Shown here: positions 1 through 64,000 of the stretch, one piece after another
Position numbering within the stretch: position 1 is the first letter of the stretch
Layout: every line of letters starts with the position of its first letter
From: Phytoactinopolyspora alkaliphila
GTDB taxonomy: Bacteria > Actinomycetota > Actinomycetes > Jiangellales > Jiangellaceae
DNA: 64,000 nucleotides
Assembly (NCBI RefSeq): GCF_010550695.1
Contig: NZ_JAAGOB010000004.1
Location: forward strand, 62,001 to 126,000
Reading direction: 5' to 3'
Notes under the pieces: model-generated
What the model was told of the DNA's origin: nothing
Databases searched by the model: none
Seen by the model: only the letters and a program-made list of their open reading frames with translations
Program-made: the position numbers and the translations under genes

Positions 1-778
1 TCTCGGTGGCTCGCGGAGCCGCTGGCGGCACTCCTGCCGACTGGACCTGAGGCTCCTCCTCACAGGCGCGCACGTGCAGTCCGGACGGCAGCGCGGCCCG
101 GAGGTAATCCCCGGTGCGGTGGCGATAGGTGGCAATGCGCCCCCTCTCGCCGCGCGGTCCGAGCACCCTCGGCACCGAGCCACGGAAAACCCGCTCGTGG
201 TGAACGTCGGAGATCACCAGGTGGCCGCCAGGGCGCAGAACGCGTGCGAACTCCGCCATCACCGGCTCCAGGTCACGCACGTGCACCAACGCTAGAGCAC
301 ACACGACCACGTCCACCTCATCGTCGGCCAAGGGCAGCCGCTGCAGATCGCCGAGCTTGAACTGAGCCTCTGGGACGCGCTCTCGTGCCCGTTCCAGCAT
401 GTCGGGCGAACTGTCCACACCGATCACCTGGTGACCCGTCGCCGTGAGGTACTCGGCGAATCTGCCAGTCCCGCACGCCGCGTCGAGAGCGACGCCGTCC
501 GGCAGTCGATCCAGGATCGGAAACACCAGGGGCTCATCGATGTCGAACAGGCCGTTGCGAGGCTCGTCGTAGGTCCGTGACCACACCTGATACCCGTCGA
601 CCGGGTGGACACGGTCCACCATGAGTCCGTCCCCGGCCAGCTTCTCGTCGTCGAGCAATTCCCGAACCTCGGCAATGCGTGCCTCGATGAAGTCGCGGTC
701 GAACTCTCCTAGGTGCGCGCGCAGCAACGCTATGCCTTCGAGTCCGAGCACATACGCCAACGGCCGCTCATAGATCAC
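1..778 (-). CDS. Class I SAM-dependent methyltransferase (3' end outside window)
   Basis: Small-molecule methyltransferase of the Rossmann class I type; the substrate cannot be told. Motif I, DAACGTGRF, is at about residues 99-107, followed by the acidic strand IGVDSSPDML and the later LVHVRDLEPVMAEFARVLRPGGHL block typical of UbiE/Methyltransf_11 domains. An N-terminal helical part (about residues 1-70) precedes the domain. I start at the GTG at 778 because the coding-like sequence IYERPLAYVLGLEG begins there and a TGA lies a few codons upstream; a GTG at 751 is an alternative. The C-terminus runs off the left edge. It diverges from the YjbR-like gene to its right. Confidence 0.8.
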   Translation of the reverse strand, partial: MIYERPLAYVLGLEGIALLRAHLGEFDRDFIEARIAEVRELLDDEKLAGDGLMVDRVHPVDGYQVWSRTYDEPRNGLFDIDEPLVFPILDRLPDGVALDAACGTGRFAEYLTATGHQVIGVDSSPDMLERARERVPEAQFKLGDLQRLPLADDEVDVVVCALALVHVRDLEPVMAEFARVLRPGGHLVISDVHHERVFRGSVPRVLGPRGERGRIATYRHRTGDYLRAALPSGLHVRACEEEPQVQSAGVPPAAPRATE

Positions 779-871
779 TATGCGACGGTAATCGGCCGTT
801 CAGCCGTCGAGCCAGTGAATTATCACCTCGGCAGCCCTGTGCCGCTCGCTGTCGGCGGCACCTGGTTCGAT

Positions 872-1228
872 ATGTCCATGTCCGTGCCGATCACCTCGTT
901 TCTCCAGATCATCGACCGCCTGCCCGAGGTGGCGGCGGTCCCCTCGGCGAACTACACCACCTTCAAGGTGCAGGGAAGGACGTTCGGCTACCTGTGGGAA
1001 GAGACCAGCACGGTCGGCTTGAAGCAGACACTGGCCGAACAGCGAGCGCTGGTGGCTGAGCGGCCCGAGGTGTTCGAGATCCAGTTCACAACGCCCCAGT
1101 ACGGCTGGGTGGTGGTGTACCTGGACGGCATCGAACTCGACGAGTTGGTGGAGCTGACATACGAGGCGTGGCGGCTGACGGCCAGCGACACCCTGGTCGA
1201 GGCCTATGGAGATCGGCTTCCGGGATAG
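872..1228 (+). CDS. MmcQ/YjbR family protein
   Basis: A protein of 118 residues in the MmcQ/YjbR family, a small alpha/beta fold often annotated as DNA-binding but with no firm biochemical role. The pattern FLQIIDRLPEV, then VQGRTFGYLW, then FTTPQYGWVVVYLDG and a closing LVELTYEAWRLTA helix is characteristic. The reading frame is open further upstream to 713, but the similarity begins at about MSMSVPITSF, so I use the ATG at 872; the second ATG at 878 is equally possible. The longer reading would overlap the divergent methyltransferase start. Confidence 0.75.
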   Translation: MSMSVPITSFLQIIDRLPEVAAVPSANYTTFKVQGRTFGYLWEETSTVGLKQTLAEQRALVAERPEVFEIQFTTPQYGWVVVYLDGIELDELVELTYEAWRLTASDTLVEAYGDRLPG

Positions 1229-1245
1229 CACCCGCCTTCGGTTGC

Positions 1246-1308
1246 GGATCAGATGGCCTAGCACAGCGGTATCCGCCGGTTCGGTCATCTGATCATGAAG
1301 TGTCCACA
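1246..1308. repeat. Intergenic repeat with CATCTGATC/GATCAGATG dyad (copy 1 of 3)
   Basis: GATCAGATG (1247-1255) and CATCTGATC (1285-1293) form a dyad. The right part, 1278-1308, matches 25 of 31 positions of 59298-59328, and with one gap matches 34737-34766. Shared core: GGTT-CGG-CAYCTGATC, 6-7 variable bases, TGTCCRCA. It lies between two convergent genes, so it may also act in termination. Confidence 0.65.
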
Positions 1309-1326
1309 AGCTGTGCCGATTCGCCG

Positions 1327-1725
1327 TCAGCCCTTGTCCGGGAACGAGTGGTGCTCGTGCACCACCACCCATCGATCGTCCTCCTTGCGCAGCCCGATGG
1401 TCAGGCGTAGCCGGTTGTCCGGATCACGCTGCAGTTCCTCTTCGGTGCCGCACCGCAGCAGGGCGTAGGCGAACGCGACGTCGTCCCCCGCGACCACGTC
1501 GAGCGAGACGATGTCGAACGTGGCTCCACTGCGTTGCCACGTGAAGAACGGTGGCCACGTCTGCTGATAGGCGCCGATACCGCGCACCCCGTCCTCCGGC
1601 GGGGGGACGTCAAACATCACGATGTCGTCCGAATGATCGGCCAGAACGACATCCATATCGCCGCCGTGCACCGCCGCGGCCCAGCGCTGGATCAGGTTAC
1701 GGATGCGTGCTTCGTCGTCGTGCAT
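1327..1725 (-). CDS. SnoaL/DUF4440-like (NTF2 fold) protein
   Basis: A protein of 132 residues with the NTF2-like cone fold. It begins with an EARIRNLIQRWAAAVHGGD helix, then DDIVMFDVPPP, a GIGAYQQTW helix and the strand set ending RWVVVHEHHSFP. Relatives act in polyketide cyclisation, as ketosteroid-isomerase-like enzymes or as stand-alone proteins of unknown role; no catalytic assignment is made here. The ATG at 1725 is chosen over 1731 because GAAGGG sits six bases before it. It is divergent from the MerR gene, which may regulate it, but that is only positional. Confidence 0.75.
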   Translation of the reverse strand: MHDDEARIRNLIQRWAAAVHGGDMDVVLADHSDDIVMFDVPPPEDGVRGIGAYQQTWPPFFTWQRSGATFDIVSLDVVAGDDVAFAYALLRCGTEEELQRDPDNRLRLTIGLRKEDDRWVVVHEHHSFPDKG

Positions 1726-1835
1726 GATCATCCCTTCAAAACGGTCGCAATCGCATGGTGAATCTCGTACCAAGACAGACCACTGGCGGGCGGAGAAATC
1801 ATCGCCGCGCCAGTGACACACCCTCGGCACGATGC

Positions 1836-1866
1836 TTGCCTTGACGTGAGCGGCAAGGTTTATCGT
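1836..1866 (+). promoter_or_regulatory. Putative MerR-type promoter/operator
   Basis: TTGCCT (1836-1841) and TATCGT (1861-1866) are separated by 19 bp, the long spacer typical of MerR-controlled promoters. A TTGCC/GGCAA dyad (1836-1840, 1852-1856) overlaps the spacer. The predicted start point falls at about the ATG at 1874, so the transcript may be leaderless. Confidence 0.4.
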
Positions 1867-1873
1867 CAATCCC

Positions 1874-2293
1874 ATGCGAATCGGTGACCTCGCCAAACGA
1901 GCCGGAACCACCACGCGGGCGCTGCGTTTCTACGAGTCCCGGGGGTTGATCACGGCGCATCGCTCGGCGAACGGCTACCGCGAATACAACGACGACGACT
2001 TCCGGCTCGTCAAGGAGATCCAGACACTGCAGGGCATCGGGTTCAGCCTGGACGACACCCGGCCGTTCGTCGACTGCCTGCGATCCGGTCACGAAACCGG
2101 CGACTCCTGCGCCGATTCGATCGAGACCTATCAGCGCAAGCTGGCGGAGGTGAACTCGTGCCTCGACCGGCTGACCTCAGTGCGAGACAGCCTGCTGGAG
2201 AAGCTGGCCGAGGCCCTGTCGCGGCATCCGAGTCCGTGCGAGATGACGCCGCGGGACAGCAGCGCATCCGAGACCGAGTACCAGGAGTTCTGA
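1874..2293 (+). CDS. MerR family transcriptional regulator
   Basis: A regulator of 139 residues. The N-terminal winged helix-turn-helix reads MRIGDLAKRAGTTTRALRF then YESRGLI and NGYREYNDDD, the MerR signature, followed by a long coiled-coil dimerisation helix (about residues 75-115). Three cysteines (DCLRSG, DSCADS, and PCEM near the C-terminus) could bind metal or sense redox, which would suit the thioredoxin gene it overlaps; this is inference. Its TGA overlaps the thioredoxin ATG, so the two are co-translated. No ribosome site precedes the ATG, consistent with a leaderless message. Confidence 0.85.
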   Translation: MRIGDLAKRAGTTTRALRFYESRGLITAHRSANGYREYNDDDFRLVKEIQTLQGIGFSLDDTRPFVDCLRSGHETGDSCADSIETYQRKLAEVNSCLDRLTSVRDSLLEKLAEALSRHPSPCEMTPRDSSASETEYQEF

Positions 2294-2640
2294 TGTCCCC
2301 CACAACGGCGCCCGGCGACGTGCTCGTCGTCACGGACGAGACCTTCGCCCCTGAGGTACTCGCACACGAGCTTCCAGTCCTCGTGGACTTCTGGGCCGAG
2401 TGGTGCCCGCCCTGCCATGCGATCGCTCCGATGCTCACCGAGATAGCCCGTGAACGCGCGGGTTCGCTGGCCATCCGCAAGCTCAACACCGACGAGAACC
2501 CCGTCGTCGCCTCGACATATCGCGTCATGTCGTTGCCGACGCTGATGCTCTTCCGCGACGGCGAGCCGGTCCAGGCGCTCGTCGGTGCACGACCGAAGGC
2601 ACGCTTGCTGGCAGAGCTGGACGCAGCGTTGCGCCAATAG
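2293..2640 (+). CDS. Thioredoxin
   Basis: A cytoplasmic thioredoxin of 115 residues. The active site WCPPC is at residues 37-41; the usual thioredoxin motif is WCGPC, so the Gly to Pro change may alter redox potential. The fold markers VLVDFWAEW, the KLNTDENP strand and the cis-proline loop MSLPTLMLF are all present, so this is a full-length single-domain protein. The start codon ATG overlaps the MerR stop by the TGATG arrangement, giving a two-gene operon in which a redox- or metal-responsive regulator could control a disulfide reductase. Confidence 0.88.
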   Translation: MSPTTAPGDVLVVTDETFAPEVLAHELPVLVDFWAEWCPPCHAIAPMLTEIARERAGSLAIRKLNTDENPVVASTYRVMSLPTLMLFRDGEPVQALVGARPKARLLAELDAALRQ

Positions 2641-2651
2641 CACCCTACCCA

Positions 2652-2701
2652 TGATCATTGGCGATCTTGTACATGATCAAGTAGGCGATCGCCGATGATC
2701 A
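2652..2701. terminator. Bidirectional hairpin between convergent genes
   Basis: The 15-base arm 2652-2666 pairs with 2687-2701 with a single G-T position; the loop contains another partial palindrome (CTTG...CAAG around TACATGAT). It sits between the thioredoxin stop and the convergent hydrolase stop. There is no T-run, so its terminator role is inferred from position. Confidence 0.55.
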
Positions 2702-2707
2702 CGGGGA

Positions 2708-3541
2708 TTAGCCTCCGGACAGGACGTCGCGCAGCCGGGTGACGAACCGGTCCGGGTCACCCGCGAAGCCGATGTGGTCGCCGGGGAACATGGTCGGTTC
2801 GATACCGAGTTCCGACGCAAGCGCCCGCGACGTACGGTCGCAGAGCTGGTCGGTCGATTCCTCGCCGATGCCGACGATGATCCGGGTCGACGCGGCTCGC
2901 AGCGCGGCGATCTCCGGTCGCCAAAGGGTCGTGGGCCGCAGCATGTGCGCGTTCTGGAAATTGGTGTCGGCGAGTGCCTGTGGGTCCGGCTCGCCGGCGA
3001 ACATCATCTCGAACACCTCCTCGGGCATGTGGATGTTCGCGTTGGCCATGAACTTCCGCCACGAGCCCACGTGGTCGCCGGCGAACCAGGCGGAGATGAT
3101 CTCCTCCGTTCCGGCGTGCCGTTCTTCGCGATCTTCGAGCAGTTCGATCAGCGGAGGCTCGTGGGCGACGACGGTGTGCGCAAGATCGGGCCGAGCTTGT
3201 ACCAGCGCCAGCGCGCTGACGGCACCTCCGCTGGATCCAAGAACCACGGCCGGCCCGAGATCGAGGTGCGAGATGAGCCGGGCGAGGTCATCGGCACGCA
3301 TTTCGGGAGTCGAGTCCTGGTCCGGATCGGCCACCGAGCTGCGGTTGATCCCCCGGGGGTCGGTGGTGAGAACCGTGTGGTCGGTGGCGAGCAGGTCCGC
3401 GAGCGGGGCGAAGGACGCGGCGTCCATCGGCGCGCCGACCAGTACCGCGAGGGGACCTTGACCACGTACCTCGTAATGCAGGCGCGCGCCAGGGACCTCG
3501 AGGGTCGCGGCCGAGACGGGGACGGTCGTCGTGTTATCCAT
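2708..3541 (-). CDS. Alpha/beta hydrolase
   Basis: A protein of 277 residues with the alpha/beta hydrolase fold. The oxyanion/strand region is VLVGAPMDAASFAPLADLL, DPRGINRS follows, the nucleophile elbow GSSGGA places Ser at 104, and PGDHIGF near the C-terminus supplies the catalytic His. The substrate is unknown; relatives include esterases and haloperoxidase-like enzymes. The ATG at 3541 is preceded by AGGAGG at a good distance, which decides the start against an upstream ATG at 3577. It is divergent from the sigma factor gene at 3614, a common pairing in which the sigma factor may control the hydrolase. Confidence 0.85.
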   Translation of the reverse strand: MDNTTTVPVSAATLEVPGARLHYEVRGQGPLAVLVGAPMDAASFAPLADLLATDHTVLTTDPRGINRSSVADPDQDSTPEMRADDLARLISHLDLGPAVVLGSSGGAVSALALVQARPDLAHTVVAHEPPLIELLEDREERHAGTEEIISAWFAGDHVGSWRKFMANANIHMPEEVFEMMFAGEPDPQALADTNFQNAHMLRPTTLWRPEIAALRAASTRIIVGIGEESTDQLCDRTSRALASELGIEPTMFPGDHIGFAGDPDRFVTRLRDVLSGG

Positions 3542-3613
3542 GGGAGCCTCCTGAAAGGGCTGGTATGAACTGGTCACAGCAGAGACTCCCGCCGTGGGGC
3601 AGAATCGTCGGTC

Positions 3614-4666
3614 GTGAGCGAAAGAAGTTCCGTGCCGTTGGTCGCCGAGCCGGGTGACGACGCCCGCGACGATCTGGACCGGGCGCGCAGCGGTGACGAC
3701 GACGCCTTCCGCCGTCTCGTGGAGCCGTTACGCGGACAGCTCCACGCGCATTGCTACCGGATGCTCGGCTCCACTCACGATGCCGACGACGCACTACAGG
3801 ATGCCCTGGTGAGAGCATGGCGGGGGCTAGCCCGCTTCGAAGGCCGGAGTTCGTTCCGGTCGTGGCTGTACACCGTGGCCACCCGGACATGCTTGGACAG
3901 CGTCGAACGCCGTGGAAAACGAGCGTTGCCAGTGGACCTGGGCCCGTCCACGGACCACGCCGTGGTCGGAGACGCCCCGCTCAGCGAGGTCGCCTGGCTT
4001 GGCCCTTACCGCGATTCCGGTCTCAGCGACGGGCTGCTCGGTCCCGGAGCGCGCTACGAACAGCGCGAAGCCGTCGAGCTGGCGTTCGTCGCTGCCCTGC
4101 AGCACCTCCCCGGCAACCAACGCGCAGCACTCCTCCTCTTCGACGTCCTCGGGTTCTCCGCCGCGGAGATCGCGGCGATCATGGACACCACGACGACGTC
4201 GGTGAACTCCGCGCTCGCCCGCGCCCGCAAGGTCGTCGCCGCGAAGGCACCGTCGGTCACGCAGCAGCAGACGCTCAGGAAGATCGACGACGCTCGCATC
4301 CGCGAGGTGGTCCACGGGTTCTGCACCGCGCTGGAACGTGGCGACACCGACGCCCTCGTCGCCTTGCTCACCCAGGACGTGACCTGGTCGATGCCGCCGA
4401 TGCCGCACTGGTACCGCGGCTTGCCGGCCGTCACCGATTTCGCCGTGCGCGTACCGCTGACGGGGTGCGGGTCCTGGCGGCATCTCGTCACCAGCGCCAA
4501 CGCCCAGCCCGCGGTGGGCTGTTACCTGTGGAACGACGACGCAGGGGCACATCAGGCGTGGTCGATCAACGTGCTGGCGCTACGCGGCGACCGGATCGCC
4601 GAGATCACCTCGTTCGTCGGCGCTGAGCATTTCCGAGTCTTCGAGCTCCCGGACTCATTGCCTTGA
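3614..4666 (+). CDS. RNA polymerase ECF sigma factor with C-terminal SnoaL domain (SigG/SigX5-like)
   Basis: An extracytoplasmic-function sigma factor of 350 residues. Region 2 spans about residues 25-95 (YRMLGSTHDADDALQDALVRAWRGL, FRSWLYTVATRTCLD) and region 4 about 155-215 (LPGNQRAALLLFDVLGFSAAEIA). A C-terminal NTF2/SnoaL domain follows from about residue 225 (VVHGFCTALERGDTDALVALL, MPPMPHWYRG). This architecture matches the TIGR02960-type sigma-70 family, in which the C-terminal domain is thought to replace an anti-sigma factor. The start is the GTG at 3614. The divergent hydrolase is a candidate target. Confidence 0.88.
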   Translation: MSERSSVPLVAEPGDDARDDLDRARSGDDDAFRRLVEPLRGQLHAHCYRMLGSTHDADDALQDALVRAWRGLARFEGRSSFRSWLYTVATRTCLDSVERRGKRALPVDLGPSTDHAVVGDAPLSEVAWLGPYRDSGLSDGLLGPGARYEQREAVELAFVAALQHLPGNQRAALLLFDVLGFSAAEIAAIMDTTTTSVNSALARARKVVAAKAPSVTQQQTLRKIDDARIREVVHGFCTALERGDTDALVALLTQDVTWSMPPMPHWYRGLPAVTDFAVRVPLTGCGSWRHLVTSANAQPAVGCYLWNDDAGAHQAWSINVLALRGDRIAEITSFVGAEHFRVFELPDSLP

Positions 4667-4705
4667 CTTCAAGGGTGATCCCCGGCCGTCCGGCGTGCCC
4701 AAAGG

Positions 4706-5227
4706 CTAATGCCGCCCGAACCGCCACCGGGTCTGGCTGTAAGGCGCCTTACCGAAGCCGAAGGCTGTGGATGGCGTCACCGCGAAGACCCACGCCTCAC
4801 CATGGCCGGAGGCATGGCGGAACGCACCATCGCTGACGTCGAAGCGCCACTCCTCGCCGTACTTGTCCACCCAGGCCTCGGCCAGACGATGCAGGTTCGA
4901 GGTGTCGGTGACTCGCCGGGCCTTGCCCTCCACCACCAGATCGAGGCCTTCACGTCGCGTGTTGGTGCCTGTGGTCAGCACGACATTCGGATTGTCCATC
5001 AGGTTCTTGCACTTGCGTTCCTCAGGACCCGTGCAGAAGTGCAGTGCCGCATCGACCCATACGGTCATCAGGGGCGTCACGTGGGGCCGGCCGTCCGGGC
5101 GAACCGTCGTGATCCAGGAGAGCTCGGCGTCCGAGAGCGCTTTGCTTGCCTGCGCCCACTGCGTGGGCTCTGCGTTGTCGTCGCTGTAGCTGGGATGAAG
5201 GTCGGTCAGGGGTTGGGGCGTGCTCAT
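4706..5227 (-). CDS. Pyridoxamine 5'-phosphate oxidase-like flavin/F420-binding protein
   Basis: A protein of 173 residues with the split-barrel FMN/F420-binding fold: LSWITTVRPDGRPHVTPLM is the classic first half, then LHFCTGPEERKCKNLMDNP and VVEGKARRVTD. Such proteins bind FMN, F420 or heme and reduce diverse substrates; the specific reaction is not deducible. The ATG at 5227 has AAAGGAC about nine bases upstream. The C-terminal part (WVFAVTPSTAFGFGKAPYSQTRWRF) is typical of actinobacterial members, where F420 use is common. It is likely monocistronic. Confidence 0.85.
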   Translation of the reverse strand: MSTPQPLTDLHPSYSDDNAEPTQWAQASKALSDAELSWITTVRPDGRPHVTPLMTVWVDAALHFCTGPEERKCKNLMDNPNVVLTTGTNTRREGLDLVVEGKARRVTDTSNLHRLAEAWVDKYGEEWRFDVSDGAFRHASGHGEAWVFAVTPSTAFGFGKAPYSQTRWRFGRH

Positions 5228-5341
5228 GTCGGTGGTGTCCTTTCTATATGCATTCTCCCCTGTACGGACCAGGGCGCTCACCGGAATTCATCGGAGCATC
5301 GCGGGTTTCACCGCCGGACTTGTGGTGCCGCTCGAACGCGA

Positions 5342-5989
5342 TCATTCGGTCCGGGAGAAGACCGCGAGGTGATCGATCCTGGTGTGTTCTATGTGGATGC
5401 GACGCAGTCCGGCGTGCTCGATAGCTGCCAAGATCGCGGCTTCCGAGTGGATGTAGAACCGCCAGTCACTGCGGCGCAATCGTGGATAGATGTTCTGGAT
5501 CGGCGCCCACGCCCGCAGCCACCAGGTTTCTCGCGGGTAGCTCAGGACCAGGTGCTTGCGTGCCCGGTCGGCAGCCGCGGAGAGCAGGCGTCCGGCATCT
5601 GCGTAACAGCACACGACCGAGTGCAGCACCACGACGTCGGCGGGCTGTGCCAGCTCGGGTCGCTGGGCGAAGTCGCCTGTCAGGCGGACGCTGCGGCCTG
5701 CGAGACCGGCCTGGCGCAACAATCTGCCGGCCGCCGCCTCATAGGAGACTGACAGCTCCACGCTCATGGCTCTGGCCATTCCGGCACGCAGCAGTTCGAC
5801 CTGAAGGTCCCCGATGCCGCCGCCGATCTCCAGGACGGACTCGCCGCCGAACGTCCCGTCGTTGAACAGCTCGACCGTGCGCCGCGGCGCCCACGTCAGG
5901 CCGGACTTCCGGTAGCGAGCGGCATCCCGCTCGGCCTGACCGGAGGAGAAGATCAGGTCGTAGCCCTGAGGCTCACAGCACCCGGCCAC
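5342..5989 (-). CDS. Class I SAM methyltransferase (BchM-like)
   Basis: A methyltransferase of 215 residues. The start AGCCEPQGYDLIFSSGQAE, then ARYRKSGL and motif I VLEIGGGIGDLQVELL, resembles actinobacterial proteins annotated as magnesium-protoporphyrin O-methyltransferase-like. The organism shows no chlorophyll pathway here, so the real substrate is unknown. HSVVCCYADAGRLLSAA is the post-III helix region and LVLSYPRETWW a substrate-side motif. The start is GTG at 5989 with a weak ribosome site. It is divergent from the second methionyl-tRNA synthetase gene, and together they may be an acquired block. Confidence 0.78.
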   Translation of the reverse strand: MAGCCEPQGYDLIFSSGQAERDAARYRKSGLTWAPRRTVELFNDGTFGGESVLEIGGGIGDLQVELLRAGMARAMSVELSVSYEAAAGRLLRQAGLAGRSVRLTGDFAQRPELAQPADVVVLHSVVCCYADAGRLLSAAADRARKHLVLSYPRETWWLRAWAPIQNIYPRLRRSDWRFYIHSEAAILAAIEHAGLRRIHIEHTRIDHLAVFSRTE

Positions 5990-6065
5990 CGAGACATCAT
6001 GACACGGCGACGGACATCCCAGCGTGCGATGATACGTACATGAACCGGCGCCACGGCCGAATGAT

Positions 6066-6084
6066 GAGCCCTCATGAGGGGCTC
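6066..6084. other. Small hairpin in metG upstream region
   Basis: GAGCCC and GGGCTC form a six-base-pair stem around a seven-base loop, about 95 bp before the synthetase ATG. It could be part of a leader or attenuator, but no T-box or other known RNA element was recognised. Confidence 0.3.
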
Positions 6085-6178
6085 TTCGGCGTGCGCTGAT
6101 CCGTCACGACAAGTCCCTGCGCTGCGGGGACCTGACGTTGATCTGCCTCCGCTGGCACAGGGCGGAAGGCAGTACAGC

Positions 6179-7708
6179 ATGGCGACCAATCAGAACGTCT
6201 ACATCACCACATCCATCCCCTACGTCAACGCCGAGCCTCACCTCGGCCACGCGCTGGAGTTCGTGCAGGCCGATGTGCTCGCCCGGCATCAGCGATCACG
6301 AGGACTACTGGTGCGGTTCCTCACCGGCACCGACGACAACGCGCTGAAGAACGTCACCGCCGCCCGTTCGGCCGGGGTCGACGTACGGGAGTTCGTGGAC
6401 GCGAACGCCCGACGGTTTCTCGGCCTGCAAGAACCGCTGTCGCTCTCGTTCGACGACGTCATCCGGACCAGCGCCGATCTGCGGCATCGGATCGGTGTGG
6501 AGCGCCTGTGGGAGCAGTGCGCACGCCAAGGGGACTTCTACCGCCGGCACTACGAGGGGTTGTACTGCGGCGGATGCGAGCAGTTCTACCGGCAGGAGGA
6601 TCTGCCAGAAGGCCTGTGCCCAGAGCATCGCGTCACCCCGGAACCGGTGGTGGAGGAGAACTGGTTCTTCCGCCTCTCTCGGTATGCCGAACCACTCCTG
6701 GAGACAGTGACCTCGGGTCAGGTCCGGATCGAGCCGGCGACTCGGCGCAATGAGGTGCTCGCGTTCATCCGCGCTGGATTAGAGGACTTCAGTGTGTCGC
6801 GACCGGCGGCACGCGCGAACGGGTGGGGGATTCCCGTGCCCGGCGATCCGGGCCACATCATCTATGTGTGGTGGGACGCCCTCGCCAACTACATCACCGC
6901 ACTCGGCTACGGCGGCCCCGATCAGCGCGCGTACCAGGACTGGTGGGTGGACTCCGCCGCCCGCATCCACGTCATCGGCAAGGGGATCACGCGCTTCCAC
7001 GCCGTGTACTGGCTCGCACTCCTTCTCAGTGCGGGACAACCGCTACCCACCACGATTCACGTCCACGAGTACCTCACCGTCGACGGCGCCAAACTCTCCA
7101 AAAGCACGGGCAATGCGATCTCGCCCGAGGACCTGGTGCGACGCTTCGGCACGGATGCGGTGCGCTGGTGGCTGCTCCGGGAGGTTGCCCGTCTCGGTGA
7201 CACCGACTTCACCGTCGAGCGTCTCGTCGCATGTGCCAATCGCAATCTGGCGAACGGCATCGGAAACCTGCAGAACCGAACACTTGCCCTGGTCCACAAG
7301 TTCCGCGCCGGCCGGATCATCAACCCCAGCCGGGTGAACTCCCTCGGATCGGACCTGGTCACGGCATACCAAACCCTTCCGCACGTCATCGACGACGCTC
7401 TGACACGCTTCGACTTCCGCGCCGCGACCGAGGGCATCTCGTCCGTCGTCGACACCGGCAATCGGCTCGTCGAAGCCGCCCGTCCCTGGGAGTTGGCGCG
7501 CCGGGAGAAGGCCGGGGACCTCGGTGCTTCCCGTGATCTTGATGACGTGCTGGGCGTTCTCGTGGACGCGTGCCGAGTCGTGGCCCACGAATCACGGCCG
7601 TTCATCCCGAACGGCGCAGCGGCTCTCCTCGAGCAGCTATCTTCGGGGGACGGCCAGGTCTCGCCGCCCACGCCGGTCTTCCCCCGATGGCACGGGACCA
7701 CACACTGA
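6179..7708 (+). CDS. metG: Methionyl-tRNA synthetase (probable accessory copy)
   Basis: A class I aminoacyl-tRNA synthetase of 509 residues that charges tRNA-Met. The HIGH-type motif is HLGH at residues 21-24 and the KMSKS-type loop is KLSKS at 305-309. A zinc knuckle C130-x2-C133 ... C147-x2-H150 follows (YCGGCEQFY, LCPEH), then the EENWFFRLSRY block and the C-terminal anticodon-binding helices (WWLLREVARLGDTDF, NRNLANGIGNLQNR). No C-terminal tRNA-binding domain is present. The ATG at 6179 is preceded by GGCGGAAGG. Its neighbourhood of accessory genes and the truncated gene it abuts suggest a second, horizontally acquired copy; the housekeeping copy is not in this window. Confidence 0.88.
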   Translation: MATNQNVYITTSIPYVNAEPHLGHALEFVQADVLARHQRSRGLLVRFLTGTDDNALKNVTAARSAGVDVREFVDANARRFLGLQEPLSLSFDDVIRTSADLRHRIGVERLWEQCARQGDFYRRHYEGLYCGGCEQFYRQEDLPEGLCPEHRVTPEPVVEENWFFRLSRYAEPLLETVTSGQVRIEPATRRNEVLAFIRAGLEDFSVSRPAARANGWGIPVPGDPGHIIYVWWDALANYITALGYGGPDQRAYQDWWVDSAARIHVIGKGITRFHAVYWLALLLSAGQPLPTTIHVHEYLTVDGAKLSKSTGNAISPEDLVRRFGTDAVRWWLLREVARLGDTDFTVERLVACANRNLANGIGNLQNRTLALVHKFRAGRIINPSRVNSLGSDLVTAYQTLPHVIDDALTRFDFRAATEGISSVVDTGNRLVEAARPWELARREKAGDLGASRDLDDVLGVLVDACRVVAHESRPFIPNGAAALLEQLSSGDGQVSPPTPVFPRWHGTTH

Positions 7709-8042
7709 TGCCTGTGCCATGCTGCTGCGGTGGATGCTCGTGCCGAGGCGGCGGCCCCGCCCACGGCAAATTCTCGGCCCGAGGCGTAGCGCGGAGATCA
7801 AGCTCGTCCACCGCGCCGAGTGGCCAGCGACTGGCGAGTGCGGTACCTACCCCGTCACGGGACCTGACACTGTGCCACGCCACCGCATACGCAGGCGGTA
7901 GGAACTCCGTCGATGCCACCTCCTGCAGAGCAAGCATGTCCGGAGCAAGCCGCTCGAACTCGGACGCCAGCACGTCTCGGCGCCGCTCCCAATCGGCGTG
8001 GGCTGGGGACAACACATTGGCGGTCATCACACGCATGCCCAT
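7602..8042 (-). pseudogene. Truncated endonuclease/exonuclease/phosphatase (EEP) family protein
   Basis: The N-terminal about 95 residues are a clear EEP fold start: VMTANVLSPAHADWERRR, LAPDMLALQEVA with the catalytic Glu, then SRDGVGTALASRWPL. After about residue 95 (around position 7755) the similarity stops; the open frame continues as low-complexity residues into the 3' end of the synthetase gene on the other strand. Complete family members have about 250-300 residues and need C-terminal His and Asp motifs that are missing here. I read it as a remnant whose 3' part was lost when the synthetase block arrived or by deletion. Confidence 0.7.
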
Positions 8043-8269
8043 ACCCGCAGTTTTCCCTTCCGCGGCCGTACATCACGGCGTGATCATCCGGTCGATTCCG
8101 AGGCGGCATTCCCGGCTCGCTGGTCCCGCAGCGGACACCCGATGAGGTGATTCTCAATCATGCCGGGGCCATGACGAGATTTGCCGGGACGGATACCGAT
8201 GAGTCTGCGGGTCGCCGCTTGTCAGTACGGGCAGGAGGCGAGGAATGCCTCGCACAGAGAGGGGACACC

Positions 8270-8668
8270 ATGAAGACGTTCATCAACCTTCCCGTGAAGG
8301 ATCTGGGAAAGACGGTCGAGTTCTTCACCTCCGTCGGATTCGCCTTCGATCCTCGTTTCACCGACGGGAACGCGACCTGCATGATCATCAGCGACGACTC
8401 GTACGCGATGCTGCTCGTCGAGCCGATGTTCCAGAACTTCACCCAGAAGGACGTCGTCGACACGGCCAGGAGCCGCGAGGTGATCATCGGTCTCTCGGCT
8501 GACAGCAAGCAGCACGTCGACGACTTGACCCAGAAGGCGATCGCAGCCGGTGCCACGGAGCTGGGTGAACCGCAGGACGACGGGTTCATGTACATGCGTG
8601 GCTTCAGTGACCTCGACGGTCACCAGTGGTCTTTCATCTTCATGGACATGTCGGCCGTTCCTGGGTAG
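8270..8668 (+). CDS. VOC superfamily (glyoxalase-like) protein
   Basis: A protein of 132 residues of the vicinal oxygen chelate fold. It begins KTFINLPVKDLGKTVEFFTSVGFAFD, has the central FMYMRGFSDLDGHQWSFIFMD strand with a metal-ligand-like Asp/His pair, and a helix AAGATELGEPQDD between. Relatives include extradiol-dioxygenase-like and bleomycin-resistance proteins, but many single-domain members have unknown function. The ATG at 8270 has GAGAGGGG upstream. The gene stands alone and is followed by a strong GC hairpin. Confidence 0.85.
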   Translation: MKTFINLPVKDLGKTVEFFTSVGFAFDPRFTDGNATCMIISDDSYAMLLVEPMFQNFTQKDVVDTARSREVIIGLSADSKQHVDDLTQKAIAAGATELGEPQDDGFMYMRGFSDLDGHQWSFIFMDMSAVPG

Positions 8669-8706
8669 CCCAACGCTCCCGACGAGCAGAGCCGGTCACG
8701 ACGACG

Positions 8707-8773
8707 GCCCGCCCCTCCCCCTGGCACACCGTGGATGTCCGACTCCGGCGTGCCAGGGCGAGGAGGGGAGGGC
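8707..8773 (+). terminator. GC-rich hairpin after VOC gene
   Basis: Arm 8707-8727 pairs with 8750-8773 with a three-base bulge; the central part CCCTGGCAC/GTGCCAGGG is perfect. It lies 39 bp after the VOC stop and before the YceI-like gene. No T-run follows. Confidence 0.55.
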
Positions 8774-8788
8774 GAGTACGCTGATCAC

Positions 8789-9346
8789 GTGGCTCTCAGC
8801 GACGGCACCTACCTGATCGGCCCAGCGTCGGGCCGGCTCATGGTGAAGACCAGCCGCACCGGCCTGGGTGCGCGAGCCGGTCATGATCTGACACTGGACG
8901 CGGCCGGCTGGACCGGAAGCGTGGTCGTAGACATGGCCGACCCGGCTCGATCGTCGGTGCGCGTCGATGTCGATGCCGACACGCTGGAGGTGCGCGAAGC
9001 CACCGGTGGCGTCAAGTCACTCTCCAGCTCCGATCGTGCCGAGATCAAGCGGAACATCCGAACCAAGATTCTCCGCACGGACAAACACCCGAGGATCACC
9101 TTCCAGTCCACTCACGTGCAGGGTTCACCGGAGGCGTTCACCGTGGACGGCGAACTCACCATCGTGGGCGTCACGAGACCGGTCACTCTTCGCGGCGGCA
9201 TCGACGGGTACCGTGTCCAGGCCGAGACGACGGTCACCCAGACGGCCTGGGGAATCAAGCCGTACTCGGCTCTCCTCGGGGCACTGAAGCTGGCCGACGA
9301 CGTCGTGATTCAGGCCGAGGCCGAACTCACGCCGCCGTCGCTCTGA
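8789..9346 (+). CDS. YceI family lipid-binding-like protein
   Basis: A protein of 185 residues of the YceI lipocalin-like fold, which in characterised members binds isoprenoid or other lipids. The markers are SGRLMVKTSRTGLGARAGHDLTL near the start, DLEVREA-type strand LEVREATGGVKSLSSSD, and KHPRITFQSTHVQ followed by VDGELTIVGVTRPVTL. There is no signal peptide, so it is probably cytoplasmic, as in many actinobacterial members. I use the GTG at 8789, where the family similarity begins; an ATG at 8735 lies inside the preceding hairpin and is unlikely. A clear ribosome site is lacking. Confidence 0.82.
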   Translation: MALSDGTYLIGPASGRLMVKTSRTGLGARAGHDLTLDAAGWTGSVVVDMADPARSSVRVDVDADTLEVREATGGVKSLSSSDRAEIKRNIRTKILRTDKHPRITFQSTHVQGSPEAFTVDGELTIVGVTRPVTLRGGIDGYRVQAETTVTQTAWGIKPYSALLGALKLADDVVIQAEAELTPPSL

Positions 9347-9400
9347 GCCACCCGGCTGACGTACCAGGGTCCCCGGCTCCGCGACGCGAGTCCGACGGTG

Positions 9401-9940
9401 TCACCAAACGTCGCCCGGACGCCAGTCGCAGGTGAGGGCCTTGTCCAGGATCAGCTGCGGGCTTGTCGGCGTCGGCCAGACGAGGACGGCGTCGTCATCG
9501 TCGGGGGTGCGCTCGACACCGCTCGATGTCATCACCCAGGTGGGTCCTTGCCAGGGTTGCCAGCCGCGTCGTTGGTAGAAGCCCTCGATTCCGGAGCCGT
9601 CGGACAGCGCGCCGAGCTCGTATGCCGCTCCGATAAGCCGTTCTGCCCTGCTCATGACCGAGGAGGCGTAGCCGTTGCGCCGTCGGTCCGCCTGTACGGC
9701 AAGGCCCTCCACGTACCCGGTGCGCATCGACCGGCCCTGATGGACGAGACGGCGCTGGACCACCGCGACATGGGCAACCACGTCATCGCCCTCGCTGACC
9801 CATACATGCATGCCACCGAGGGTGTTGTCCCAGTCTTCGTCGCTGAACTCGCCACGGAAGGCGTCGTCGAGCAGCTTGCGGAAGGCCGCCACGTGGTCGG
9901 GAGACAAATCAGCCGTATGTGCTTGTTCCACATGCGTCAC
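9401..9940 (-). CDS. aac(2')-I: Aminoglycoside 2'-N-acetyltransferase, AAC(2')-I type
   Basis: A GNAT-fold enzyme of 179 residues that transfers acetyl from acetyl-CoA to the 2' amino group of aminoglycosides. Mycobacterial AAC(2')-Ic has 181 residues, and the match covers the full length: LGGMHVWV, VAHVAVVQRRLVHQGRSMR, TGYVEGLAVQADRRRNG (acetyl-CoA loop), YELGALSDGSGIEGFYQRRGW, then RTPDDDDAVLVWP and the C-terminal CDWRPGDVW. Chromosomal AAC(2') genes are intrinsic in mycobacteria and some other actinomycetes; a native substrate other than the drug is possible. Start ATG at 9940. It is transcribed alone, away from the restriction-modification pair. Confidence 0.9.
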   Translation of the reverse strand: MTHVEQAHTADLSPDHVAAFRKLLDDAFRGEFSDEDWDNTLGGMHVWVSEGDDVVAHVAVVQRRLVHQGRSMRTGYVEGLAVQADRRRNGYASSVMSRAERLIGAAYELGALSDGSGIEGFYQRRGWQPWQGPTWVMTSSGVERTPDDDDAVLVWPTPTSPQLILDKALTCDWRPGDVW

Positions 9941-10092
9941 GTCCCAGAGTTTTGCACAGCACGTCCGCCCGCGCGATGCCGAGCGCCCGTCGCCGAAGAC
10001 AGCCGACGTTGTCGGTGGCTCATGACAGGCTCGTCAGGACTTTCACGGCACACCGTGACCGCTCCGCTCCGCTCCGGGAGGCATGCGAGAAG

Positions 10093-11775
10093 ATGGCCCA
10101 CGTGACGGTTCCCGAGCTGCGCGGCGACGATACCGCTGACCTGCGCAAGGCCCGTGGAGCGTTTTTCACGCCGCCCGCGTTGTGCGACTACGTCGTCAAT
10201 TGGGCCGTCAGGTCACCCACGGATCTCGTGCTCGAGCCCTCATGCGGCGAGGCCGCCTTCCTCGGCTCGGCCGGAGACCGCCTGGCTCTTCTCGGCGCAT
10301 CCGGGTCACCGGCGCCTGGCGCGTTACACGGCGTGGAGTTGCATCCGGACAGCGCCGCCCACGCCCTGGCCGTGCTCAAGTCCACCGGGCATGAAGCTCA
10401 GGTCGAGGTCGCGGACTTCTTCACCGTCCGGCCGCGGCCCGTCTACGACGCCGTTGTCGGGAATCCGCCGTACGTGAGATATCAGGGATTCAGCGGCGAC
10501 AATCGCAGCCGGGCACAGGAAGCCGCGTTGCGGGCCGGTGTCGCCCTCACCGGGCTGGCGTCGTCGTGGGCGGCGTTCGTCGTGCATTCCGCCATGTTCC
10601 TCAGGCCTGGCGGCCGGCTGGGTCTCGTCCTCCCCGCTGAGCTGCTCACTGTCAACTACGCAGCTGAGGTCCGGCGGTTCCTCATGCAGCGGTTCCGCAC
10701 GGTCCGTCTGGTCCTCTTCACCGAGAGAGTGTTCCCCGGTGTGCTGGAGGAGGTGGTGCTCCTGCTCGCGGACGGCTTCGACGAAGGTCCCACGGACCAC
10801 TGCGAGCTCTTCCAGGCCGCGAACGTCGCTGATCTTCCCCAGGCTGTGGGACGGCTGTGGCGACCGGCCAGTCCGGAGAGCAAGTGGACGGCGTCGCTGC
10901 TCTCACCGGAGGCGATCTCCGCGGTCGAGAAGCTCACCCAACACCGTGGCATCAGCGTCCTCCAGGCGTGGGGCGAGACCACGCTCGGCATGGTGACCGG
11001 CAACAATCGATACTTCACCATGTCGCCCGCGGCCGCGGAACGGCATCAGATCGACGCGACGGAACTGCTTCCCATCTCGCCTCCAGGGTCTCGCCATCTC
11101 CGTGGGCTGGTCTTCTCCCGGCAGGCGTGGAAAGATCTCGGAGCCGAGGGCCGCCCCACGCACCTGTTCCGCCCATCGGGTGAGCCGTCACCGCAGGCGG
11201 CGCGATACATCGCGTCGGGTGAGGCGGTCGATGTCCACGAGGCCTACAAGTGCAGAGTGCGCAAGCCGTGGTGGCGCGTACCGCTGGTGAAACCGGCTGA
11301 TCTGCTGCTCACGTACATGAACGCGGACACGCCCCGGTTGACCACCAACCGCGCCCGTGTTCACCACCTGAACTCTGTGCACGGCGTCTATCTGCGGCCC
11401 GGCCTGTCTCGGGCGACCACAGACCTTCTTCCCATCGCGTCGCTCAACTCGATGACCCTGCTGGGCGCCGAGACCGTGGGCCGGGCGTACGGCGGGGGAA
11501 TGCTGAAGATCGAGCCGAAGGAAGCGGACAAGCTCCCGGTGCCTGGTCCGGAGGTGCTGGAGAACGCCCGCGCAGATCTGGTCGCCGTCCGCACCAGAAT
11601 CGCGCATGCCCTGCGCTCCGGGCAGGTCACCGACGCTGCGAGAATCGTCGACGATGTGCTGCTCGTCAGGCATCTGGGCCTCAGCGGCACCGAGGTCGAC
11701 GCTCTACGGGAAGCGCACGCCCACCTGCATGCCCGGCGGGTGGCGCGTGGGGCGGGTCCGCGGCAGTCCCACTGA
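10093..11775 (+). CDS. Type II N6-adenine DNA methyltransferase (gamma class)
   Basis: A DNA methyltransferase of 560 residues that would methylate adenine in the recognition site of the adjacent restriction enzyme. RKARGAFFTPPALCDYVV is the amino-terminal motif X region, LEPSCGEAAFLGSA is the SAM-binding motif I, and NPPYVRYQ (from residue 124) is catalytic motif IV. LRPGGRLGLVLPAELL and the RAYGGGMLKIEPKE stretch in the C-terminal target-recognition half are typical of BsuBI/PaeR7I-like enzymes. The start is ATG at 10093; GTG at 10102 is an alternative. The restriction gene follows after 42 bp. Recognition sequence cannot be inferred. Confidence 0.87.
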   Translation: MAHVTVPELRGDDTADLRKARGAFFTPPALCDYVVNWAVRSPTDLVLEPSCGEAAFLGSAGDRLALLGASGSPAPGALHGVELHPDSAAHALAVLKSTGHEAQVEVADFFTVRPRPVYDAVVGNPPYVRYQGFSGDNRSRAQEAALRAGVALTGLASSWAAFVVHSAMFLRPGGRLGLVLPAELLTVNYAAEVRRFLMQRFRTVRLVLFTERVFPGVLEEVVLLLADGFDEGPTDHCELFQAANVADLPQAVGRLWRPASPESKWTASLLSPEAISAVEKLTQHRGISVLQAWGETTLGMVTGNNRYFTMSPAAAERHQIDATELLPISPPGSRHLRGLVFSRQAWKDLGAEGRPTHLFRPSGEPSPQAARYIASGEAVDVHEAYKCRVRKPWWRVPLVKPADLLLTYMNADTPRLTTNRARVHHLNSVHGVYLRPGLSRATTDLLPIASLNSMTLLGAETVGRAYGGGMLKIEPKEADKLPVPGPEVLENARADLVAVRTRIAHALRSGQVTDAARIVDDVLLVRHLGLSGTEVDALREAHAHLHARRVARGAGPRQSH

Positions 11776-11817
11776 CTGGGCACGGCCGCGAAAGTCCACG
11801 ACGGGAGAGGCATCGGC

Positions 11818-12729
11818 ATGGCGAGCAAGGACGACGTCTTCGATTCTTTCGAGCGCGTCATCAGGGAGCGGCCGGTGGTCAATCCCTGGCACGAGATCTC
11901 GCCCCGCGATCGGGCCTACCAGCCCGACTATCACCTGCTCGCCACGGTCCTCGGCATCCCTCTCAGCGAGAAACGTGGATCGGAATCGGGACGGCTGGCC
12001 AAAGGCATTGACGCCTGGGTGGCACATGAGCTGCGCCGCGCCGGGTTCCCCGCCGACGAGGTCTGGCCCCGCCTGACGAAGCCGCGGGTGCTGCCTCGCG
12101 AGATCGGTATCTTCCTCGACCGGCTGCCCAAATCCATGCGCGACGACGTCTACGAGCAGGTGCTCAAGAACAAGACGGTCGCCCCGTCCGAAGCACGAGT
12201 GCTCGGCCGCGCCTACGTCAAACAGGTCGACGTCCTCGTGTCGCAATGGTCCCGCGGTCCCGAGCTGCTGGTCTCCACGAAGTCCATGGTGTCCTCGTTC
12301 CGGAACAACCTGCCCAACCGGTTCGAGGAATCCTACGGTGACGCCAAGAACCTGCGCGGACGCTACCCGCTCGTCTCCATGGGCTTCCTCTTCGTTCTAC
12401 GCTCCACCATCCTCGACGACGCCGGAGCGTGGGAGAAGGCCGTCGACATGCTCCGCAAGCTCCAGGGTGAGACCGATGCCTACGATGCCACCTGCGTCGT
12501 ACTGGCGGAGTGGGACGACGACGACTTCCAGGGCGTCCGCATCCGGACCGATGACGTGCCCGAAGACCTCTCCGCTGACCGTTTCCTCCGCACCCTCATC
12601 GAGGCGGTCCTCGACCGGACGCCAGTTGAGATGCACGTCGAGGTCCGTGAGCGTCGTGAGCACCGTGAACTGCCGCTGGAGGAGTCCGACACGGGGGCAC
12701 TGATCTCGTTACGAGACATCGGCGGCTGA
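11818..12729 (+). CDS. Putative cognate type II restriction endonuclease
   Basis: A protein of 303 residues placed directly after the methyltransferase with a good ribosome site (GGGAGAGG before ATG 11818). It starts KDDVFDSFERVIRERP and carries KQVDVLVSQWSRGPELLVSTKSM at about residues 138-160, which fits a diverged PD-(D/E)XK core in which the second acidic residue is replaced (VSTK). The segment NRFEESYGDAKNLRGRYPLVS follows. Context plus this motif make it the probable cleaving partner; I do not recognise a named enzyme. Both genes point the same way and no controller gene is seen, so regulation may rely on transcription order. Confidence 0.68.
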   Translation: MASKDDVFDSFERVIRERPVVNPWHEISPRDRAYQPDYHLLATVLGIPLSEKRGSESGRLAKGIDAWVAHELRRAGFPADEVWPRLTKPRVLPREIGIFLDRLPKSMRDDVYEQVLKNKTVAPSEARVLGRAYVKQVDVLVSQWSRGPELLVSTKSMVSSFRNNLPNRFEESYGDAKNLRGRYPLVSMGFLFVLRSTILDDAGAWEKAVDMLRKLQGETDAYDATCVVLAEWDDDDFQGVRIRTDDVPEDLSADRFLRTLIEAVLDRTPVEMHVEVRERREHRELPLEESDTGALISLRDIGG

Positions 12730-12776
12730 TCCCACCGCCACGGCCGCGAGCTGGCACTCGCCACCCACACCGCCTG

Positions 12777-12860
12777 TTGCGTCCTGCAAGGCGAGGGTTC
12801 CGCACCTCACCCTGCAGGACGTTGCGTTGTGGCTGCAGGACGCAATGTTCACGTCCTGCC
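12777..12860. repeat. Palindromic intergenic repeat, copy A
   Basis: 12777-12821 matches 13741-13785 in 38 of 45 positions without gaps. Within it CGTCCTGCA (12780-12788) pairs with TGCAGGACG (12813-12821). A second small hairpin follows, GCAGGACG (12835-12842) with CGTCCTGC (12852-12859). The two copies flank the MerR-VOC gene. Confidence 0.65.
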
Positions 12861-12878
12861 AAACTGTTCCCTCCGTGC

Positions 12879-13682
12879 CTAGTCGAGTGGTTTCATGAAC
12901 GACCAGAGGTGGCCCTCCAGGTCACGAGCGCTGTACTCGCGGTATCCGTACGGCTGATCGGCGGGCTCTTGCACCACGTTCGCGCCCTCATGCAGGGCGT
13001 GACGGTAGTGGGCGTCGACGTCGTCAACCATCACAGCCACGCAAGCAGTCGCGGTGCCTACCGACTTGGGCGAGCCAAGCCCCCAATCATCCTGCTCCTG
13101 ATGGAGCCAGATGACACCGTCACCCGCCTGCAACTCGGCGTGCACAGCCCGGCCCTCATCATTGCGGTCGACGCGGCCAGGTCCCAGGCCGAACACCCGG
13201 ACCAGCCAGTCGTGTGCCGCCCCGATGTCCTCGTACACCAACAGCATGATCCGTCCCTGAACAGCAGTGTCGAGCATGGTCATCTCCTCAACGGTGGTGA
13301 GCAGGTTGTCGGTCAGCCGCCCGTCCCCACTGCCTATCGAGCCCAATAGACCAGCGAGGCGGGAGCGAAGCCGGCCGATCGCCTCGTGCCGGCGGTCGAG
13401 TTCACCGAGGTGCGCTGCCATCGCGGCGCGCAGATTCCAGGCCGGCTCCTCGAGCGCCCGGCCGATCTCTACAAGTGGCAGGCCCAACCGTCGCAGCACG
13501 CATATCCGGTACAGCCGGGCCACGTCGGCGTCGTCGTAGAGCCGGTGACCGGCATAGGTACGCGCCGAGGGGACCAGCAAGCCGATCTCCTCGTAGTAGT
13601 GCAGCGTGCGGACGGTTAGCCCGGTCGCCGCTGCCAGCTCGCCTACCCTGCGACCGCTCCGGCGTCCCTGATCCGTTGCCAT
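12879..13682 (-). CDS. MerR regulator fused to a VOC domain
   Basis: A fusion protein of 267 residues. Residues about 12-80 are a MerR helix-turn-helix (VGELAAATGLTVRTLHYYEE, GHRLYDDADVARLYRI), followed by a dimerisation helix to about 130 and then a VOC domain to the end (IMLLVYEDIGAAHDWLVRVFG, VHAELQAGDGVIWLHQEQ, YREYSARDLEGHLWSFMKPL). The VOC part could bind or modify a small molecule that the DNA-binding part senses, making a one-component sensor/resistance protein; this is inference. No partner gene is adjacent, so it may regulate only itself. The start is ATG at 13682. It is flanked by two copies of a palindromic repeat. Confidence 0.82.
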   Translation of the reverse strand: MATDQGRRSGRRVGELAAATGLTVRTLHYYEEIGLLVPSARTYAGHRLYDDADVARLYRICVLRRLGLPLVEIGRALEEPAWNLRAAMAAHLGELDRRHEAIGRLRSRLAGLLGSIGSGDGRLTDNLLTTVEEMTMLDTAVQGRIMLLVYEDIGAAHDWLVRVFGLGPGRVDRNDEGRAVHAELQAGDGVIWLHQEQDDWGLGSPKSVGTATACVAVMVDDVDAHYRHALHEGANVVQEPADQPYGYREYSARDLEGHLWSFMKPLD

Positions 13683-13740
13683 GAACTCGACCGTACGGCC
13701 TCACGTAGCGTGAGGTGCAAGGTTGTAGCCGCACCGCCGC

Positions 13741-13785
13741 TTGCGTCCTGGAAGACGAGGCCTCCACGCCACACCCTGCAGGACG
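13741..13785. repeat. Palindromic intergenic repeat, copy B
   Basis: 84 percent identical, in the same orientation, to 12777-12821. CGTCCTG (13744-13750) and CAGGACG (13779-13785) form the stem. It lies upstream of the MerR-VOC start. Confidence 0.65.
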
Positions 13786-13839
13786 AAGCGCCCCCGCACG
13801 ATGAGGTAGGCTCTCGTCCGTTCAATAACCAGGACAGTT

Positions 13840-13855
13840 GTTCCATATTTTGAAC
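13840..13855. promoter_or_regulatory. Putative IclR operator 1
   Basis: GTTCCATATTTTGAAC matches 13 of 16 positions of the palindrome before the IclR gene (18372-18387). It lies 9 bp before the first gene of the sugar-acid cluster. A wider inverted repeat, GTCCGTTCAA (13816-13825) with TTGAACGGAC (13850-13859), overlaps it. Confidence 0.6.
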
Positions 13856-13863
13856 GGACTGGG

Positions 13864-14742
13864 ATGAAACGGTGTCTCCTCACCGGCGCGGCCGGGCGCA
13901 TCGGCCGTGCCGTGCTCCGCGCGCTAGCCGATGACGGTGTGCCCACCACGGCGCTGATCCTCGACGACGCGCCTGACCTCTCCGCGGATCGGACGATCGT
14001 CGGCGACGCTGCCGACCCCCGGGTGGTCACCGAGGCACTGCGCGGGTTCGGCCCCGGCGACGTGGTGGTCCACCTCGCGGCTCGCCCCTCGCCACTCGGC
14101 GCCCTGGGGGTCGACGTCTTCGCCGGGAACGCCCGCGCCACGTACTCCGTGCTCGAGACCGCGGCGATCCACGGCGTGCGGCGCGCGGTGATCGCGAGCA
14201 GCATGTCTATCTATGGGTTCGCCTGGTCCGACGAGCCACCTGCGCCGGCATATCTCCCGGTGGACGAGGAGATGCCGTTCCGGATCGCCGACCCGTACGC
14301 CCTGTCCAAACAGGCAGACGAGAACACAGCGCGGATGATGCACCGGCAGTACGGACTCAATGTGGTGGCCCTTCGCTTCCCCTTGACCACCGACAGCGAA
14401 GCCCTGCACGCAAGAGTCCAGCGGTTCACCCGCGACCCAGCATCGGGCGCACGTGAGCTCTGGTCATACCTTCACGTCGACGACGCCGCCCGAGCTGTCC
14501 TGCTCGCTGCCAGGGCCGAGCTCACCGGAGTACACCCGCTGGCGCTCGCGGCACAAGACACGCTCGCCCCGTATCCGACCGCCGAATTGGTCCGCCAGCA
14601 TCTCCCCGGCGTGCGGCTTCGGAAGGACCTGCCGGCACGGAGCAGCCCGATCGACACCCAACGAGCTCACGATCTGCTGGGCTTCGCGCCATCGTTCACA
14701 GCCAGCGTTCCACCGCTCACCGACAGACCACAGGAGACCTGA
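13864..14742 (+). CDS. NAD-dependent epimerase/dehydratase family protein (extended SDR)
   Basis: An extended short-chain dehydrogenase of 292 residues. The nucleotide-binding motif TGAAGRIG (about residues 7-14), VVHLAARPSPLG, the Ser of IASSMSIYG and the catalytic YALSK are all visible. The size and the early GRIGRAVLRAL resemble uronate dehydrogenase-like enzymes that oxidise sugar acids or aldoses to lactones, but epimerase activity cannot be excluded. It opens the catabolic operon and its TGA overlaps the ATG of the next gene. Expression is likely under the IclR operator that ends 9 bp upstream; the ribosome site is weak (GACTGGG). Confidence 0.8.
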   Translation: MKRCLLTGAAGRIGRAVLRALADDGVPTTALILDDAPDLSADRTIVGDAADPRVVTEALRGFGPGDVVVHLAARPSPLGALGVDVFAGNARATYSVLETAAIHGVRRAVIASSMSIYGFAWSDEPPAPAYLPVDEEMPFRIADPYALSKQADENTARMMHRQYGLNVVALRFPLTTDSEALHARVQRFTRDPASGARELWSYLHVDDAARAVLLAARAELTGVHPLALAAQDTLAPYPTAELVRQHLPGVRLRKDLPARSSPIDTQRAHDLLGFAPSFTASVPPLTDRPQET

Positions 14743-16019
14743 TGGCCACAGCCGACGTACCGCCCGACGCTCCGATCTCCGAGCAACCGTGGCCGCATCG
14801 TGACGGTCTGCGGATCACCGGCATATCCGCGGTGGTCACCGCGCCCGAGGGACACCCGTTCGTCGTCGTCCGGGTGGACACGTCCGACGACGGACTCTAC
14901 GGCCTCGGGTGTGCCACCTTCACCCAGCGCTACACCGCCGTGGTGTCCGTCCTCGAGGAGTACATCGCCCCGATGATCACCGGCCGGCATCCCGGTGACA
15001 TCGACGATCTCACCCGGATGATCCACTTGTCCTCGTACTGGCGTAACGGCCCGGTCCTGAACAGTGCTTTGTCCGGAATCGATCAAGCGCTCTGGGACAT
15101 CGCCGGTAAACGAGCCGGCATGCCCGTACACGACCTGCTGGGCGGCCGGCAGCGAGCGGCGGCCACGACCTACCAGCACGCCACGGCCGCGACCGTCGAG
15201 CAGACCATCGACAAGGCCCGGGAGCTGATCAGCGGCGGAGCGACCCACGTCCGGTTGCAAACGGGTGGCCGCGGCATCGGGCACTACGGGGCACCCGGTG
15301 CGCGCGGGGCGCATCCGAACTCACCGTATCCCGACGGCTGGGATGTCCACGAGTACCTGACGGCCGTACCCGCACTGTTCGACCGGGCTCGTTCCGAGCT
15401 CGGCGACGAGGTCAACCTGATGCACGACGTGCATTCGCGGCTGACCGTCAAACAGGCCGTGATGCTGGCGCGGAGGCTGGAACAATACCGGCTGTTCATG
15501 CTGGAAGACCCGATCGCCCCGGAGCACTACGACCGTCTCCCGGAGCTACGCGCGTCCTCACCGCTACCCATCGCCGTAGGGGAGCAGCTCTCGTCGGTGA
15601 CTGACGCCGCGCGGCTCGTCGTCGGCGGAGGCGTGGACCTTCTCCGCCTGCACGTCTCGACGATCGGTGGACTGAGCCCGGCTCGCCGGTTGATGGCGCT
15701 GTGCGAGCTGCTCGGTGTCCAGACTGCGTGGCACGGTCCCGCCGACGTATCACCCGTGGGTGTCGCCGCCAACACCGCGCTGTCCGTGACCACCTCCGCG
15801 TTCGGCATCCAGGAAGGGCACGCCTTTCCTGACGTCGTGCACGAGATCTTCCCCGGAACGCTACGCATCCGCGATGGGCTGATCTTTCCGAACGACGCGC
15901 CGGGTTGGGGCATCGATGTCAACCTCGGCGAAGCCGCGAAGTATCCGCCGACTCGTCACCGGCACGACCGCTGGGCATCCCGGGTCCGACGCCCCGACGG
16001 CGGGCTGGAAGCACCATGA
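14742..16019 (+). CDS. Enolase superfamily dehydratase, ManD/RspA-like
   Basis: A protein of 425 residues in the mannonate dehydratase (ManD)/RspA subgroup of the enolase superfamily, which removes water from sugar acids using Mg2+. The capping domain ends about residue 130 (GPVLNSALSGIDQALWDIAGK, LLGGRQR). Barrel ligands are visible as LMHDVHSRLT (Asp and His), LEDPIAPEHYDRL (Glu) and IAVGEQLS (Glu), then AWHGPADVSPVG and FGIQEGHAFPDVV. The loop after HVRLQTGG is shorter than in true D-mannonate dehydratases, so another sugar acid is likely. It overlaps the previous gene by one base. Confidence 0.83.
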   Translation: MATADVPPDAPISEQPWPHRDGLRITGISAVVTAPEGHPFVVVRVDTSDDGLYGLGCATFTQRYTAVVSVLEEYIAPMITGRHPGDIDDLTRMIHLSSYWRNGPVLNSALSGIDQALWDIAGKRAGMPVHDLLGGRQRAAATTYQHATAATVEQTIDKARELISGGATHVRLQTGGRGIGHYGAPGARGAHPNSPYPDGWDVHEYLTAVPALFDRARSELGDEVNLMHDVHSRLTVKQAVMLARRLEQYRLFMLEDPIAPEHYDRLPELRASSPLPIAVGEQLSSVTDAARLVVGGGVDLLRLHVSTIGGLSPARRLMALCELLGVQTAWHGPADVSPVGVAANTALSVTTSAFGIQEGHAFPDVVHEIFPGTLRIRDGLIFPNDAPGWGIDVNLGEAAKYPPTRHRHDRWASRVRRPDGGLEAP

Positions 16020-16076
16020 CCCCGGCACGAAAGCCCGGCGTGACCGACCGTCCCACTATCGATCGAAGGATCTGAG

Positions 16077-16829
16077 ATGACCATGGACACCGTCGCATTG
16101 ATCACCGGCGCCGCGGGAGACATCGGCCGTGCGGTGGCGCGCAGACTCGCCGAACGGGGCCTCCGGCTGATTCTTACCGACCTGTCGGCCAGCAGCCTGT
16201 CCGACGTCGAAGCCGGTCTCAAGGACACCGGCGCCGACGTCCTGGCCCGGGCCGTGGACGTTACCGACGAGGACGCTGTGGCCTCGCTCGTCCGGGAGGC
16301 GCGCGAGTTCGGCCCGATCACTTCGGTGTTCAACAACGCCGGCATACCCGGAGCCTCCTTTCCCATCGCCGAGCACCCCCTCGACGACGTGCGCAAGACG
16401 TTCGACGTCAACTTCTTCGGCCTGTTCCACGTCATGAAGCACGCGCTTCCGCACCTGGCCGAGCACGACGACGCGTGGCTGCTCAACGTTTCCTCCGAGG
16501 CAGGACTCAAGGCCAACGAGCGTCGCGGGGCCTACTCCGCCAGCAAGGCGGCCGCCATCCAGATCACCCGTGCCGCCGCCCTGGAGTACGGTCGGCACGG
16601 CGTGCGGGTGAACGTGCTGTGCCCGGGACCGATCGAGGGTGACCTGATGCGCCGCAGCGAGGGTTCGATGCCGGATCCGCAGGAGCTGCGCGACCGGCTG
16701 ATCGCGAGCTCCGCGGTGCTGCGCTACGGCGAGCCCGACGAGGTCGCCAATTACGCGTCGTATCTGCTGACCGAGGCTCCCGGGTACCTGACCGGCGCCA
16801 CCCTGACGATCGACGGCTGTCGCCGATGA
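16077..16829 (+). CDS. SDR family NAD(P)-dependent oxidoreductase
   Basis: A classical short-chain dehydrogenase of 250 residues. TGAAGDIGRAVARRL is the cofactor motif, NNAGIPG the NNAG motif, LLNVSSEAGL carries the catalytic Ser, and YSASKAA the Tyr-x3-Lys. The C-terminus (YLLTEAPGYLTGATLTIDGC) is standard for 3-oxoacyl/sugar dehydrogenase-like members. In this operon it probably interconverts a hydroxyl and keto group of a sugar-acid intermediate. ATG at 16077 is 57 bp after the previous stop, and its stop overlaps the next gene. Confidence 0.85.
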   Translation: MTMDTVALITGAAGDIGRAVARRLAERGLRLILTDLSASSLSDVEAGLKDTGADVLARAVDVTDEDAVASLVREAREFGPITSVFNNAGIPGASFPIAEHPLDDVRKTFDVNFFGLFHVMKHALPHLAEHDDAWLLNVSSEAGLKANERRGAYSASKAAAIQITRAAALEYGRHGVRVNVLCPGPIEGDLMRRSEGSMPDPQELRDRLIASSAVLRYGEPDEVANYASYLLTEAPGYLTGATLTIDGCRR

Positions 16830-17245
16830 GAACCATCGCCGACCTTGAGCTTGCCGACGCCGAACGCGCGGCCGAGGCAGCGGCTGCGGAAGCGCGCGAA
16901 CGCGGGATCTCCATCACCGTCTGTGTCACGGACCGGGGTGGCATCCCGATCACCGTGCGTCGCATGGACGGAGCCAAGCCGTCCGGGGTCGAGCTCGCCG
17001 GTGCGAAGGCCTTCACAGCAGCTATCCACCATCGGCCCACCAGCGCGATCGCGCACGTTGCCGGGCCAGGGCAACCTGGTTTCGGAGTCTTCGCCCAGTT
17101 CGGCGGACGCTTCTCGGTGCTTCCCGGAGGTGTGCCGGTCGAGGTGGACGGTGTGGTCGTCGGCGCGGTCGGTGTGAGCGGCGCCGACGACGTGGGCGAC
17201 ATCGCCTGCGCCGAGGCCGCGGTGACGGCACTGGTAGCGGCGTGA
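16826..17245 (+). CDS. GlcG/HbpS family heme-binding-like protein
   Basis: A protein of 139 residues of the GlcG/HbpS (DUF336) family. ADLELADAERAAEAAAAEARERG starts a helix, SITVCVTDRGGIPITVRRMDGAKPSGVELAGAKAFTA is the family signature, and GGVPVEVDGVVVGAVGVSGAD the glycine-rich end. HbpS senses heme and iron stress, while GlcG-type members occur in glycolate and sugar-acid operons with no settled role. It overlaps its neighbours on both sides by four bases (ATGA), so it is made together with the dehydratases. It might be an accessory or isomerase-like factor of the pathway. Confidence 0.83.
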   Translation: MRTIADLELADAERAAEAAAAEARERGISITVCVTDRGGIPITVRRMDGAKPSGVELAGAKAFTAAIHHRPTSAIAHVAGPGQPGFGVFAQFGGRFSVLPGGVPVEVDGVVVGAVGVSGADDVGDIACAEAAVTALVAA

Positions 17246-18297
17246 ACGAGCGCTGGCGCTGCGCCGACGACGTGATCGACCGGATCGAGGTGGGCAGCAT
17301 CCGCAAGCCCGCCTCTCCGCTCAACGCACGGCGTTGGGGACCGTTCGAGTACGCCTCATCTGTGGAGATACACACCGCTGGCGGGCTGCGTTCGCGAATC
17401 ACCGGCCGCGCGCACGTCGGCCTCACCGACGCCGTGCTGGGTGAGCAGATCAGGTGGGCGGCGTCGACGGTGACCGGGAGGCCGCTCACCGAGCACGCCG
17501 CCATCTGGGACACGCTGCATACGGCGGTGATGCGTCAGTACATCTCGGTCTTCGCTCTGAGCGTGCTCGACGTTGCACTGTGGGACCTGCGAGCGCAGTC
17601 GCTGGGCCTACCGGTCGCCGCGCTGCTGGATCCCGGCCACGATGGCTCGGTCCAGGCCTACGCAAGCCTGCCGATCGTGGCCGAGCCACCTGAGGTGCGC
17701 CCGGCGGTCCGTCGCCTTGCCGACGCCGGCTTCGTTGGCGTGAAGGTCCATACCGCCGGAGATCTCGCCCATGACACCGCAGTGCTGAGGTGTGCCAGCG
17801 ACGAGCTGGCCGGCGGCGGCTTCCTCGCCTATGACGCGGCCGGAGGTCTCTGCCGGGACGAGGCCGCCGGCATGGCAGGACTCCTCCAGGAACTCGCAGC
17901 GCAGTGGTTCGAGGAACCTTTCCGTCAGCTCGATATCGCCGCGCACGAATGGCTGAGGGACCGCACCTCGGTCCCGCTGGCCGGCGTGGAGACCGTTCCG
18001 GGCGGGCCCGAGCTTGTCCGGCTGGCCCTTGGAACGGGCGCGTTCGATCTCGTGTGCGTGGACAGTTACTGGAAGGGTGGGATCACCGGCGCATCCGCGA
18101 CGGTTCGCACCGCGACCGAGATGGGGCGCGGCGTGGTGATGCACCACGGCGCGAGCCCGGAGATGGACCTCGCCAACATCCACGTGGCGACGGGCCTCGC
18201 CTGCGGACCGGTCGAGCTCATGCCGGCCACGAGTCCAGAGACGGCCGGCGTTGTCACCCCGCCAATCAGCGTGGGAATCGGCCTGGCCGCTGACTGA
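17242..18297 (+). CDS. Enolase superfamily protein (mandelate racemase/muconate cycloisomerase-like)
   Basis: A second enolase-superfamily enzyme, 351 residues. The barrel start SVLDVALWDLRAQSLGLPVAALL, the K-x-H at GVKVHTA, Asp in FLAYDAAGGLC, Glu in WFEEPF, and AGVETVPGG are consistent with metal and base residues of the superfamily. The C-terminal VVMHHGASPEMDLANIHVA places a His dyad. It resembles dehydratases and racemases of acid sugars; the exact substrate is not determined. It starts at an ATG overlapping the HbpS-like gene and ends about 75 bp before the IclR operator. It is well diverged from the other two family members here. Confidence 0.8.
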   Translation: MNERWRCADDVIDRIEVGSIRKPASPLNARRWGPFEYASSVEIHTAGGLRSRITGRAHVGLTDAVLGEQIRWAASTVTGRPLTEHAAIWDTLHTAVMRQYISVFALSVLDVALWDLRAQSLGLPVAALLDPGHDGSVQAYASLPIVAEPPEVRPAVRRLADAGFVGVKVHTAGDLAHDTAVLRCASDELAGGGFLAYDAAGGLCRDEAAGMAGLLQELAAQWFEEPFRQLDIAAHEWLRDRTSVPLAGVETVPGGPELVRLALGTGAFDLVCVDSYWKGGITGASATVRTATEMGRGVVMHHGASPEMDLANIHVATGLACGPVELMPATSPETAGVVTPPISVGIGLAAD

Positions 18298-18371
18298 AAC
18301 GACGCACGTCACCCACCCCTGGACGGAATCGCCATTCGGTAGTAACTTCAAGTTCAACACACGGAATTTAT

Positions 18372-18387
18372 GTTCAACATATTGAAC
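18372..18387. promoter_or_regulatory. Putative IclR operator 2 (palindrome GTTCAACATATTGAAC)
   Basis: A perfect six-base inverted repeat around CATA, 10 bp before the GTG of the IclR gene. Half-sites with the same TTCAAC sequence lie just upstream (18347-18358). Autoregulation is inferred from the near-identical site at 13840-13855 before the operon's first gene. Confidence 0.65.
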
Positions 18388-18397
18388 AGGTGGAAGA

Positions 18398-19192
18398 GTG
18401 AACGATCTGACAGGCGAACCGCGGCGGAACGGAGCACCCGCGGTGACGCGCGCCCTCCGCGTGCTGGAACTGCTGGCTGATGCCGGTGGCAGTCTCAAGC
18501 TGACCGAAGTGGCGGAACGGCTGGAGCTGCCCAAGTCCACGGCTCATCACGTCCTCGCGGCCCTGATCGACTTCGGCTGGGTGGAACGTGACCCGCACAC
18601 CCTCGAGGTCACCCTGGGGTTGCGCGCCTGGGAGGTGGGCCAGGCGTATCAGCGTGCGCAGTCGATGAGCCAGCGCGCCCGCCCGTTCATGGACGCCGTC
18701 CGGGATCAGCTGGGCGAGACGATCCGGCTCGGCATCCGCTCCGGTCGGGACAACGTCTGCATCGCCAAGAGCGAGGGCGGCAAGCATCTCGTCTTCGACC
18801 AGCGGGTCGGTGCCCGGCTTCCCGCACACGCCACCGGCCTGGGCAAGGCTCTGCTCAGCGGCCTCGACGACCGTCAGCTGGCCGAACTCTACGCGGGCTT
18901 CGAGTTCGAGCCGTTCACCGAGAACACGATCACCTCTTTGGCCGACTTGCAGGCCGAATCCGTCGCCATCCGGGAACGCGGATGGGCGCAGGACAACGGC
19001 GAATACATCCTGGGAATCCGCTGTGTCGCGGTGCCGATCCTCTCGCGCAGCGGCCAGGTCGTCGCGGCGATGTCGGTCAGCGGATCGGCGGGCCGACTCG
19101 ACGACGCCCGCTGCGACAAGGCGCTCCACGCCCTGCACGAAGCCGCCGGGCTCCTGTCCGAGCGCCTCGGCGACGACACGGACCGCACATGA
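18398..19192 (+). CDS. IclR family transcriptional regulator
   Basis: A regulator of 264 residues. The winged helix-turn-helix is at about residues 15-80 (VTRALRVLELLADAGGSLKLTEVAERLELPKSTAHHVLAAL), followed by the IclR ligand-binding domain (RAWEVGQAYQRAQ, VGARLPAHATGLGKALLSGL, GEYILGIRCVAVPI). Family members bind small acids and repress, or sometimes activate, catabolic genes. The GTG at 18398 overlies a GGTGGAAGAG site. It sits in the middle of the sugar-acid cluster, and its likely operators lie before itself and before gene 13864. Its stop overlaps the next ATG (ATGA). Confidence 0.88.
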   Translation: MNDLTGEPRRNGAPAVTRALRVLELLADAGGSLKLTEVAERLELPKSTAHHVLAALIDFGWVERDPHTLEVTLGLRAWEVGQAYQRAQSMSQRARPFMDAVRDQLGETIRLGIRSGRDNVCIAKSEGGKHLVFDQRVGARLPAHATGLGKALLSGLDDRQLAELYAGFEFEPFTENTITSLADLQAESVAIRERGWAQDNGEYILGIRCVAVPILSRSGQVVAAMSVSGSAGRLDDARCDKALHALHEAAGLLSERLGDDTDRT

Positions 19193-20334
19193 CAGCACCG
19201 ATGACGGGCACCACCGCGCGCTCCGATCTCGCCCACATGCGGGTTCTGGTCATGGAGGACATCGGCCTCATGGCGGTCGACCACCGGCCGGCGCCCGAGC
19301 CCGGACCGGGACAGGCGCTCGTCGCCGTCACGGCCACCGGAATCTGCGGATCCGACCTGCACGGCTACACCGGCGAGAACGGCCGGCGGGTCCCCGGTCA
19401 GGTCATGGGTCACGAAACCGTCGGTCACGTGGTGCGCTACCACGCGGAGCCGCCGCCGGGCGCGCCGCCGCCAGGCACCCCCGTGACGGTCAACCCGCTC
19501 ATGGCATGCGGCACCTGTGCGCAATGCTCTGCCGGCACGCTGCACCTGTGCGCCCACCGCCGGGTGATCGGCGTCGATCCGTCGTTCAGCGCCGCATTCG
19601 CGGACCTCATGGTGGTGCCCGCGGTGAACCTGGTGCCCTGGAACCCCGTCGCACCGCTGATGCACGGCGCCCTGGTGGAGCCGCTGGCCGTCGGCATGCA
19701 CGCGGCCAGCCGCGGAGGCGTCACCGAGGGTGACGTGGTGCTCGTCATCGGCGCCGGCCCCATCGGGCAGGCCGCCGTCATCGCCGCACAGCGTCTGGGC
19801 GCGGCTTCGGTCCTGGTCAGTGAACCCATGGCCAGCAGGCGCGACATCGCGCGGGAGCTGGGTGCGCAGCCCTATGACCCCACCGAGGACGATGTCGTCA
19901 CGGCCACTCGCGACCACACCGGCGGCGTCGGCGCGCCGGTCGTGATCGACGCCGTCGGTAGCTCCCGGACACTCGCCAGCGGTATCGACGCGACCGCGCG
20001 TGGCGGCCGATGTGTCCTCGTCGGCATGGGCGCCCCGAGGATCGACATCGCCGCGTTCGGGCTGTCCACCGAGGAACGCGCGCTGATCGGAGCCTTCTGC
20101 TACACGCACGACGAGTTCGCCGGCACAGCGGAATGGGCAGGTCGCCACGCCGGCGTTCTCAGCCCGCTCATCTCCCGCAGCGTAGACCTGCTCCAGGCAC
20201 CGGAGCAGTTCCGGAACCTCGCGTCGGGACAGGACGACGCTTCCAAGATCATCATCACCTTCGCCGGTACCCCCGATCCACCCCGCGGCAGCTCCGACGT
20301 TCCCGAGCGTGAGACCGGCGCACCACACCGATAG
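19189..20334 (+). CDS. Zinc-dependent alcohol/polyol dehydrogenase (MDR family)
   Basis: A medium-chain dehydrogenase of 381 residues. The catalytic zinc region reads ICGSDLHGYTG and GHETVGHVV; the structural zinc cysteines are C-G-T-C-A-Q-C then a seven-residue gap to C in LHLC. The NAD-binding motif is VIGAGPIGQAAVIAAQRLGAA. It resembles threonine/sorbitol/galactitol dehydrogenase-type enzymes and probably oxidises a sugar or sugar-acid hydroxyl. The ATG at 19189 overlaps the IclR stop. It ends with a hydrophilic tail (PDPPRGSSDVPERETGAP) that is probably disordered. Confidence 0.85.
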   Translation: MTAPMTGTTARSDLAHMRVLVMEDIGLMAVDHRPAPEPGPGQALVAVTATGICGSDLHGYTGENGRRVPGQVMGHETVGHVVRYHAEPPPGAPPPGTPVTVNPLMACGTCAQCSAGTLHLCAHRRVIGVDPSFSAAFADLMVVPAVNLVPWNPVAPLMHGALVEPLAVGMHAASRGGVTEGDVVLVIGAGPIGQAAVIAAQRLGAASVLVSEPMASRRDIARELGAQPYDPTEDDVVTATRDHTGGVGAPVVIDAVGSSRTLASGIDATARGGRCVLVGMGAPRIDIAAFGLSTEERALIGAFCYTHDEFAGTAEWAGRHAGVLSPLISRSVDLLQAPEQFRNLASGQDDASKIIITFAGTPDPPRGSSDVPERETGAPHR

Positions 20335-20399
20335 GCCACCGGCCCGTTCGGCCACCATCCACATCCCGAGTCATCGATGCCCTCGAGGAGACCCGTCCC

Positions 20400-21734
20400 A
20401 TGAACAGAGCACCTGGCACCCACAACGGCGCGACGATGTCCCGCGCGCAGTTCCTCCGGCTCGGCGGCCTCACCGCCGCCGGTGTGGCCGCACCCGGCTT
20501 CCTGAGCGGATGCTCGGCCTTCACCGGGCAGAGTTCCGAACCAGGGGACGACGCCACGGCCAGCGGCCGCCTGACGATGATGATCAGTCCGGAGCAGACT
20601 ACCGGCCTGGAGGAGATATTCGACGCCTTCGAGTCCGAAACCGGTATTACGCTCGAACGTGGCAGCGCGCCCGTCGACAGTCTCAACGAGCAGCTACGCA
20701 TCCAGATCACCTCGGGCACCGCCAAGGACATGTTCCGCAGCGCGCCAGGTGGAAGCGTTCCCTCGGCGCAGCTGGTCCTGGGCCGGGAAGGCTCACTGCG
20801 CGATCTGTCCGACCAGCCGTGGGCGGGCGACGTCCCCGACGCTTTCGGGCCTCTGCTCAAGGATGGTGACGCGCTGTACGGTTTTCCGATCAGCCGCGCG
20901 GCCATCGTCATCGTGTACAACAAGGCCGTCTTCAGCGACCTGGGCGCAGAACCCCCCACCACCTGGAGCGAATTCCTGGCCGTGGGCGACGAGCTGAAAG
21001 CCGCCGACATCACGCCCATCACGTTCGGGCTGGGCAACATCGCCTATATCCAGTTCATGCCGTACGCCCTGGTCTGCTCCTTGGTCAACCGCGTGACGCC
21101 GGACATCGACGAGCAGCTGGCGGCCGGCACGGCGACGTTCTCGGACACGCCGGGCTGGCGCGAGGCGCTGGAGAAGTTCAAGCTCCTCATCGACGAGTAC
21201 ACCGACGCCTCGCCGCTCGGCATCCCGAATGACCAGGCCATGCAGGCCGTGGCCCGGGGAGATGCGGGCATGATCCCGATCATCTCCTCGAACTTCCCGA
21301 TCATCGAGGAGTTCGTCGACAACGCGGAGGAGGAGCTGGGCGCCTTCGTCATGCCGGCCACGGACAACCCCGACGACACGTGGGTCCCGTCGTCGCCGGA
21401 CAGTCTCTCGGTCAACGCCGACGCGGCGAACCCGGAGGCAGCCCTGCAGCTGCTGGAGTTCCTGGCCCGCCCGGAGCACGTGACGTCGTACAACGAGCGA
21501 ACGCAGTCCTTCCCGGGTTTGGTCGGCAACGAGGTGATCGAGACCATCATCGGCCGGGCGGTGGCCCCGTATCTCGACGCGCAGCGCGCCGCTCCGTACG
21601 CCAACCACCCGTGGCCGAACGGCGAGGTCCAGCAGACCTTCATGCAGACCGGTCAGCAGTACGTCGAAGGCTCGGTCTCCCTCGATGAGCTGTTGGGAGC
21701 GATGGACGACGCCTACGCGAAAGGCTCGGAGTGA
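20400..21734 (+). CDS. ABC transporter sugar-binding lipoprotein
   Basis: An extracellular solute-binding protein (family 1) of 444 residues. The N-terminus SRAQFLRLGGLTAAGVAAPG followed by FLSGC is a Tat-like or lipoprotein signal with the lipidated Cys at residue 38. After a short acidic linker the fold reads LTMMISPEQTTGLEEIFDAFESETG, a loop of GTAKDMFRS, and YGFPISRAAIVIVYNKAVFSDLG with the hinge motif. Such proteins bind oligosaccharides at the cell surface and feed the permeases that follow. GAGGAG lies before ATG 20400, and its TGA overlaps the GTG of the first permease. Confidence 0.88.
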   Translation: MNRAPGTHNGATMSRAQFLRLGGLTAAGVAAPGFLSGCSAFTGQSSEPGDDATASGRLTMMISPEQTTGLEEIFDAFESETGITLERGSAPVDSLNEQLRIQITSGTAKDMFRSAPGGSVPSAQLVLGREGSLRDLSDQPWAGDVPDAFGPLLKDGDALYGFPISRAAIVIVYNKAVFSDLGAEPPTTWSEFLAVGDELKAADITPITFGLGNIAYIQFMPYALVCSLVNRVTPDIDEQLAAGTATFSDTPGWREALEKFKLLIDEYTDASPLGIPNDQAMQAVARGDAGMIPIISSNFPIIEEFVDNAEEELGAFVMPATDNPDDTWVPSSPDSLSVNADAANPEAALQLLEFLARPEHVTSYNERTQSFPGLVGNEVIETIIGRAVAPYLDAQRAAPYANHPWPNGEVQQTFMQTGQQYVEGSVSLDELLGAMDDAYAKGSE

Positions 21735-22684
21735 CCGCCACCGTCTCCAGCGGGACCGCGGCGGCCCGCGGCGCGGGCTTCGGCCTGCGCCGCGGCAACA
21801 GCGCCGGCGGCCGGCGACGCCGAGTCACGGCCGTGTCGCTGTGGTTCGTCGTTCCCGCACTGGTCATCTACGGACTCGTGGTGATCTACCCCAGCATCTC
21901 GGGTGCCGTCTATGCCTTCACCGACTGGCGCGGCGGGTCATCGGCGTCGTTCGTCGGGCTGCGTAACTTCCGCGAGCTCCTGTCCGACCCCAAGACCGCC
22001 GGCGCGCTTCGCAACACGATGCTGCTGACCGTGGTCGGCACGGTGGTACAGACGGTTCTCGGACTCCTGCTCGCCCTGGCGCTCAACTCGGCGATCAAGA
22101 GCCGTAATCTCCTGCGCACGCTGTTCTTCGCCCCCGCCTTGCTGCCGCCGGTCGTCATCGCGGTGCTGTGGCAGTACCTCTACACGCCGGGCGGCGTGAT
22201 CGACAGGGTGCTGGACACGTTCGGCCTGGGCGCGCTGTCGCAGAACTGGCTGGGCAACTCCTCGGTCGCCCTGTGGTCGGTCCTCGCCGTGATCGTCTGG
22301 CAGAACGTCGGCCTCACCATGGTCATCTATCTGGCGGGACTACAGGGCATTCCCGACGAGCTGTACGAGGCCGCGTCGATCGACGGCGCCGGCACGATGG
22401 CCTCGTTCTGGAACGTCACCCGGCCGATGCTGGCGCCCGCTACCACCATCGCCGTCGCCCTCATCATGATCAGCAATCTCAAGCTCTTCGACCAGGTCTT
22501 CGTCATGACCGGTGGCGGGCCTGGCTACGCCACCGAGACATTGTCTCTGGTCATGTACAAGGAGGCCTTCGTGCTGGGGCACTACGGATACGGTGCCGCC
22601 GTGGCGCTCGTGCTCACCATGCTCGTCGCCGCCCTTGTGTTCGTCCAGGTGACGATCACGCGCCGATTCGAGGTGGAACAGTGA
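21731..22684 (+). CDS. Carbohydrate ABC transporter permease 1 (MalF-like)
   Basis: An integral membrane permease of 317 residues with six predicted helices. The cytoplasmic start is basic (GGRRRRVT), the first helix is VSLWFVVPALVIYGLVVIY, and the EAA loop reads DELYEAASIDGAGTMASFWNVTRP, which contacts the ATPase. MTGGGPGYATETLSLVMY is a family signature. It forms a heterodimer with the next gene product. It starts with GTG at 21731 overlapping the binding-protein stop. No ATPase gene lies in the cluster, so a shared MsmK-type ATPase encoded elsewhere is presumably used. Confidence 0.9.
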   Translation: MTATVSSGTAAARGAGFGLRRGNSAGGRRRRVTAVSLWFVVPALVIYGLVVIYPSISGAVYAFTDWRGGSSASFVGLRNFRELLSDPKTAGALRNTMLLTVVGTVVQTVLGLLLALALNSAIKSRNLLRTLFFAPALLPPVVIAVLWQYLYTPGGVIDRVLDTFGLGALSQNWLGNSSVALWSVLAVIVWQNVGLTMVIYLAGLQGIPDELYEAASIDGAGTMASFWNVTRPMLAPATTIAVALIMISNLKLFDQVFVMTGGGPGYATETLSLVMYKEAFVLGHYGYGAAVALVLTMLVAALVFVQVTITRRFEVEQ

Positions 22685-23511
22685 GACGCTCCGCCTACTC
22701 CGCACGCACCGGACTGACCGAACTGGTCATGATCACCGCCGCCGTGGCGTTCGTCTTCCCGGTGTACATCCTGGTGAACATCTCGCTGAAGAATCCCAGC
22801 GAGATCAGCGAGACACCCATCGGGCTGCCGTCGACCCTCTACACGGACAACTACAACCGGGCCTGGGAAGCCGCCTCGCTCGGTCAGGCGCTGATCAACA
22901 GCACCGTCATCACCACGCTCAGCCTGCTGTTGCTGGTGATCCTCGGGTCGATGGCGGCGTACGGGCTGGTCCGCGGCACCCGGCGGATCAACGGCATCCT
23001 GCTCATGCTGTTCCTACTCGGCATCATGATCCCGCTGCAGCTGGGCATGGTTCCGCTGTACGAGTTCATGCGGGACCTGGGGTTGCTCCAGACCTACACG
23101 TCGCTCATCGTCTTTCACACCGGAACGTTGCTGCCGGTGACTATCTTCCTGTACAGCGGATTCATCCGGGCACAGTCGGCCAGCTACGAGGAGGCCGCCC
23201 GGATGGACGGCGCGTCAAGCATGCAGGCGTTCTGGAAGATCGTGTTCCCGCTGCTGCGCCCCATCACCGGCACGGTCATCATCATCAACGCCATCCATGT
23301 CTGGAACGACTTCCTGACGCCGCTGCTGTACCTCGGCGGCTCGCAGTTCCAGACGCTGCCGGTCGCGATCTTCGCCTTCCAGGGCGAGTACGCCACGTCG
23401 TGGGGGCTGATCTTCGCCGGCCTGGTGGTGGCGATCCTCCCGATCCTGATCATCTACTTCCTGCTGCAGAAATACATCATCCAGGGGTTCGCGAGCGGGG
23501 TGAAGGGGTGA
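22681..23511 (+). CDS. Carbohydrate ABC transporter permease 2 (MalG-like)
   Basis: The second permease, 276 residues. Helices begin with LVMITAAVAFVFPVYILVN and the EAA motif is ASYEEAARMDGASSMQAFWKIVFPLLRP. AIHVWNDFLTPLLYLGG and the C-terminal IQGFASGVKG are typical of MalG-type permeases. The start is the GTG at 22681, overlapping the stop of permease 1, and the frame is open further upstream only as out-of-frame sequence of that gene. It ends with a GTGA overlap to the next gene, showing tight translational coupling. Confidence 0.9.
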   Translation: MRRSAYSARTGLTELVMITAAVAFVFPVYILVNISLKNPSEISETPIGLPSTLYTDNYNRAWEAASLGQALINSTVITTLSLLLLVILGSMAAYGLVRGTRRINGILLMLFLLGIMIPLQLGMVPLYEFMRDLGLLQTYTSLIVFHTGTLLPVTIFLYSGFIRAQSASYEEAARMDGASSMQAFWKIVFPLLRPITGTVIIINAIHVWNDFLTPLLYLGGSQFQTLPVAIFAFQGEYATSWGLIFAGLVVAILPILIIYFLLQKYIIQGFASGVKG

Positions 23512-24620
23512 CAGCCCTCATCACGTCCGTGGAGACGCTCGTCGCCCCGTTCTCCACCTCCGCCTGGCTGGACCAGCAGCGGATCTCCACGCCGATGGGC
23601 TGGTTCCCGCGCCACGCCGATCGGCGCTCCAGCTGGCGGGGGCCGGGCGCGGACCTGGTCTGGGTCATGATCAGCACCGACGACCCGGCCGTCTTCGGCA
23701 TCGGGCAGACGCGAGGCGGCCGGGTCACCGAGGCCCTGATCACCGAACACCTCCGCCACCTGCTCGTGGGCCAGGACGCGCTGGAGATCACCTGGCGGAC
23801 CGAGGAGCTCGCCCGCGCCGCGATGCCGTACGCCGACGGGGGTGTCAGCGCGATGGGCGTCGCCGCCTGCGAGCTCGCCTTGTGGGACCTGTCGGCCCGC
23901 GCCGCGGAGATGCCGCTCTTCCGCCTGCTAGGCGGCCGTGACGCCGCATTGCCGTACTACCTGACCTGCGCCGATCCGGACATGGTGAGTGATCTCGACG
24001 ACGAGCTGCTGGTCGGCGCAGCATTGGTCAAAGTCCCGATGGCCTACGGCCCGGCGTACGGCCGCACGGGTCTCCGGCAGAACCTGGACAGGATCGAGAC
24101 GCTGCGGTCGAAGCTTCCTGATCACGTCGAGATCGGCGTCGACTGCTTCATGTCGTGGAACGTCGGCTATGCGACCCGGTTCGCGGTGCAGGCGGAGCGG
24201 GCCGATCTCGGCCTGGCCTGGATCGAGGAGCCGCTGCCGCGCCTTGATCTCAGCGGCCATGCCGAGCTTCGCCAGCGGATCGCACCGGTGCGGGTCGCCG
24301 GAGGAGAACACGCCTTCGGCCTGGCCGACGGCCTGCGGCTGCTTGAGAGCCGAGCCCTCGACGTTCTCCAGGCCGACGTCACCTGGTGCGGCGGCCTTGC
24401 CACGGCCCGCACCCTCGCGGCTGTGGCTTCCCAGGCGGGGGTCGTGTTCGCTCCCCACCTGTCCGGCGCACATCCGTGGGCGCTCCACCTGCTCGCGGCC
24501 TGTGGACCCGAGGTGCTCGCCGAGGTTCTGGTAGGTGTCGGCGCACCGGCAGCTGCTCCGCGGCCGGACACCTCACCGGGGGTCGGGCTGGACCCGGCGG
24601 ACCTGGGATTCCGGCAATGA
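23508..24620 (+). CDS. Enolase superfamily dehydratase, L-rhamnonate dehydratase-like
   Basis: A third enolase-superfamily enzyme, 370 residues. The barrel carries ALVKVPMAYGP, then VDCFMSWNVGYATRFA, WIEEPLPRLDL, VAGGEHAFGLADGL and DVLQADVTWCGGLATARTLAA, an order and spacing that closely resemble L-rhamnonate dehydratase. The C-terminal APHLSGAHPWALHLLAAC supplies the His region. It probably dehydrates a 6-deoxy- or related sugar acid to a 2-keto-3-deoxy acid. GTG at 23508 overlaps the permease stop; there is no independent promoter. Confidence 0.83.
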   Translation: MTALITSVETLVAPFSTSAWLDQQRISTPMGWFPRHADRRSSWRGPGADLVWVMISTDDPAVFGIGQTRGGRVTEALITEHLRHLLVGQDALEITWRTEELARAAMPYADGGVSAMGVAACELALWDLSARAAEMPLFRLLGGRDAALPYYLTCADPDMVSDLDDELLVGAALVKVPMAYGPAYGRTGLRQNLDRIETLRSKLPDHVEIGVDCFMSWNVGYATRFAVQAERADLGLAWIEEPLPRLDLSGHAELRQRIAPVRVAGGEHAFGLADGLRLLESRALDVLQADVTWCGGLATARTLAAVASQAGVVFAPHLSGAHPWALHLLAACGPEVLAEVLVGVGAPAAAPRPDTSPGVGLDPADLGFRQ

Positions 24621-25681
24621 GCCCATCGGTGCGGGTCGCCGTCGTCGGCGCGGGATGGTGGTCGAGCAGCCACCATCTGCCGGCCCTCGTCGCTCACCCC
24701 GGGGCGGAGCTCGTCGGGGTCGCCGACAGCGACAGTGCCCGTGCCGCCCGAGTAGCCGCGAGCTACGGTGTGCCGGCCTTCTCCTCCCTGGACGACGTCG
24801 TCGCCGCAGGCAGGGCCGAAGCGGCGGTCATCGCCACTCCGCACGCGACGCACCACGCCCTGACCAGGCAGGCACTCACCCAGGGGCTGCATGTCCTGGT
24901 CGAGAAGCCGCTAGCGCTGACCTCAGGCGACGCGTTCGACCTGATGCGTCTCGCGGAGTCCCGGAGAAGACACCTCTCCGTCGGCTACACCCATCAGTAC
25001 GAGGACGTGGCCGATGCCGTGCGGGCCGCGGTCCACGCCGATATCGGCGAGCTCGTTCAGGTAACGGTCGAGTACTCGTCACGAGCCGGCAGGCTGTTCG
25101 CGGCCGCCGAAGCCGGCGCCGCGTCTACCACCGTTGACGTCCCGCCGGGACAGCCGCACCCGGAGGCCTACTCCGCGGCCAACGGGGGCGGACAGGCTCA
25201 CACACAGCTCACGCACGCGTTGGGCATGCTCTGCTGGACCACTGGCCGCGAGCTCTCCGACGTGGCCGCCTTCACCGATCACCGCGGGTTCGAGGTCGAC
25301 GTCTCCGACGTCGCGGCGTTCACCCTGTCCGGCGGCGCGACCGGGGTGGCCGTCGCCACCGGAGCCACACCCGCGGGCGTGCCGGTCCGCCAGCACATCC
25401 GCTATGCCGGCACCGAGGGCACCGTGTCCCACGACCTGTTCCGCACCGAAGCACATGTCCATCGGACCGACGGCGCCACCCGCGCTGTCCGGCACGACCA
25501 GCATCAGGCGCCGTACCGAGCAGGCGAGCCGGCGCGCGCCTTCATCGATCTGGTGCACGGAGACGGCCCCAACCGTGGGCCCGCGCGCCCGGCGGCCGCG
25601 GCCGTCGCCGCTGTCGAAGCGATCCTCGAATCCGCCCGGCGTGGCACACCGGTCCGCGTCGCCCAGCTCCCACCACTCTGA
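24617..25681 (+). CDS. Gfo/Idh/MocA family oxidoreductase
   Basis: An NAD(P)-dependent sugar oxidoreductase of 354 residues. The N-terminal Rossmann motif is VAVVGAGWWSSSHHLPALVAHPGAELVGVAD, and the EKP motif, VLVEKPLALTSGDAF, marks the catalytic Lys. The C-terminal half holds the substrate-binding sheet (ANGGGQAHTQLTHALGMLCWTTG). It usually oxidises or epimerises a sugar or inositol hydroxyl and could act on the imported product. The ATG overlaps the stop of the dehydratase. 70 bp separate it from the secreted-protein gene. Confidence 0.85.
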   Translation: MSPSVRVAVVGAGWWSSSHHLPALVAHPGAELVGVADSDSARAARVAASYGVPAFSSLDDVVAAGRAEAAVIATPHATHHALTRQALTQGLHVLVEKPLALTSGDAFDLMRLAESRRRHLSVGYTHQYEDVADAVRAAVHADIGELVQVTVEYSSRAGRLFAAAEAGAASTTVDVPPGQPHPEAYSAANGGGQAHTQLTHALGMLCWTTGRELSDVAAFTDHRGFEVDVSDVAAFTLSGGATGVAVATGATPAGVPVRQHIRYAGTEGTVSHDLFRTEAHVHRTDGATRAVRHDQHQAPYRAGEPARAFIDLVHGDGPNRGPARPAAAAVAAVEAILESARRGTPVRVAQLPPL

Positions 25682-25751
25682 CCTCTATGGATGTCCCGTC
25701 CGTGCGGACGTTTCCCCGATCGTCCGTCCACCACGAAGGGTTGAATCGACG

Positions 25752-28700
25752 ATGACCACCCTGTCAAGCGCTCGACGAGCGGCAATCGTTCTCACTGCCG
25801 GCGCCATGGCCGTGACCGGCCTGACCGCCGCGACCGCGGCCGCAGATCAGACTCCAGCTCAGCTCCCGGCTGTCGCGCAGTTCGATCCGCACTCGGTGCG
25901 CCTGACCGACTTCACCGGGCCGGAGCAGACGATCGCGCCGTACCTGGCCCTGGTCGCGCACGTCGCGAACGGCGTCGTGGACGATGATCCCGAGCTGTAC
26001 GGCTTCATCGACTGCGCGTGCTGGCGAGTAGGCGTCGACGCCCCAACGAATGCCAGGGTCCAGGAGAACGCGCTGACCATGGCGTACTTCTATTCGATGG
26101 ACCGGCCGTGGAACCCGTACTACGGCGACGACGCGCTCCGGCTCCGGCTGGAAGCAGCACTGACGTACTGGATGTCACTGCAGAGCCCCGAGGGAGCCTT
26201 CCCCGAACTGCCCCATGACACCCGGTCCAGGCCCGGGACCGCCTTCTCCCTCGATTTCCTCGGCCGAACACTCCTGGACGTGCTCGACCAGGGCCCCGGT
26301 ATCGACCCCGACGTCCGGGCCGATGTGGAACAGTCGATCCGACGGGCGGCGGAGTGGTTCCTGACCGATGAGACCCAGGTCTGGAGCGAGTACGGCGAGA
26401 TCTTCTCGAACCAGGTGGCCGCGGGGCTGACGGCGATCAGCGGGCTGATCCACCGGCTCGACGACCCGGAGCTCACGGCGCTGTTCCGTACCCGAGTCGA
26501 CTACCTGGCCGAGCGGATGCAGAGCCCGGCCGGTCACTATTACGAAGAGGCTGTTGGGCACCGGTATTCGGTCCAGGTCATGAGCAAGGACCTCGGGCAC
26601 TGGGCGGATCCGGAGACGCAGCCGGTGATCGATGTGATGCAGGAGCGCTACCTCGACTGGCTGCAGTATCAGGCCCTGCCCGAGCCGGACGGATCCGGAT
26701 TCTTCATCAACACCGCGCTCGATGCCCGGCACTCCCGCTGGAACTACGAGGAGGTCATGGCGATAGGCGCGGGGCATTCGTGGAGCGCCCGCCTGGCCGC
26801 CGCGCGGGCGTTCGGAGACTCCGCCGAGAACGTCGCGCAGGCTCGAGACCAGTGGCGCGCCGGAGGCTGGGCAACGTCCGTGGCTCCGGTGGTTGAGCAG
26901 CGCCGGACCCGGGTGGACCCGGTGCTGATCCGCGATGTCTTCGCCGACGAGCACTATCCGACCGCTGCGGAGAAAGCTGCCGCGACCGCGGCTTTGCGGC
27001 CGATGTCCGAGGACGGGTTCACCCACCACGCCACGTCCGGGAAGGTCGATCTGACGTTCCTCCACGCCCAGCGTGGCGGCCTGTTGGTTGGCATGGCGTG
27101 GGGACCGCAGCCGAACTTTCCGCCCGGACGGCCTTCTCAACGCACCGACTGGGACTATCCCCGGCACGGCCGGCAGTATCTGTGGCACCAGGACACCGGC
27201 ATGGTGATTCAGTCGCACAACGCTGTCCGCGCCGGCGGGCCGAGCGTGACCGGCATCGACGACGAGCTGGTGTGGTCCACCATCGTCCCTGGCAGCGGCC
27301 TCGTGGACGCGTATCTCGATCACGACGTCTCGTTCAGCCAGGACGGCGACCACGTGGCCGCCCCCGAGGACACCGCGACCGGATCCGTGTCCGCCACCTC
27401 CCGCCGCCATGACGGCGGCGAGGGCCCCGTGGTCACCACCACCGTGGACGACGACGGACTCACCGTCGCGGTGCGCTCAGCCGGTCGTTTCATCGAGCGG
27501 CTCCCCTTGGCCCTGCGACACGGTGACACCATGGCGTGGCTGGACGAGGATGGCGTTCCCCAGGTCACCACCACGACGGCGGACGAGGCGACCGGGCTGT
27601 TGATCGGGCGAGGCGCGCAAGCCATCGAAGTTCGCTGGGACAGGCCGCGGCAGGCAACCGTCCGACCCACATCGGTGGTCTTCCCGCAGACGCCCGCGCT
27701 CGGCACGGACCCGGACGTGGTCGGCACGCTTCACCTTCTCGACATCACCGGGGTTGATGAGCTGACCTACCGGGTCGGCGTCGTCGACGACGCCTGCCTG
27801 AACTCGGATCTTTCACCCACGGTGGTGATCGGCGGTATCGACAGCAAGGTCGAGAACCGCGATCGAGGCGACGGCTGCACGGTGCTCGACCTGATCGCGG
27901 CCGGCGATCCCTGGCCGGGCCACGGCACTTTCGTCCGCCATGTCGACGCGGTGACCCGGGAGCTTCGGTCGGCGGATGTTCTCAGCGCCCGCGAGGCGGC
28001 GGCGGTCCGAGCCGCCGCTGCCGCTTCGGCCATCGGCGACGATCGCGCCGCCATTCAGCTTGACGCTACGGAAGTACTCGCGGGCAGCGTCGTCACCGGC
28101 ACAGTGTCCGGCGACGGCATTGACTGGGCCAGGATCGCCGGCCCGTGCGTGGATGGCGGTCAGGTCGAGGTGCCCGGAGCAGGTTCGATAGAACTCCTCG
28201 TCGCCGAGACAACGCTCGTCGGGCCGTGCGAACTGAGCTTGACCACACGCTTCACCGACGGCGGATCTGAGCTCGACGAAGCAACTGTCGACATCGTCCC
28301 CGATGCCGAAGGCGTGGTCTTCCGGGACAGCTTCAGCGGCGACGCCGCAGGGGCGTGGCAGGTATTCGACGGGAACTGGTCGATCGACACCGGCGCCTAC
28401 GTCCAGACGGACGCATCCCTCACCGGCAAACGCACCGGTGTACGGGATCTTGGATTCACCGACGGATTCATCGAGTTCGACGTCGAGATCGTGGACGCCG
28501 CCGGTGACCCGACCAACTGGGCAGGTGTCCAGCTGCGCACCACGCGGTTCGGTGACAACTTCACCGACTCGGGCTACATGGTGTTCATGCGGCAGACCGG
28601 TGAGGTGTTCGTCTACAAGGCCGGTGCCGGAACCATTGCGCGCGGTGACGTGCCCGCCAGCGTGCCGAGCCGGATCCGGGTCGAGGCCCAGGGTCCTGAG

Positions 28701-28829
28701 CTGACGATCCTCGCCGACGGCGAGCACGTGGTAACTGCCACCGATGACGAGTTCACCAGCGGTTCGGTGCATCTAGTGACCGGGCGTACCCATTCGCGGT
28801 TCGACAACGTCGTCGTCGGCCAGAAGTGA
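25752..28829 (+). CDS. Secreted multidomain polysaccharide-active protein of unknown family
   Basis: A secreted protein of 1025 residues. A Sec signal (ARRAAIVLTAGAMAVTGL to TAAAD) ends about residue 32. Residues about 45-430 are helical, with an ordered array such as ALTYWMSLQSPEGAFPEL, FSLDFLGRTLLDVLDQGP, and GHYYEEAVGHRYSVQVMSK, suggesting an alpha/alpha toroid. Residues about 430-700 look beta-rich (GLLVGMAWGPQPNFPPG, HQDTGMVIQSHNAVRAGGPS). The last part (about 856-1025: FRDSFSGDAAGAWQVF, SGSVHLVTG, FDNVVVG) resembles a LamG/concanavalin-like sugar-binding domain. This pattern recalls polysaccharide lyases or hydrolases, but I recognise no catalytic family. It would release substrate for the ABC importer. 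Confidence 0.72.
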   Translation: MTTLSSARRAAIVLTAGAMAVTGLTAATAAADQTPAQLPAVAQFDPHSVRLTDFTGPEQTIAPYLALVAHVANGVVDDDPELYGFIDCACWRVGVDAPTNARVQENALTMAYFYSMDRPWNPYYGDDALRLRLEAALTYWMSLQSPEGAFPELPHDTRSRPGTAFSLDFLGRTLLDVLDQGPGIDPDVRADVEQSIRRAAEWFLTDETQVWSEYGEIFSNQVAAGLTAISGLIHRLDDPELTALFRTRVDYLAERMQSPAGHYYEEAVGHRYSVQVMSKDLGHWADPETQPVIDVMQERYLDWLQYQALPEPDGSGFFINTALDARHSRWNYEEVMAIGAGHSWSARLAAARAFGDSAENVAQARDQWRAGGWATSVAPVVEQRRTRVDPVLIRDVFADEHYPTAAEKAAATAALRPMSEDGFTHHATSGKVDLTFLHAQRGGLLVGMAWGPQPNFPPGRPSQRTDWDYPRHGRQYLWHQDTGMVIQSHNAVRAGGPSVTGIDDELVWSTIVPGSGLVDAYLDHDVSFSQDGDHVAAPEDTATGSVSATSRRHDGGEGPVVTTTVDDDGLTVAVRSAGRFIERLPLALRHGDTMAWLDEDGVPQVTTTTADEATGLLIGRGAQAIEVRWDRPRQATVRPTSVVFPQTPALGTDPDVVGTLHLLDITGVDELTYRVGVVDDACLNSDLSPTVVIGGIDSKVENRDRGDGCTVLDLIAAGDPWPGHGTFVRHVDAVTRELRSADVLSAREAAAVRAAAAASAIGDDRAAIQLDATEVLAGSVVTGTVSGDGIDWARIAGPCVDGGQVEVPGAGSIELLVAETTLVGPCELSLTTRFTDGGSELDEATVDIVPDAEGVVFRDSFSGDAAGAWQVFDGNWSIDTGAYVQTDASLTGKRTGVRDLGFTDGFIEFDVEIVDAAGDPTNWAGVQLRTTRFGDNFTDSGYMVFMRQTGEVFVYKAGAGTIARGDVPASVPSRIRVEAQGPELTILADGEHVVTATDDEFTSGSVHLVTGRTHSRFDNVVVGQK

Positions 28830-29692
28830 TCATCGACGGCCACTGCCACTCGTGGCGACGCTGGCCCTACGACCCGGGAGTGCCCGATCCGGACACCCGC
28901 GGGTCGGTGGAGACGCTGCTGGACGAGCTGGACCGGCACCAGGTGGAGCGCGCCCTGGTGATCTGTGCCCGGATCGGTGCCACAGCCGGTCCGGAATGCC
29001 GCAACGACGACAACAACGACTACGTCGCGGCGGCCGTCCGCCGGCATCCAGATCGCCTGGTGATGGCGGCCGATGTGGACAGCCGCTGGCTCCCGGAGCA
29101 TCACACGAGCGGCGCAGCCGCACGGCTTCGGGAGACCGCCACGCGGTATGGCATCTCCGCGTTCACCCACTACGTGGGCGATGAGGACGACGGATGGTTG
29201 ACCACCGACGATGGCACGGAGTTCTTCGCCGCGGCGGCCGATCTCGGCCTGATCGCCTCGCTCGCGGTCACACCGTCCTGGTTCGGCGCGGTAGGCCACA
29301 TCGCCCGGCTCCTTCCGGGCCTGCCGATCTTGTTGCACCATTCCGGGCTGGTCCGGCTGTGGTCGTCGTCGTTCGAGGACGACATCCGCACGCTCCTCGA
29401 GTTGGCAGAGGCACCGAACGTGTTCGTCAAGGTTCCGGGGTTCCATTACCTGAGCCGGCCGTCGTTCGAGTATCCGTTCCCCGAGGCGTGCACGCGGGTG
29501 CTCCGGCCGCTGGCCGACACGTTCGGGGCACACCGGCTGATCTGGGGATCGGACTTCCCCGTTGCGCAGTCACACCTCACGTACCGGCAGTCGTTGGCGC
29601 TGGTCCAGGACCACACCCCATTCTGGACCGATGCCGAACGGTCACAGGTCATGGGTGCGACGCTGGAGGGTCTTCTCGCGCGTCGTCTCTGA
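28826..29692 (+). CDS. Amidohydrolase family protein (COG3618 lactonase-like)
   Basis: A TIM-barrel hydrolase of 288 residues. The N-terminal DGHCHSWRRW carries the H-x-H metal ligands, YVAAAVRRHPDRLVM and LPILLHHSGLVRL the later histidines, and LIWGSDFPVAQ the catalytic Asp. It matches the COG3618 group that contains L-fuconolactonase and rhamnonolactonase, so it may open a sugar lactone produced by the dehydrogenases of this cluster. GTG at 28826 overlaps the secreted-protein stop. Its 3' end overlaps, on the opposite strand, the end of the sigma factor gene. Confidence 0.83.
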   Translation: MIIDGHCHSWRRWPYDPGVPDPDTRGSVETLLDELDRHQVERALVICARIGATAGPECRNDDNNDYVAAAVRRHPDRLVMAADVDSRWLPEHHTSGAAARLRETATRYGISAFTHYVGDEDDGWLTTDDGTEFFAAAADLGLIASLAVTPSWFGAVGHIARLLPGLPILLHHSGLVRLWSSSFEDDIRTLLELAEAPNVFVKVPGFHYLSRPSFEYPFPEACTRVLRPLADTFGAHRLIWGSDFPVAQSHLTYRQSLALVQDHTPFWTDAERSQVMGATLEGLLARRL

Positions 29693-30923
29693 GCTGGGCG
29701 GCACGCAACGTGAGATAGCGCTGCTCGGGAATGCTCGCCGTTCGCGTCGCGGCCCGCTGGTATGCCTGCTGAGCTGCCGTGAGCTCGCCCGCAAGTTCGA
29801 GCAGGTGTCCGCGGACCGCGTCCAGGCGGTGGGTCTGCGCGAGCCGGTCGTCCGCCTCCAGAGTGCCGAGCACGGTCAGTCCAGCTCTCGCGCCGTGCAC
29901 CATGGCGACGGCCACGGCGCGGTTGAGCGCGACCACCGGTCCCGGCGCCACCCTGTCGAGAACGTCGTACAGGGCGAGTATCTGCGGCCAGTCGGTCTCG
30001 TCGGCGCTCGGAGCCTCGTCGTGTACGGCATTGATCGCCGCCTGCAGCTGATAGGGGCCGACCGGAGCCGAGCCGAGGGTCCGAGTGAGCAGCCCGATGC
30101 CCTCAGCGATCCGGGCCTGGTCCCACAGATCACGACGTTGCTCGGCCAAGGGGATCAGTGAGCCGTGCTGGTCCGTACGCGCCGCCCGGCGGGCGTCGGT
30201 GAGAAGCATCAACGCCAGGAGTCCGGCCACCTCCGCCTCGTCGGGCCGCAGCCGGAGCAGCATGCGGGTGAGCCGGATGGCCTCGGCGGTGAGATCGGTA
30301 CGCTGCAGGTCAGCGCCCGCGCTGGCGGTGTAGCCCTCGTTGAACACCAGGTACAAGGTATGCACGACCGAGGCCAGGCGTGCTGGCCATTCGTCCTCCG
30401 CCGGGGCGCTGAAGGTGGCGCCCGAGGCCTTGATGCGCTGCTTGGCCCGGCTGATGCGCTGTCCCATCGTCGTCTCCGGCACGAAGAACGCGTTGGCGAT
30501 CTCGGCCGTGGTCAGACCGCCGACGGCTCGCAACGTCAAGGCGATCGCCGAGGCCGGGGGCAGCACCGGGTGGCAGCACATCAACAGGACGGTGAGCGTG
30601 TCGTCGTCGGGTTCGCCCTCGTCAGCGGCACGAGCGAGATGCGCGTCAGGCAGTGCCTTCGCGGCGACCAGGTCCTCGCGTCGTCGCCGTGCCTGCTCGC
30701 TGCGGAAGTGATCGACCATCCGACGCGACGCCACCCGGATCAGCCATCCCCGGGCATCGTCGGGCACCCCCTCGCCCGGCCACTGCGTCGCGGCCGCGAT
30801 CAGCGCCTCCTGTACGGCGTCCTCCGACGCGTCGAAGTCGCCGTAGCGGCGCGTCACAGCGCCCAAGACCCGCGGTGCGAGGTCGCGCAGCAGGTCCTCG
30901 ATCGTGGTGGCGGAAGAGTGCAC
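29649..30923 (-). CDS. ECF sigma factor, ECF42/DUF6596 type
   Basis: A sigma factor of 424 residues. Region 2 reads IEDLLRDLAPRVLGAVTRRYGDFDASEDAVQEAL and region 4 LTLRAVGGLTTAEIANAFFVPETTMGQRISRAK. A long helical C-terminal extension (about residues 190-424; VFNEGYTAS, LNRAVAVAMVHG) is TPR-like, as in ECF42 proteins, where it is needed for activity. The start GTG at 30923 lies one base after the stop of the DGPF gene, the usual partner of ECF42 factors. No anti-sigma factor is present. The 3' end overlaps the amidohydrolase gene by 44 bp on the opposite strand. Confidence 0.88.
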   Translation of the reverse strand: MHSSATTIEDLLRDLAPRVLGAVTRRYGDFDASEDAVQEALIAAATQWPGEGVPDDARGWLIRVASRRMVDHFRSEQARRRREDLVAAKALPDAHLARAADEGEPDDDTLTVLLMCCHPVLPPASAIALTLRAVGGLTTAEIANAFFVPETTMGQRISRAKQRIKASGATFSAPAEDEWPARLASVVHTLYLVFNEGYTASAGADLQRTDLTAEAIRLTRMLLRLRPDEAEVAGLLALMLLTDARRAARTDQHGSLIPLAEQRRDLWDQARIAEGIGLLTRTLGSAPVGPYQLQAAINAVHDEAPSADETDWPQILALYDVLDRVAPGPVVALNRAVAVAMVHGARAGLTVLGTLEADDRLAQTHRLDAVRGHLLELAGELTAAQQAYQRAATRTASIPEQRYLTLRAAQLRDDAREDPPASHP

Positions 30924-30924
30924 G

Positions 30925-31323
30925 TCACACGTCGACGTTTGGTGCCTGCATGATCTGGCGCACCTCGATTGGGATGTTGACGGGCGCGCCGTCCTTGCCG
31001 GGAGCCGCCGATGCGCGTGCGGCGATCTCGACTGCTCTCTCAGGGGTGTCGCAGTCGACGACCCAGTACCCGGCGAGAAACTCCTTCGTCTCCGGGAACG
31101 GTCCGTCCGTGACGACCGGCGCGCCTCCGGCGCCGGCTCGCACCACGATTGCCTGCTCCGGGCCGGCCAGCCCCTGCGCGTCCACCAGCTCACCGGACCG
31201 GGTGAGCTCCTCGTTGAATGTGCCCATGAAATCGATGTGCGCCTTGAACTCCTCAGCGCTCAGGGAGTTGACCCACTCTTGCGATTCCGCCTGGCTGCCC
31301 TGCATCAGCAACATGTACTTCAT
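30925..31323 (-). CDS. YCII-related DGPF-domain protein
   Basis: A protein of 132 residues of the YCII/DGPF family. The signature VVTDGPFPETKEFLAGYWVVDCDTPE is present, and the start MKYMLLMQGS is typical. ECF42 sigma factors almost always neighbour such genes and are thought to control them; the molecular function is unknown. ATG 31323 has AAGGAG about eight bases upstream. It is followed after one base by the sigma factor GTG. Confidence 0.9.
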   Translation of the reverse strand: MKYMLLMQGSQAESQEWVNSLSAEEFKAHIDFMGTFNEELTRSGELVDAQGLAGPEQAIVVRAGAGGAPVVTDGPFPETKEFLAGYWVVDCDTPERAVEIAARASAAPGKDGAPVNIPIEVRQIMQAPNVDV

Positions 31324-31479
31324 GGCTGTACTCCTTCTGCTCGGGACGGCGCCCCGGTGGCGCCTCCACAGGTACATCGGAGCACGACCGGAGTTCTCGA
31401 CGTCCCACGCACACAAGGCTAGGACCGCGTCAGCTCACCCGCGAACAGCCGCAGCCATGTGGCGCTTCAGATCCTCGGT

Positions 31480-32880
31480 TTACCGGGATCTTTCCCGATC
31501 AGCGTCACGTTCCTGTGCGACTATGCGCAGGATGGCGTCGGCGGAGCGGTCGATGTCGTCGTCGGTCGTCGACCAGTTCGACACCGAGATGCGGATGAGC
31601 CGCCGACCCCGCCACGTCGTCCCACCCAGCCAGCACGTCCCTTCCTGCTGGACGGCACCGACAACTCGATCGGTGAACTCGTCGTCGCCGACGCTGACCA
31701 GAACCTGGTTCAGCACCACGTCGTTGACGATCTCGACGCCCCCGGATGCCAGCCGACCGGCGAAACGGCGAGCCAACCGGCACGTCCGCTCGACCAGGCC
31801 GGCAGCGCCCTGCCGGCCGAGCTCCCGAAGTGCCGCCCACACCGCGAACCCGCGGGCCCGCCGGGACGACTCGAGCGCGAAGTCCGACAATCCCGGTGCT
31901 CCCCCCGACCCCACCAGGTACGACGCCGTATACGAAACCGCCGCCGCGTGCACTTCGGGCCGGGAGCAGAATACGAATCCGCTGTCGTACGGCACGTTGA
32001 GCCACTTGTGCCCATCGCAACCCCACGAGTCCGCGAGCTCGACGCCGCTTACCAGATGAGCAGTCCGGGGGCTCGCTGCCGCCCACAGCCCGAACGCGCC
32101 GTCCACGTGGGCCCATCCGCCATGTCGATGGACGATCTCACACGCGCGGCGGAGGTCGTCGCACGCGCCCGTGTTCACGTTGCCTGCCTGAAGGCAGACG
32201 ATCGACGGGCCGTGTCCCGCGCTCAGCACGCGCTCGAGGTCGGCGAGATCGATCGCTCCGTGGTCGTCGGCGGCGACCTTCTCGATCGCCCCGGTTCCGA
32301 AGCCGAGCAGCCGTAGCGACCGATCGATCGTCGCATGTCGCTCCACACCCGCCACGATCCGGACCGGCGGCGCACCAACCAGTCCGTCCCTCTCCACGTC
32401 CCACCCGAGCTCGGCGTAGGCGTGATGCCGCGCCGCGGCCAGACCCACGGTGTTCGCGGCCTGAGCTCCCGTCACGAATCCGACCGAAGCCGAGGCAGGT
32501 ATGCCGAGCAGGTCCTTCAGCCATTCACCGGCCACCTCCTCCGCGGCCGCCGCCGCAGGGGACAGAGTGGCGTTGAAGGCCACCTGGTCCCAGCCGAGCG
32601 CCACCATGTCCGCGGCGGTCGCCGCGGGAAGCGATCCACCGATGACGAACCCGAAGAACCGCGGGCCGGCCGTCGCGACAAGTCCGTCCGACGCGGCCAG
32701 GGTGAGCTCGTCGATCACCTCGTCCGGGGGTGTCGGGGCGTCCGGTAGCGCCACGCCGAACCGTCGCCGCAGGGTCAGCGGATCCACCGGAACGGCCACC
32801 GCCTGGTTCGCCAAGCTGGCCCGATAGTGCACGGCGTGGTCGGCCGCGCGCCGGAGAAGGTCATACGTCTCATTCATCAC
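31480..32880 (-). CDS. PLP-dependent amino acid decarboxylase family protein
   Basis: A fold-type I PLP enzyme of 466 residues in the group II decarboxylase family (aromatic-L-amino-acid/glutamate decarboxylase-like). The PLP lysine lies in DSWGCDGHKWLNVPYD; GFVTGAQAANTVGLAAARH is the substrate-side start, and HVDGAFGLWAAAS holds the Asp that contacts the cofactor. It likely decarboxylates an amino acid or acts as a related lyase; the substrate is open. ATG 32880 is used; 32877 is equally possible. It is transcribed alone. Confidence 0.85.
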   Translation of the reverse strand: MMNETYDLLRRAADHAVHYRASLANQAVAVPVDPLTLRRRFGVALPDAPTPPDEVIDELTLAASDGLVATAGPRFFGFVIGGSLPAATAADMVALGWDQVAFNATLSPAAAAAEEVAGEWLKDLLGIPASASVGFVTGAQAANTVGLAAARHHAYAELGWDVERDGLVGAPPVRIVAGVERHATIDRSLRLLGFGTGAIEKVAADDHGAIDLADLERVLSAGHGPSIVCLQAGNVNTGACDDLRRACEIVHRHGGWAHVDGAFGLWAAASPRTAHLVSGVELADSWGCDGHKWLNVPYDSGFVFCSRPEVHAAAVSYTASYLVGSGGAPGLSDFALESSRRARGFAVWAALRELGRQGAAGLVERTCRLARRFAGRLASGGVEIVNDVVLNQVLVSVGDDEFTDRVVGAVQQEGTCWLGGTTWRGRRLIRISVSNWSTTDDDIDRSADAILRIVAQERDADRERSR

Positions 32881-33037
32881 TCTGACGTTACGCCTGTACG
32901 CGCACGCGTAGAGTCGTGATCGTGGCTACGCGGCCGGGCCGTGAGCGGGTCGGTGACAGTCGCCGTGAGATGGGTAGAGGCAGAAGGCGGTCCCTGCGCG
33001 AAGCGGTGGACCGGCACAGAGATGGGAGTGAATCTTC

Positions 33038-33298
33038 ATGATCGGATTTCTCGTCGCCGGACTGATCATTGGCGCGCTCGCGCGGCTGATCAAGCGCGGG
33101 AAGCAGGACCTCGGTATCGTCGCCACGCTTCTGCTCGGACTCGTCGGCTCGGTGATCGGCGGTACCGTGGCGAACCTCCTGGGGACGGGCGACATCTTCG
33201 AGCTGAACTTCCTGGGCTTCGTCGTGGCCGTCGTCGCCGCCGTATTACTGATCGGCGTCGCCGAAGGGATGTCGAATCGGCAGGGCAGCAAGAGCTGA
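33038..33298 (+). CDS. GlsB/YeaQ/YmgE family stress-response membrane protein
   Basis: A small membrane protein of 86 residues with three hydrophobic stretches (LVAGLIIGALARLI, LGIVATLLLGLVGSVIGGTVA, FVVAVVAAVLLIGVAEG). This is the GlsB/YeaQ/YmgE (transglycosylase-associated) family, often induced by envelope or general stress. The spacing of Gly residues and the LIIGALAR segment are typical. ATG 33038 is preceded by GATGGGAGTGAATCTTC. A GC hairpin follows. Confidence 0.85.
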   Translation: MIGFLVAGLIIGALARLIKRGKQDLGIVATLLLGLVGSVIGGTVANLLGTGDIFELNFLGFVVAVVAAVLLIGVAEGMSNRQGSKS

Positions 33299-33333
33299 CG
33301 CGCGTACCGTCGTCATCGAACGGGACCGGCACC

Positions 33334-33358
33334 GCTGACCCGCAGCGCGGGAGTCAGC
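33334..33358. terminator. Hairpin between convergent genes
   Basis: GCTGAC-CCGC pairs with GCGG-GTCAGC around AGC, with a two-base bulge. It lies between the GlsB-like gene and the convergent small gene and can serve both. No T-run is present. Confidence 0.5.
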
Positions 33359-33365
33359 CACGGGG

Positions 33366-33560
33366 TCAATCGCCTGCATCCCAGAAGAACTGCAACTCCG
33401 TACCCTCATGGGGATCGCCATCCGGTGTCGCGTCCTGCGCCGTCGTCATATTCAGGTTCTCGATGCGGAGATATCGATCTTCCAGATAGACGTCGACCAC
33501 CACAGGGACGTCGTCGGGCAGCCCGTCGAGGTATCGTCGCAGCGCGCCTACGGTCAGCAT
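33366..33560 (-). CDS. Small hypothetical protein
   Basis: A protein of 64 residues with no recognised family. It begins MLTVGALRRYLDGLPDDVPVVVDVYL and ends GTELQFFWDAG. The opening matches a recurrent theme of actinobacterial small proteins with a helix and beta strand, but no function is suggested. A GGAGG site lies eight bases before the ATG, which supports real translation. It lies just downstream of the decayed GNAT gene and is co-directional with it. Confidence 0.6.
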   Translation of the reverse strand: MLTVGALRRYLDGLPDDVPVVVDVYLEDRYLRIENLNMTTAQDATPDGDPHEGTELQFFWDAGD

Positions 33561-33601
33561 GAGATCAGCCTCCAAAATCGCCGCCGACGCGCGCTCCGTA
33601 C

Positions 33602-34195
33602 TCAGCCCTGGAACATGTGCCGACACGCGTCGACACCGTCGACCACGACATCGACCTTAGTCACGTGTGCCCAGCGCGCGCGGCTCAAGCGAAGCCGATC
33701 CGAGGTCAGCACCTCTGATCCTCTCGCGTCGCGCGAGATGCCGTCGCTCTCGTACCCCAGCTTGCGGGATACCGCCTGGGAGGCGTGATTGTCCTGGAAG
33801 ACCTCCGTCCGGGCGGCTTCGGCCCCTAGATGATCGAACGCCAGGGTGAGCAAGCCCAACCGAGCCTCGGTTCCAAGCCCCTGTCCATGGTGCGCGGTTC
33901 CCAGCCACGACGTGGTCGTCACCTCACGCACCACTGGGAAGTCCTTGGCTCTCAGGGTCACCATGCCGAGAGGTTCGCCGGATGTCGCGAAGACGCCCAA
34001 CCCAAGGCTCCAGTTGTCGACCCCCATGTAGAAAGCGCCTCCCAGTACGATTGCAGCAGAATGCGCATCCGGTCTTCCGCGGTGCCATCGGTCCAGGGTG
34101 TGAGAAAAGGGCGCTCGGACGGGCGGTGTATCCCACGCCCGACCAACTCCGCGAGTGGAGCGAGGTCCGCCTCGCGCGGCAGACGGCGGCGTATT
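33602..34195 (-). pseudogene. GNAT acetyltransferase, frameshifted and 5'-truncated
   Basis: Two frames together make a GNAT protein. The right part encodes LPREADLAPLAELVGRGIH then ERPFLTPWTDG and LLQSYWEAL; the left part, in another frame, encodes DNWSLGLGVF, LGMVTLRAKDFPVVREVTTTSWLG, HHGQGLGTEARLGLL and VSRKLGYESDGI. The switch falls at the C-run 34021-34025 (GGGGG on the gene strand); one more G would restore the frame. Upstream of about 34195 the family similarity and any start codon are missing, where the sequence becomes a NUDIX gene end in the other direction. A sequencing error at the run cannot be excluded, but the missing 5' end is real. Confidence 0.75.
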
Positions 34196-34379
34196 GCTGG
34201 ACGACGAAATCGCCTCCATCAGACTGCCGCCAGAAGAACTTCACCGCTTTGAGTTCTGCACGCACGCTGAGGCGCGTGAGCGCCTCCCAGTACACCTCTG
34301 GCGCCGGATAGCCTTAGCGATCCGCGCGCGCCACAGCGGCTCTGCGATTTACCTCGAAGACGGCTATCAGCTCAGTTGA
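34190..34379 (+). pseudogene. NUDIX hydrolase C-terminal remnant
   Basis: The frame read from about 34190 to the TGA at 34377-34379 encodes LDDEIASIRLPPEELHRFEF, then LPVHLWRRIALAIRA and SAIYLEDGYQ, which resembles the C-terminal part of NUDIX hydrolases. The NUDIX box that carries catalysis is absent, and the sequence left of it belongs to the GNAT gene on the opposite strand. The two 5' ends therefore meet, as after deletion of a divergent promoter region. Confidence 0.55.
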
Positions 34380-34543
34380 TGCCTTGCGCACAGGCCAGCG
34401 CTTCGTGGCGTTGACGATCGGCGGGCTCTTGAAGCGGCGGTGGCTGAGGGCCAGGTGGCAGTTACCGAGGAGGCGCTAGTGACACTCGTTGTGTCGCCGC
34501 CGGAGGACCGGCACAATACCGCTTCTGAGCTGGGGTTTCTTGG

Positions 34544-34617
34544 TGGAGCGGGTGACGGGAATCGAACCCGCACTGTCAGCTTGGGAAGCTGAAGTTCTAC
34601 CATTGAACTACACCCGC
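34544..34617 (-). tRNA. tRNA-Gly (CCC)
   Basis: Reading the minus strand, the acceptor arms GCGGGTG and CACCCGC pair perfectly, and the D arm is GTTC/GAAC. The anticodon arm is TCAGC-TTCCCAA-GCTGA with anticodon CCC, and the T arm loop is TTCGATT. The discriminator T and an encoded CCA complete 74 bases. Confidence 0.95.
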
Positions 34618-34705
34618 GTGACGCTGTTGAACAGCGCCGGGATGAATGTTACCTGCTTTCGTCCGCGCGGGACACCTCCGTCACCCAGTGATCGGGATGC
34701 CCGGC

Positions 34706-34868
34706 GATCAGATGACTGAACGCGCCCTATCGGACCGGTTGCGCATCTGATCGTTCGCTGTCCGCATTGTGAGACGTCATCGGATGACATAACCGTGCCG
34801 ATCCGCCCGGTGGGCACACCTGATCGCTCTCGCAAAGAAGATCAGGTGCATGAACGACGATCAGGTGA
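34706..34868. repeat. Intergenic repeat cluster with CATCTGATC/CACCTGATC dyads (copy 2 of 3)
   Basis: GATCAGATG (34706-34714) pairs with CATCTGATC (34744-34752). 34737-34766 matches the copies at 1278-1308 and 59298-59328. A second dyad follows: CACCTGATC (34817-34825) with GATCAGGTG at 34840-34848 and 34859-34867. No coding sequence is seen in 34618-34884. Confidence 0.6.
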
Positions 34869-34884
34869 CGAACTCGCCACCAGC

Positions 34885-36903
34885 TCAGTCCGCCGGCGTC
34901 GGCACGACCGCCGGGAGCCGGATTGTGAACACCGATCCCTCGCCCTCGGCACTGCTGACATCGACGCTTCCCAGGTGCGCCTCCACCAGGTGCTTGGTGA
35001 TGGCCAAACCGAGTCCGCTGCCACCGGTCTCCCGACTCCGGGATTCCTCGACTCGGTAGAAGCGGTCGAACAGGCGCGGCAGATGCTCACTTGGAATGCC
35101 AGGGCCGTCGTCGGCAACAGAAAGAGCAACCGACTCCCCGTCGGAACGGACCGAGACGGTCACCGTGCCGCACTCGGGAGTGAACCGGATGGCGTTGGAG
35201 ACAAGGTTGCCGAGCGCCTGGCGCAGTCGGCCTGGGTCCACTGACACGATTGTGGACGCCGGAGCGTCGTCACCATCCGCGTCGAGATCGGCAACCAAGA
35301 CCACACCCGCGTCATCGGCGCTGGCGCGGTGTGCCGCGACGGATTGGCGGACCAGGTCTACCGCGTCTCGCGGCTCGGGGTGGATGCGCAGCTTCCCGGC
35401 GTCGGCCAGCGCCAGATCCTGCAGATCGTCGATCAGCCGCTGCAGCAGCGCGGACTCCTCGAGGAGCGACGTCACCAGGCCGGAGTCGAGAGGGACGACG
35501 CCGTCCTGGGCAGCTTCCAGGTACCCGCGGACGTTGGCCAAGGGGGTGCGCAGCTCGTGCGCCACGTCACTGACCATGGCGCGGCGCTGAGTCTCGTTGG
35601 TCTCCAACGACTCGGCCATCGCATTGAACGCACTGGCCAGCTGGGACACCTCGTCCCGGCCTGCGGCCGCGACGCGCACCCCGTGTTCTCCCGCTCCCAT
35701 CCTGCCGGCGGCCGCGGTCAACGCACGGATCGGACGGGCCAGCCGGCGGCCGGCGAGCACGGTGACACCGGTGGCAGCGATCAAGACCGCCGCCCCAGCC
35801 AATACCGTCCGCCACCAGCCATCACCGAAGAACGGATCAAACCGGCCGGCATCGCCGGAATAGAGCAGTGCGGGCTCCGCGACAAAATCCTCCATCGTCT
35901 CGGTCCAGGCCGATTGCTCGCACTCGCCCCAATGGCCCCACCCCGGCTCGTCGAGCGATGACGTACTGCCGTCGGTTCCTGGTTCTGGCACCACCCGCTT
36001 AAGCCCAGCTTCCACCTCCACCACCACATAAGGGATGTCGTTGCCCTCCAGGCATTCCTTGAACGAGCGGATCTCTTGCTCGTTGAACTTCAACGCCGCT
36101 TCACTGGCTTCGAACAACCCACCAGACAGGCACGGGTGCGCCGCTTCGCCACCACCGACGTACATCGAGTTCAGGCCATAGATGAGATCCCCCGAGTAGT
36201 CGTCGGGGATCGCCACGCCGTCGAGGAGTCGCTCCGCATAGGCCTCCCCGACGATCATCACCTCACCCGTCGGAGTGACCACCAGCTCGTCTTCGGTACC
36301 GAGCTCGTCACGCAGACAATTCTGGGCTTCCACCGCCAGGGAGACTCGGGCCTGGGCCTCCTCGGTTTCGAGCCGCCAGACCGGCGAAATGCCCGACGGC
36401 GCGAAGGAGGAGACCAGGACCTGCCCTGCTGCGGAGCGAGTCGCAGCCGACGCCTCCCACTTCTCCATGACGGTGGTGTCCAAATTCTCCGCCACGAAGC
36501 TGTCTCCCTGGTAGCCCACCACTGTCGTTTCCAGCCCCCGGAGCTGGTCAGAGAGCGCATCGATCTCCGCCGTGGGATTCGAGGACAGTGCCGGAGCAGG
36601 GTGGCCCGCTATGGCCGCGGAATCCGCCAGGACCTCGCCTTCCAGGGTGGTCAGCGCCACCCGGCGGTCGGTGCGTTCAGCCAGGTCGGCGACGAGTGCC
36701 TCGACACCGTCCCAGGAGTCGTGCCGGGTCGCGTACGCATTCAGTTCCTGGAAAATGAACGTGTCGGCTTCCAGCGTGCGCTCAAACTCGCCACGGAAAC
36801 GTTCGCTGGCGTCCCGGTTGATCAGCCATGCCGTGGCGGCGATGGCGAACACAGCCACAGCGAGCGAGAGGCCCAGCAGCCGCAGCAGGAGACTATGTCG
36901 CAT
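34885..36903 (-). CDS. Membrane sensor histidine kinase
   Basis: A sensor kinase of 672 residues. The first membrane helix is LLLRLLGLSLAVAVFAIAATAWL, followed by a large extracytoplasmic domain to about residue 365 that contains several Cys residues (QNCLRDEL, HPCLSGG, FKECLEGND, GECEQSAW). The second helix is VLAGAAVLIAATGVTVLAG, then HAMP (RRLARPIRALTAAAGRMGAGE). The HisKA box is VAHELRTPLANV with phospho-acceptor His449, and the ATPase domain shows NLVSNAIRFTPECG, DDGPGIP and GGSGLGLAI. Its first 11 bases overlap the response regulator gene. It is probably tuned to an envelope or peptide signal. Confidence 0.9.
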   Translation of the reverse strand: MRHSLLLRLLGLSLAVAVFAIAATAWLINRDASERFRGEFERTLEADTFIFQELNAYATRHDSWDGVEALVADLAERTDRRVALTTLEGEVLADSAAIAGHPAPALSSNPTAEIDALSDQLRGLETTVVGYQGDSFVAENLDTTVMEKWEASAATRSAAGQVLVSSFAPSGISPVWRLETEEAQARVSLAVEAQNCLRDELGTEDELVVTPTGEVMIVGEAYAERLLDGVAIPDDYSGDLIYGLNSMYVGGGEAAHPCLSGGLFEASEAALKFNEQEIRSFKECLEGNDIPYVVVEVEAGLKRVVPEPGTDGSTSSLDEPGWGHWGECEQSAWTETMEDFVAEPALLYSGDAGRFDPFFGDGWWRTVLAGAAVLIAATGVTVLAGRRLARPIRALTAAAGRMGAGEHGVRVAAAGRDEVSQLASAFNAMAESLETNETQRRAMVSDVAHELRTPLANVRGYLEAAQDGVVPLDSGLVTSLLEESALLQRLIDDLQDLALADAGKLRIHPEPRDAVDLVRQSVAAHRASADDAGVVLVADLDADGDDAPASTIVSVDPGRLRQALGNLVSNAIRFTPECGTVTVSVRSDGESVALSVADDGPGIPSEHLPRLFDRFYRVEESRSRETGGSGLGLAITKHLVEAHLGSVDVSSAEGEGSVFTIRLPAVVPTPAD

Positions 36904-37624
36904 CGGCAGCCCTCGACGCGACAGCCGCCGACGGTTTGGCTCGCTCCGTCATCTTGTAGCCGACCCCATAGACGGTCAGCAGATATGCCGGCGCCGTAGG
37001 ATCGGCTTCGATCTTGCGCCGCAGGTTCATCACATGGACGTCCACGGTGCGTTCCAGCACATAATGGTCGAAACCGAACGCCTGCTCCAGTAGGTACTGC
37101 CGGCTGAAGACGCGCCCGGGCGATGCTGCCAGGCAGGCCAGGATCTTGAATTCCGCGGGCGTCACGTCCACCCGGTTTCCGGCCAGCCGCACCTCGTGAC
37201 GCACCGGATCCACCTCGAGCTCTCCGATCCGGTGGACGTCGTCGTCCAGCGACGCCTGCCGGGAACTCCGGCGCAGCACCGTCCGGACCCGGGCCACGAG
37301 CTCGCGTGGACTGTACGGCTTGGTGATGTAGTCGTCGGCGCCGAGGTCCAGCCCGAGGAGGAGGTCGTCCTCGGTGGACCGAGCGGTCAGCATAATGATC
37401 GGGACGTCCGCCTCGGTGCGCAGGATCCGGCACACATCCAGCCCGTCGACACGAGGCATCATGACGTCGAGGATCACAAGATCGGGGGAGCGCCGCCGGG
37501 CCTCGTCGAGTGCCACCCTGCCATCGGGCGCGACGATGACCGCATGCCCCTCTCGTTCGAGGTAGCGGCGGACGAGGTCGGCTTGCTTGTGGTCGTCCTC
37601 GGCCACCAGGATTCGGGCTGCCAT
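36893..37624 (-). CDS. OmpR/PhoB-family response regulator
   Basis: A response regulator of 243 residues. The receiver domain carries LVAEDDHKQADLV and the phospho-acceptor Asp53 in VILDVMMPRVDG, with the Lys of DYITKPYSPREL. The winged-helix output domain includes DVTPAEFKILACLAASPGRVFSRQYLLEQAFG and RTVDVHVMNLRRKIEADP. It is transcribed before its kinase. A direct-repeat motif 23 bp upstream on the same strand (37647-37664) recurs before the second lipoprotein gene and is a candidate autoregulatory site. Confidence 0.92.
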   Translation of the reverse strand: MAARILVAEDDHKQADLVRRYLEREGHAVIVAPDGRVALDEARRRSPDLVILDVMMPRVDGLDVCRILRTEADVPIIMLTARSTEDDLLLGLDLGADDYITKPYSPRELVARVRTVLRRSSRQASLDDDVHRIGELEVDPVRHEVRLAGNRVDVTPAEFKILACLAASPGRVFSRQYLLEQAFGFDHYVLERTVDVHVMNLRRKIEADPTAPAYLLTVYGVGYKMTERAKPSAAVASRAADAT

Positions 37625-37646
37625 GCCCGCCAGTGTTCCAGGATCC

Positions 37647-37664
37647 GGTCAAGATCCTGTGAAG
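37647..37664 (-). promoter_or_regulatory. Putative response-regulator site 1
   Basis: On the minus strand it reads CTTCACAGGATCTTGACC: two CTT-AC half-sites 11 bp apart. It matches 15 of 18 bases of 38855-38872. It precedes the response regulator ATG. Confidence 0.5.
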
Positions 37665-37694
37665 AGTGACTACCTGACCGCGCTTTCATAGGTA

Positions 37695-37709
37695 TTTCAC
37701 AGCTTCACG
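37695..37709 (+). promoter_or_regulatory. Possible weaker response-regulator site
   Basis: TTTCACAGCTTCACG has two TTCAC half-sites, but only 8 bp apart, 14 bp before the first lipoprotein ATG. The spacing differs from the two better sites, so the assignment is tentative. Confidence 0.3.
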
Positions 37710-37723
37710 GCAGTGTCTGCGGC

Positions 37724-38773
37724 ATGAGAAACACACACCAGCGCACAGCATGGTTCCTTGGTGCCGCCGCACTCGTCCTCACAGCAGGCTGCTCGGCGAG
37801 CGGCTCAGGCACCGACACCGACGACGGGCACAATGCCACGGGCCCGCTTGCCGAATTCATGCCCCACTCCCCGGCGACCACCGGACTCGGCGGGCATGGT
37901 TTCCGCCTCACCGATGAACCTCCGGAGCACTCCGACCACGAGATCCTCCATCAACGCCGGATCGAGGAATTGGTCGCCGAATGCATGCGAGACGCAGGCT
38001 TCGAGTACGTGCCGGAGTCTCTGGAGAACGACGACACCGGCCTACCAGCCTTCGACGAGGCATACGCGCTGGAACCTGGCGAGTTCGCCGAGCAGTACGG
38101 CTACGGCCTCACCACCATCACCTTCACCGGAGCAGCCAACGAACCCGAGCAGGACGGCCCCAACGACGACATCCGGGATGCCCTCAGCGAGTCGGCGCGT
38201 AAGGCGTACGACGCCGCCCTCTGGGGCGAACAAAATGAGGACTCCGGTATCCGTGACAGCACCGGTTGTTACGACCAGGCGCATGCGAAAGCCGGCGACG
38301 ACGGGCCGACCCTGGACGAGATCAGTGTCGAGTTCGACCCACTCTTCGAAGACGTCGACGCGCTCTTCGACCGGGTTCGTCGCGATCCACGCGTGTCCGC
38401 GGCGGTCGGTGACTGGCAGGAGTGCATGGCCGACCACGGCTTTCCGGGCTTCGACGAACTGGACCAGCCGTACTGGTCAGTGCACCAGCAAGCGTCCGAG
38501 GTGAGCGTGCCGGAGGACGAATTGCCAGCGACAGCCGGCGAGGACGGTGGCGTCATCATCGAGGGCGACGCCCGCTTCGTGATCGACCCCCAGGACCTGG
38601 CGCGGCTGAAGGAGTACGAAACCGAGCTGGCCACCGCCGACTTCCGCTGCCGGGACGAGCATGAGCACACCTACCGTGACGTTGCCCTGGAGCTTGAGGA
38701 AGAGTTCGTCGATGCTCACCGAAGCGAGCTCGAGCGCTATCGCGAGATCGTCGCCGGGCAGGGCGACGTCTGA
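37724..38773 (+). CDS. Cysteine-patterned lipoprotein (paralogue 1)
   Basis: A lipoprotein of 349 residues of unrecognised family. The signal ends at the lipobox LTAGC (Cys23). The acidic, mostly helical mature part carries four more cysteines in the contexts VAECMRDAGFEYVP, DSTGCYDQAHAKAG, WQECMADHGFPGF and DFRCRDEHEHTY, each conserved in the next gene product. It is divergent from the response regulator and first in the export operon. It may present a ligand to the kinase or to the MacAB-like pump; function is unknown. Confidence 0.72.
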   Translation: MRNTHQRTAWFLGAAALVLTAGCSASGSGTDTDDGHNATGPLAEFMPHSPATTGLGGHGFRLTDEPPEHSDHEILHQRRIEELVAECMRDAGFEYVPESLENDDTGLPAFDEAYALEPGEFAEQYGYGLTTITFTGAANEPEQDGPNDDIRDALSESARKAYDAALWGEQNEDSGIRDSTGCYDQAHAKAGDDGPTLDEISVEFDPLFEDVDALFDRVRRDPRVSAAVGDWQECMADHGFPGFDELDQPYWSVHQQASEVSVPEDELPATAGEDGGVIIEGDARFVIDPQDLARLKEYETELATADFRCRDEHEHTYRDVALELEEEFVDAHRSELERYREIVAGQGDV

Positions 38774-38854
38774 TGATCTGCCGCCCACAAGCCCGTTCCG
38801 CATGGCCCGACCCGAGAGATGAAGATCCAGTGAGGAGCATGGAGCTGACCGCTT

Positions 38855-38872
38855 CTTCACAAGATCTTCACA
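38855..38872 (+). promoter_or_regulatory. Putative response-regulator site 2
   Basis: CTTCACAAGATCTTCACA: two identical CTTCACA repeats 11 bp apart, 23 bp before the second lipoprotein GTG. It matches 15 of 18 bases of the site before the response regulator. The 11-bp period is typical of OmpR/PhoB-type tandem binding. Confidence 0.6.
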
Positions 38873-38895
38873 GCCCAACCGCCATCCTCGGCGAT

Positions 38896-40014
38896 GTGAG
38901 AAGACAACACATCCATCAGGCACTCTGGTTCGTTCTCGGCGCTGGCGGGCTGTTGCTCGCCGGCTGCTCCGGCGCACCAGACGAGTCGACATCGGAAAAC
39001 ACCACAGGACAGAGCTCGGGTGACCAGCAGAGCCCGCTCGCCGAGTACGTGGGGGACACCATCTCCCAGGGGTTCAGGGGAGGAGGCGTGCTGGTCGCAG
39101 TCGGCCGTGGCGAAGAAGCGGACTCCGACACAGAACGGCAGAAGTTCCGGCAAGTGCAGGAACTGGTCGCCGAGTGCATGAGAGACGAGGGGTTCGATTA
39201 CGTACCCGAGACTCTGGAGGACCTCGAAGCGACCACGGCCGACTTCAACGACGCCTTCGCCCTGGAACCTGAGGAATTCGCGCACACGTACGGCTACGGC
39301 ATCACAACTCTGAGGGGGAGCAAGAGCGACGACGAGACCCCTGACCCCAACCAGGCGATCCGCGACGGCCTGTCGGACTCGGCCAAGGACGCCTACGACC
39401 AGGCACTCTGGGGAGATCTGACGGCCATGCTGAACGCGGAGGGCGCCGGCGACGTCATCGGCGAGCCCGGCGAGCTGGAGAGCTTGGACCACGGATGCCA
39501 TGGCCGCGCGAGCGAAGAAGTCTACGACATGGAGGGCGGCTCCGTCGTCAGTTCCGACGACGGCGAGTTCAATGGCCTCTTCGACGACATCTTCGCTCTG
39601 CAGGAAAGGATCCGGCGTGACTCGAGGGTCGTCGCCGCCACCGAGGAATGGCAGCACTGCATGGCCGACGCCGGACATCCTGACTTAGAGACCCCAGACG
39701 ATCCGGTGAGCTCGGTCCTCAATCGTCTCGACCAGCTCCAGTCATCCGATGACGACACCGATGAGCAATCATCCAGTTCCGTCACCGCGGGGGAGTTTCC
39801 AAGCGAAACTTCCGACATCGATCCAGAGGCGCTGCGCAAGCTGCAGGAATACGAGATCGACCTGGCCACGGCCGATTACTCCTGCCAGCAAGAACACTAT
39901 GAGGAGGTCTACCGTGACGTCGCGTTCGACATGGAGCGGGAGTTCGTCGACGCCAACCAGGCCGAGCTCGAGCGGTACCGTGACTGGGCGGCCGAGTCCG
40001 GCGGCAACGGCTGA
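38896..40014 (+). CDS. Cysteine-patterned lipoprotein (paralogue 2)
   Basis: A lipoprotein of 372 residues, paralogous to the preceding gene product. From the GTG at 38896 the signal reads HQALWFVLGAGGLLLAGC, aligning with paralogue 1; upstream starts at 38830 or 38839 would give an unlikely 20-residue extension. The four conserved Cys contexts are VAECMRDEGFDYVP, DHGCHGRASEEVY, WQHCMADAGHPDL and DYSCQQEHYEEVY. An internal acidic, Ser-rich stretch is specific to this copy (about residues 245-300). Its TGA overlaps the ATG of the adaptor gene. Confidence 0.72.
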   Translation: MRRQHIHQALWFVLGAGGLLLAGCSGAPDESTSENTTGQSSGDQQSPLAEYVGDTISQGFRGGGVLVAVGRGEEADSDTERQKFRQVQELVAECMRDEGFDYVPETLEDLEATTADFNDAFALEPEEFAHTYGYGITTLRGSKSDDETPDPNQAIRDGLSDSAKDAYDQALWGDLTAMLNAEGAGDVIGEPGELESLDHGCHGRASEEVYDMEGGSVVSSDDGEFNGLFDDIFALQERIRRDSRVVAATEEWQHCMADAGHPDLETPDDPVSSVLNRLDQLQSSDDDTDEQSSSSVTAGEFPSETSDIDPEALRKLQEYEIDLATADYSCQQEHYEEVYRDVAFDMEREFVDANQAELERYRDWAAESGGNG

Positions 40015-41495
40015 TGCGATCCCGCAGTCGTACTCTCCTGACCGTCGTGGGCATCGCGGTAGCGGCGCTGGCCTCCGGCGTCTTCGCCGGTACGCGGATC
40101 ACCTCACCGGAGGAGGCCGCGGCACGAACGGCCCCGCCCGAAGCGTCTGACGTCACGGTTCCGGTCGAGCGTCGCGTGCTGGAGAGCGCCGTGATCGCCC
40201 GCGGGGACGCGTCGTACACAGGCGCGGTGGACGTCGAGCTCCAGTTCCCCGGCCTGGAGACCACTCCGGTCGTCACCGGCCAGGTCCCCAAGGTCGGAGA
40301 CAAGGTCGGCCGCGGCGACGTGATCCTGGAGATCATCGGTCGCCCGGTTATCGCGCTCGGCGGCGACATCCCCATGTACCGGACGCTGCGGCCGGGAATG
40401 AGCGGCCCGGACGTGAAACAGCTGGAGAAGGCGCTGGACAAGCTTGGACTCGATCCCGGCACCGTCGACGACGTGTACACGAACACCACGGGCAACGCCG
40501 TGGCGTCGTTGTTCGAAGACGCGGGATACGAACCGCCGGCGCCGGACCCGGAGATCCAAGCGGCGTTGGACGCGGCCGACGACGCGGTCCGCAGCGCCGA
40601 GGACGACGTGGCCAACGCCGAAGCCATGCTGGCGAGTGCCTCCGCCGGACCGGGAAACGCGGAGAAGATTGCCGCACAGAACGACGTCGACCAAGCGGCC
40701 CGAGCGCTGCAGCAGGCGAAGGAGGACGGCGACCGCCCAGCCGTCGCCGACGCCGAAGCGCAACTCAAGCTGGCCAAGGCGAATCAAGAAGACCTGCTCA
40801 AGGGCCCAGACACGTCGGGTGAAAGAGCCGCCCTCAACGCCGCACGCAAGCGGCTCGCGGACGCGCAAAGTGACCGGGACGCCGCGGCGGCGGAGGCCGG
40901 CACTCCGCTCCCGGCGTCGGAAGTCGTCTTCGTCCCGAGTCTCCCGCGCCGCGTCGATGCGGTGAACGTCAAGCGTGGCCAGGAGGCCGATGGCGCGGTC
41001 ATGTCCATCAGCGGTGCCGACATGGTGGTGACGGCGAACGTTGACGCCGCCGCCCGTGAGCTCCTCGCCGAAGACATGGAGGCCGTTCTAGAGCTGCCGA
41101 ACGGCGATGAAGTGACGGCGCCGATCACCGAGATCCGAGAAGCTTCCGACGACGAGTCCACGTACGACGTCGTCCTCACGCCTGAAGACCTGAGCACGGA
41201 ACAGGTCGATGCTCTGCGATCGGCCAACATCAGACTGACCATCCCGGTGGCGAACACCGACGGGGAGGTCCTCGCCGTGCCGCTCGCAGCGCTGACCGCG
41301 GGGCCGAGCGGCGAAGCTCGCGTCGAGGTTCAGCGCCCGGCCGGTGACGACGGCGTCGCCACCGAGCTGGTGGAGGTGGAGGTCGGTCTCACCGCCAACG
41401 GCTACGCCGAGATCGAACCGGTCGACGGTTCCGTGGACGAGGGCGATCTGGTGGTCGTCGGGCGAGAGGCGCCGGCCGATGACAACGACGAGTGA
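40014..41495 (+). CDS. Periplasmic/cell-wall adaptor of a MacAB-like exporter, with peptidoglycan-binding domain
   Basis: A membrane-fusion (HlyD/RND adaptor-like) protein of 493 residues. An N-terminal anchor (TLLTVVGIAVAALASGVFAG) precedes a beta/lipoyl-like part (VTGQVPKVGDKVGRGDVILEI), then a peptidoglycan-binding repeat (LRPGMSGPDVKQLEKALDKLGLDPG) and a long alanine-rich coiled coil (about 180-290). The C-terminal half returns to beta barrel domains (NVKRGQEADGAVMSISG, AVPLAALTAG). It would couple the ABC pump to the wall. The next gene overlaps by 17 bp. Confidence 0.82.
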   Translation: MRSRSRTLLTVVGIAVAALASGVFAGTRITSPEEAAARTAPPEASDVTVPVERRVLESAVIARGDASYTGAVDVELQFPGLETTPVVTGQVPKVGDKVGRGDVILEIIGRPVIALGGDIPMYRTLRPGMSGPDVKQLEKALDKLGLDPGTVDDVYTNTTGNAVASLFEDAGYEPPAPDPEIQAALDAADDAVRSAEDDVANAEAMLASASAGPGNAEKIAAQNDVDQAARALQQAKEDGDRPAVADAEAQLKLAKANQEDLLKGPDTSGERAALNAARKRLADAQSDRDAAAAEAGTPLPASEVVFVPSLPRRVDAVNVKRGQEADGAVMSISGADMVVTANVDAAARELLAEDMEAVLELPNGDEVTAPITEIREASDDESTYDVVLTPEDLSTEQVDALRSANIRLTIPVANTDGEVLAVPLAALTAGPSGEARVEVQRPAGDDGVATELVEVEVGLTANGYAEIEPVDGSVDEGDLVVVGREAPADDNDE

Positions 41496-42183
41496 CGCGT
41501 CGCCGTCGCCGCCTGTGGTGGAGATGGTCGGAGTAGGGCGGTCCTTTCCCGGCCCGCCGCAGGTGCACGCCGTCAGGGACGTCGACCTGGCCATCGACCG
41601 GGGCGAGTATCTGTCCATCGTGGGGCCGTCCGGATCCGGCAAGTCCACATTGCTACACCTGCTCGGACTACTGGACCGGCCGACTCACGGCACCTACCGG
41701 CTGGACGGCGTGGACGTGAGCGAACTCTCCGAGGCACACCGCGCGGAACTGCGTGGAGAACGCATCGGCTTTGTCTTCCAGGCGTTTCACCTGCTTCCAC
41801 ACCGAAGCGTCCTGGAGAACGTCGGCCTCTCCATGCTGTACCAGCGCGTGCCGAGACGGGAACGGGTACAGCGGTCCCGCGACGCCCTGGAACGCGTAGG
41901 GCTGGCGCATCGGGTCGACTTCGACCCGGGAACGTTGTCCGGCGGTGAACGCCAGCGCGTCGCCATCGCCCGGGCACTTGTCGGCGAGCCAAGCCTGTTG
42001 CTGGCCGACGAGCCGACCGGGAACCTCGACTCCGACAACGTCGAGGCTGTGCTCGACCTGTTCGACAAGTTGCACACCGAGGGGATCACCGTGGCGGTCA
42101 TCACCCACGACGACCATGTGAGCGCACGCGCGGGCCGGCGGGTGCGCATCACCGACGGAACGCTGAGTGAGGCCGCGGTATGA
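41479..42183 (+). CDS. ABC exporter ATPase (MacB/LolD-type)
   Basis: An ATPase of 234 residues. Walker A is GPSGSGKST, the signature is LSGGERQRVAIARAL, Walker B is SLLLADEPTGNLDS and the switch His follows in VAVITHDD. FVFQAFHLLPHRSVLENV is the Q loop. It belongs to the type VII (MacB/LolD/FtsE-like) group that drives mechanotransmission by the adjacent FtsX-fold permease. ATG at 41479 lies inside the end of the adaptor gene; its TGA overlaps the permease ATG. Confidence 0.9.
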   Translation: MTTTSDASPSPPVVEMVGVGRSFPGPPQVHAVRDVDLAIDRGEYLSIVGPSGSGKSTLLHLLGLLDRPTHGTYRLDGVDVSELSEAHRAELRGERIGFVFQAFHLLPHRSVLENVGLSMLYQRVPRRERVQRSRDALERVGLAHRVDFDPGTLSGGERQRVAIARALVGEPSLLLADEPTGNLDSDNVEAVLDLFDKLHTEGITVAVITHDDHVSARAGRRVRITDGTLSEAAV

Positions 42184-43400
42184 AGATGAGACGAAGGCTG
42201 ACGCTTCGCGACCTGGTCGATGAGGCACTCTCCGGCGTCGCTGCGCGACCATCCCGGCTTGCCCTGACCACGCTCGGAACGGTGATCGGCGTCGCGGCGC
42301 TGGTATCGACGATCGGCCTGGGGCAGACGGCGTCCGGGCAGATCTCGGACCGGTTCGACGCCACCAGCGCCACCCGCGTCGTCGTCGAAGCCGGAGAACG
42401 AGACAGCCCGGACGGCGCCGTTCAGGCGACCGAGCTTCCATGGGACGCCGCGGACCGGGTGGCCCGCCTCTCCGGGGTGGCATCCGCCGGGACGTTCGCC
42501 CGGGTGGCTGTGGGCGGCGCGAATGTCCGGGGCGTGCCTATCAACGACCCGAGTGGCTCCATCGACCACGACATCCCGGTCACCGCGGTGACAGAGGGTT
42601 TGTTCGACGCGGTCAACGGCGTCCTCTCTACCGGCCGGTTCTTCGACTCCGGACACGACGAACGCGGCAACGCGGTGGTGGTGCTGGGGAGGTACGCGGC
42701 AGAACGCCTGGGTATCAATCGCGTGGACGCACAGCCGTCCATATTCATTGGTGACCGGCCGTTCACCGTCGTCGGGATCCTCGATACCGTGTCCCACCGC
42801 TCCGAACTCCTCGACTCGGCCATCCTTCCCATGGGGACCGCGGAGTCGCTGTACGGCCTGCAAGCGCCGGCGGCCGTGGAGATCCGCACCGAGCTCGGCG
42901 CCGCCCAGTTGATCGGGTCGCAGGCGGCGCTCGCGGTCGCGCCCAACAGCCCAGAGCTGCTCAGCGTGGAGGTGCCGCCTCGCCCGGGTTCGCTGCGCGA
43001 CGACGTCTCGACCGACATCAACGCGCTCTTCCTGGCGCTCGGTGGACTGGCGCTTCTGGTCGGCGGGCTCGGTATCGCGAACATCACACTGCTCTCGGTG
43101 ATGGAACGGATCTCCGAGATCGGGCTGCGCCGATCCGTCGGAGCCAGCAGCAAGCACATCGCCGGACAGTTCATCGTGGAGAGCGTGGTGATCGGCTTTC
43201 TCGGTGGGCTCATCGGAGCAGCGGCGGGTGTCCTGGCCACCGTCGGCGTATCCGTTGTGCAGGACTGGACGCCCCTGCTGGACTACCGGCTGGCGGTACT
43301 GGCGCCTTTCCTCGGCGCGGCGATCGGACTGCTGGCCGGTACCTATCCGGCCTGGCGCGCGTCCACCATCGAACCCATTACGGCATTACGTACGAATTGA
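42180..43400 (+). CDS. ABC exporter permease (MacB/FtsX-type)
   Basis: A permease of 406 residues. The first helix is RLALTTLGTVIGVAALVSTIGLG, followed by a periplasmic MacB_PCD domain (about 55-270; YAAERLGINR, FTVVGILDTVSHRSELLDSAI). Then come the FtsX helices LFLALGGLALLVGGLGIANITLLSVMERISEIGLRRSVGA and the C-terminal pair. The sequence is typical of antimicrobial-peptide or lipoprotein exporters. The operon 37724-43400 is likely switched on by the two-component system on the opposite strand. Confidence 0.9.
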   Translation: MKMRRRLTLRDLVDEALSGVAARPSRLALTTLGTVIGVAALVSTIGLGQTASGQISDRFDATSATRVVVEAGERDSPDGAVQATELPWDAADRVARLSGVASAGTFARVAVGGANVRGVPINDPSGSIDHDIPVTAVTEGLFDAVNGVLSTGRFFDSGHDERGNAVVVLGRYAAERLGINRVDAQPSIFIGDRPFTVVGILDTVSHRSELLDSAILPMGTAESLYGLQAPAAVEIRTELGAAQLIGSQAALAVAPNSPELLSVEVPPRPGSLRDDVSTDINALFLALGGLALLVGGLGIANITLLSVMERISEIGLRRSVGASSKHIAGQFIVESVVIGFLGGLIGAAAGVLATVGVSVVQDWTPLLDYRLAVLAPFLGAAIGLLAGTYPAWRASTIEPITALRTN

Positions 43401-43768
43401 GGACAATGTGGGACAGCTCACCCAAGGGCGTCCGCAGAGTGAGACGATGGGTTGCGATCGCGTCTCGATCAGCCCACGTTGCGGTCCGCCGGGTCACCCA
43501 GGAGATGCGCGAGAGTAGACCGTTCGTATAGCGTTAGCCACTGGACCAGGACGAAGGCGGGGTTCGCCCGGACTGGTCAGATGAAGGCGTTTGAGTCAGT
43601 CATCGCCTGGTCGGTGCCATCAGTGGCGCCGTTTGCTCGCTTTCGAGCGCAGGTCAGAACCCCGTCTGACGTCGAGTTGTCGCGTGGCTCACTGGCGGCC
43701 CCTGGGCGCCTACAGCCCGCCCGGTACCACCGGTGCGTCGCGTGGCCGACAAAGCGAGAGGTGAAGTA
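43401..43768. other. Gene-free stretch between exporter permease and betaine-type ATPase
   Basis: About 370 bp with no credible coding sequence on either strand; longer open frames here are not supported by composition or similarity. It must hold the end of the exporter transcript and the promoter of the next operon. No clear hairpin-plus-T terminator or consensus promoter could be chosen. Confidence 0.5.
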
Positions 43769-45064
43769 TTGGCCGCGGTACGCGCGGAAGGGCTCTACAA
43801 GGTGTTCGGCCGAAGGGCTGACGTCGCAGTACGCCAGCTCAAGGAGGGCGCGAGCCGCGACGACGTCGCGAAGCTCGGCGCCACCGCCGCAGTCATCGAC
43901 GCCAGCTTCGAGGTGCAGCCCGGCGAGATCTTCGTCGTCATGGGCCTCTCCGGCTCGGGAAAGTCCACGCTCATCCGCATGCTCAACGGCCTGTGGGAGG
44001 CGACAGACGGGCACGTGTACATCGACGGCATGGACATCGCGAACATCAGCGACGCCCGGCTCCGTCAGGTGCGGAAAGAGAAGATCAGCATGGTCTTCCA
44101 GCACTTCGCCCTGCTTCCTCACCGGACGGTCGTCCAGAATGCGGCGTACGCACTAGACATCCAGGGTGTCGACAAAGAGGAAAGGCTCACTCGGGCGCAG
44201 GAGGCACTGGAGCTCGTCGGCCTCAGGGGCTGGGAGGACAAGTATCCGTCGCAGCTCTCCGGCGGCATGAAGCAGCGGGTCGGGCTGGCCCGCGCGCTCG
44301 CGGCCGGCAGCGACATCATGCTGATGGACGAGGCGTTCTCCGCGCTCGACCCGCTGATCCGGCGTGAGATGCAAGATCAGCTCGTCCAGCTCCAGAGCTC
44401 GCTGAACAAGACCATCATCTTCATCACCCACGACCTCAACGAGGCCATGCGCCTGGGCGACCGGATCGCCGTGATGCGCGACGGCCGGATCGTCCAGATC
44501 GGCACCGCGGAAGAGGTCTTGAACGACCCCGCCAACGACTACGTCGCCCAGTTCGTGGCTGACGTCGACCGGACCCGGGTCCTCACCGCTGCCAACGTCA
44601 TGGAGCCGGCGCAGTACGTCGTCAATGCCGAGGCGGGTCCACGAGAGGCCCAGCACACCATGCGTGAGCGGCAGGCCAGCGCGGCGTTCGCCGTCGGCCG
44701 CCGCGATCGGAAACTGCACGGCGTGGTCCACGACAAGGATGTCGTCAACGCTGTCAAACGGGGCGACCAGTCGATTGCAGCAATCATCGACCCGAACGTC
44801 GGCTCGGTGCACCAGGACACCTACCTGGCCGATCTGTTCGCGCCGTCGGCCGAGTCGCCGCTTCCGCTTGCCGTCATCGACGATGAGAAGCGGCTGGTGG
44901 GAGTCGTTCCGAGGGTGACATTGCTCTCCGCGATGGCGAGCTTCGTGGAAGTCATCCACACCGGCGAACACCCGCCGGTGAACACAGGCTCACCGGAGGA
45001 TGCAGAGAACGAACCCACACCGGACGAGGTCGTCGTGGTGCCGCCGCGGGGGGGAACAGCGTGA
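43769..45064 (+). CDS. proV: Glycine betaine/proline-type ABC transporter ATPase (OpuAA/ProV-like)
   Basis: A quaternary-amine importer ATPase of 431 residues. Walker A is GLSGSGKST, the signature LSGGMKQRVGLARAL, Walker B IMLMDEAFSALDPL, and the long ProV-type segment between IDASF and the ligand motif is present. After the ATPase come two CBS domains (about 280-400; FAVGRRDRKLHGVV, LPLAVIDDEKRLVGVVPR), which sense ionic strength in OpuA. A TTG at 43769 is used because AGAGGTGA lies just before it; GTGs at 43733 and 43742 would add residues with no support. Substrate by homology: glycine betaine or a related osmolyte. Confidence 0.88.
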   Translation: MAAVRAEGLYKVFGRRADVAVRQLKEGASRDDVAKLGATAAVIDASFEVQPGEIFVVMGLSGSGKSTLIRMLNGLWEATDGHVYIDGMDIANISDARLRQVRKEKISMVFQHFALLPHRTVVQNAAYALDIQGVDKEERLTRAQEALELVGLRGWEDKYPSQLSGGMKQRVGLARALAAGSDIMLMDEAFSALDPLIRREMQDQLVQLQSSLNKTIIFITHDLNEAMRLGDRIAVMRDGRIVQIGTAEEVLNDPANDYVAQFVADVDRTRVLTAANVMEPAQYVVNAEAGPREAQHTMRERQASAAFAVGRRDRKLHGVVHDKDVVNAVKRGDQSIAAIIDPNVGSVHQDTYLADLFAPSAESPLPLAVIDDEKRLVGVVPRVTLLSAMASFVEVIHTGEHPPVNTGSPEDAENEPTPDEVVVVPPRGGTA

Positions 45065-46104
45065 TTCGCGCCGAGAGTTTCGATCCGCTCGATCCACGGA
45101 TCGAGGTTGGCAAGTGGGTCGACAGCACCTTCGATTGGCTGACGGACACTTTCGAGCCTGTGCTGAACTTCATCAGCGATGGCTTGTCCACCGGCTACGA
45201 CTCGTTGAGTTCCGCACTGCGAGATCCGTCGCTGGCCATGATGATTGTGCTGTTCGCTTTGCTGGGATGGCTTGCATGCTCCCAGCTCGACAACCTGCGG
45301 TCGCTGCCAGCGGCTGGGCGGGGAGCGATCGTGGTGGTGGCCGGCGCGGTTGGCGCAGGTGCCCACGTGCTCACCACCGATCTGGAAGCGCCGTTCCTGG
45401 GCATGATCGCCGCCTTCGCACTGCTCGGCTGGTTTGTGCGCTCCTGGTTGTTCGGGCTCTTCACTGTCGTCGCCTTCTATCTCGTCGCGGCGATGGGTCA
45501 GTGGGACCGCGCCATGCAGACGCTGTCGCTGGTACTCATTGCGGCGGCCATCGCGACGATACTGGCGATACCACTGGGCGTTTGGGCCGCGAAGTCACCG
45601 ACCGTGAGCCAAGTCGTGCGGCCGGTGCTCGACTTCATGCAGACCATGCCTGCAATGGTGTACTTGATCCCGACCCTCATCGCGTTCGGCATCGGCGTTG
45701 TTCCTGGGATGATCTCCACTGTCATCTTTGCGATGCCGCCGGGCGTGCGTTTCACCGAACTTGCCATACGCCAGGTCGACTCGGAGGTGGTGGAAGCCGG
45801 GCAAGCCTTCGGCTCTCCGCCCTTCCGAATCCTGCGGCAGATTCAACTGCCGCTGGCGCTTCCAACGATCATGGCCGGCATCAATCAGGTGATCATGCTC
45901 GCCCTGTCAATGGTCGTTCTGGCCGCAATGGTGGGCGCTTCCGGCCTAGGGCTGGAGGTCGTGGCGGGACTCCAGGGCCTCCAGGTGCCCAGAGGCGTCG
46001 AGGCCGGGTTGGCGGTCGTGGTCCTGGCTATTTACCTCGACCGAGTTGTCGCTGCGCTCGCGGACCGCGCACCTGTGGTGCGAGCCAGCCGAGTTCGGGA
46101 CTAG
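45061..46104 (+). CDS. proW: Glycine betaine/proline-type ABC permease (ProW/OpuAB-like)
   Basis: A permease of 347 residues with about seven helices. It starts with a hydrophilic segment (PLDPRIEVGKWVDSTFDWLT), typical of ProW. QTMPAMVYLIPTLIAFGIGVVPG and the EAA-like VDSEVVEAGQAFGSPPFRILRQI are signature stretches. LALSMVVLAAMVGASGLGLEV is the conserved C-terminal helix. GTG at 45061 overlaps the ATPase stop. It passes the osmolyte across the membrane with the ATPase and the following binding protein. Confidence 0.9.
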   Translation: MIRAESFDPLDPRIEVGKWVDSTFDWLTDTFEPVLNFISDGLSTGYDSLSSALRDPSLAMMIVLFALLGWLACSQLDNLRSLPAAGRGAIVVVAGAVGAGAHVLTTDLEAPFLGMIAAFALLGWFVRSWLFGLFTVVAFYLVAAMGQWDRAMQTLSLVLIAAAIATILAIPLGVWAAKSPTVSQVVRPVLDFMQTMPAMVYLIPTLIAFGIGVVPGMISTVIFAMPPGVRFTELAIRQVDSEVVEAGQAFGSPPFRILRQIQLPLALPTIMAGINQVIMLALSMVVLAAMVGASGLGLEVVAGLQGLQVPRGVEAGLAVVVLAIYLDRVVAALADRAPVVRASRVRD

Positions 46105-46144
46105 ACCCGAGCTGCTTGTGTCAACACACCGAAGGAGAAAGTTC

Positions 46145-47188
46145 ATGCGCACATCTAGATTCACCGCGGTCATAGCAAGCCTGCTGGCTGGCGGGCTGCT
46201 CCTCGCCGCGTGCGGCGACGACGACAATGGCGGTGACGATCCTGTCACCGAAGAGACCAGTGACGAGAACGGTGCTGCGGATCCGGACACGGAGATGGCC
46301 GAAGCGATGATGATCGGCGACGTCGACACCGGCTCCTGTGAACCTGCCTCCGAGGCAGCACCGATTCCGGATCCGGAAGGCACCGGCGAAGACGAGACCG
46401 ATATCAACATCGGTGTCTTCAGTGGGTGGGACGAGAACTACGTGGTCTACGAGCTGGTCAAGGCGGCCCTGGAAGAGCAGGGCTACACGGTCACCGAACT
46501 GGAGGCCGAAGCCGGCGCCGTCTACACCGGCGTCGCCCAGGGCGATCTGGACGTCTTGCTGGATGGCTGGCTGCCTGGAACCCACGCGAACTACGTTGAC
46601 GAGTTCGGCGACCAGATGGAGGACCTCGGCTGCTGGTTCAACGAGGGATTCCTCACCATCGCGGTCAATGCGGATTCTCCGGCACAGTCGCTGGCGGAGC
46701 TCGCTGACCACCAGGACGAGTACGGCGGCAGGATCGTCGGGATCGAGCCCGGGGCCGGGCTCACCACCACCACGCAGGAAGAGGTCATCCCGACCTACGG
46801 ACTGGAGGACTGGGACTTCCCAACCTCGTCCAGCGGCGCGATGCTCGCCGAGCTGGAGTCCGCCACCGACGCCGGCGAGAACATCGCGGTCACCCTCTGG
46901 CACCCGCACTGGGCGTATGCCGCGTACGACATTCGTGACCTCGAGGACCCCGAAGGCACACTGGGTGAGGCCGAGCGTCTCTACAGCTTGGGCCGCACCG
47001 GGTTCCACGAGGACTACCCGAATGTGACGCAGCTGCTGAAGAACCTCCACCTCACCAACGAGCAGCTTCTGGAGATCGAAGACATCATGGTCGTCCAGAA
47101 CAACCGTGAGGACAACGCGGGTTCGATAGCCGAGTGGCTCGACGCCAACCCGGACTTCCTGGAGAACTGGCGCCAGGGCGCGCTCTGA
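46145..47188 (+). CDS. proX: Glycine betaine-binding lipoprotein (OpuAC-like)
   Basis: A substrate-binding lipoprotein of 347 residues. The lipobox is LLLAAC (Cys23), followed by an acidic linker. The OpuAC fold shows VVYELVKAALEEQGYTVTE, GDLDVLLDGWLPGTHANY with the Trp of the aromatic cage, and LWHPHWAYAAYDIRDLEDP. AAGGAG precedes the ATG at 46145. Its closing hairpin (47216-47251) probably ends the three-gene operon. Binding of glycine betaine is inferred from family. Confidence 0.9.
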   Translation: MRTSRFTAVIASLLAGGLLLAACGDDDNGGDDPVTEETSDENGAADPDTEMAEAMMIGDVDTGSCEPASEAAPIPDPEGTGEDETDINIGVFSGWDENYVVYELVKAALEEQGYTVTELEAEAGAVYTGVAQGDLDVLLDGWLPGTHANYVDEFGDQMEDLGCWFNEGFLTIAVNADSPAQSLAELADHQDEYGGRIVGIEPGAGLTTTTQEEVIPTYGLEDWDFPTSSSGAMLAELESATDAGENIAVTLWHPHWAYAAYDIRDLEDPEGTLGEAERLYSLGRTGFHEDYPNVTQLLKNLHLTNEQLLEIEDIMVVQNNREDNAGSIAEWLDANPDFLENWRQGAL

Positions 47189-47215
47189 GGCCCTACTGAC
47201 CACGTCAGCTCCTTC

Positions 47216-47251
47216 GTTCCCCCGTCACGCCAGTTGGTGTGGCGGGGGAAC
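47216..47251 (+). terminator. Terminator-like hairpin after the betaine operon
   Basis: Arms 47216-47231 and 47236-47251 (GTTCCCCCG...CGGGGGAAC) pair around a four-base loop with two mismatches. No T-run follows. Confidence 0.65.
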
Positions 47252-47283
47252 TCGTCTATCCAGCCTTCGGGTATCGTCCGAGC

Positions 47284-47859
47284 ATGCTGCTTTCCGATCG
47301 CGATATCCGAGGCGCTGTCGATTCCAAGCGGGTGATTCTGGAGCCGTATGACCCGGACATGGTGCAGCCCTCGAGCATCGACGTCCGGCTCGATCGCTAC
47401 TTCCGGGTGTTCGAGAATCATCGCTACCCGCACATTGACCCGGCCGAGGAGCAGCCCGATCTGACCCGTGTAGTCGAGCCGAGCGAGGGTGAGGCGTTCA
47501 TCCTCCATCCCGGTGAGTTCGTGCTCGCCTCGACGTTCGAGATCGTGACCCTGGGCGACGACGTCGCGGCCCGCTTGGAAGGCAAGTCGTCGCTGGGGCG
47601 GTTGGGTCTGCTCACACATTCCACCGCGGGTTTCATCGACCCCGGGTTCAATGGTCATGTGACACTGGAGCTGTCTAACGTCGCCACACTACCGATGAAG
47701 CTGTGGCCCGGCATGAAGATAGGCCAGCTGTGCTTCTTCTCGCTGAGCAGCCCGTCCGAGGAACCCTACGGATCCGGTCGGCACGGCTCCCGCTACCAGG
47801 GTCAGCGAGGTCCGACGCCCAGCCGCTCCTATTTGAATTTCCACCGCACCGAGACATAA
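47284..47859 (+). CDS. dcd: dCTP deaminase
   Basis: A trimeric dCTP deaminase of 191 residues that makes dUTP for thymidylate synthesis; some actinobacterial members also hydrolyse dUTP to d[25 protein letters not shown] and [17 protein letters not shown] start the fold, [24 protein letters not shown] holds the catalytic Glu and active-site loop, and the C-terminal [13 protein letters not shown] is typical. ATG at 47284 is used; the region upstream belongs to the hairpin. It lies alone between the betaine operon and the Fe-S oxidoreductase. Confidence 0.92.
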
Positions 47860-47860
47860 G

Positions 47861-47874
47861 TTACTTGCCAGTAA
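47861..47874. promoter_or_regulatory. Palindrome TTACTTGCCAGTAA upstream of the EtfD-like gene
   Basis: TTACT and AGTAA are perfect inverted repeats around TGCC, two bases after the dcd stop and 63 bp before the next gene. It has the size of a TetR- or GntR-type operator; no regulator gene is adjacent. Confidence 0.45.
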
Positions 47875-47937
47875 GGTAATTTCGGGCCTCGAACGGCCGC
47901 GATAGTCGCCGGGACTCGGTCAGAAGGGACTGGCACC

Positions 47938-50250
47938 ATGCAGTACGTCGCCGCTGCCGTAGCGCTGGGTGTCACGGCACTCGGGCTGGTAGTCCTCACC
48001 GACGCCATCGTGCGTATCGTGCGTGTCATCCGGCTGGGGCAACCTGACCGCACGCGTAAGGATCATCCAAGGCAGCGCGCCGCGACGCTGCTACGCGAGT
48101 TCCTCGCGCACAATCGCATGCTGAAGCGACCGGTCGTCGCCGTGGCTCACTGGTTCGTCATGATCGGCTTCTTCCTGCTGGTCTTTACGCTCATCACCGC
48201 CTACGGTCAGCTCTTCGACGCTCGCTGGGCCGTACCCTTGATCGGGCACTGGCATCCTTATGAGTGGCTGATGGAGCTGATCGCCTCACTGACGTTGGTC
48301 AGCATCCTCACGCTCGCTGTCATCCGCCAGGTTTCTCATCCGCGCAGCAAGGGCCGCGGCTCGCGCTTCTTCGGCTCGACGTTCTGGCAGGCGTACTACG
48401 TCGAGTTCACCATCGCCACGATTGCCACCACCATTCTTCTCATCCGGGCGCTGGAGTATCGCCTCATCGGCGACGCGTCGCTCTTCCCGCTGACTTCTTA
48501 CGTCGGCGAGCTGTTCTCCGGCATGGCCACCGCCGATGTCGAGGCCGCAGTGCACGTGGTGGCCGCGGTCAAGATCGTCGTCTCGTGGCTGTTCTTCACC
48601 GTCATCTCCTGGCATTTGGCCATGGGCGTGGCCTGGCATCGCGGACTGGCGTTCTTCAACATCTATTTCAAGCGCAACGCCGACGGCGCGGTGGCTCTGG
48701 GCGCGGCGAAGCCGCTGACTGTCAAGGGCGAGCCCGTCGACTTCGAAAACATCGATGACCTGGACGAGGACGCCTCGCTGGGTGTCGGCAAGGTCGAGGA
48801 TTTCTCCTGGAAGGGCTTGCTCGACTTCTCCACGTGTACGGAATGCGGCCGGTGCCAGTCGCAGTGTCCAGCGTGGCACACAGACAAGCCGTTGTCGCCG
48901 AAGTTGCTCGTCATGCAGCTGCGTGACCACGCCCACGCCAAGGCGCCCTACCTGCTGGCCGGAGGCGGCAAGGACATGATGGGCGAGGAGCAGGCCATGC
49001 CCGAGCAGCTCGCGGGTGTTCCCGCCGAAGCATTGGCCGAAGCGGATCGGGCGCTGGTCGGGCCCACCGAGGGTGACCCGGCGTTGCCCACCGGTGGCGC
49101 CGTGATCGACCCGGACGTCTTGTGGTCCTGCACCATGTGTGGCGCCTGTGTCGAGCAATGCCCCGTCGACATCGAGCACGTCGATCACATCCTCGACCTG
49201 CGCCGCTACCAGACGCTCATCGAGACCGAGTTCCCCAGCGAGCTAAACGGGTTGTTCAAGAACCTGGAGAAGTCCGGAAACCCCTGGGGCATGAGCGCCT
49301 CGAAGCGGATGGAGTGGGCCAAGGATCTCCCGTTCGAGATCAAGCAGGTCGGCGTCGACGTCGAGTCGCTCGACGAAGTGGACTGGCTGTTCTGGATCGG
49401 CTGTGCAGGGGCGTTCGAAGACCGGGCGAAGAAGACGACGCAGGCCGTGGCGGAGCTTCTGCACACCGCCGGGGTGTCCTTCGCCGTGCTGGGTGACGGC
49501 GAGACCTGTACGGGCGACCCCGCTCGTCGTTCCGGCAACGAATTTCTCTACCAGCAGCTCGCCCTGCAGAACGTCGAGGTGCTGCGGGAGACCAAGGCCG
49601 TTCGCGTCGTCTCCACGTGCGCGCATTGCTTCAACACACTCAAGAACGAGTACGAGCAGCTGGGTCTGACCCTCGAGGTGGTCCATCACACGCAGCTGCT
49701 CAACCGCCTCGTCCGTGAAGGACGGCTGACCCCGGTCGCGCCGCCGGAAAGTGAAGTCGCTGGTCGCGCCGTGACGTACCACGACCCCTGCTACCTCGGC
49801 CGGCACAACCAGGTCTACGAACCGCCTCGTGAGCTCGTCGGCGCCCTTCCTGGCGTGGAGTACCGGGAGATGCCGCGAAGCGGTTCCACGTCGTTCTGCT
49901 GTGGCGCCGGTGGCGCACGAATGTGGATGGAAGAGCGGATCGGCAAGCGGATCAACAACGACCGCACCCAAGAGGCCCTCGCCACGCTGGCCGGTCCCGG
50001 CGCGCTCAACGGATCGCATGCCGACGGCTCGGCTTCGCCCGGCACTGACGCCGCGCCGGCAGGCGGCGGCTCAATCGCGGTGGGCTGTCCGTTCTGCCGC
50101 GTGATGCTCTCCGACGGCCTGACACAGGCGCAGTCCGACGGCCAGGGCGAGAACGTGGACGTCGTCGACGTCGCGCAGCTGTTGCTGGCTGGGGTTCGCC
50201 GTGGCAACCAGCCACATACCGTCGACCAGGTAAGCCCCGCCGAGAACTGA
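47938..50250 (+). CDS. Membrane Fe-S oxidoreductase, EtfD/HdrD-like
   Basis: A protein of 770 residues. The N-terminus has about six membrane helices (YVAAAVALGVTALGLVVL, HWFVMIGFFLLVFTLITAYG). The first cluster motif is CTECGRCQSQCP at about residue 299, the second CTMCGACVEQCP at about 397. Two CCG domains follow (WIGCAGAFEDRA, CAHCFNTLKNEYEQLG, FCCGAGGARMWMEER). This is the layout of Rv0338c-type proteins proposed to take electrons from ETF during fatty-acid oxidation and pass them to menaquinone. An upstream palindrome suggests specific regulation. Confidence 0.85.
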   Translation: MQYVAAAVALGVTALGLVVLTDAIVRIVRVIRLGQPDRTRKDHPRQRAATLLREFLAHNRMLKRPVVAVAHWFVMIGFFLLVFTLITAYGQLFDARWAVPLIGHWHPYEWLMELIASLTLVSILTLAVIRQVSHPRSKGRGSRFFGSTFWQAYYVEFTIATIATTILLIRALEYRLIGDASLFPLTSYVGELFSGMATADVEAAVHVVAAVKIVVSWLFFTVISWHLAMGVAWHRGLAFFNIYFKRNADGAVALGAAKPLTVKGEPVDFENIDDLDEDASLGVGKVEDFSWKGLLDFSTCTECGRCQSQCPAWHTDKPLSPKLLVMQLRDHAHAKAPYLLAGGGKDMMGEEQAMPEQLAGVPAEALAEADRALVGPTEGDPALPTGGAVIDPDVLWSCTMCGACVEQCPVDIEHVDHILDLRRYQTLIETEFPSELNGLFKNLEKSGNPWGMSASKRMEWAKDLPFEIKQVGVDVESLDEVDWLFWIGCAGAFEDRAKKTTQAVAELLHTAGVSFAVLGDGETCTGDPARRSGNEFLYQQLALQNVEVLRETKAVRVVSTCAHCFNTLKNEYEQLGLTLEVVHHTQLLNRLVREGRLTPVAPPESEVAGRAVTYHDPCYLGRHNQVYEPPRELVGALPGVEYREMPRSGSTSFCCGAGGARMWMEERIGKRINNDRTQEALATLAGPGALNGSHADGSASPGTDAAPAGGGSIAVGCPFCRVMLSDGLTQAQSDGQGENVDVVDVAQLLLAGVRRGNQPHTVDQVSPAEN

Positions 50251-50329
50251 GCCGTCGCCCACGACGCGCCGCGGCCTCACGTGACATCACCCTGACATCA
50301 CTCACGACCCGCTACTTCAACACCCCTTT

Positions 50330-50412
50330 CCCAACCCCCTGGCATAGGTTGTGGTGGTTATTGTGCCCGATTTGTCCATTTTCAATGACCATAACCCCTG
50401 CCAGGGGTTGGG
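50330..50412. repeat. Long imperfect inverted repeat
   Basis: Arm 50330-50363 pairs with 50383-50412 with a few gaps; the outer CCCAACCCC-TGGCA segments match almost fully. It lies 80 bp after the EtfD-like stop and 87 bp before the next gene. It could be a terminator or structured leader; no family known to me fits. The rest of 50251-50498 also holds two tandem TGACATCAC copies (50282-50302). Confidence 0.55.
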
Positions 50413-50498
50413 AATGTAGGGCTGCGGGTGGCCCGGAGGGGCACAGTGAGGCCAGGGTGGCGCTTGACGTGGCGTCGTAATGGTGTCAGGATGGCGTC

Positions 50499-51017
50499 AT
50501 GGAACTCACGCCGTACGTCACTTCCTTACGCACCGCGTTGAACGCTGCGGCTGATGCTGCCGCGGCCGACGTGCGGGAAGCCGCTGACCGGTTGTCCTAC
50601 GCCGTCGAACCATCTCTCCGGCTCACTCTGATCGAGGCGTTCGGAGATGCTGCTGCCGAGATCACCACGCAGCTCGAGGGTGTGTCCGTGGATGTCCGGA
50701 TGCGCGGTGGGAACCCCGAGTTCGTCGCGAGCGACGAGCGGATGGACGCCCACTACGCCATGCCTGAGCCACCGGCGCCACCCGCGCCGCCGCCTCCGCC
50801 CGAACCCGACGAGGGCACATCCCGGATCTCTTTGCGACTGCCGGAAAGCCTCAAGGCACGAGTGGAGGAGGCAGCTGCGGCCGAAGGCCTCTCAGTGAAC
50901 GGCTGGCTCATCCGCGCGATCAGCCAGACCCTTGACGGCGCACACACTGGCATCCAGATCGGCCCACAAGGTGTGAACGTCAATCTCGGTCGCCGGATCA
51001 CCGGCTGGGCGCGCTGA
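50499..51017 (+). CDS. Ribbon-helix-helix (HicB/Arc-like) DNA-binding protein
   Basis: A protein of 172 residues in two parts. The N-terminal half (YVTSLRTALNAAADAAAADVREAADRL) is a helical domain of unknown role. A proline-rich linker (PPAPPAPPPPPEPDEG, about 88-105) leads to a C-terminal ribbon-helix-helix (SRISLRLPESLKARVEEAAAAEGLSVNGWLIRAISQTL). The second half would bind DNA. Similar genes accompany DUF4097 proteins in actinobacteria. No toxin gene is adjacent, so an antitoxin role is not supported. Confidence 0.75.
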   Translation: MELTPYVTSLRTALNAAADAAAADVREAADRLSYAVEPSLRLTLIEAFGDAAAEITTQLEGVSVDVRMRGGNPEFVASDERMDAHYAMPEPPAPPAPPPPPEPDEGTSRISLRLPESLKARVEEAAAAEGLSVNGWLIRAISQTLDGAHTGIQIGPQGVNVNLGRRITGWAR

Positions 51018-51049
51018 GTCCACTCGACCCTGACTATCAAGGAGTCATT

Positions 51050-51913
51050 GTGAATGCCACCACCTACCCCCTCTCCTTTCCCGTGGATGGGCCGCTGAGT
51101 CTCTCGGTCCGCACCCGTGCGGGCAGCATCCGGGTCACAGCGGCCGACGTCGCCGAAGCCGTCGTCGATCTTCAGCCCGCCAAAGCCGGCGACACCGACG
51201 CGCTCGAGGTGATCGAACGCGCCCAGGTCGAGCATCACTCCGGCGCCCTGCGAGTCGAGGTCTCTCGCGGTTCGATCGGGCCCAGCCTCCTTCGTGACCC
51301 CGCGATCAAGGCGATCATCACCGTTCCGTTGACAAGCTCCGTCGAGGTCAGGACCGGCTCGGCCGACGTACACCTCGGTGGCGGGCTCGGAAGCGTCAAC
51401 GTCAAAACAGGATCCGGCACCATCGTCGCCGAGCAGTGCGACGACGTCGCGCTCAAGACCGGAAGCGGCAACATCCACGCTTCAGAGGTCAAGGGGGTGG
51501 AGGCCCATTCGGGATCCGGGGATCTCGTCGTCGAGCATGCCACCGGTGCACTCGACCTCGACACAGCTTCCGGCAACTCGAGAATCGACCACATACACGG
51601 CCGAGGAGTAGTCCGAACCGCTTCCGGCGACATCGAGATCGGCACGGTCGAGGCCGTCGTGAGGGTCAAGACGGCCTCCGGCGACGTCCGAATCCGGCGC
51701 ATGGTCGAAGGCGAGATCGACGCCAAAACCGCCTCCGGCGACATCACCATCGGCATAGCCACCGGCACCGCCGCGAAGCTGGACTGTTCCTCCGCAAGCG
51801 GGCGGGTGCGCTCCGATCTCGACCCCACCGACGCTCCGTCCGACACGGATCTGGTGGCGGCCATCGCTGCCCGCTCCGCCAGCGGCTCTATCACCCTGAC
51901 TCGCGCTCACTAG
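51050..51913 (+). CDS. DUF4097 family beta-strand repeat protein
   Basis: A protein of 287 residues built of short beta repeats with the recurring ASG-D/N-I/V pattern (KTGSGTIVAE, LKTGSGNIHASEVKG, RTASGDIEIGTV, KTASGDVRIRR, KTASGDITIGIA). These make a right-handed beta helix-like solenoid (DUF4097/DUF2807). The function is unknown; related proteins accompany envelope-stress and anti-sigma systems. Start GTG 51050 with AAGGAG six bases upstream. The repeats give the DNA a strong periodic look that is coding, not a tandem-repeat element. Confidence 0.83.
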   Translation: MNATTYPLSFPVDGPLSLSVRTRAGSIRVTAADVAEAVVDLQPAKAGDTDALEVIERAQVEHHSGALRVEVSRGSIGPSLLRDPAIKAIITVPLTSSVEVRTGSADVHLGGGLGSVNVKTGSGTIVAEQCDDVALKTGSGNIHASEVKGVEAHSGSGDLVVEHATGALDLDTASGNSRIDHIHGRGVVRTASGDIEIGTVEAVVRVKTASGDVRIRRMVEGEIDAKTASGDITIGIATGTAAKLDCSSASGRVRSDLDPTDAPSDTDLVAAIAARSASGSITLTRAH

Positions 51914-51960
51914 TGTCCTGCGGTGCAGGGACACTGGGCACCATCCACCAGGAGAATGCC

Positions 51961-52209
51961 ATGTCTGTCCATCCTGAGCAGTATGTTCCTCACATTCAGC
52001 TGCACACCACCCACTTGCGAGAGGAGGCGGCGACCGCCCGGTATGCCGCCCCTGGTGCTCGCGAACGTCGCGACCGCAGAAGGACCAAGCGACGTGCGCG
52101 CCTCCTCGACACGACAGCGCTGATGCTCGCTACGGTGTCCGGGTGGTTCGGCCACCGGGCGAGTTCGATGCACGCACGGGCCAAGCTTTATCGAGCCGGG
52201 CTCCTATGA
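51961..52209 (+). CDS. Small basic protein, unknown
   Basis: A protein of 82 residues. It starts MSVHPEQYVPHIQLHTTHLREEA and continues with a strongly basic stretch (RERRDRRRTKRRARLL) and then a hydrophobic segment (DTTALMLATVSGWFGHRA). It could be a membrane-associated or nucleic-acid-binding peptide; no family was recognised. An AGGAGA site lies seven bases before ATG 51961. Its place after the DUF4097 gene suggests a three-gene operon. Confidence 0.6.
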   Translation: MSVHPEQYVPHIQLHTTHLREEAATARYAAPGARERRDRRRTKRRARLLDTTALMLATVSGWFGHRASSMHARAKLYRAGLL

Positions 52210-52236
52210 TCGCCGTCCTCGGCTACTCGTCGTCGG

Positions 52237-53304
52237 CTACTCGTCGTCGTCGGGCGGTCGGCCGCGGTGCGCTCGCAGCTCGCGCGCGTCGCGGCGGTCG
52301 GCTTCGGCCTTCTCAGCGGCCTTGTCGCTCTTGCGAGTGTCCCGGGGTGGTAGCTGGATGGACTCCTCGGCGGCGATCCCCGCTTGCAGCTGGCGGCCAC
52401 GCTCCAGCTCGGCGTCGAACTCCGCACCGAACAGCAGAGCCAGGTTGGTCAACCACAGCCACAGCAGAAAGACGACCACGCCCGCCAGCGAGCCGTACGT
52501 CCGGTCGTAGTTGCCGAAGTTCGCCACGTAGAACGCCAGGCCGACCGACGCAAGCACCCACACCACAAACGCGATGAAGGCTCCCGGACTGATCCAGCGG
52601 AACTTGGGTTGCTGGACGTTCGGCGTCGCGAAATACAGGATGGCGATCACCAGCAAGACCACGGCGATGACCACCGGCCACTTGGCAATGTCCCAGATCA
52701 GGACGGCCGTGTCTCCCAAGCCGATCACGTCACCGATGGACTGCGCAACGGGACCCGTCACCACCAGCATGATGGCGGCCGCGGCAAGCAGCACCAGAAT
52801 GATGATAGTGACCAGAAGCATCATCGGCCGCAGCTTCCAGAACGGCCGGCCTTCGTCTACCTCGTAGACGCGATTCATCGCCCGGGAGAACGCGTTCACA
52901 TAGCTTGAAGCCGCCCACAGCGCACCAGCCAGACCTAACACGAGCGCCAATCCCGCGGCAGACACCTGGGTCAGTTGCTCGATCGGTCCACGAACGTCGG
53001 CGGCGAGCTCCGCGGGTGCCAGATCGTCCATGATGTCCAGCAGCGCATCGCGCGTCTCGTCCTCCTGGCCGATCAACGCGGGTATGGACACCAGCGCCAC
53101 CAGCGCCGGGAAGAGGGCCAGCACGCTGTAGTAGGTTAGGGCAGCCGCGAGATCAGTGCACTGGTCCTTGGAGAACTCGCGCACGGCCTTCTTGGCGACG
53201 AACATCTTCGACGGACGTGTGAGATCAGTGGGCTTGTCCGGCTTGTCCTGCTCTTCGGGTTCGGGCGTCGCCGGCGTCCTGCCCGCCCTGGCGTCCTTAG
53301 CCAT
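52237..53304 (-). CDS. YihY/BrkB family inner membrane protein
   Basis: A membrane protein of 355 residues of the YihY/virulence factor BrkB family. A hydrophilic N-terminus (DARAGRTPATPEPEEQDKPD) precedes six helices, including ALTYYSVLALFPALVALVSIP and YGSLAGVVVFLLWLWLTNLALLFGAEFDAEL, the family signature. The long charged C-terminus (KAAEKAEADRRDARELRAHRG) is typical of actinobacterial members. The role is unknown. A 14-base direct duplication lies across its stop codon. Confidence 0.88.
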   Translation of the reverse strand: MAKDARAGRTPATPEPEEQDKPDKPTDLTRPSKMFVAKKAVREFSKDQCTDLAAALTYYSVLALFPALVALVSIPALIGQEDETRDALLDIMDDLAPAELAADVRGPIEQLTQVSAAGLALVLGLAGALWAASSYVNAFSRAMNRVYEVDEGRPFWKLRPMMLLVTIIILVLLAAAAIMLVVTGPVAQSIGDVIGLGDTAVLIWDIAKWPVVIAVVLLVIAILYFATPNVQQPKFRWISPGAFIAFVVWVLASVGLAFYVANFGNYDRTYGSLAGVVVFLLWLWLTNLALLFGAEFDAELERGRQLQAGIAAEESIQLPPRDTRKSDKAAEKAEADRRDARELRAHRGRPPDDDE

Positions 53305-53321
53305 GACCGCTGCGAACCCCC

Positions 53322-53546
53322 TCAGGCCCGGCGTCTGCGAATGACGATGGTTGCCGTGATCGCCACCGCCACCGCGACCAAGGCGCCGGCCATGTACGTG
53401 AGTGGACGTGCCTTGGAAGCCAGCCGATGAGTCAGCTCTTCCACGGTCTGGCCCAGCTCTTGCCGGGTGTACTCGAGATCCTTCTCGATTTCACCGACCT
53501 TGGCGTTGTTCTGCGGCTCCGGCCGCACGGCTGTCTCATTCGGCAT
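53322..53546 (-). CDS. DUF3618 membrane-anchored protein
   Basis: A protein of 74 residues. KVGEIEKDLEYTRQELGQTVEELTHRL is the DUF3618 coiled segment, followed by one membrane helix (MAGALVAVAVAITATIVI) and a RRRRA tail. Such genes are usually found next to holin-X-like proteins and YihY, as here. Its first 11 bases overlap the holin-X gene, so the genes form one operon 53943 to 52237. Confidence 0.85.
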   Translation of the reverse strand: MPNETAVRPEPQNNAKVGEIEKDLEYTRQELGQTVEELTHRLASKARPLTYMAGALVAVAVAITATIVIRRRRA

Positions 53547-53943
53547 GATTGACCCGCCCCGTCAGTTCATCGACATCGCGCTTGACATTCTCGATTGTCC
53601 GCTCTGGCGGCGGCTTGGCCTTGTCGACCTCGCTCTTACCCGTCCAGGCCGCGATCCCGGCCAGCAGAAGCAGCACCGCGGCGACGATCAGCGCGGCTGC
53701 CCATGCGGGCACCACCAGATCGAGAGCCAAGACGGCGGCCGCTATCAGCGTGGCCAGTGCGAAGAAGCCGAGAAGCCCCGCAGTGCTGAACAACCCAGCC
53801 CCGACCCCCGCGTGCTTGCCCTTCTCTTTCAGCTCTGCAATGCCGAGCCGAACCTCGTCCCGCACCAACCGGGAAGTCTGTTCAGACATCCGGCTGATCA
53901 GCTCCTGAGTGGAGGGCTCGTCTCGCCGTGTACCGTCGGTCAT
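53536..53943 (-). CDS. Putative actinobacterial holin-X family protein
   Basis: A protein of 135 residues. STQELISRMSEQTSRLVRDEVRLGIAELKEKGKHAG is the family-typical start, and two hydrophobic segments (GLFSTAGLLGFFALATLIAAAVLAL and AWAAALIVAAVLLLLAGIAAW) form a hairpin. The name derives from phage holins, but these are chromosomal membrane proteins with no shown lytic role. First gene of the three-gene envelope operon. A CATCTCGG/CCGAGATG hairpin (53963-54000) lies upstream. Confidence 0.85.
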   Translation of the reverse strand: MTDGTRRDEPSTQELISRMSEQTSRLVRDEVRLGIAELKEKGKHAGVGAGLFSTAGLLGFFALATLIAAAVLALDLVVPAWAAALIVAAVLLLLAGIAAWTGKSEVDKAKPPPERTIENVKRDVDELTGRVNHAE

Positions 53944-54053
53944 CCGTGACTCACCCGTCTCTCATCTCGGATATCGACGCTGTGTCCAATACCCGAGATG
54001 CACGGCTGTAATCACCGGGATTTACCGGCAGCTATGTCGTTTCGTCATGACGC

Positions 54054-54083
54054 CGCCCACAGGCCGCGAAGGCACTGTGGGCG
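54054..54083 (-). terminator. Hairpin downstream of the 54110 gene
   Basis: CGCCCACAG (54054-54062) and CTGTGGGCG (54075-54083) pair perfectly around 12 bases, 27 bp after the stop of the minus-strand gene. A T-run is missing. Confidence 0.55.
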
Positions 54084-54109
54084 GGTGAGTTGAGCAGCGT
54101 GACAGCCAG

Positions 54110-54757
54110 CTAGCTCGCAGGCGTACCTGGCGGACGCTCCTCGTCGGTTCCGGAGGCGTCGACGTCCTCGGCGGGCGGAGCAGGGGGAGCCGTCTCAGCC
54201 GCGGGCGGCGCGACGTCGGCACGCGGCTCACTCACCGGCGCTGCCGCGGGCTCGGGGGTGTCCGCCTTGTTGCCCTGGACCTGGCTCTGCGCCTCCTTCA
54301 GCGCGGCCGGCCCGCCTGCGGCCTGGAATGCAAGATAGGCCGCATATCCGAGCGCGAGCGAGAAGACCAGGATCAGGTACGCACCGAATCCAGGGCCCGC
54401 ACTCACACCGAAGCCGCTGGGAATGCCGCCTCCGTAGGTCAACGCCCGGATGAACTGGATGACGCCGAATAGGGCGATGAGACCGGCCAGAGCCGCGGTG
54501 ATCAGATCCTGGTTGAACTTGACTTGTGCGGCCTGTCCCAGGACCCGGAGAACCTCCCACGCGATCAGCAGGATGACCAGCAGCCCGGCCAGCGTCCCCA
54601 ACCCGTTCCAGCCGCTCTCGCTCCCGCTGGGACCGCCGGTGATCGACACCCGCCACCATGGGAGGAACAACGAGATGAACAGCAGCGCTCCGCCGAAGAG
54701 TGCTATCTGCCGGTACAACGGCAGAGACTTCACATCGAATGTGCCGGACAACAGCAT
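54110..54757 (-). CDS. Hypothetical integral membrane protein
   Basis: A protein of 215 residues with about four membrane helices (ALFGGALLFISLFLPWW, LGTLAGLLVILLIAWEVL, ITAALAGLIALFGVIQF, AYLILVFSLALGYAAYLAF) and a long Ala/Pro/Glu-rich C-terminal tail (about 155-215, PEPAAAPVSEP and PPAPPAEDVDASG). The LPWWRV after the first helix is common in actinobacterial membrane proteins of unknown role. Start ATG 54757. It is transcribed alone. Confidence 0.68.
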   Translation of the reverse strand: MLLSGTFDVKSLPLYRQIALFGGALLFISLFLPWWRVSITGGPSGSESGWNGLGTLAGLLVILLIAWEVLRVLGQAAQVKFNQDLITAALAGLIALFGVIQFIRALTYGGGIPSGFGVSAGPGFGAYLILVFSLALGYAAYLAFQAAGGPAALKEAQSQVQGNKADTPEPAAAPVSEPRADVAPPAAETAPPAPPAEDVDASGTDEERPPGTPAS

Positions 54758-54985
54758 CTCCCAGGACGTAGTCAGCCAGCCGGTCAGCGGGCGTAGTACA
54801 TCATTCCGGAAAATCAGACATTGGCAAGGGGGACAGGCCAGTTCCGTCCGAAAATTTGCTCCCCTGTCATTTCGCCTGGTAGCGCGGGCAGAGCTCGTCC
54901 GGCTGGCGACGGGCGAGCTCGACGGTCACCTACGCCGTGCCAACCTGAGAATTGTCACTCGCTCGCTGGTGGAGCAGACTCCAGA

Positions 54986-57082
54986 TCACGTGACCGCGTC
55001 GATGATGAAGGCAAGCGTGAAGGCCTCGTCCCGCCACGCGTCGTACCGGCCCGACGGCCCCCGGTGTCCAGCGCCCATCTCGGTCTTGAGCACGATCGGC
55101 CGGTGGCTCGTCGCGGTGACTCGTAGCCGCGCTACCCACTTCGCGGGCTCGTGATATCCCACGCGCGGGTCGTTGAGGCCCGCCGTGGCGAGGATCGCGG
55201 GGTACTCCCCGGCCTCGACGTTCTCGTACGGAGAGTAGGACTTCATGTACGCGTAGACCTCGGCGGACTCAACGGGGTTGCCCCATTCCTCCCACTCGAT
55301 CACGGTGAGCGGCAGGGACGGATCGAGGATGGTGTTCAGCGCATCCACGAATGGCACCTCGGCCACCAGCGCACCGAATGCTTCCGGCGCAAGATTGGCT
55401 ACTGCGCCGATCAGGAGGCCACCGGCGCTGCCTCCCCGGGCCACCAGTCGCTCATGCGATGTCCAGCCTGCTTTCACCACGTGCCGGGCGCACGCAACGA
55501 AATCCGTGAACGTGTTCCGTTTGGCCAGCATCTTGCCGTCGTCATACCAGGCCCGTCCCATTTCCCCGCCCCCGCGTACATGGGCGATCGCGAATACGAA
55601 ACCACGGTCGAGCAGGGACAATCGCGGGATGGAGAACCACGGGTCCATTGAGGCCTCGTAGGAGCCGTACCCGTACAGCAAAAGGGGGGCGGTCCCGTCG
55701 GCAGGGGTGTCGCGGCGCCTGACCAGGGAGATGGGCACCCGAGTGCCGTCCTCCGCCGTGGCCCACTCCCGGACCGTCTCGTAACGCCCGGGATCGAAGT
55801 CACCGAGCACCACCTGCCGTTTGCGCAGGCGGAGTGCGCGGCTGGAGATGTCGTAGTCGTAAATGGAACTCGGTGTACCGAGCGAGGTGTATCCGAGCCG
55901 GAAGGTGCCGGTGGAGAACTCCGGATTGCTCCCAGGGGCGACGGTGCGGACCTCCTCGGTGAAGACGATGTCGTGTCCGGACTGCGGCTCGCCCTCGCGC
56001 AGCGGCACGACGTGTAGGCCGGTGCTGCCGGACCGACGCACCGGCACCACCAAGTGCTCGGCGAATGCGCTCACGCCGACGATGCGGGTGCCCGGCTCGT
56101 GCGGCAGCACCGGCGTCCAATGTTCCCGGGAGGGTGCGTCGACGGGCGTCTTCGCCAGCTCGAAATCAGCCGCGCCGTCGTTGTGGACGACGTAGAAGTA
56201 CTGACCGGAGTGGTCGATCGAGTACTCGACTCCCTGCCGCCGCGGTTCCAGCACGCGGAACTCGCCCATCGGGTCGTCCGCGGGCAGCACTCGCACCTCA
56301 CTGGTCATGGTGCTGTCCAGGCCGATGACCAGGAACGCCTCGCTGCGGGTCAGGTCGACGCCGGCGAAGAAGCGCTCGTCGTCCTCCTGGTGCACGATGT
56401 GGTCGTCGGCGGCGTCACTGCCGAGGCGGTGCCGCCACACGCGATACGGCCGCATCGCGTCGTCGACCGTCGTATAGAACAGGGTGCTGCCGTCTGCCGA
56501 CCATGCCGTGCTGTAGTAGGTGTTCGGGATCTCGTCGGCCAGGATGTGTTCCCGCTCCAGGTCCTTCACTCTGAGCGTGTACTTCTCGCCGCCGTCGTAG
56601 TCCGTGGAGAAGATCAGCAGGCGGCCGTCCGGGCTGACGTTCAGGGCACCGAGGGCGAAGTACGGGGACTCGCCGGCCAGCTCGTTCTCGTCGATCAGCA
56701 CCTGCTCGTCGGCGGGCGACCCGATGGGCGCGGTGGGGTCAGCCGGCAGCTCGGGTTCGGTGCGCGACCTGCAGTGGATCGGATACTGCTGCCCTTCGAC
56801 GGTGCGGGTGTAGTACCACCACCGACCCCTGCGCACTGGAACCGACCGGTCCGTTTCCAGCGTGCGCGCCTTGATCTCCTCGAAGAGCTCGTCCTGCAAC
56901 GCCTTGGTGTGCGCGGTGACGAGTTCGGTGTACGCATTCTCCGCCTCGAGATAGGCGATGGTGTCGGGGTCGTCCCGATCGATCAGCCAGGCGTACTCGT
57001 CGACGACGACGTCGCCGTGGACGTCGCGCGTGTGGGGGACCCGCTTCGCCACCGGCGCCTTCGGAAGCTCGACATCAGCCAT
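54986..57082 (-). CDS. ptrB: Prolyl oligopeptidase family serine peptidase (oligopeptidase B-like)
   Basis: A peptidase of 698 residues. Residues about 1-420 form the beta-propeller (VDEYAWLIDRDDPDTIAYLEAEN start, RGRWWYYTRTVEGQQYPIHCR), then the alpha/beta hydrolase domain with the catalytic Ser552 in RGGSAGGLL, the Asp in TAGLNDPRVGYHEP and the His in GAGHRGPSGR. It cleaves short peptides, in oligopeptidase B after basic residues. Family length is about 680-720. The start is ATG 57082. It is divergent from the GntR operon. Confidence 0.92.
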   Translation of the reverse strand: MADVELPKAPVAKRVPHTRDVHGDVVVDEYAWLIDRDDPDTIAYLEAENAYTELVTAHTKALQDELFEEIKARTLETDRSVPVRRGRWWYYTRTVEGQQYPIHCRSRTEPELPADPTAPIGSPADEQVLIDENELAGESPYFALGALNVSPDGRLLIFSTDYDGGEKYTLRVKDLEREHILADEIPNTYYSTAWSADGSTLFYTTVDDAMRPYRVWRHRLGSDAADDHIVHQEDDERFFAGVDLTRSEAFLVIGLDSTMTSEVRVLPADDPMGEFRVLEPRRQGVEYSIDHSGQYFYVVHNDGAADFELAKTPVDAPSREHWTPVLPHEPGTRIVGVSAFAEHLVVPVRRSGSTGLHVVPLREGEPQSGHDIVFTEEVRTVAPGSNPEFSTGTFRLGYTSLGTPSSIYDYDISSRALRLRKRQVVLGDFDPGRYETVREWATAEDGTRVPISLVRRRDTPADGTAPLLLYGYGSYEASMDPWFSIPRLSLLDRGFVFAIAHVRGGGEMGRAWYDDGKMLAKRNTFTDFVACARHVVKAGWTSHERLVARGGSAGGLLIGAVANLAPEAFGALVAEVPFVDALNTILDPSLPLTVIEWEEWGNPVESAEVYAYMKSYSPYENVEAGEYPAILATAGLNDPRVGYHEPAKWVARLRVTATSHRPIVLKTEMGAGHRGPSGRYDAWRDEAFTLAFIIDAVT

Positions 57083-57153
57083 GCAAGTGACGCTATCCCA
57101 GGGCCCCCTTGGCCCGATCGGGGGATCCGCCGGCCATGGCGCGCGGCCTGAAT

Positions 57154-57176
57154 TTGTTCTATTAGAACTAGAACAA
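57154..57176. promoter_or_regulatory. Putative GntR (YtrA-like) operator
   Basis: TTGTTCTA (57154-57161) and TAGAACAA (57169-57176) are inverted repeats with an inner TTCTATTAGAA palindrome. The site is 14 bp before the GntR ATG. It resembles YtrA-type operators built of AGAAC half-sites. Confidence 0.6.
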
Positions 57177-57189
57177 TAGACTTTGAGGC

Positions 57190-57543
57190 ATGCTCATCCG
57201 ACTCGACGCGAACTCTCCGGAGCCGCTGTTCGCGCAGCTTGCCGCGTCTGTGCGTGGCGCCGTCGCGCGCGGAGAACTGCATGCCGGCGAGCGTCTGCCC
57301 GGAGCACGTGACCTCGCCGAATCCCTGGGAGTCAACGTGCACACCGTCCTCCGCGGCTACCAGCAGTTGCGGGACGAAGGGCTGGTGGAGCTGCGGCGCG
57401 GACGAGGTGCGGTGGTCACCGGGCAAGCCGAAGAAGGGCTTGCGCATCTCCTTGATCTCGTCGGCCAGCTCGTCACGCAGGCTCGCCGCATTGGTTTCAC
57501 AACGGACGAGCTTGTCACCTTGATCAGAACGGAGTATCGATGA
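57190..57543 (+). CDS. GntR family regulator (YtrA subfamily)
   Basis: A short GntR regulator of 117 residues. The helix-turn-helix is PLFAQLAASVRGAVARGELHAG then RLPGARDLAESLGVNVHTVLRGYQQLRDEGLVELRRGRG. The small C-terminal helix pair (LLDLVGQLVTQARRIGFTTDELVTLI) is typical of YtrA-like members, which have no effector domain and often govern adjacent membrane or ABC genes. Its stop overlaps the DUF1648 gene (ATGA). The inverted repeat just before it suggests autoregulation. Confidence 0.9.
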   Translation: MLIRLDANSPEPLFAQLAASVRGAVARGELHAGERLPGARDLAESLGVNVHTVLRGYQQLRDEGLVELRRGRGAVVTGQAEEGLAHLLDLVGQLVTQARRIGFTTDELVTLIRTEYR

Positions 57544-58544
57544 ACCAGCCCACAGTAGGCGCCACGTCGTCCCCACGCCCCATCGTCCGGATTGTGCTTG
57601 CCGCCGCCGCGCTGCCCATGCTTATCGCACTGGCCGGTGCGTTGCTCGTGTGGAGCTGGCGCGACGAGCTGCCGTCGCCGATGGCAACACACTGGGGGAT
57701 CGACGGCGAGGCCGACGGGTTTACCAGCGTGGCCACCACGATGGTGCTCATCTTGGCTTTCGGCGCGGGCTTCGCCGTGCTGGGGCTGGTCCTCTCCCTA
57801 CTCGACCGGACCGACACCATGCTCGCCCGAGTCGGAGCAGGCACCGCTGCGGGAACCACAGGCTTCGTCACCGGGCTCATGGTGCTCGTCGCGGCCGACC
57901 AACGCGGTCTTGCCGACGCCGCCGGCGCGACCGCCGACTGGTCCGTCGTCGCCGGCGGATTGGGTCTCGGGGCCGCTGCCGCTGTCATCGCGGTGATCCT
58001 CATCCCACGCTGGACGGCAGAAGGTCCCAACATCCCGCACGACGCGCCCCGCGTCCCGGTCGCTGACGGCGAAACGGTCGTGTGGACTCGATCGGTGGCC
58101 ACCGGCAGCCACGTCGTCGCCCTGCTCGTCGTCATCGTCGGGGTCACCGCGATAATCACGCTCGTCAGCGGCCAGTGGCTGGTGCTCATCTCGACGCTGC
58201 TCGTCATCGGTCTCCTCGCGATGATGTTGTCGATCCGGGTCACGGTCGACCAGCGTGGCCTGACCATCACCGGTGTACTCGGATGGCCGAAGTTCCACAC
58301 GTCGCTGGACGAGATCAGCCACGCCAGTACCACCCACGTGAAGCCGATCCGGCACTTCGGCGGCTACGGGTTCCGAGTCGCCGTCTTCGGCCCGTACAAG
58401 GGAGCCAGCGGCTTCGTGATGCGTGGTGGCAACGCCATCCTGCTGGAGCGGACCAGCGGCCGCCGGACGGTCGTCGTCGTCGACGATGCGGTGACCGCAG
58501 CCGGATTGCTCAACACGCTGGTCGAGCGCACCAGGAGTACGTAG
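57540..58544 (+). CDS. DUF1648 membrane protein
   Basis: A membrane protein of 334 residues. The N-terminal helix pair with SPMATHWGIDGEADGFTS is the DUF1648 (SdpI-like immunity) motif. Further helices follow (FGAGFAVLGLVLSLL, GLGLGAAAAVIAVILIP, LVVIVGVTAIITLVSG). The C-terminal part from about 230 (VTVDQRGLTITGVLGWPKFHTS) looks like a PH-type soluble domain. It overlaps the GntR stop, and the pair may respond to envelope stress, but the role is unknown. Confidence 0.8.
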   Translation: MNQPTVGATSSPRPIVRIVLAAAALPMLIALAGALLVWSWRDELPSPMATHWGIDGEADGFTSVATTMVLILAFGAGFAVLGLVLSLLDRTDTMLARVGAGTAAGTTGFVTGLMVLVAADQRGLADAAGATADWSVVAGGLGLGAAAAVIAVILIPRWTAEGPNIPHDAPRVPVADGETVVWTRSVATGSHVVALLVVIVGVTAIITLVSGQWLVLISTLLVIGLLAMMLSIRVTVDQRGLTITGVLGWPKFHTSLDEISHASTTHVKPIRHFGGYGFRVAVFGPYKGASGFVMRGGNAILLERTSGRRTVVVVDDAVTAAGLLNTLVERTRST

Positions 58545-58685
58545 TCCTCGCGGCGATCGTCACACCTGTCTGACACGCTTGAGCGCGATACCTTGTTTGC
58601 GGTGCCGATCGCCGTTGCCGCATCACCTGTGCGCCCGACGATCGCCGCAGCGGGACACGGGAACGGGACGGAGCTGAGCAAGACG

Positions 58686-59276
58686 ATGGACGTGCGGCCA
58701 TACCGGCGCGGCGACGACGATGACGCTATGTACGAAATCTGCCTCAAGACCGGTCCGGGCGGCGAAGATGCCTTCACCGACCGCAGGCTGCTCGGCGAGC
58801 TGTTCGTCGGGCCGTACATCCGGTTCGATCCCGAGTTCGCCTTCGTCGTCGAGGACGATGACGGTGTCTCCGGCTATATCATCGCCGCCCTGAACACGCG
58901 ATTGTTCGAGCAGCGCTGCGAGGAGGAGTGGTGGCCGCCGCTGCGCCAGCGCTATCCCCTCCACAGCTTCCCGGAGGAGTCGAACGAGACTCGGTTCGTG
59001 CGGATGATCCACCAGCCACCGGTGGCCGCCGACGAGATCGTCGTCGAGTACCCGTCACACCTGCATATCGACCTGTTGCCGCGGACGCAGGGGAAGGGCT
59101 ACGGCGGGGTGTTGATGAACCTGCTGCTGGATGCGCTGCGCGACGCCGGCTCGCCGGGCGTTCACCTCGGTGTGGGTGCCGGAAACACCAACGCGATCGG
59201 CTTCTATCACCACGTCGGCTTCACCACGTTGAGCACGTCGGCGACTGGTCGGGCCATGGGCATGAAGATCAGATGA
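58686..59276 (+). CDS. GNAT family N-acetyltransferase
   Basis: An acetyltransferase of 196 residues. VRPYRRGDDDDAMYEICLKTG starts the fold, FAFVVEDDDGVSGYIIAAL is the central strand, and the acetyl-CoA loop is LLPRTQGKGYGGVLMNLLLDAL, with the end GVGAGNTNAIGFYHHVGF. It resembles the acetyltransferase-like domain seen in O-GlcNAcase-related proteins. The acceptor is unknown. The ATG at 58686 is used because the family begins there; an upstream start at 58593 lacks similarity. Confidence 0.82.
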   Translation: MDVRPYRRGDDDDAMYEICLKTGPGGEDAFTDRRLLGELFVGPYIRFDPEFAFVVEDDDGVSGYIIAALNTRLFEQRCEEEWWPPLRQRYPLHSFPEESNETRFVRMIHQPPVAADEIVVEYPSHLHIDLLPRTQGKGYGGVLMNLLLDALRDAGSPGVHLGVGAGNTNAIGFYHHVGFTTLSTSATGRAMGMKIR

Positions 59277-59441
59277 CGTCAATGCGTGTTCGTGATGGGT
59301 TCGGCCACCTGATCATCTTCTGTCCACATGCTGGAGACGATCAGGTGGCACAACACCGGCTGCACCCGCGTGTGCGTCACCTGATCGCTGGCCGGCGCAC
59401 CGTTCGGATGACAACGCGACGATCAGGTGACCAACAGCGGG
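59277..59441. repeat. Intergenic repeat cluster with CACCTGATC/GATCAGGTG dyads (copy 3 of 3)
   Basis: 59298-59328 matches 1278-1308 (25 of 31). Two dyads are present: CACCTGATC at 59306-59314 with GATCAGGTG at 59339-59347, and CACCTGATC at 59379-59387 with GATCAGGTG at 59421-59429. It lies between convergent GNAT and purA genes and may end both transcripts. Confidence 0.65.
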
Positions 59442-60773
<1,332 letters not shown>

Positions 60774-60816
60774 CTACCGGAAAGTCCGCGCCGTGGCGTT
60801 CCGGCCGGCGCCTCCC

Positions 60817-60833
60817 GCGCGCGCAAAGCGCGC
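60817..60833 (-). terminator. Hairpin after the DUF3151 gene
   Basis: GCGCGC (60819-60824) and GCGCGC (60828-60833) pair around AAA, directly after the stop codon on the minus strand. It probably ends the fba-DUF3151 transcript. Confidence 0.5.
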
Positions 60834-61243
60834 TTAGGACAGTTCTTCGGCAGCGGTCTCGCTGGAGTCGCGGAGGAACTGCGCACACCGCTGGGCCTCG
60901 TCGCTTTCGCCGATGGCCTCGGCCGCTCGCCCGAGCGCGTGTAGCGCTCGGAGGAATCCCTGGTTGGGTTGGTGTTCCCAGGGAATCGGGCCGTGCCCCT
61001 TCCATCCCGCACGGCGCAGCTGATCCAGCCCGCGGTGGTATCCGGTCCGCGCGAACGCGTAGGACGTGACGGGATCGCCCGCCTCGAAGGCCCGATCGGC
61101 GAGCAACGCCCACGCCAGCGACGACGCCGGGTTCGACGCGGCCACCGTGGCCGCGTCGACACCCGACTCCAGCGCCTCTCGAGGAGCCGGCTCGTCCGGA
61201 AGCAACGTCTCCGGTGGCCCGCCCAACAGGTTCTCGCCGGCCA

Positions 61244-61244
<1 letters not shown>
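60834..61244 (-). CDS. DUF3151 protein
   Basis: A protein of 136 residues of DUF3151. GGPPETLLPDEP is the family start, then VAASNPASSLAWALLADRAFEAG, YAFARTGYHRGLDQLRRAGWKGHGPIPW and LHALGRAAEAIGESDEAQRC, a helical TPR-like layout. The gene is conserved next to fba and purA in actinobacteria, including mycobacteria, but has no known function. The ATG overlaps the fba stop. Confidence 0.9.
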
Positions 61245-62266
<1,022 letters not shown>

Positions 62267-62520
62267 AGGTACTCCGTTTCAATGTGGGGCAGCGACCTGA
62301 GTCTCATGGGACGACACTTCGCCGTGCTTGTGGTCCCACTGCGACGGGGGACACACTCCACCTAGCAGTATCGCCTGTTACCCCCATGTTTCGGCAAGCC
62401 GGGGGCCACGTCGCAATCATGGCCCACGCTCCCCGGCTGATGAATCGATCCGCCGGAGGGCCGCGGCGCGGAGCCGGGTAGGCTGGTAACCAGATTCCCA
62501 GGCCGCCGCAGGGAGGCAAT

Positions 62521-62790
62521 GTGCCCGAGCGCAAAGCAGTCGTAGCCAGCAAGTCGGGCTTGCACGCCCGGCCGGCGGCCGTGTTCGTCAAGGCCGCCGC
62601 CGAGCAACCCACCAAGGTCACCATTCGCAAGCCCGACGGCCAACCGGTCGACGCCTCCAGCATCCTGTCCATCATGACGCTCGGCGTCGAGCAGGGCGAC
62701 GAGGTCATCCTGGCGGCAGAAGGCAAGGATGCGAGCGCAGCCCTGGACGCTCTCGGAAGTCTGCTCGAGAAGGATCTCGACGCCGAGTAA
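62521..62790 (+). CDS. ptsH: HPr phosphocarrier protein
   Basis: HPr, 89 residues, which carries phosphate from PEP via enzyme I to sugar EII components and, in actinobacteria, may also have regulatory roles. The active His lies in KSGLHARPAAVFVKAA. The Ser region is DASSILSIMTLGVEQGDEV. GTG 62521 has GGGAGG five bases upstream. A CTGGTAACCAG palindrome (62483-62493) lies in the promoter region. No other PTS gene is in the window. Confidence 0.93.
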   Translation: MPERKAVVASKSGLHARPAAVFVKAAAEQPTKVTIRKPDGQPVDASSILSIMTLGVEQGDEVILAAEGKDASAALDALGSLLEKDLDAE

Positions 62791-62807
62791 CGGCGGACGG
62801 GACCAGC

Positions 62808-63434
62808 ATGGAGTTCGCTGACGTCGTCCGCCGCCGGCGGATGGTGCGGAACTACACGACCGAGCCGGTGGACCCGGGTGTCGTCGACCAGATCCTTCAG
62901 CACGCCTTGCATGCTCCGAGCGCGGGTTTCAGCCAAGGCTGGGCCTTCCTCCGCCTGGACACCCCCGAGCAGATCCACGTCTTCTGGGACGCCGCCACGC
63001 CGCCGGGTGCCGGCGTCGACAGCTGGTCCGAAGGCCTGCGGCGAGCACCGGTCGTCATCGTGCCCATGTCCTGCAAGCGCGCATACCTGGACCGGTACGC
63101 GGCTCCGGACAAGGGCTGGACGGATCGCGACGAATCCAGGTGGCCGGTGCCGTACTGGGACATCGACACCGGCATGGCCGCCCTGCTCATGCTGCTGACC
63201 GTCGTCGACGAGGGCCTCGGCGCCTGCTTCTTCGGTGTCCCTCCGGAACGAATCCCGGCGTTCCGCGATGCTTTCGGCGTCCCTGAGGACTACACCCCCA
63301 TCGGCGCCATCACCATCGGCCACCGAGCGCCAGACCGCCGTTCCCCGTCACTCAAGCGAGGCCGACGCGGTCTGGACGACGTCGTCCACCACGGCCACTG
63401 GAACAGCTTGCCGAACCTACGAGAAGCACGCTGA
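62808..63434 (+). CDS. Nitroreductase family protein
   Basis: An FMN-dependent nitroreductase-like enzyme of 208 residues. It begins EFADVVRRRRMVRNYTTEPV, followed by LQHALHAPSAGFSQGWAFL (FMN-binding), and ends VPEDYTPIGAITIGHRAPD. Substrates range from nitro compounds to quinones and flavins; none can be chosen here. It follows ptsH by 17 bp and may be cotranscribed. The interleaved inverted-repeat element follows its stop. Confidence 0.88.
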   Translation: MEFADVVRRRRMVRNYTTEPVDPGVVDQILQHALHAPSAGFSQGWAFLRLDTPEQIHVFWDAATPPGAGVDSWSEGLRRAPVVIVPMSCKRAYLDRYAAPDKGWTDRDESRWPVPYWDIDTGMAALLMLLTVVDEGLGACFFGVPPERIPAFRDAFGVPEDYTPIGAITIGHRAPDRRSPSLKRGRRGLDDVVHHGHWNSLPNLREAR

Positions 63435-63576
63435 GGTTGAGTCTGGCAATTGCCTCTCGGGCACTTTGGAGCCCGCCGTGGCATGCTTCACCGCCACGGT
63501 GCGCGACGCCCGAGGGGCAATTGCCAGACTCAACCTCAGCCCACCCACTGCCACGGCGGGCTCCAAAGTGCCCGAG
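63431..63576. repeat. Interleaved inverted-repeat element
   Basis: Arm A (63431-63462) pairs with A' (63508-63539), 31 of 32 bases. Arm B (63456-63483) pairs with B' (63549-63576), 28 of 28. B overlaps the end of A and lies between A and A', so the two hairpins are interleaved. A third stem, CCGTGGC (63476-63482) with GCCACGG (63493-63499), uses part of B and is an alternative. No protein is encoded. It lies between convergent genes. Confidence 0.8.
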
Positions 63577-63643
63577 AAACAGTCACCTACCTCACGCACT
63601 CGGGTTGGCTAGTCTTCCCGGCGCCGCTCAGCTCAGCCCGGGC

Positions 63644-64000
63644 TCAGGTCAGCAGGCGGGCTCGCAGCGCGTCGGTGTCCTCCGCCGTCCAGCCGTGGCC
63701 CTCCAACCAGTCCATCAGCCCGCCGAACTCCTTCTCCGCCAGGTCGAGGAAACTGTCCATGGCCTCGGGAAGCGCGAAATGGCTGGTCATGGGCCGGGAA
63801 TCGAGGTCGTCGGCGTATGTGGGGGTGCTTCTCAGCCGCTCGATGATCTTCTCGATCCGGGTGTTGGTCAATGCGTAGTCCTCGACGATGGCGTCGCGCG
63901 GCACGCCGACAGCGGTCAGGGTGAGCGCTACCAATACGCCGGTCCGATCCTTGCCGGCTGCGCAGTGAGCCAGCGCCGCGCCGTCGCTGGAGGCCATGAC
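63644..64000 (-). CDS. Tyrosine/dual-specificity phosphatase (5' end outside window)
   Basis: The C-terminal part (at least 118 residues) of a protein tyrosine phosphatase. The catalytic P-loop HCAAGKDRTGVLVAL fits the C-x5-R motif, with an Asp-containing AIVEDYALTNTRIEK helix after it. The layout fits bacterial PtpB-like lipid/tyrosine phosphatases. The start lies beyond the right end of the window; the frame is open to base 64000. It converges on the nitroreductase gene. Confidence 0.88.
   Translation of the reverse strand, partial: VMASSDGAALAHCAAGKDRTGVLVALTLTAVGVPRDAIVEDYALTNTRIEKIIERLRSTPTYADDLDSRPMTSHFALPEAMDSFLDLAEKEFGGLMDWLEGHGWTAEDTDALRARLLT

Follow-up and report, generated by a model that had tools for sequence, protein, structure and literature searches.

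A candidate IclR-controlled two-operon sugar-acid regulon in Phytoactinopolyspora alkaliphila with a secreted protein of predicted lyase-like fold

Fourteen adjacent genes of Phytoactinopolyspora alkaliphila, at positions 13864-29692 of the window (the whole 64,000-nucleotide stretch of DNA analysed), may form a regulon of two operons, under IclR control, that serves the use of an acidic (uronate-containing) glycan. We give this reading slightly better than even chances; in it, catalysis, substrate, pathway order, and operator binding and its sign are predicted. The cluster is more than a chance grouping, as shown by its Pfam families, the homologues of its secreted protein (g13), the grouping of its genes in a congener and a strict regulatory site confined to it. 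Alternatives are weighed below; they address different parts of the question, so that the probabilities attached to them do not sum to one.

Results

Layout of the cluster

The first-pass annotation had described fourteen co-directional, mostly overlapping genes, and all fourteen were found on the + strand at the coordinates given below, with 9 of the 13 junctions overlapping by 1 or 4 bases and the remaining four being gaps of 57, 100, 65 and 70 nt. Because of these gaps and of two tandem sites, the genes look like two operons (g01-g05 and g06-g14), not one. A codon-based gene caller was trained on 13 of these 14 genes and is thus not independent evidence. Pfam families were assigned to every gene except g13 (13/14), and none of the 14 encodes an ABC ATPase.

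13820..13855, +: 36-bp tandem site GTTC-N16-GTTC-N8-GAAC, putative IclR operator, 8 nt before g01
13864..14742, +: g01, extended-type SDR (Epimerase fold; PF01370; nearest PDB 4id9, E 3.3e-17), possible sugar or uronate dehydrogenase
14742..16019, +: g02, enolase-superfamily (MR_MLE), ManD-subgroup-like (PF13378/PF02746; PDB 3tw9, E 2e-105)
16077..16829, +: g03, classical SDR (PF13561)
16826..17245, +: g04, HbpS-like protein (PF03928, E 1.7e-31)
17242..18297, +: g05, divergent mandelate-racemase-type enzyme (MR_MLE; PF13378; best PDB 1rvk, E 1.8e-15)
18352..18387, +: second 36-bp tandem site GTTC-N16-GTTC-N8-GAAC, 10 nt before g06
18398..19192, +: g06, IclR-family regulator (PF01614, PF09339)
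19189..20334 (start 19189 or 19201), +: g07, Zn-dependent alcohol dehydrogenase (PF08240/PF00107)
20400..21734 (start 20400 or 20436), +: g08, solute-binding protein of a sugar ABC importer (SBP_bac_1; PF01547)
21731..22684, +: g09, ABC permease (BPD_transp_1; PF00528)
22681..23511, +: g10, ABC permease (BPD_transp_1; PF00528)
23508..24620, +: g11, enolase-superfamily (MR_MLE), L-rhamnonate-dehydratase (RhamD)-like, Arg25 replacing the RhamD His
24617..25681, +: g12, Gfo/Idh/MocA oxidoreductase (PF01408; nearest PDB 3moi, E 2e-21)
25752..28829, +: g13, 1025-aa predicted secreted protein (no Pfam match at E<=0.001); predicted parts are an alpha-toroid plus beta-sandwich (~49-685), a linker region and a CBM66-like C-terminus (~869-1025)
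28826..29692, +: g14, amidohydrolase-type (Amidohydro_2) putative lactonase (PF04909, E 1.2e-25)

A tandem site common to both operons

The strict tandem pattern occurs twice in the 5.5-Mb genome, both times in this cluster, against 0.33 per genome expected from composition alone; it was first spotted by inspecting these gaps, and the genome-wide count was made afterwards. The backwards pattern was absent from the genome, and 100 shuffles of the window yielded no occurrence. The shorter GTTC-N8-GAAC was found four times in the window, twice inside genes, with 0.95 expected. Similar sites stand in related clusters that also carry a homologous IclR gene (two in L104, two imperfect ones in L106 and one in L110; simulated means 0.02-0.03); none was found in L108. 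Both domains of g06 score above cut-off (HTH_IclR 66.3 bits against 22; IclR_C 152.9 against 24). Since the same tandem site precedes g01 and g06, the two operons are probably one IclR regulon, in line with the single regulon that the first pass had proposed, with g06 the presumptive operator-binding protein.

It is unlikely that the two halves are instead unrelated adjacent catabolic operons with a regulator site common by chance or recent duplication. The halves are indeed conserved separately, with homologues of g06-g12 and g14 in L104 and L106 and of g03-g05 in L110 (g03 59% identical there, in the G174 cluster), but the same tandem layout precedes both operons, has no counterpart elsewhere in the genome, and recurs in L110 near its g03-g05-like genes.

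Enzyme families and the 6-deoxy sugar question

Pfam domains back the earlier view of a dehydrogenase-lactonase-dehydratase type enzyme set with a sugar importer. Finer assignments fall below family cut-offs. The best NCBIfam model for g02 is ManD (NF043051; 351.1 bits, cut-off 550), and its PDB relatives are of ManD type, with E down to 2e-105. For g11 the nearest model is L-rhamnonate dehydratase (NF011968; 178.7 bits, cut-off 393) and for g14 L-fucono-1,5-lactonase (NF052480; 27.1 bits, cut-off 400). Candidates for downstream enzymes lie elsewhere in the genome (11 DHDPS, 5 FAA_hydrolase and 2 HpcH_HpaI matches); these families are common in control genomes (14/14, 11/14 and 10/14, respectively). 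The genome has no match to PF07470, which we take to represent GH88/GH105.

These best models would suit a pathway of the known dehydrogenase-lactonase-dehydratase type for acids of the 6-deoxy sugars L-rhamnose or L-fucose. Among the g13 homologues discussed below, a GH78 rhamnosidase gene immediately follows the one in L042, GH78-like matches occur in 2 of the 51 listed loci and L076 has a rhamnosidase-domain protein. Against such a pathway, both scores lie far under their cut-offs, and at the position held by His in the L-rhamnonate dehydratase structures 2oz3 and 2i5q (the His of the DDHI-TP motif), g11 and each of its close orthologues carry Arg (4/4 sequences, three of them orthologues). 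We regard this pathway as improbable, and the rhamnose or fucose content that the first-pass annotation suggested for the glycan stays hypothetical. A non-phosphorylated L-rhamnose route, comprising a 1-dehydrogenase, a lactonase, L-rhamnonate dehydratase and an aldolase, is described (PMC3870299). The cluster shares its enzyme types; it differs in that the dehydrogenase would be of Gfo/Idh/MocA, Zn-ADH or SDR type, the dehydratase and lactonase score under the cut-offs of their families, an aldolase is absent from the cluster, and a secreted lyase-like enzyme and an IclR gene are added.

A predicted secreted protein outside the named families searched

By sequence, g13 matches no named family among the Pfam, NCBIfam and PDB sequences searched. 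Neither Pfam nor NCBIfam gave a match at E<=0.001; when Pfam was run on all 45 rows of the family alignment up to E 1, the sole match of g13 itself was C-terminal, to PF06439 (E 0.0066, below cut-off). A phmmer search of PDB sequences gave no significant match (best E 0.48), and a profile comparison with a PL8 protein from L036 gave a probability of 0.3%. The best PDB hmmsearch match of the family alignment (45 rows), a squalene-hopene cyclase (E 0.00055 summed over two short stretches), was judged repeat-like and rejected. The secretion signal was judged by eye from the sequence.

Homologues of g13 occur in at least 51 named loci, two of which (L049 and L080) are near-identical regions. The 45-row alignment omits seven of the 51 (L044, L062, L067, L075, L082, L083 and L084), which are partial, over-long or frame-split. 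Sugar-importer-type permeases lie near the homologue in 31 of the 51 (tblastn E<=1e-15; a raw count with identities down to 25%), directly upstream and co-directional in 18. Homologues of g09 that are 58-64% identical stand beside g13-family genes in five loci (L042, L054, L060, L061 and L075) and also in five Jiangella-type stretches (L113, L117, L118, L119 and L122). Homologues of g11, g12, g14 and g05 were found beside g13 homologues in 0 of the 51 listed loci, 12 of which are shorter than 13 kb, so that the joining of g13 to this pathway is seen only in the present cluster.

Nearby glycan-degradation genes encode GH2 mannosidase-like proteins (8 of the 51 loci), another GH2 (4), PL8 (3) and GH78 (2). 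Neighbour annotation covered 30 ORFs picked by eye from 1007 called in 71 loci and is thus not an unbiased census. Because each adjoins few g13 homologues, we rejected PL8, GH78, BNR_4 (only in L110) and RHGA_epim (in L045) as proof of substrate.

A predicted lyase-like fold

The AlphaFold model of the catalytic part of g13 (pLDDT 86.8, pTM 0.90) has a two-domain alpha-toroid plus antiparallel beta-sandwich, as in PL33, PL17, PL35, PL12 and PL8 lyases, which it matches at Z ~17 over ~490 residues with 9% identity and no significant sequence relation (PL33: Z 17.2, rmsd 5.8, 490 aligned); as background, helical models reach a best Z of ~14. Foldseek ranks 1-46 are taken by lyases of the toroid fold or by a relative, human dermatan sulfate epimerase, with low TM-scores to the lyases (0.35-0.50) and large rmsd. 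Beyond the lyase-like domains, g13 adds a linker and a C-terminal module that matches CBM66 (Z 15.2, rmsd 3.0, 140 aligned, 21% identity), other galectin/LamG-like domains scoring about equally.

An Asn, a Gln, a Tyr and an Arg are invariant in all 45 rows. Asn220 and Tyr272 (45/45), matched to lyase residues by spacing, are 52 residues apart, compared with 53 in PL33 (N238, Y291) and 54 in PL35 (N192, Y246). The beta-sandwich His of PL33 and PL35 is kept in only part of the family: the corresponding His479 is His in 34/45 rows, while the three closest homologues have Asp there. A mapping onto PL8 (Asn175, His225, Tyr234, Arg288; PMC8733870) was dropped for the PL33/PL35 mapping because no toroid His of g13 is conserved, although Tyr and Arg are 54 residues apart in PL8, as are Tyr272 and Arg326.

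Alternatively, g13 may be a toroid-fold glycoside hydrolase or epimerase, which we consider rather unlikely. The regulon would then break down a neutral or mixed glycan, with its enolase-superfamily enzymes acting on dehydrogenase-made aldonates. Glu58 and Glu105 of the toroid (precursor numbering), invariant in 45/45 rows, could also belong to a glycosidase. Taken by itself, the toroid resembles cellobiose 2-epimerases (Z ~16) and unsaturated glucuronyl hydrolases (Z ~14). Weak Pfam matches to GH127 occur in 7/45 members (best E 0.0066), and Foldseek has a GH127 structure at rank 47; 11/45 rows lack the lyase His, and the missing PF07470 gene points the same way. However, the two-domain matches spanning 470-500 residues are lyases and one uronyl epimerase, the Asn-Tyr spacing fits these, and PL8 genes lie near 3 of the 51 listed homologues. 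On the model, g13 is most likely a lyase, from a family not yet assigned, that feeds an oxidative sugar-acid pathway. The earlier claim that it releases an acidic glycan gains from the uronate-lyase fold and CBM66-like module of the model, unlike its rhamnose/fucose part.

Conservation of the gene set

A search for the gene order elsewhere, which the first pass had proposed, gave a divided answer: an eight-gene core (g06, g07, g08-g10, g11, g12 and g14) is conserved, and the complete 14-gene set was not found in any other genome or locus examined. The core lies together in a congener cluster (G200:C36; 46-65% identity) and in Jiangella endophytica (G192:C20), where g06, g07 and g11 are 47-55% and the others 25-35% identical, the importer similarity being only generic. 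Both have tandem sites and an unassigned protein of 829-845 aa (845 aa in L106). Unlike the present cluster, the congener cluster lacks g13 and g01-g05 and has a GH5, and the Jiangella cluster lacks g01-g05 and has a GH38.

Discussion

In the scheme we favour, g13 would be secreted, anchored to the glycan through a CBM66-like module, and would cleave it by beta-elimination, with Asn as carboxylate neutraliser and Tyr in proton transfer. The freed sugars would be imported by g08-g10 with an ATPase supplied in trans and oxidized inside the cell to lactones or sugar acids by g12, g07, g01 and g03. The putative lactonase g14 would open the lactone, g11 (g02 and g05 for other stereoisomers) would dehydrate the acids to 2-keto-3-deoxy acids, and aldolases or hydrolases encoded elsewhere would split these. 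An imported sugar or acid may alter how firmly g06 binds the two tandem sites and so switch both operons on, most simply by release of repression.

No described pathway with this gene set appeared among the top-ranked matches listed in the open-access literature, in line with the initial impression. UxuA-type dehydratases are, to our knowledge, not enolase-superfamily enzymes. L-Gulonate catabolism in Haemophilus influenzae likewise pairs a dehydrogenase for a sugar acid with a mannonate dehydratase within a single pathway, the latter UxuA-type and 73% identical to E. coli UxuA (PMC5788505); in the present cluster, three members of the enolase superfamily stand together with a secreted enzyme.

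More tentatively, at somewhat less than even odds, g13 may found a new polysaccharide-lyase family, present in actinomycetes, Opitutae-type bacteria and others and often importer-linked, in which a residue other than the usual beta-sandwich His acts as general base, and which is here wired to an undescribed sugar-acid pathway with a RhamD-like dehydratase of altered substrate pocket. For work on acidic glycans, a large family of secreted enzymes that has lyase architecture but still lacks a name would bring a further activity open to testing. The cluster offers three sugar-acid dehydratase-type enzymes in a defined pathway context, and its tandem sites open a direct route to the inducer.

Organization and conservation of the gene cluster

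The fourteen genes g01–g14 and two copies of a tandem site are placed as follows:

13864–29692, + strand, fourteen-gene cluster
13820–13855, tandem site 1, 8 nt before g01
18352–18387, tandem site 2, 10 nt before g06

The first-pass annotation had described fourteen co-directional genes, most overlapping by 1–4 bases, and this was borne out: such overlaps occur at nine of the 13 gene junctions, and the remaining four are gaps of 57, 100, 65 and 70 nt. Pfam searches identified an extended SDR (g01), three enolase-superfamily enzymes (g02, g05 and g11), a classical SDR (g03), an HbpS-like protein (g04), an IclR regulator (g06), a Zn-ADH (g07), a solute-binding protein with two permeases (g08–g10), a Gfo/Idh/MocA enzyme (g12) and an Amidohydro_2 enzyme (g14, a putative lactonase). 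No cluster enzyme reached an NCBIfam cut-off among the rows listed (for g03, the best 25 of 233 rows), and a literature search found no description of the cluster among the matches listed. Just upstream, a gene at 12879–13682 on the − strand encodes a fusion of a MerR-type regulator with a glyoxalase-like domain. The window also encodes a protein with an Eco57I-type DNA methyltransferase domain (9919–11775), adjoined by a 303-aa gene without a Pfam match (11818–12729).

A core of eight genes recurs outside this strain. Homologues of g06, g07, g08–g10, g11, g12 and g14 are grouped in a genome of the same genus (G200:C36; 46–65% identity) and in Jiangella endophytica (G192:C20), where g06, g07 and g11 reach 47–55% and the importer, g12 and g14 merely 25–35%; the complete 14-gene set was found nowhere else in the material examined. 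A further contig (G075:C290) carries g07, g11 and g12 homologues at 57–69% identity. Close relatives of g11 (E ≤ 1e-70) occur in 4 of 393 class genomes, all Jiangellaceae, counting the genome of the window (G000; 5.5 Mb, 33 contigs), and close relatives of g05 (E ≤ 1e-40) in two of the 393, G000 and the Jiangella-genus genome G174. In G174, genes resembling g03, g04, g05 and the IclR gene adjoin an importer and a BNR_4 protein; the latter (L110:2174–4438, − strand) has a weak PF06439 C-terminus and lies close to the g03–g05-like genes and a strict tandem site. Three related clusters carry a protein of 829–845 aa beside the core genes (L106:12868–15405; L104:17465–19954, − strand; a homologue in L109). 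It matches nothing significantly in Pfam or the PDB and, judged by eye, lacks an evident signal peptide; the window encodes no homologue of it.

A tandem site putatively linked to the IclR regulator

We derived the site, GTTC-N16-GTTC-N8-GAAC, by comparing the intergenic gaps with those of related clusters. The strict pattern, picked by inspection and so not counted blind, occurs twice in the whole genome, both times in the cluster, and not at all in a backwards control or in 100 shuffled windows; from base composition alone, 0.33 occurrences would be expected per genome. The shorter GTTC-N8-GAAC is weak by itself (4 in the window versus 0.95 expected, two of the four within genes). Sites also occur in related clusters: in L104, a strict one precedes the ADH gene by 8 nt and a second, with a spacer of 17, lies between the IclR and RhamD genes; L106 has two imperfect sites, one between the lactonase and IclR genes and one before a GH5 gene; and L110, the G174 cluster, has one strict site between the BNR_4 gene and the importer. 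No tandem site was found in L108. Simulated sequences for the related clusters gave means of 0.02–0.03 sites. The IclR genes of L104, L106 and L110 share 54, 65 and 42% identity with g06. Most simply, g06 and its relatives would bind the tandem site, with an effect of either sign. The sequence supports the earlier proposal of a single regulon, with the strict site before g01 and g06 and absent elsewhere in the genome.

The secreted protein g13 resembles toroid lyases

At E ≤ 0.001, neither Pfam nor NCBIfam gave a match for the 1025-aa g13, whose signal segment was called by eye. A 691-residue query matched 23 of 296 class genomes. Long matches to the catalytic part came from nine genomes besides G000 (eight of the genus Jiangella, one other), and the other 13 gave short stretches only, 12 of them in the segment that follows. 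A segment at about residues 670–790 (around GCTVLDLI...HGTFVRHV) recurs at four further places in G000, in other large proteins, and in relatives; secreted proteins probably share it as a general module.

Models of mature g13 (1000 residues, pLDDT 79.9, pTM 0.71) and of its catalytic part (668 residues, pLDDT 86.8, pTM 0.90) both resemble toroid lyases, which combine an alpha-toroid with a beta-sandwich. The best rows for the whole model were polysaccharide lyase families PL17 (Z 17.3) and PL33 (Z 17.1); the catalytic part matched PL33 at Z 17.2 (rmsd 5.8, 490 aligned) and PL17 at Z 16.6 (rmsd 6.6, 499 aligned). Since differences within 1 in Z are ties, no one family is favoured. Foldseek TM-scores to lyases are low (0.35–0.50), and the toroid by itself also matches epimerases (Z about 16, some 300 residues), so that the two-domain match outweighs any single score. 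The C-terminus resembles CBM66 (Z 15.2, rmsd 3.0, 140 aligned).

Asn220, Gln221, Tyr272 and Arg326 (precursor numbering) are unchanged in 45 of 45 alignment rows, as are further positions including Glu58 and Glu105. The published key residues are N238, Y291 and H444 for PL33 (PMC11848413) and N192, Y246 and H401 for the PL35 enzyme GAGase II (PMC12088678). The Asn–Tyr spacing is 52 in g13, 53 in PL33 and 54 in GAGase II, a likeness by spacing without superposition. At the position of the candidate His479, 34 of 45 rows have His and 11, the three closest homologues among them, have Asp, Asn, Ser or Thr; either part of the family therefore uses another base, or g13 is not a classical lyase. That g13 is a lyase is probable, if well short of certain.

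Intracellular enzymes and neighbours of g13 homologues

In g11, the positions that we take to have metal-binding and His/Asp roles are kept in four of four close orthologues; g11 differs from 2oz3 and 2i5q in having Arg at the position of a His. Possible downstream enzymes lie elsewhere in G000 (11 DHDPS, 5 FAA_hydrolase and 2 HpcH_HpaI matches). The same families occur in 14, 11 and 10 of 14 control genomes, respectively, and their presence is therefore only permissive. PF07470 had no match in G000, which counts against the standard unsaturated-uronyl route.

Homologues of g13 occur at no fewer than 51 loci in named GTDB genomes, among them actinomycetes, Opitutaceae, Planctomycetaceae and Dyadobacter. 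Twelve of the 51 loci listed are shorter than 13 kb. No homologue of g05, g11, g12 or g14 was found beside g13 homologues among these 51. In the flanking DNA retrieved for the 51 loci listed, 31 have importer-type permeases (tblastn, E ≤ 1e-15), which stand directly upstream in 18, and 28 have PF12831-type FAD oxidoreductases (23 of one type, five of another); examples of FAD_oxidored (PF12831) are L039:5529–7199 and L042:5434–6804. Glycoside hydrolase genes are also present (GH2 mannosidase-like at eight loci, another GH2 at four, GH78 at two), as are PL8 genes at three. Without fixing the substrate, for which the first-pass annotation put forward an acidic and/or rhamnose- or fucose-containing glycan as a candidate, these neighbours support a role for the g13 family in glycan degradation.
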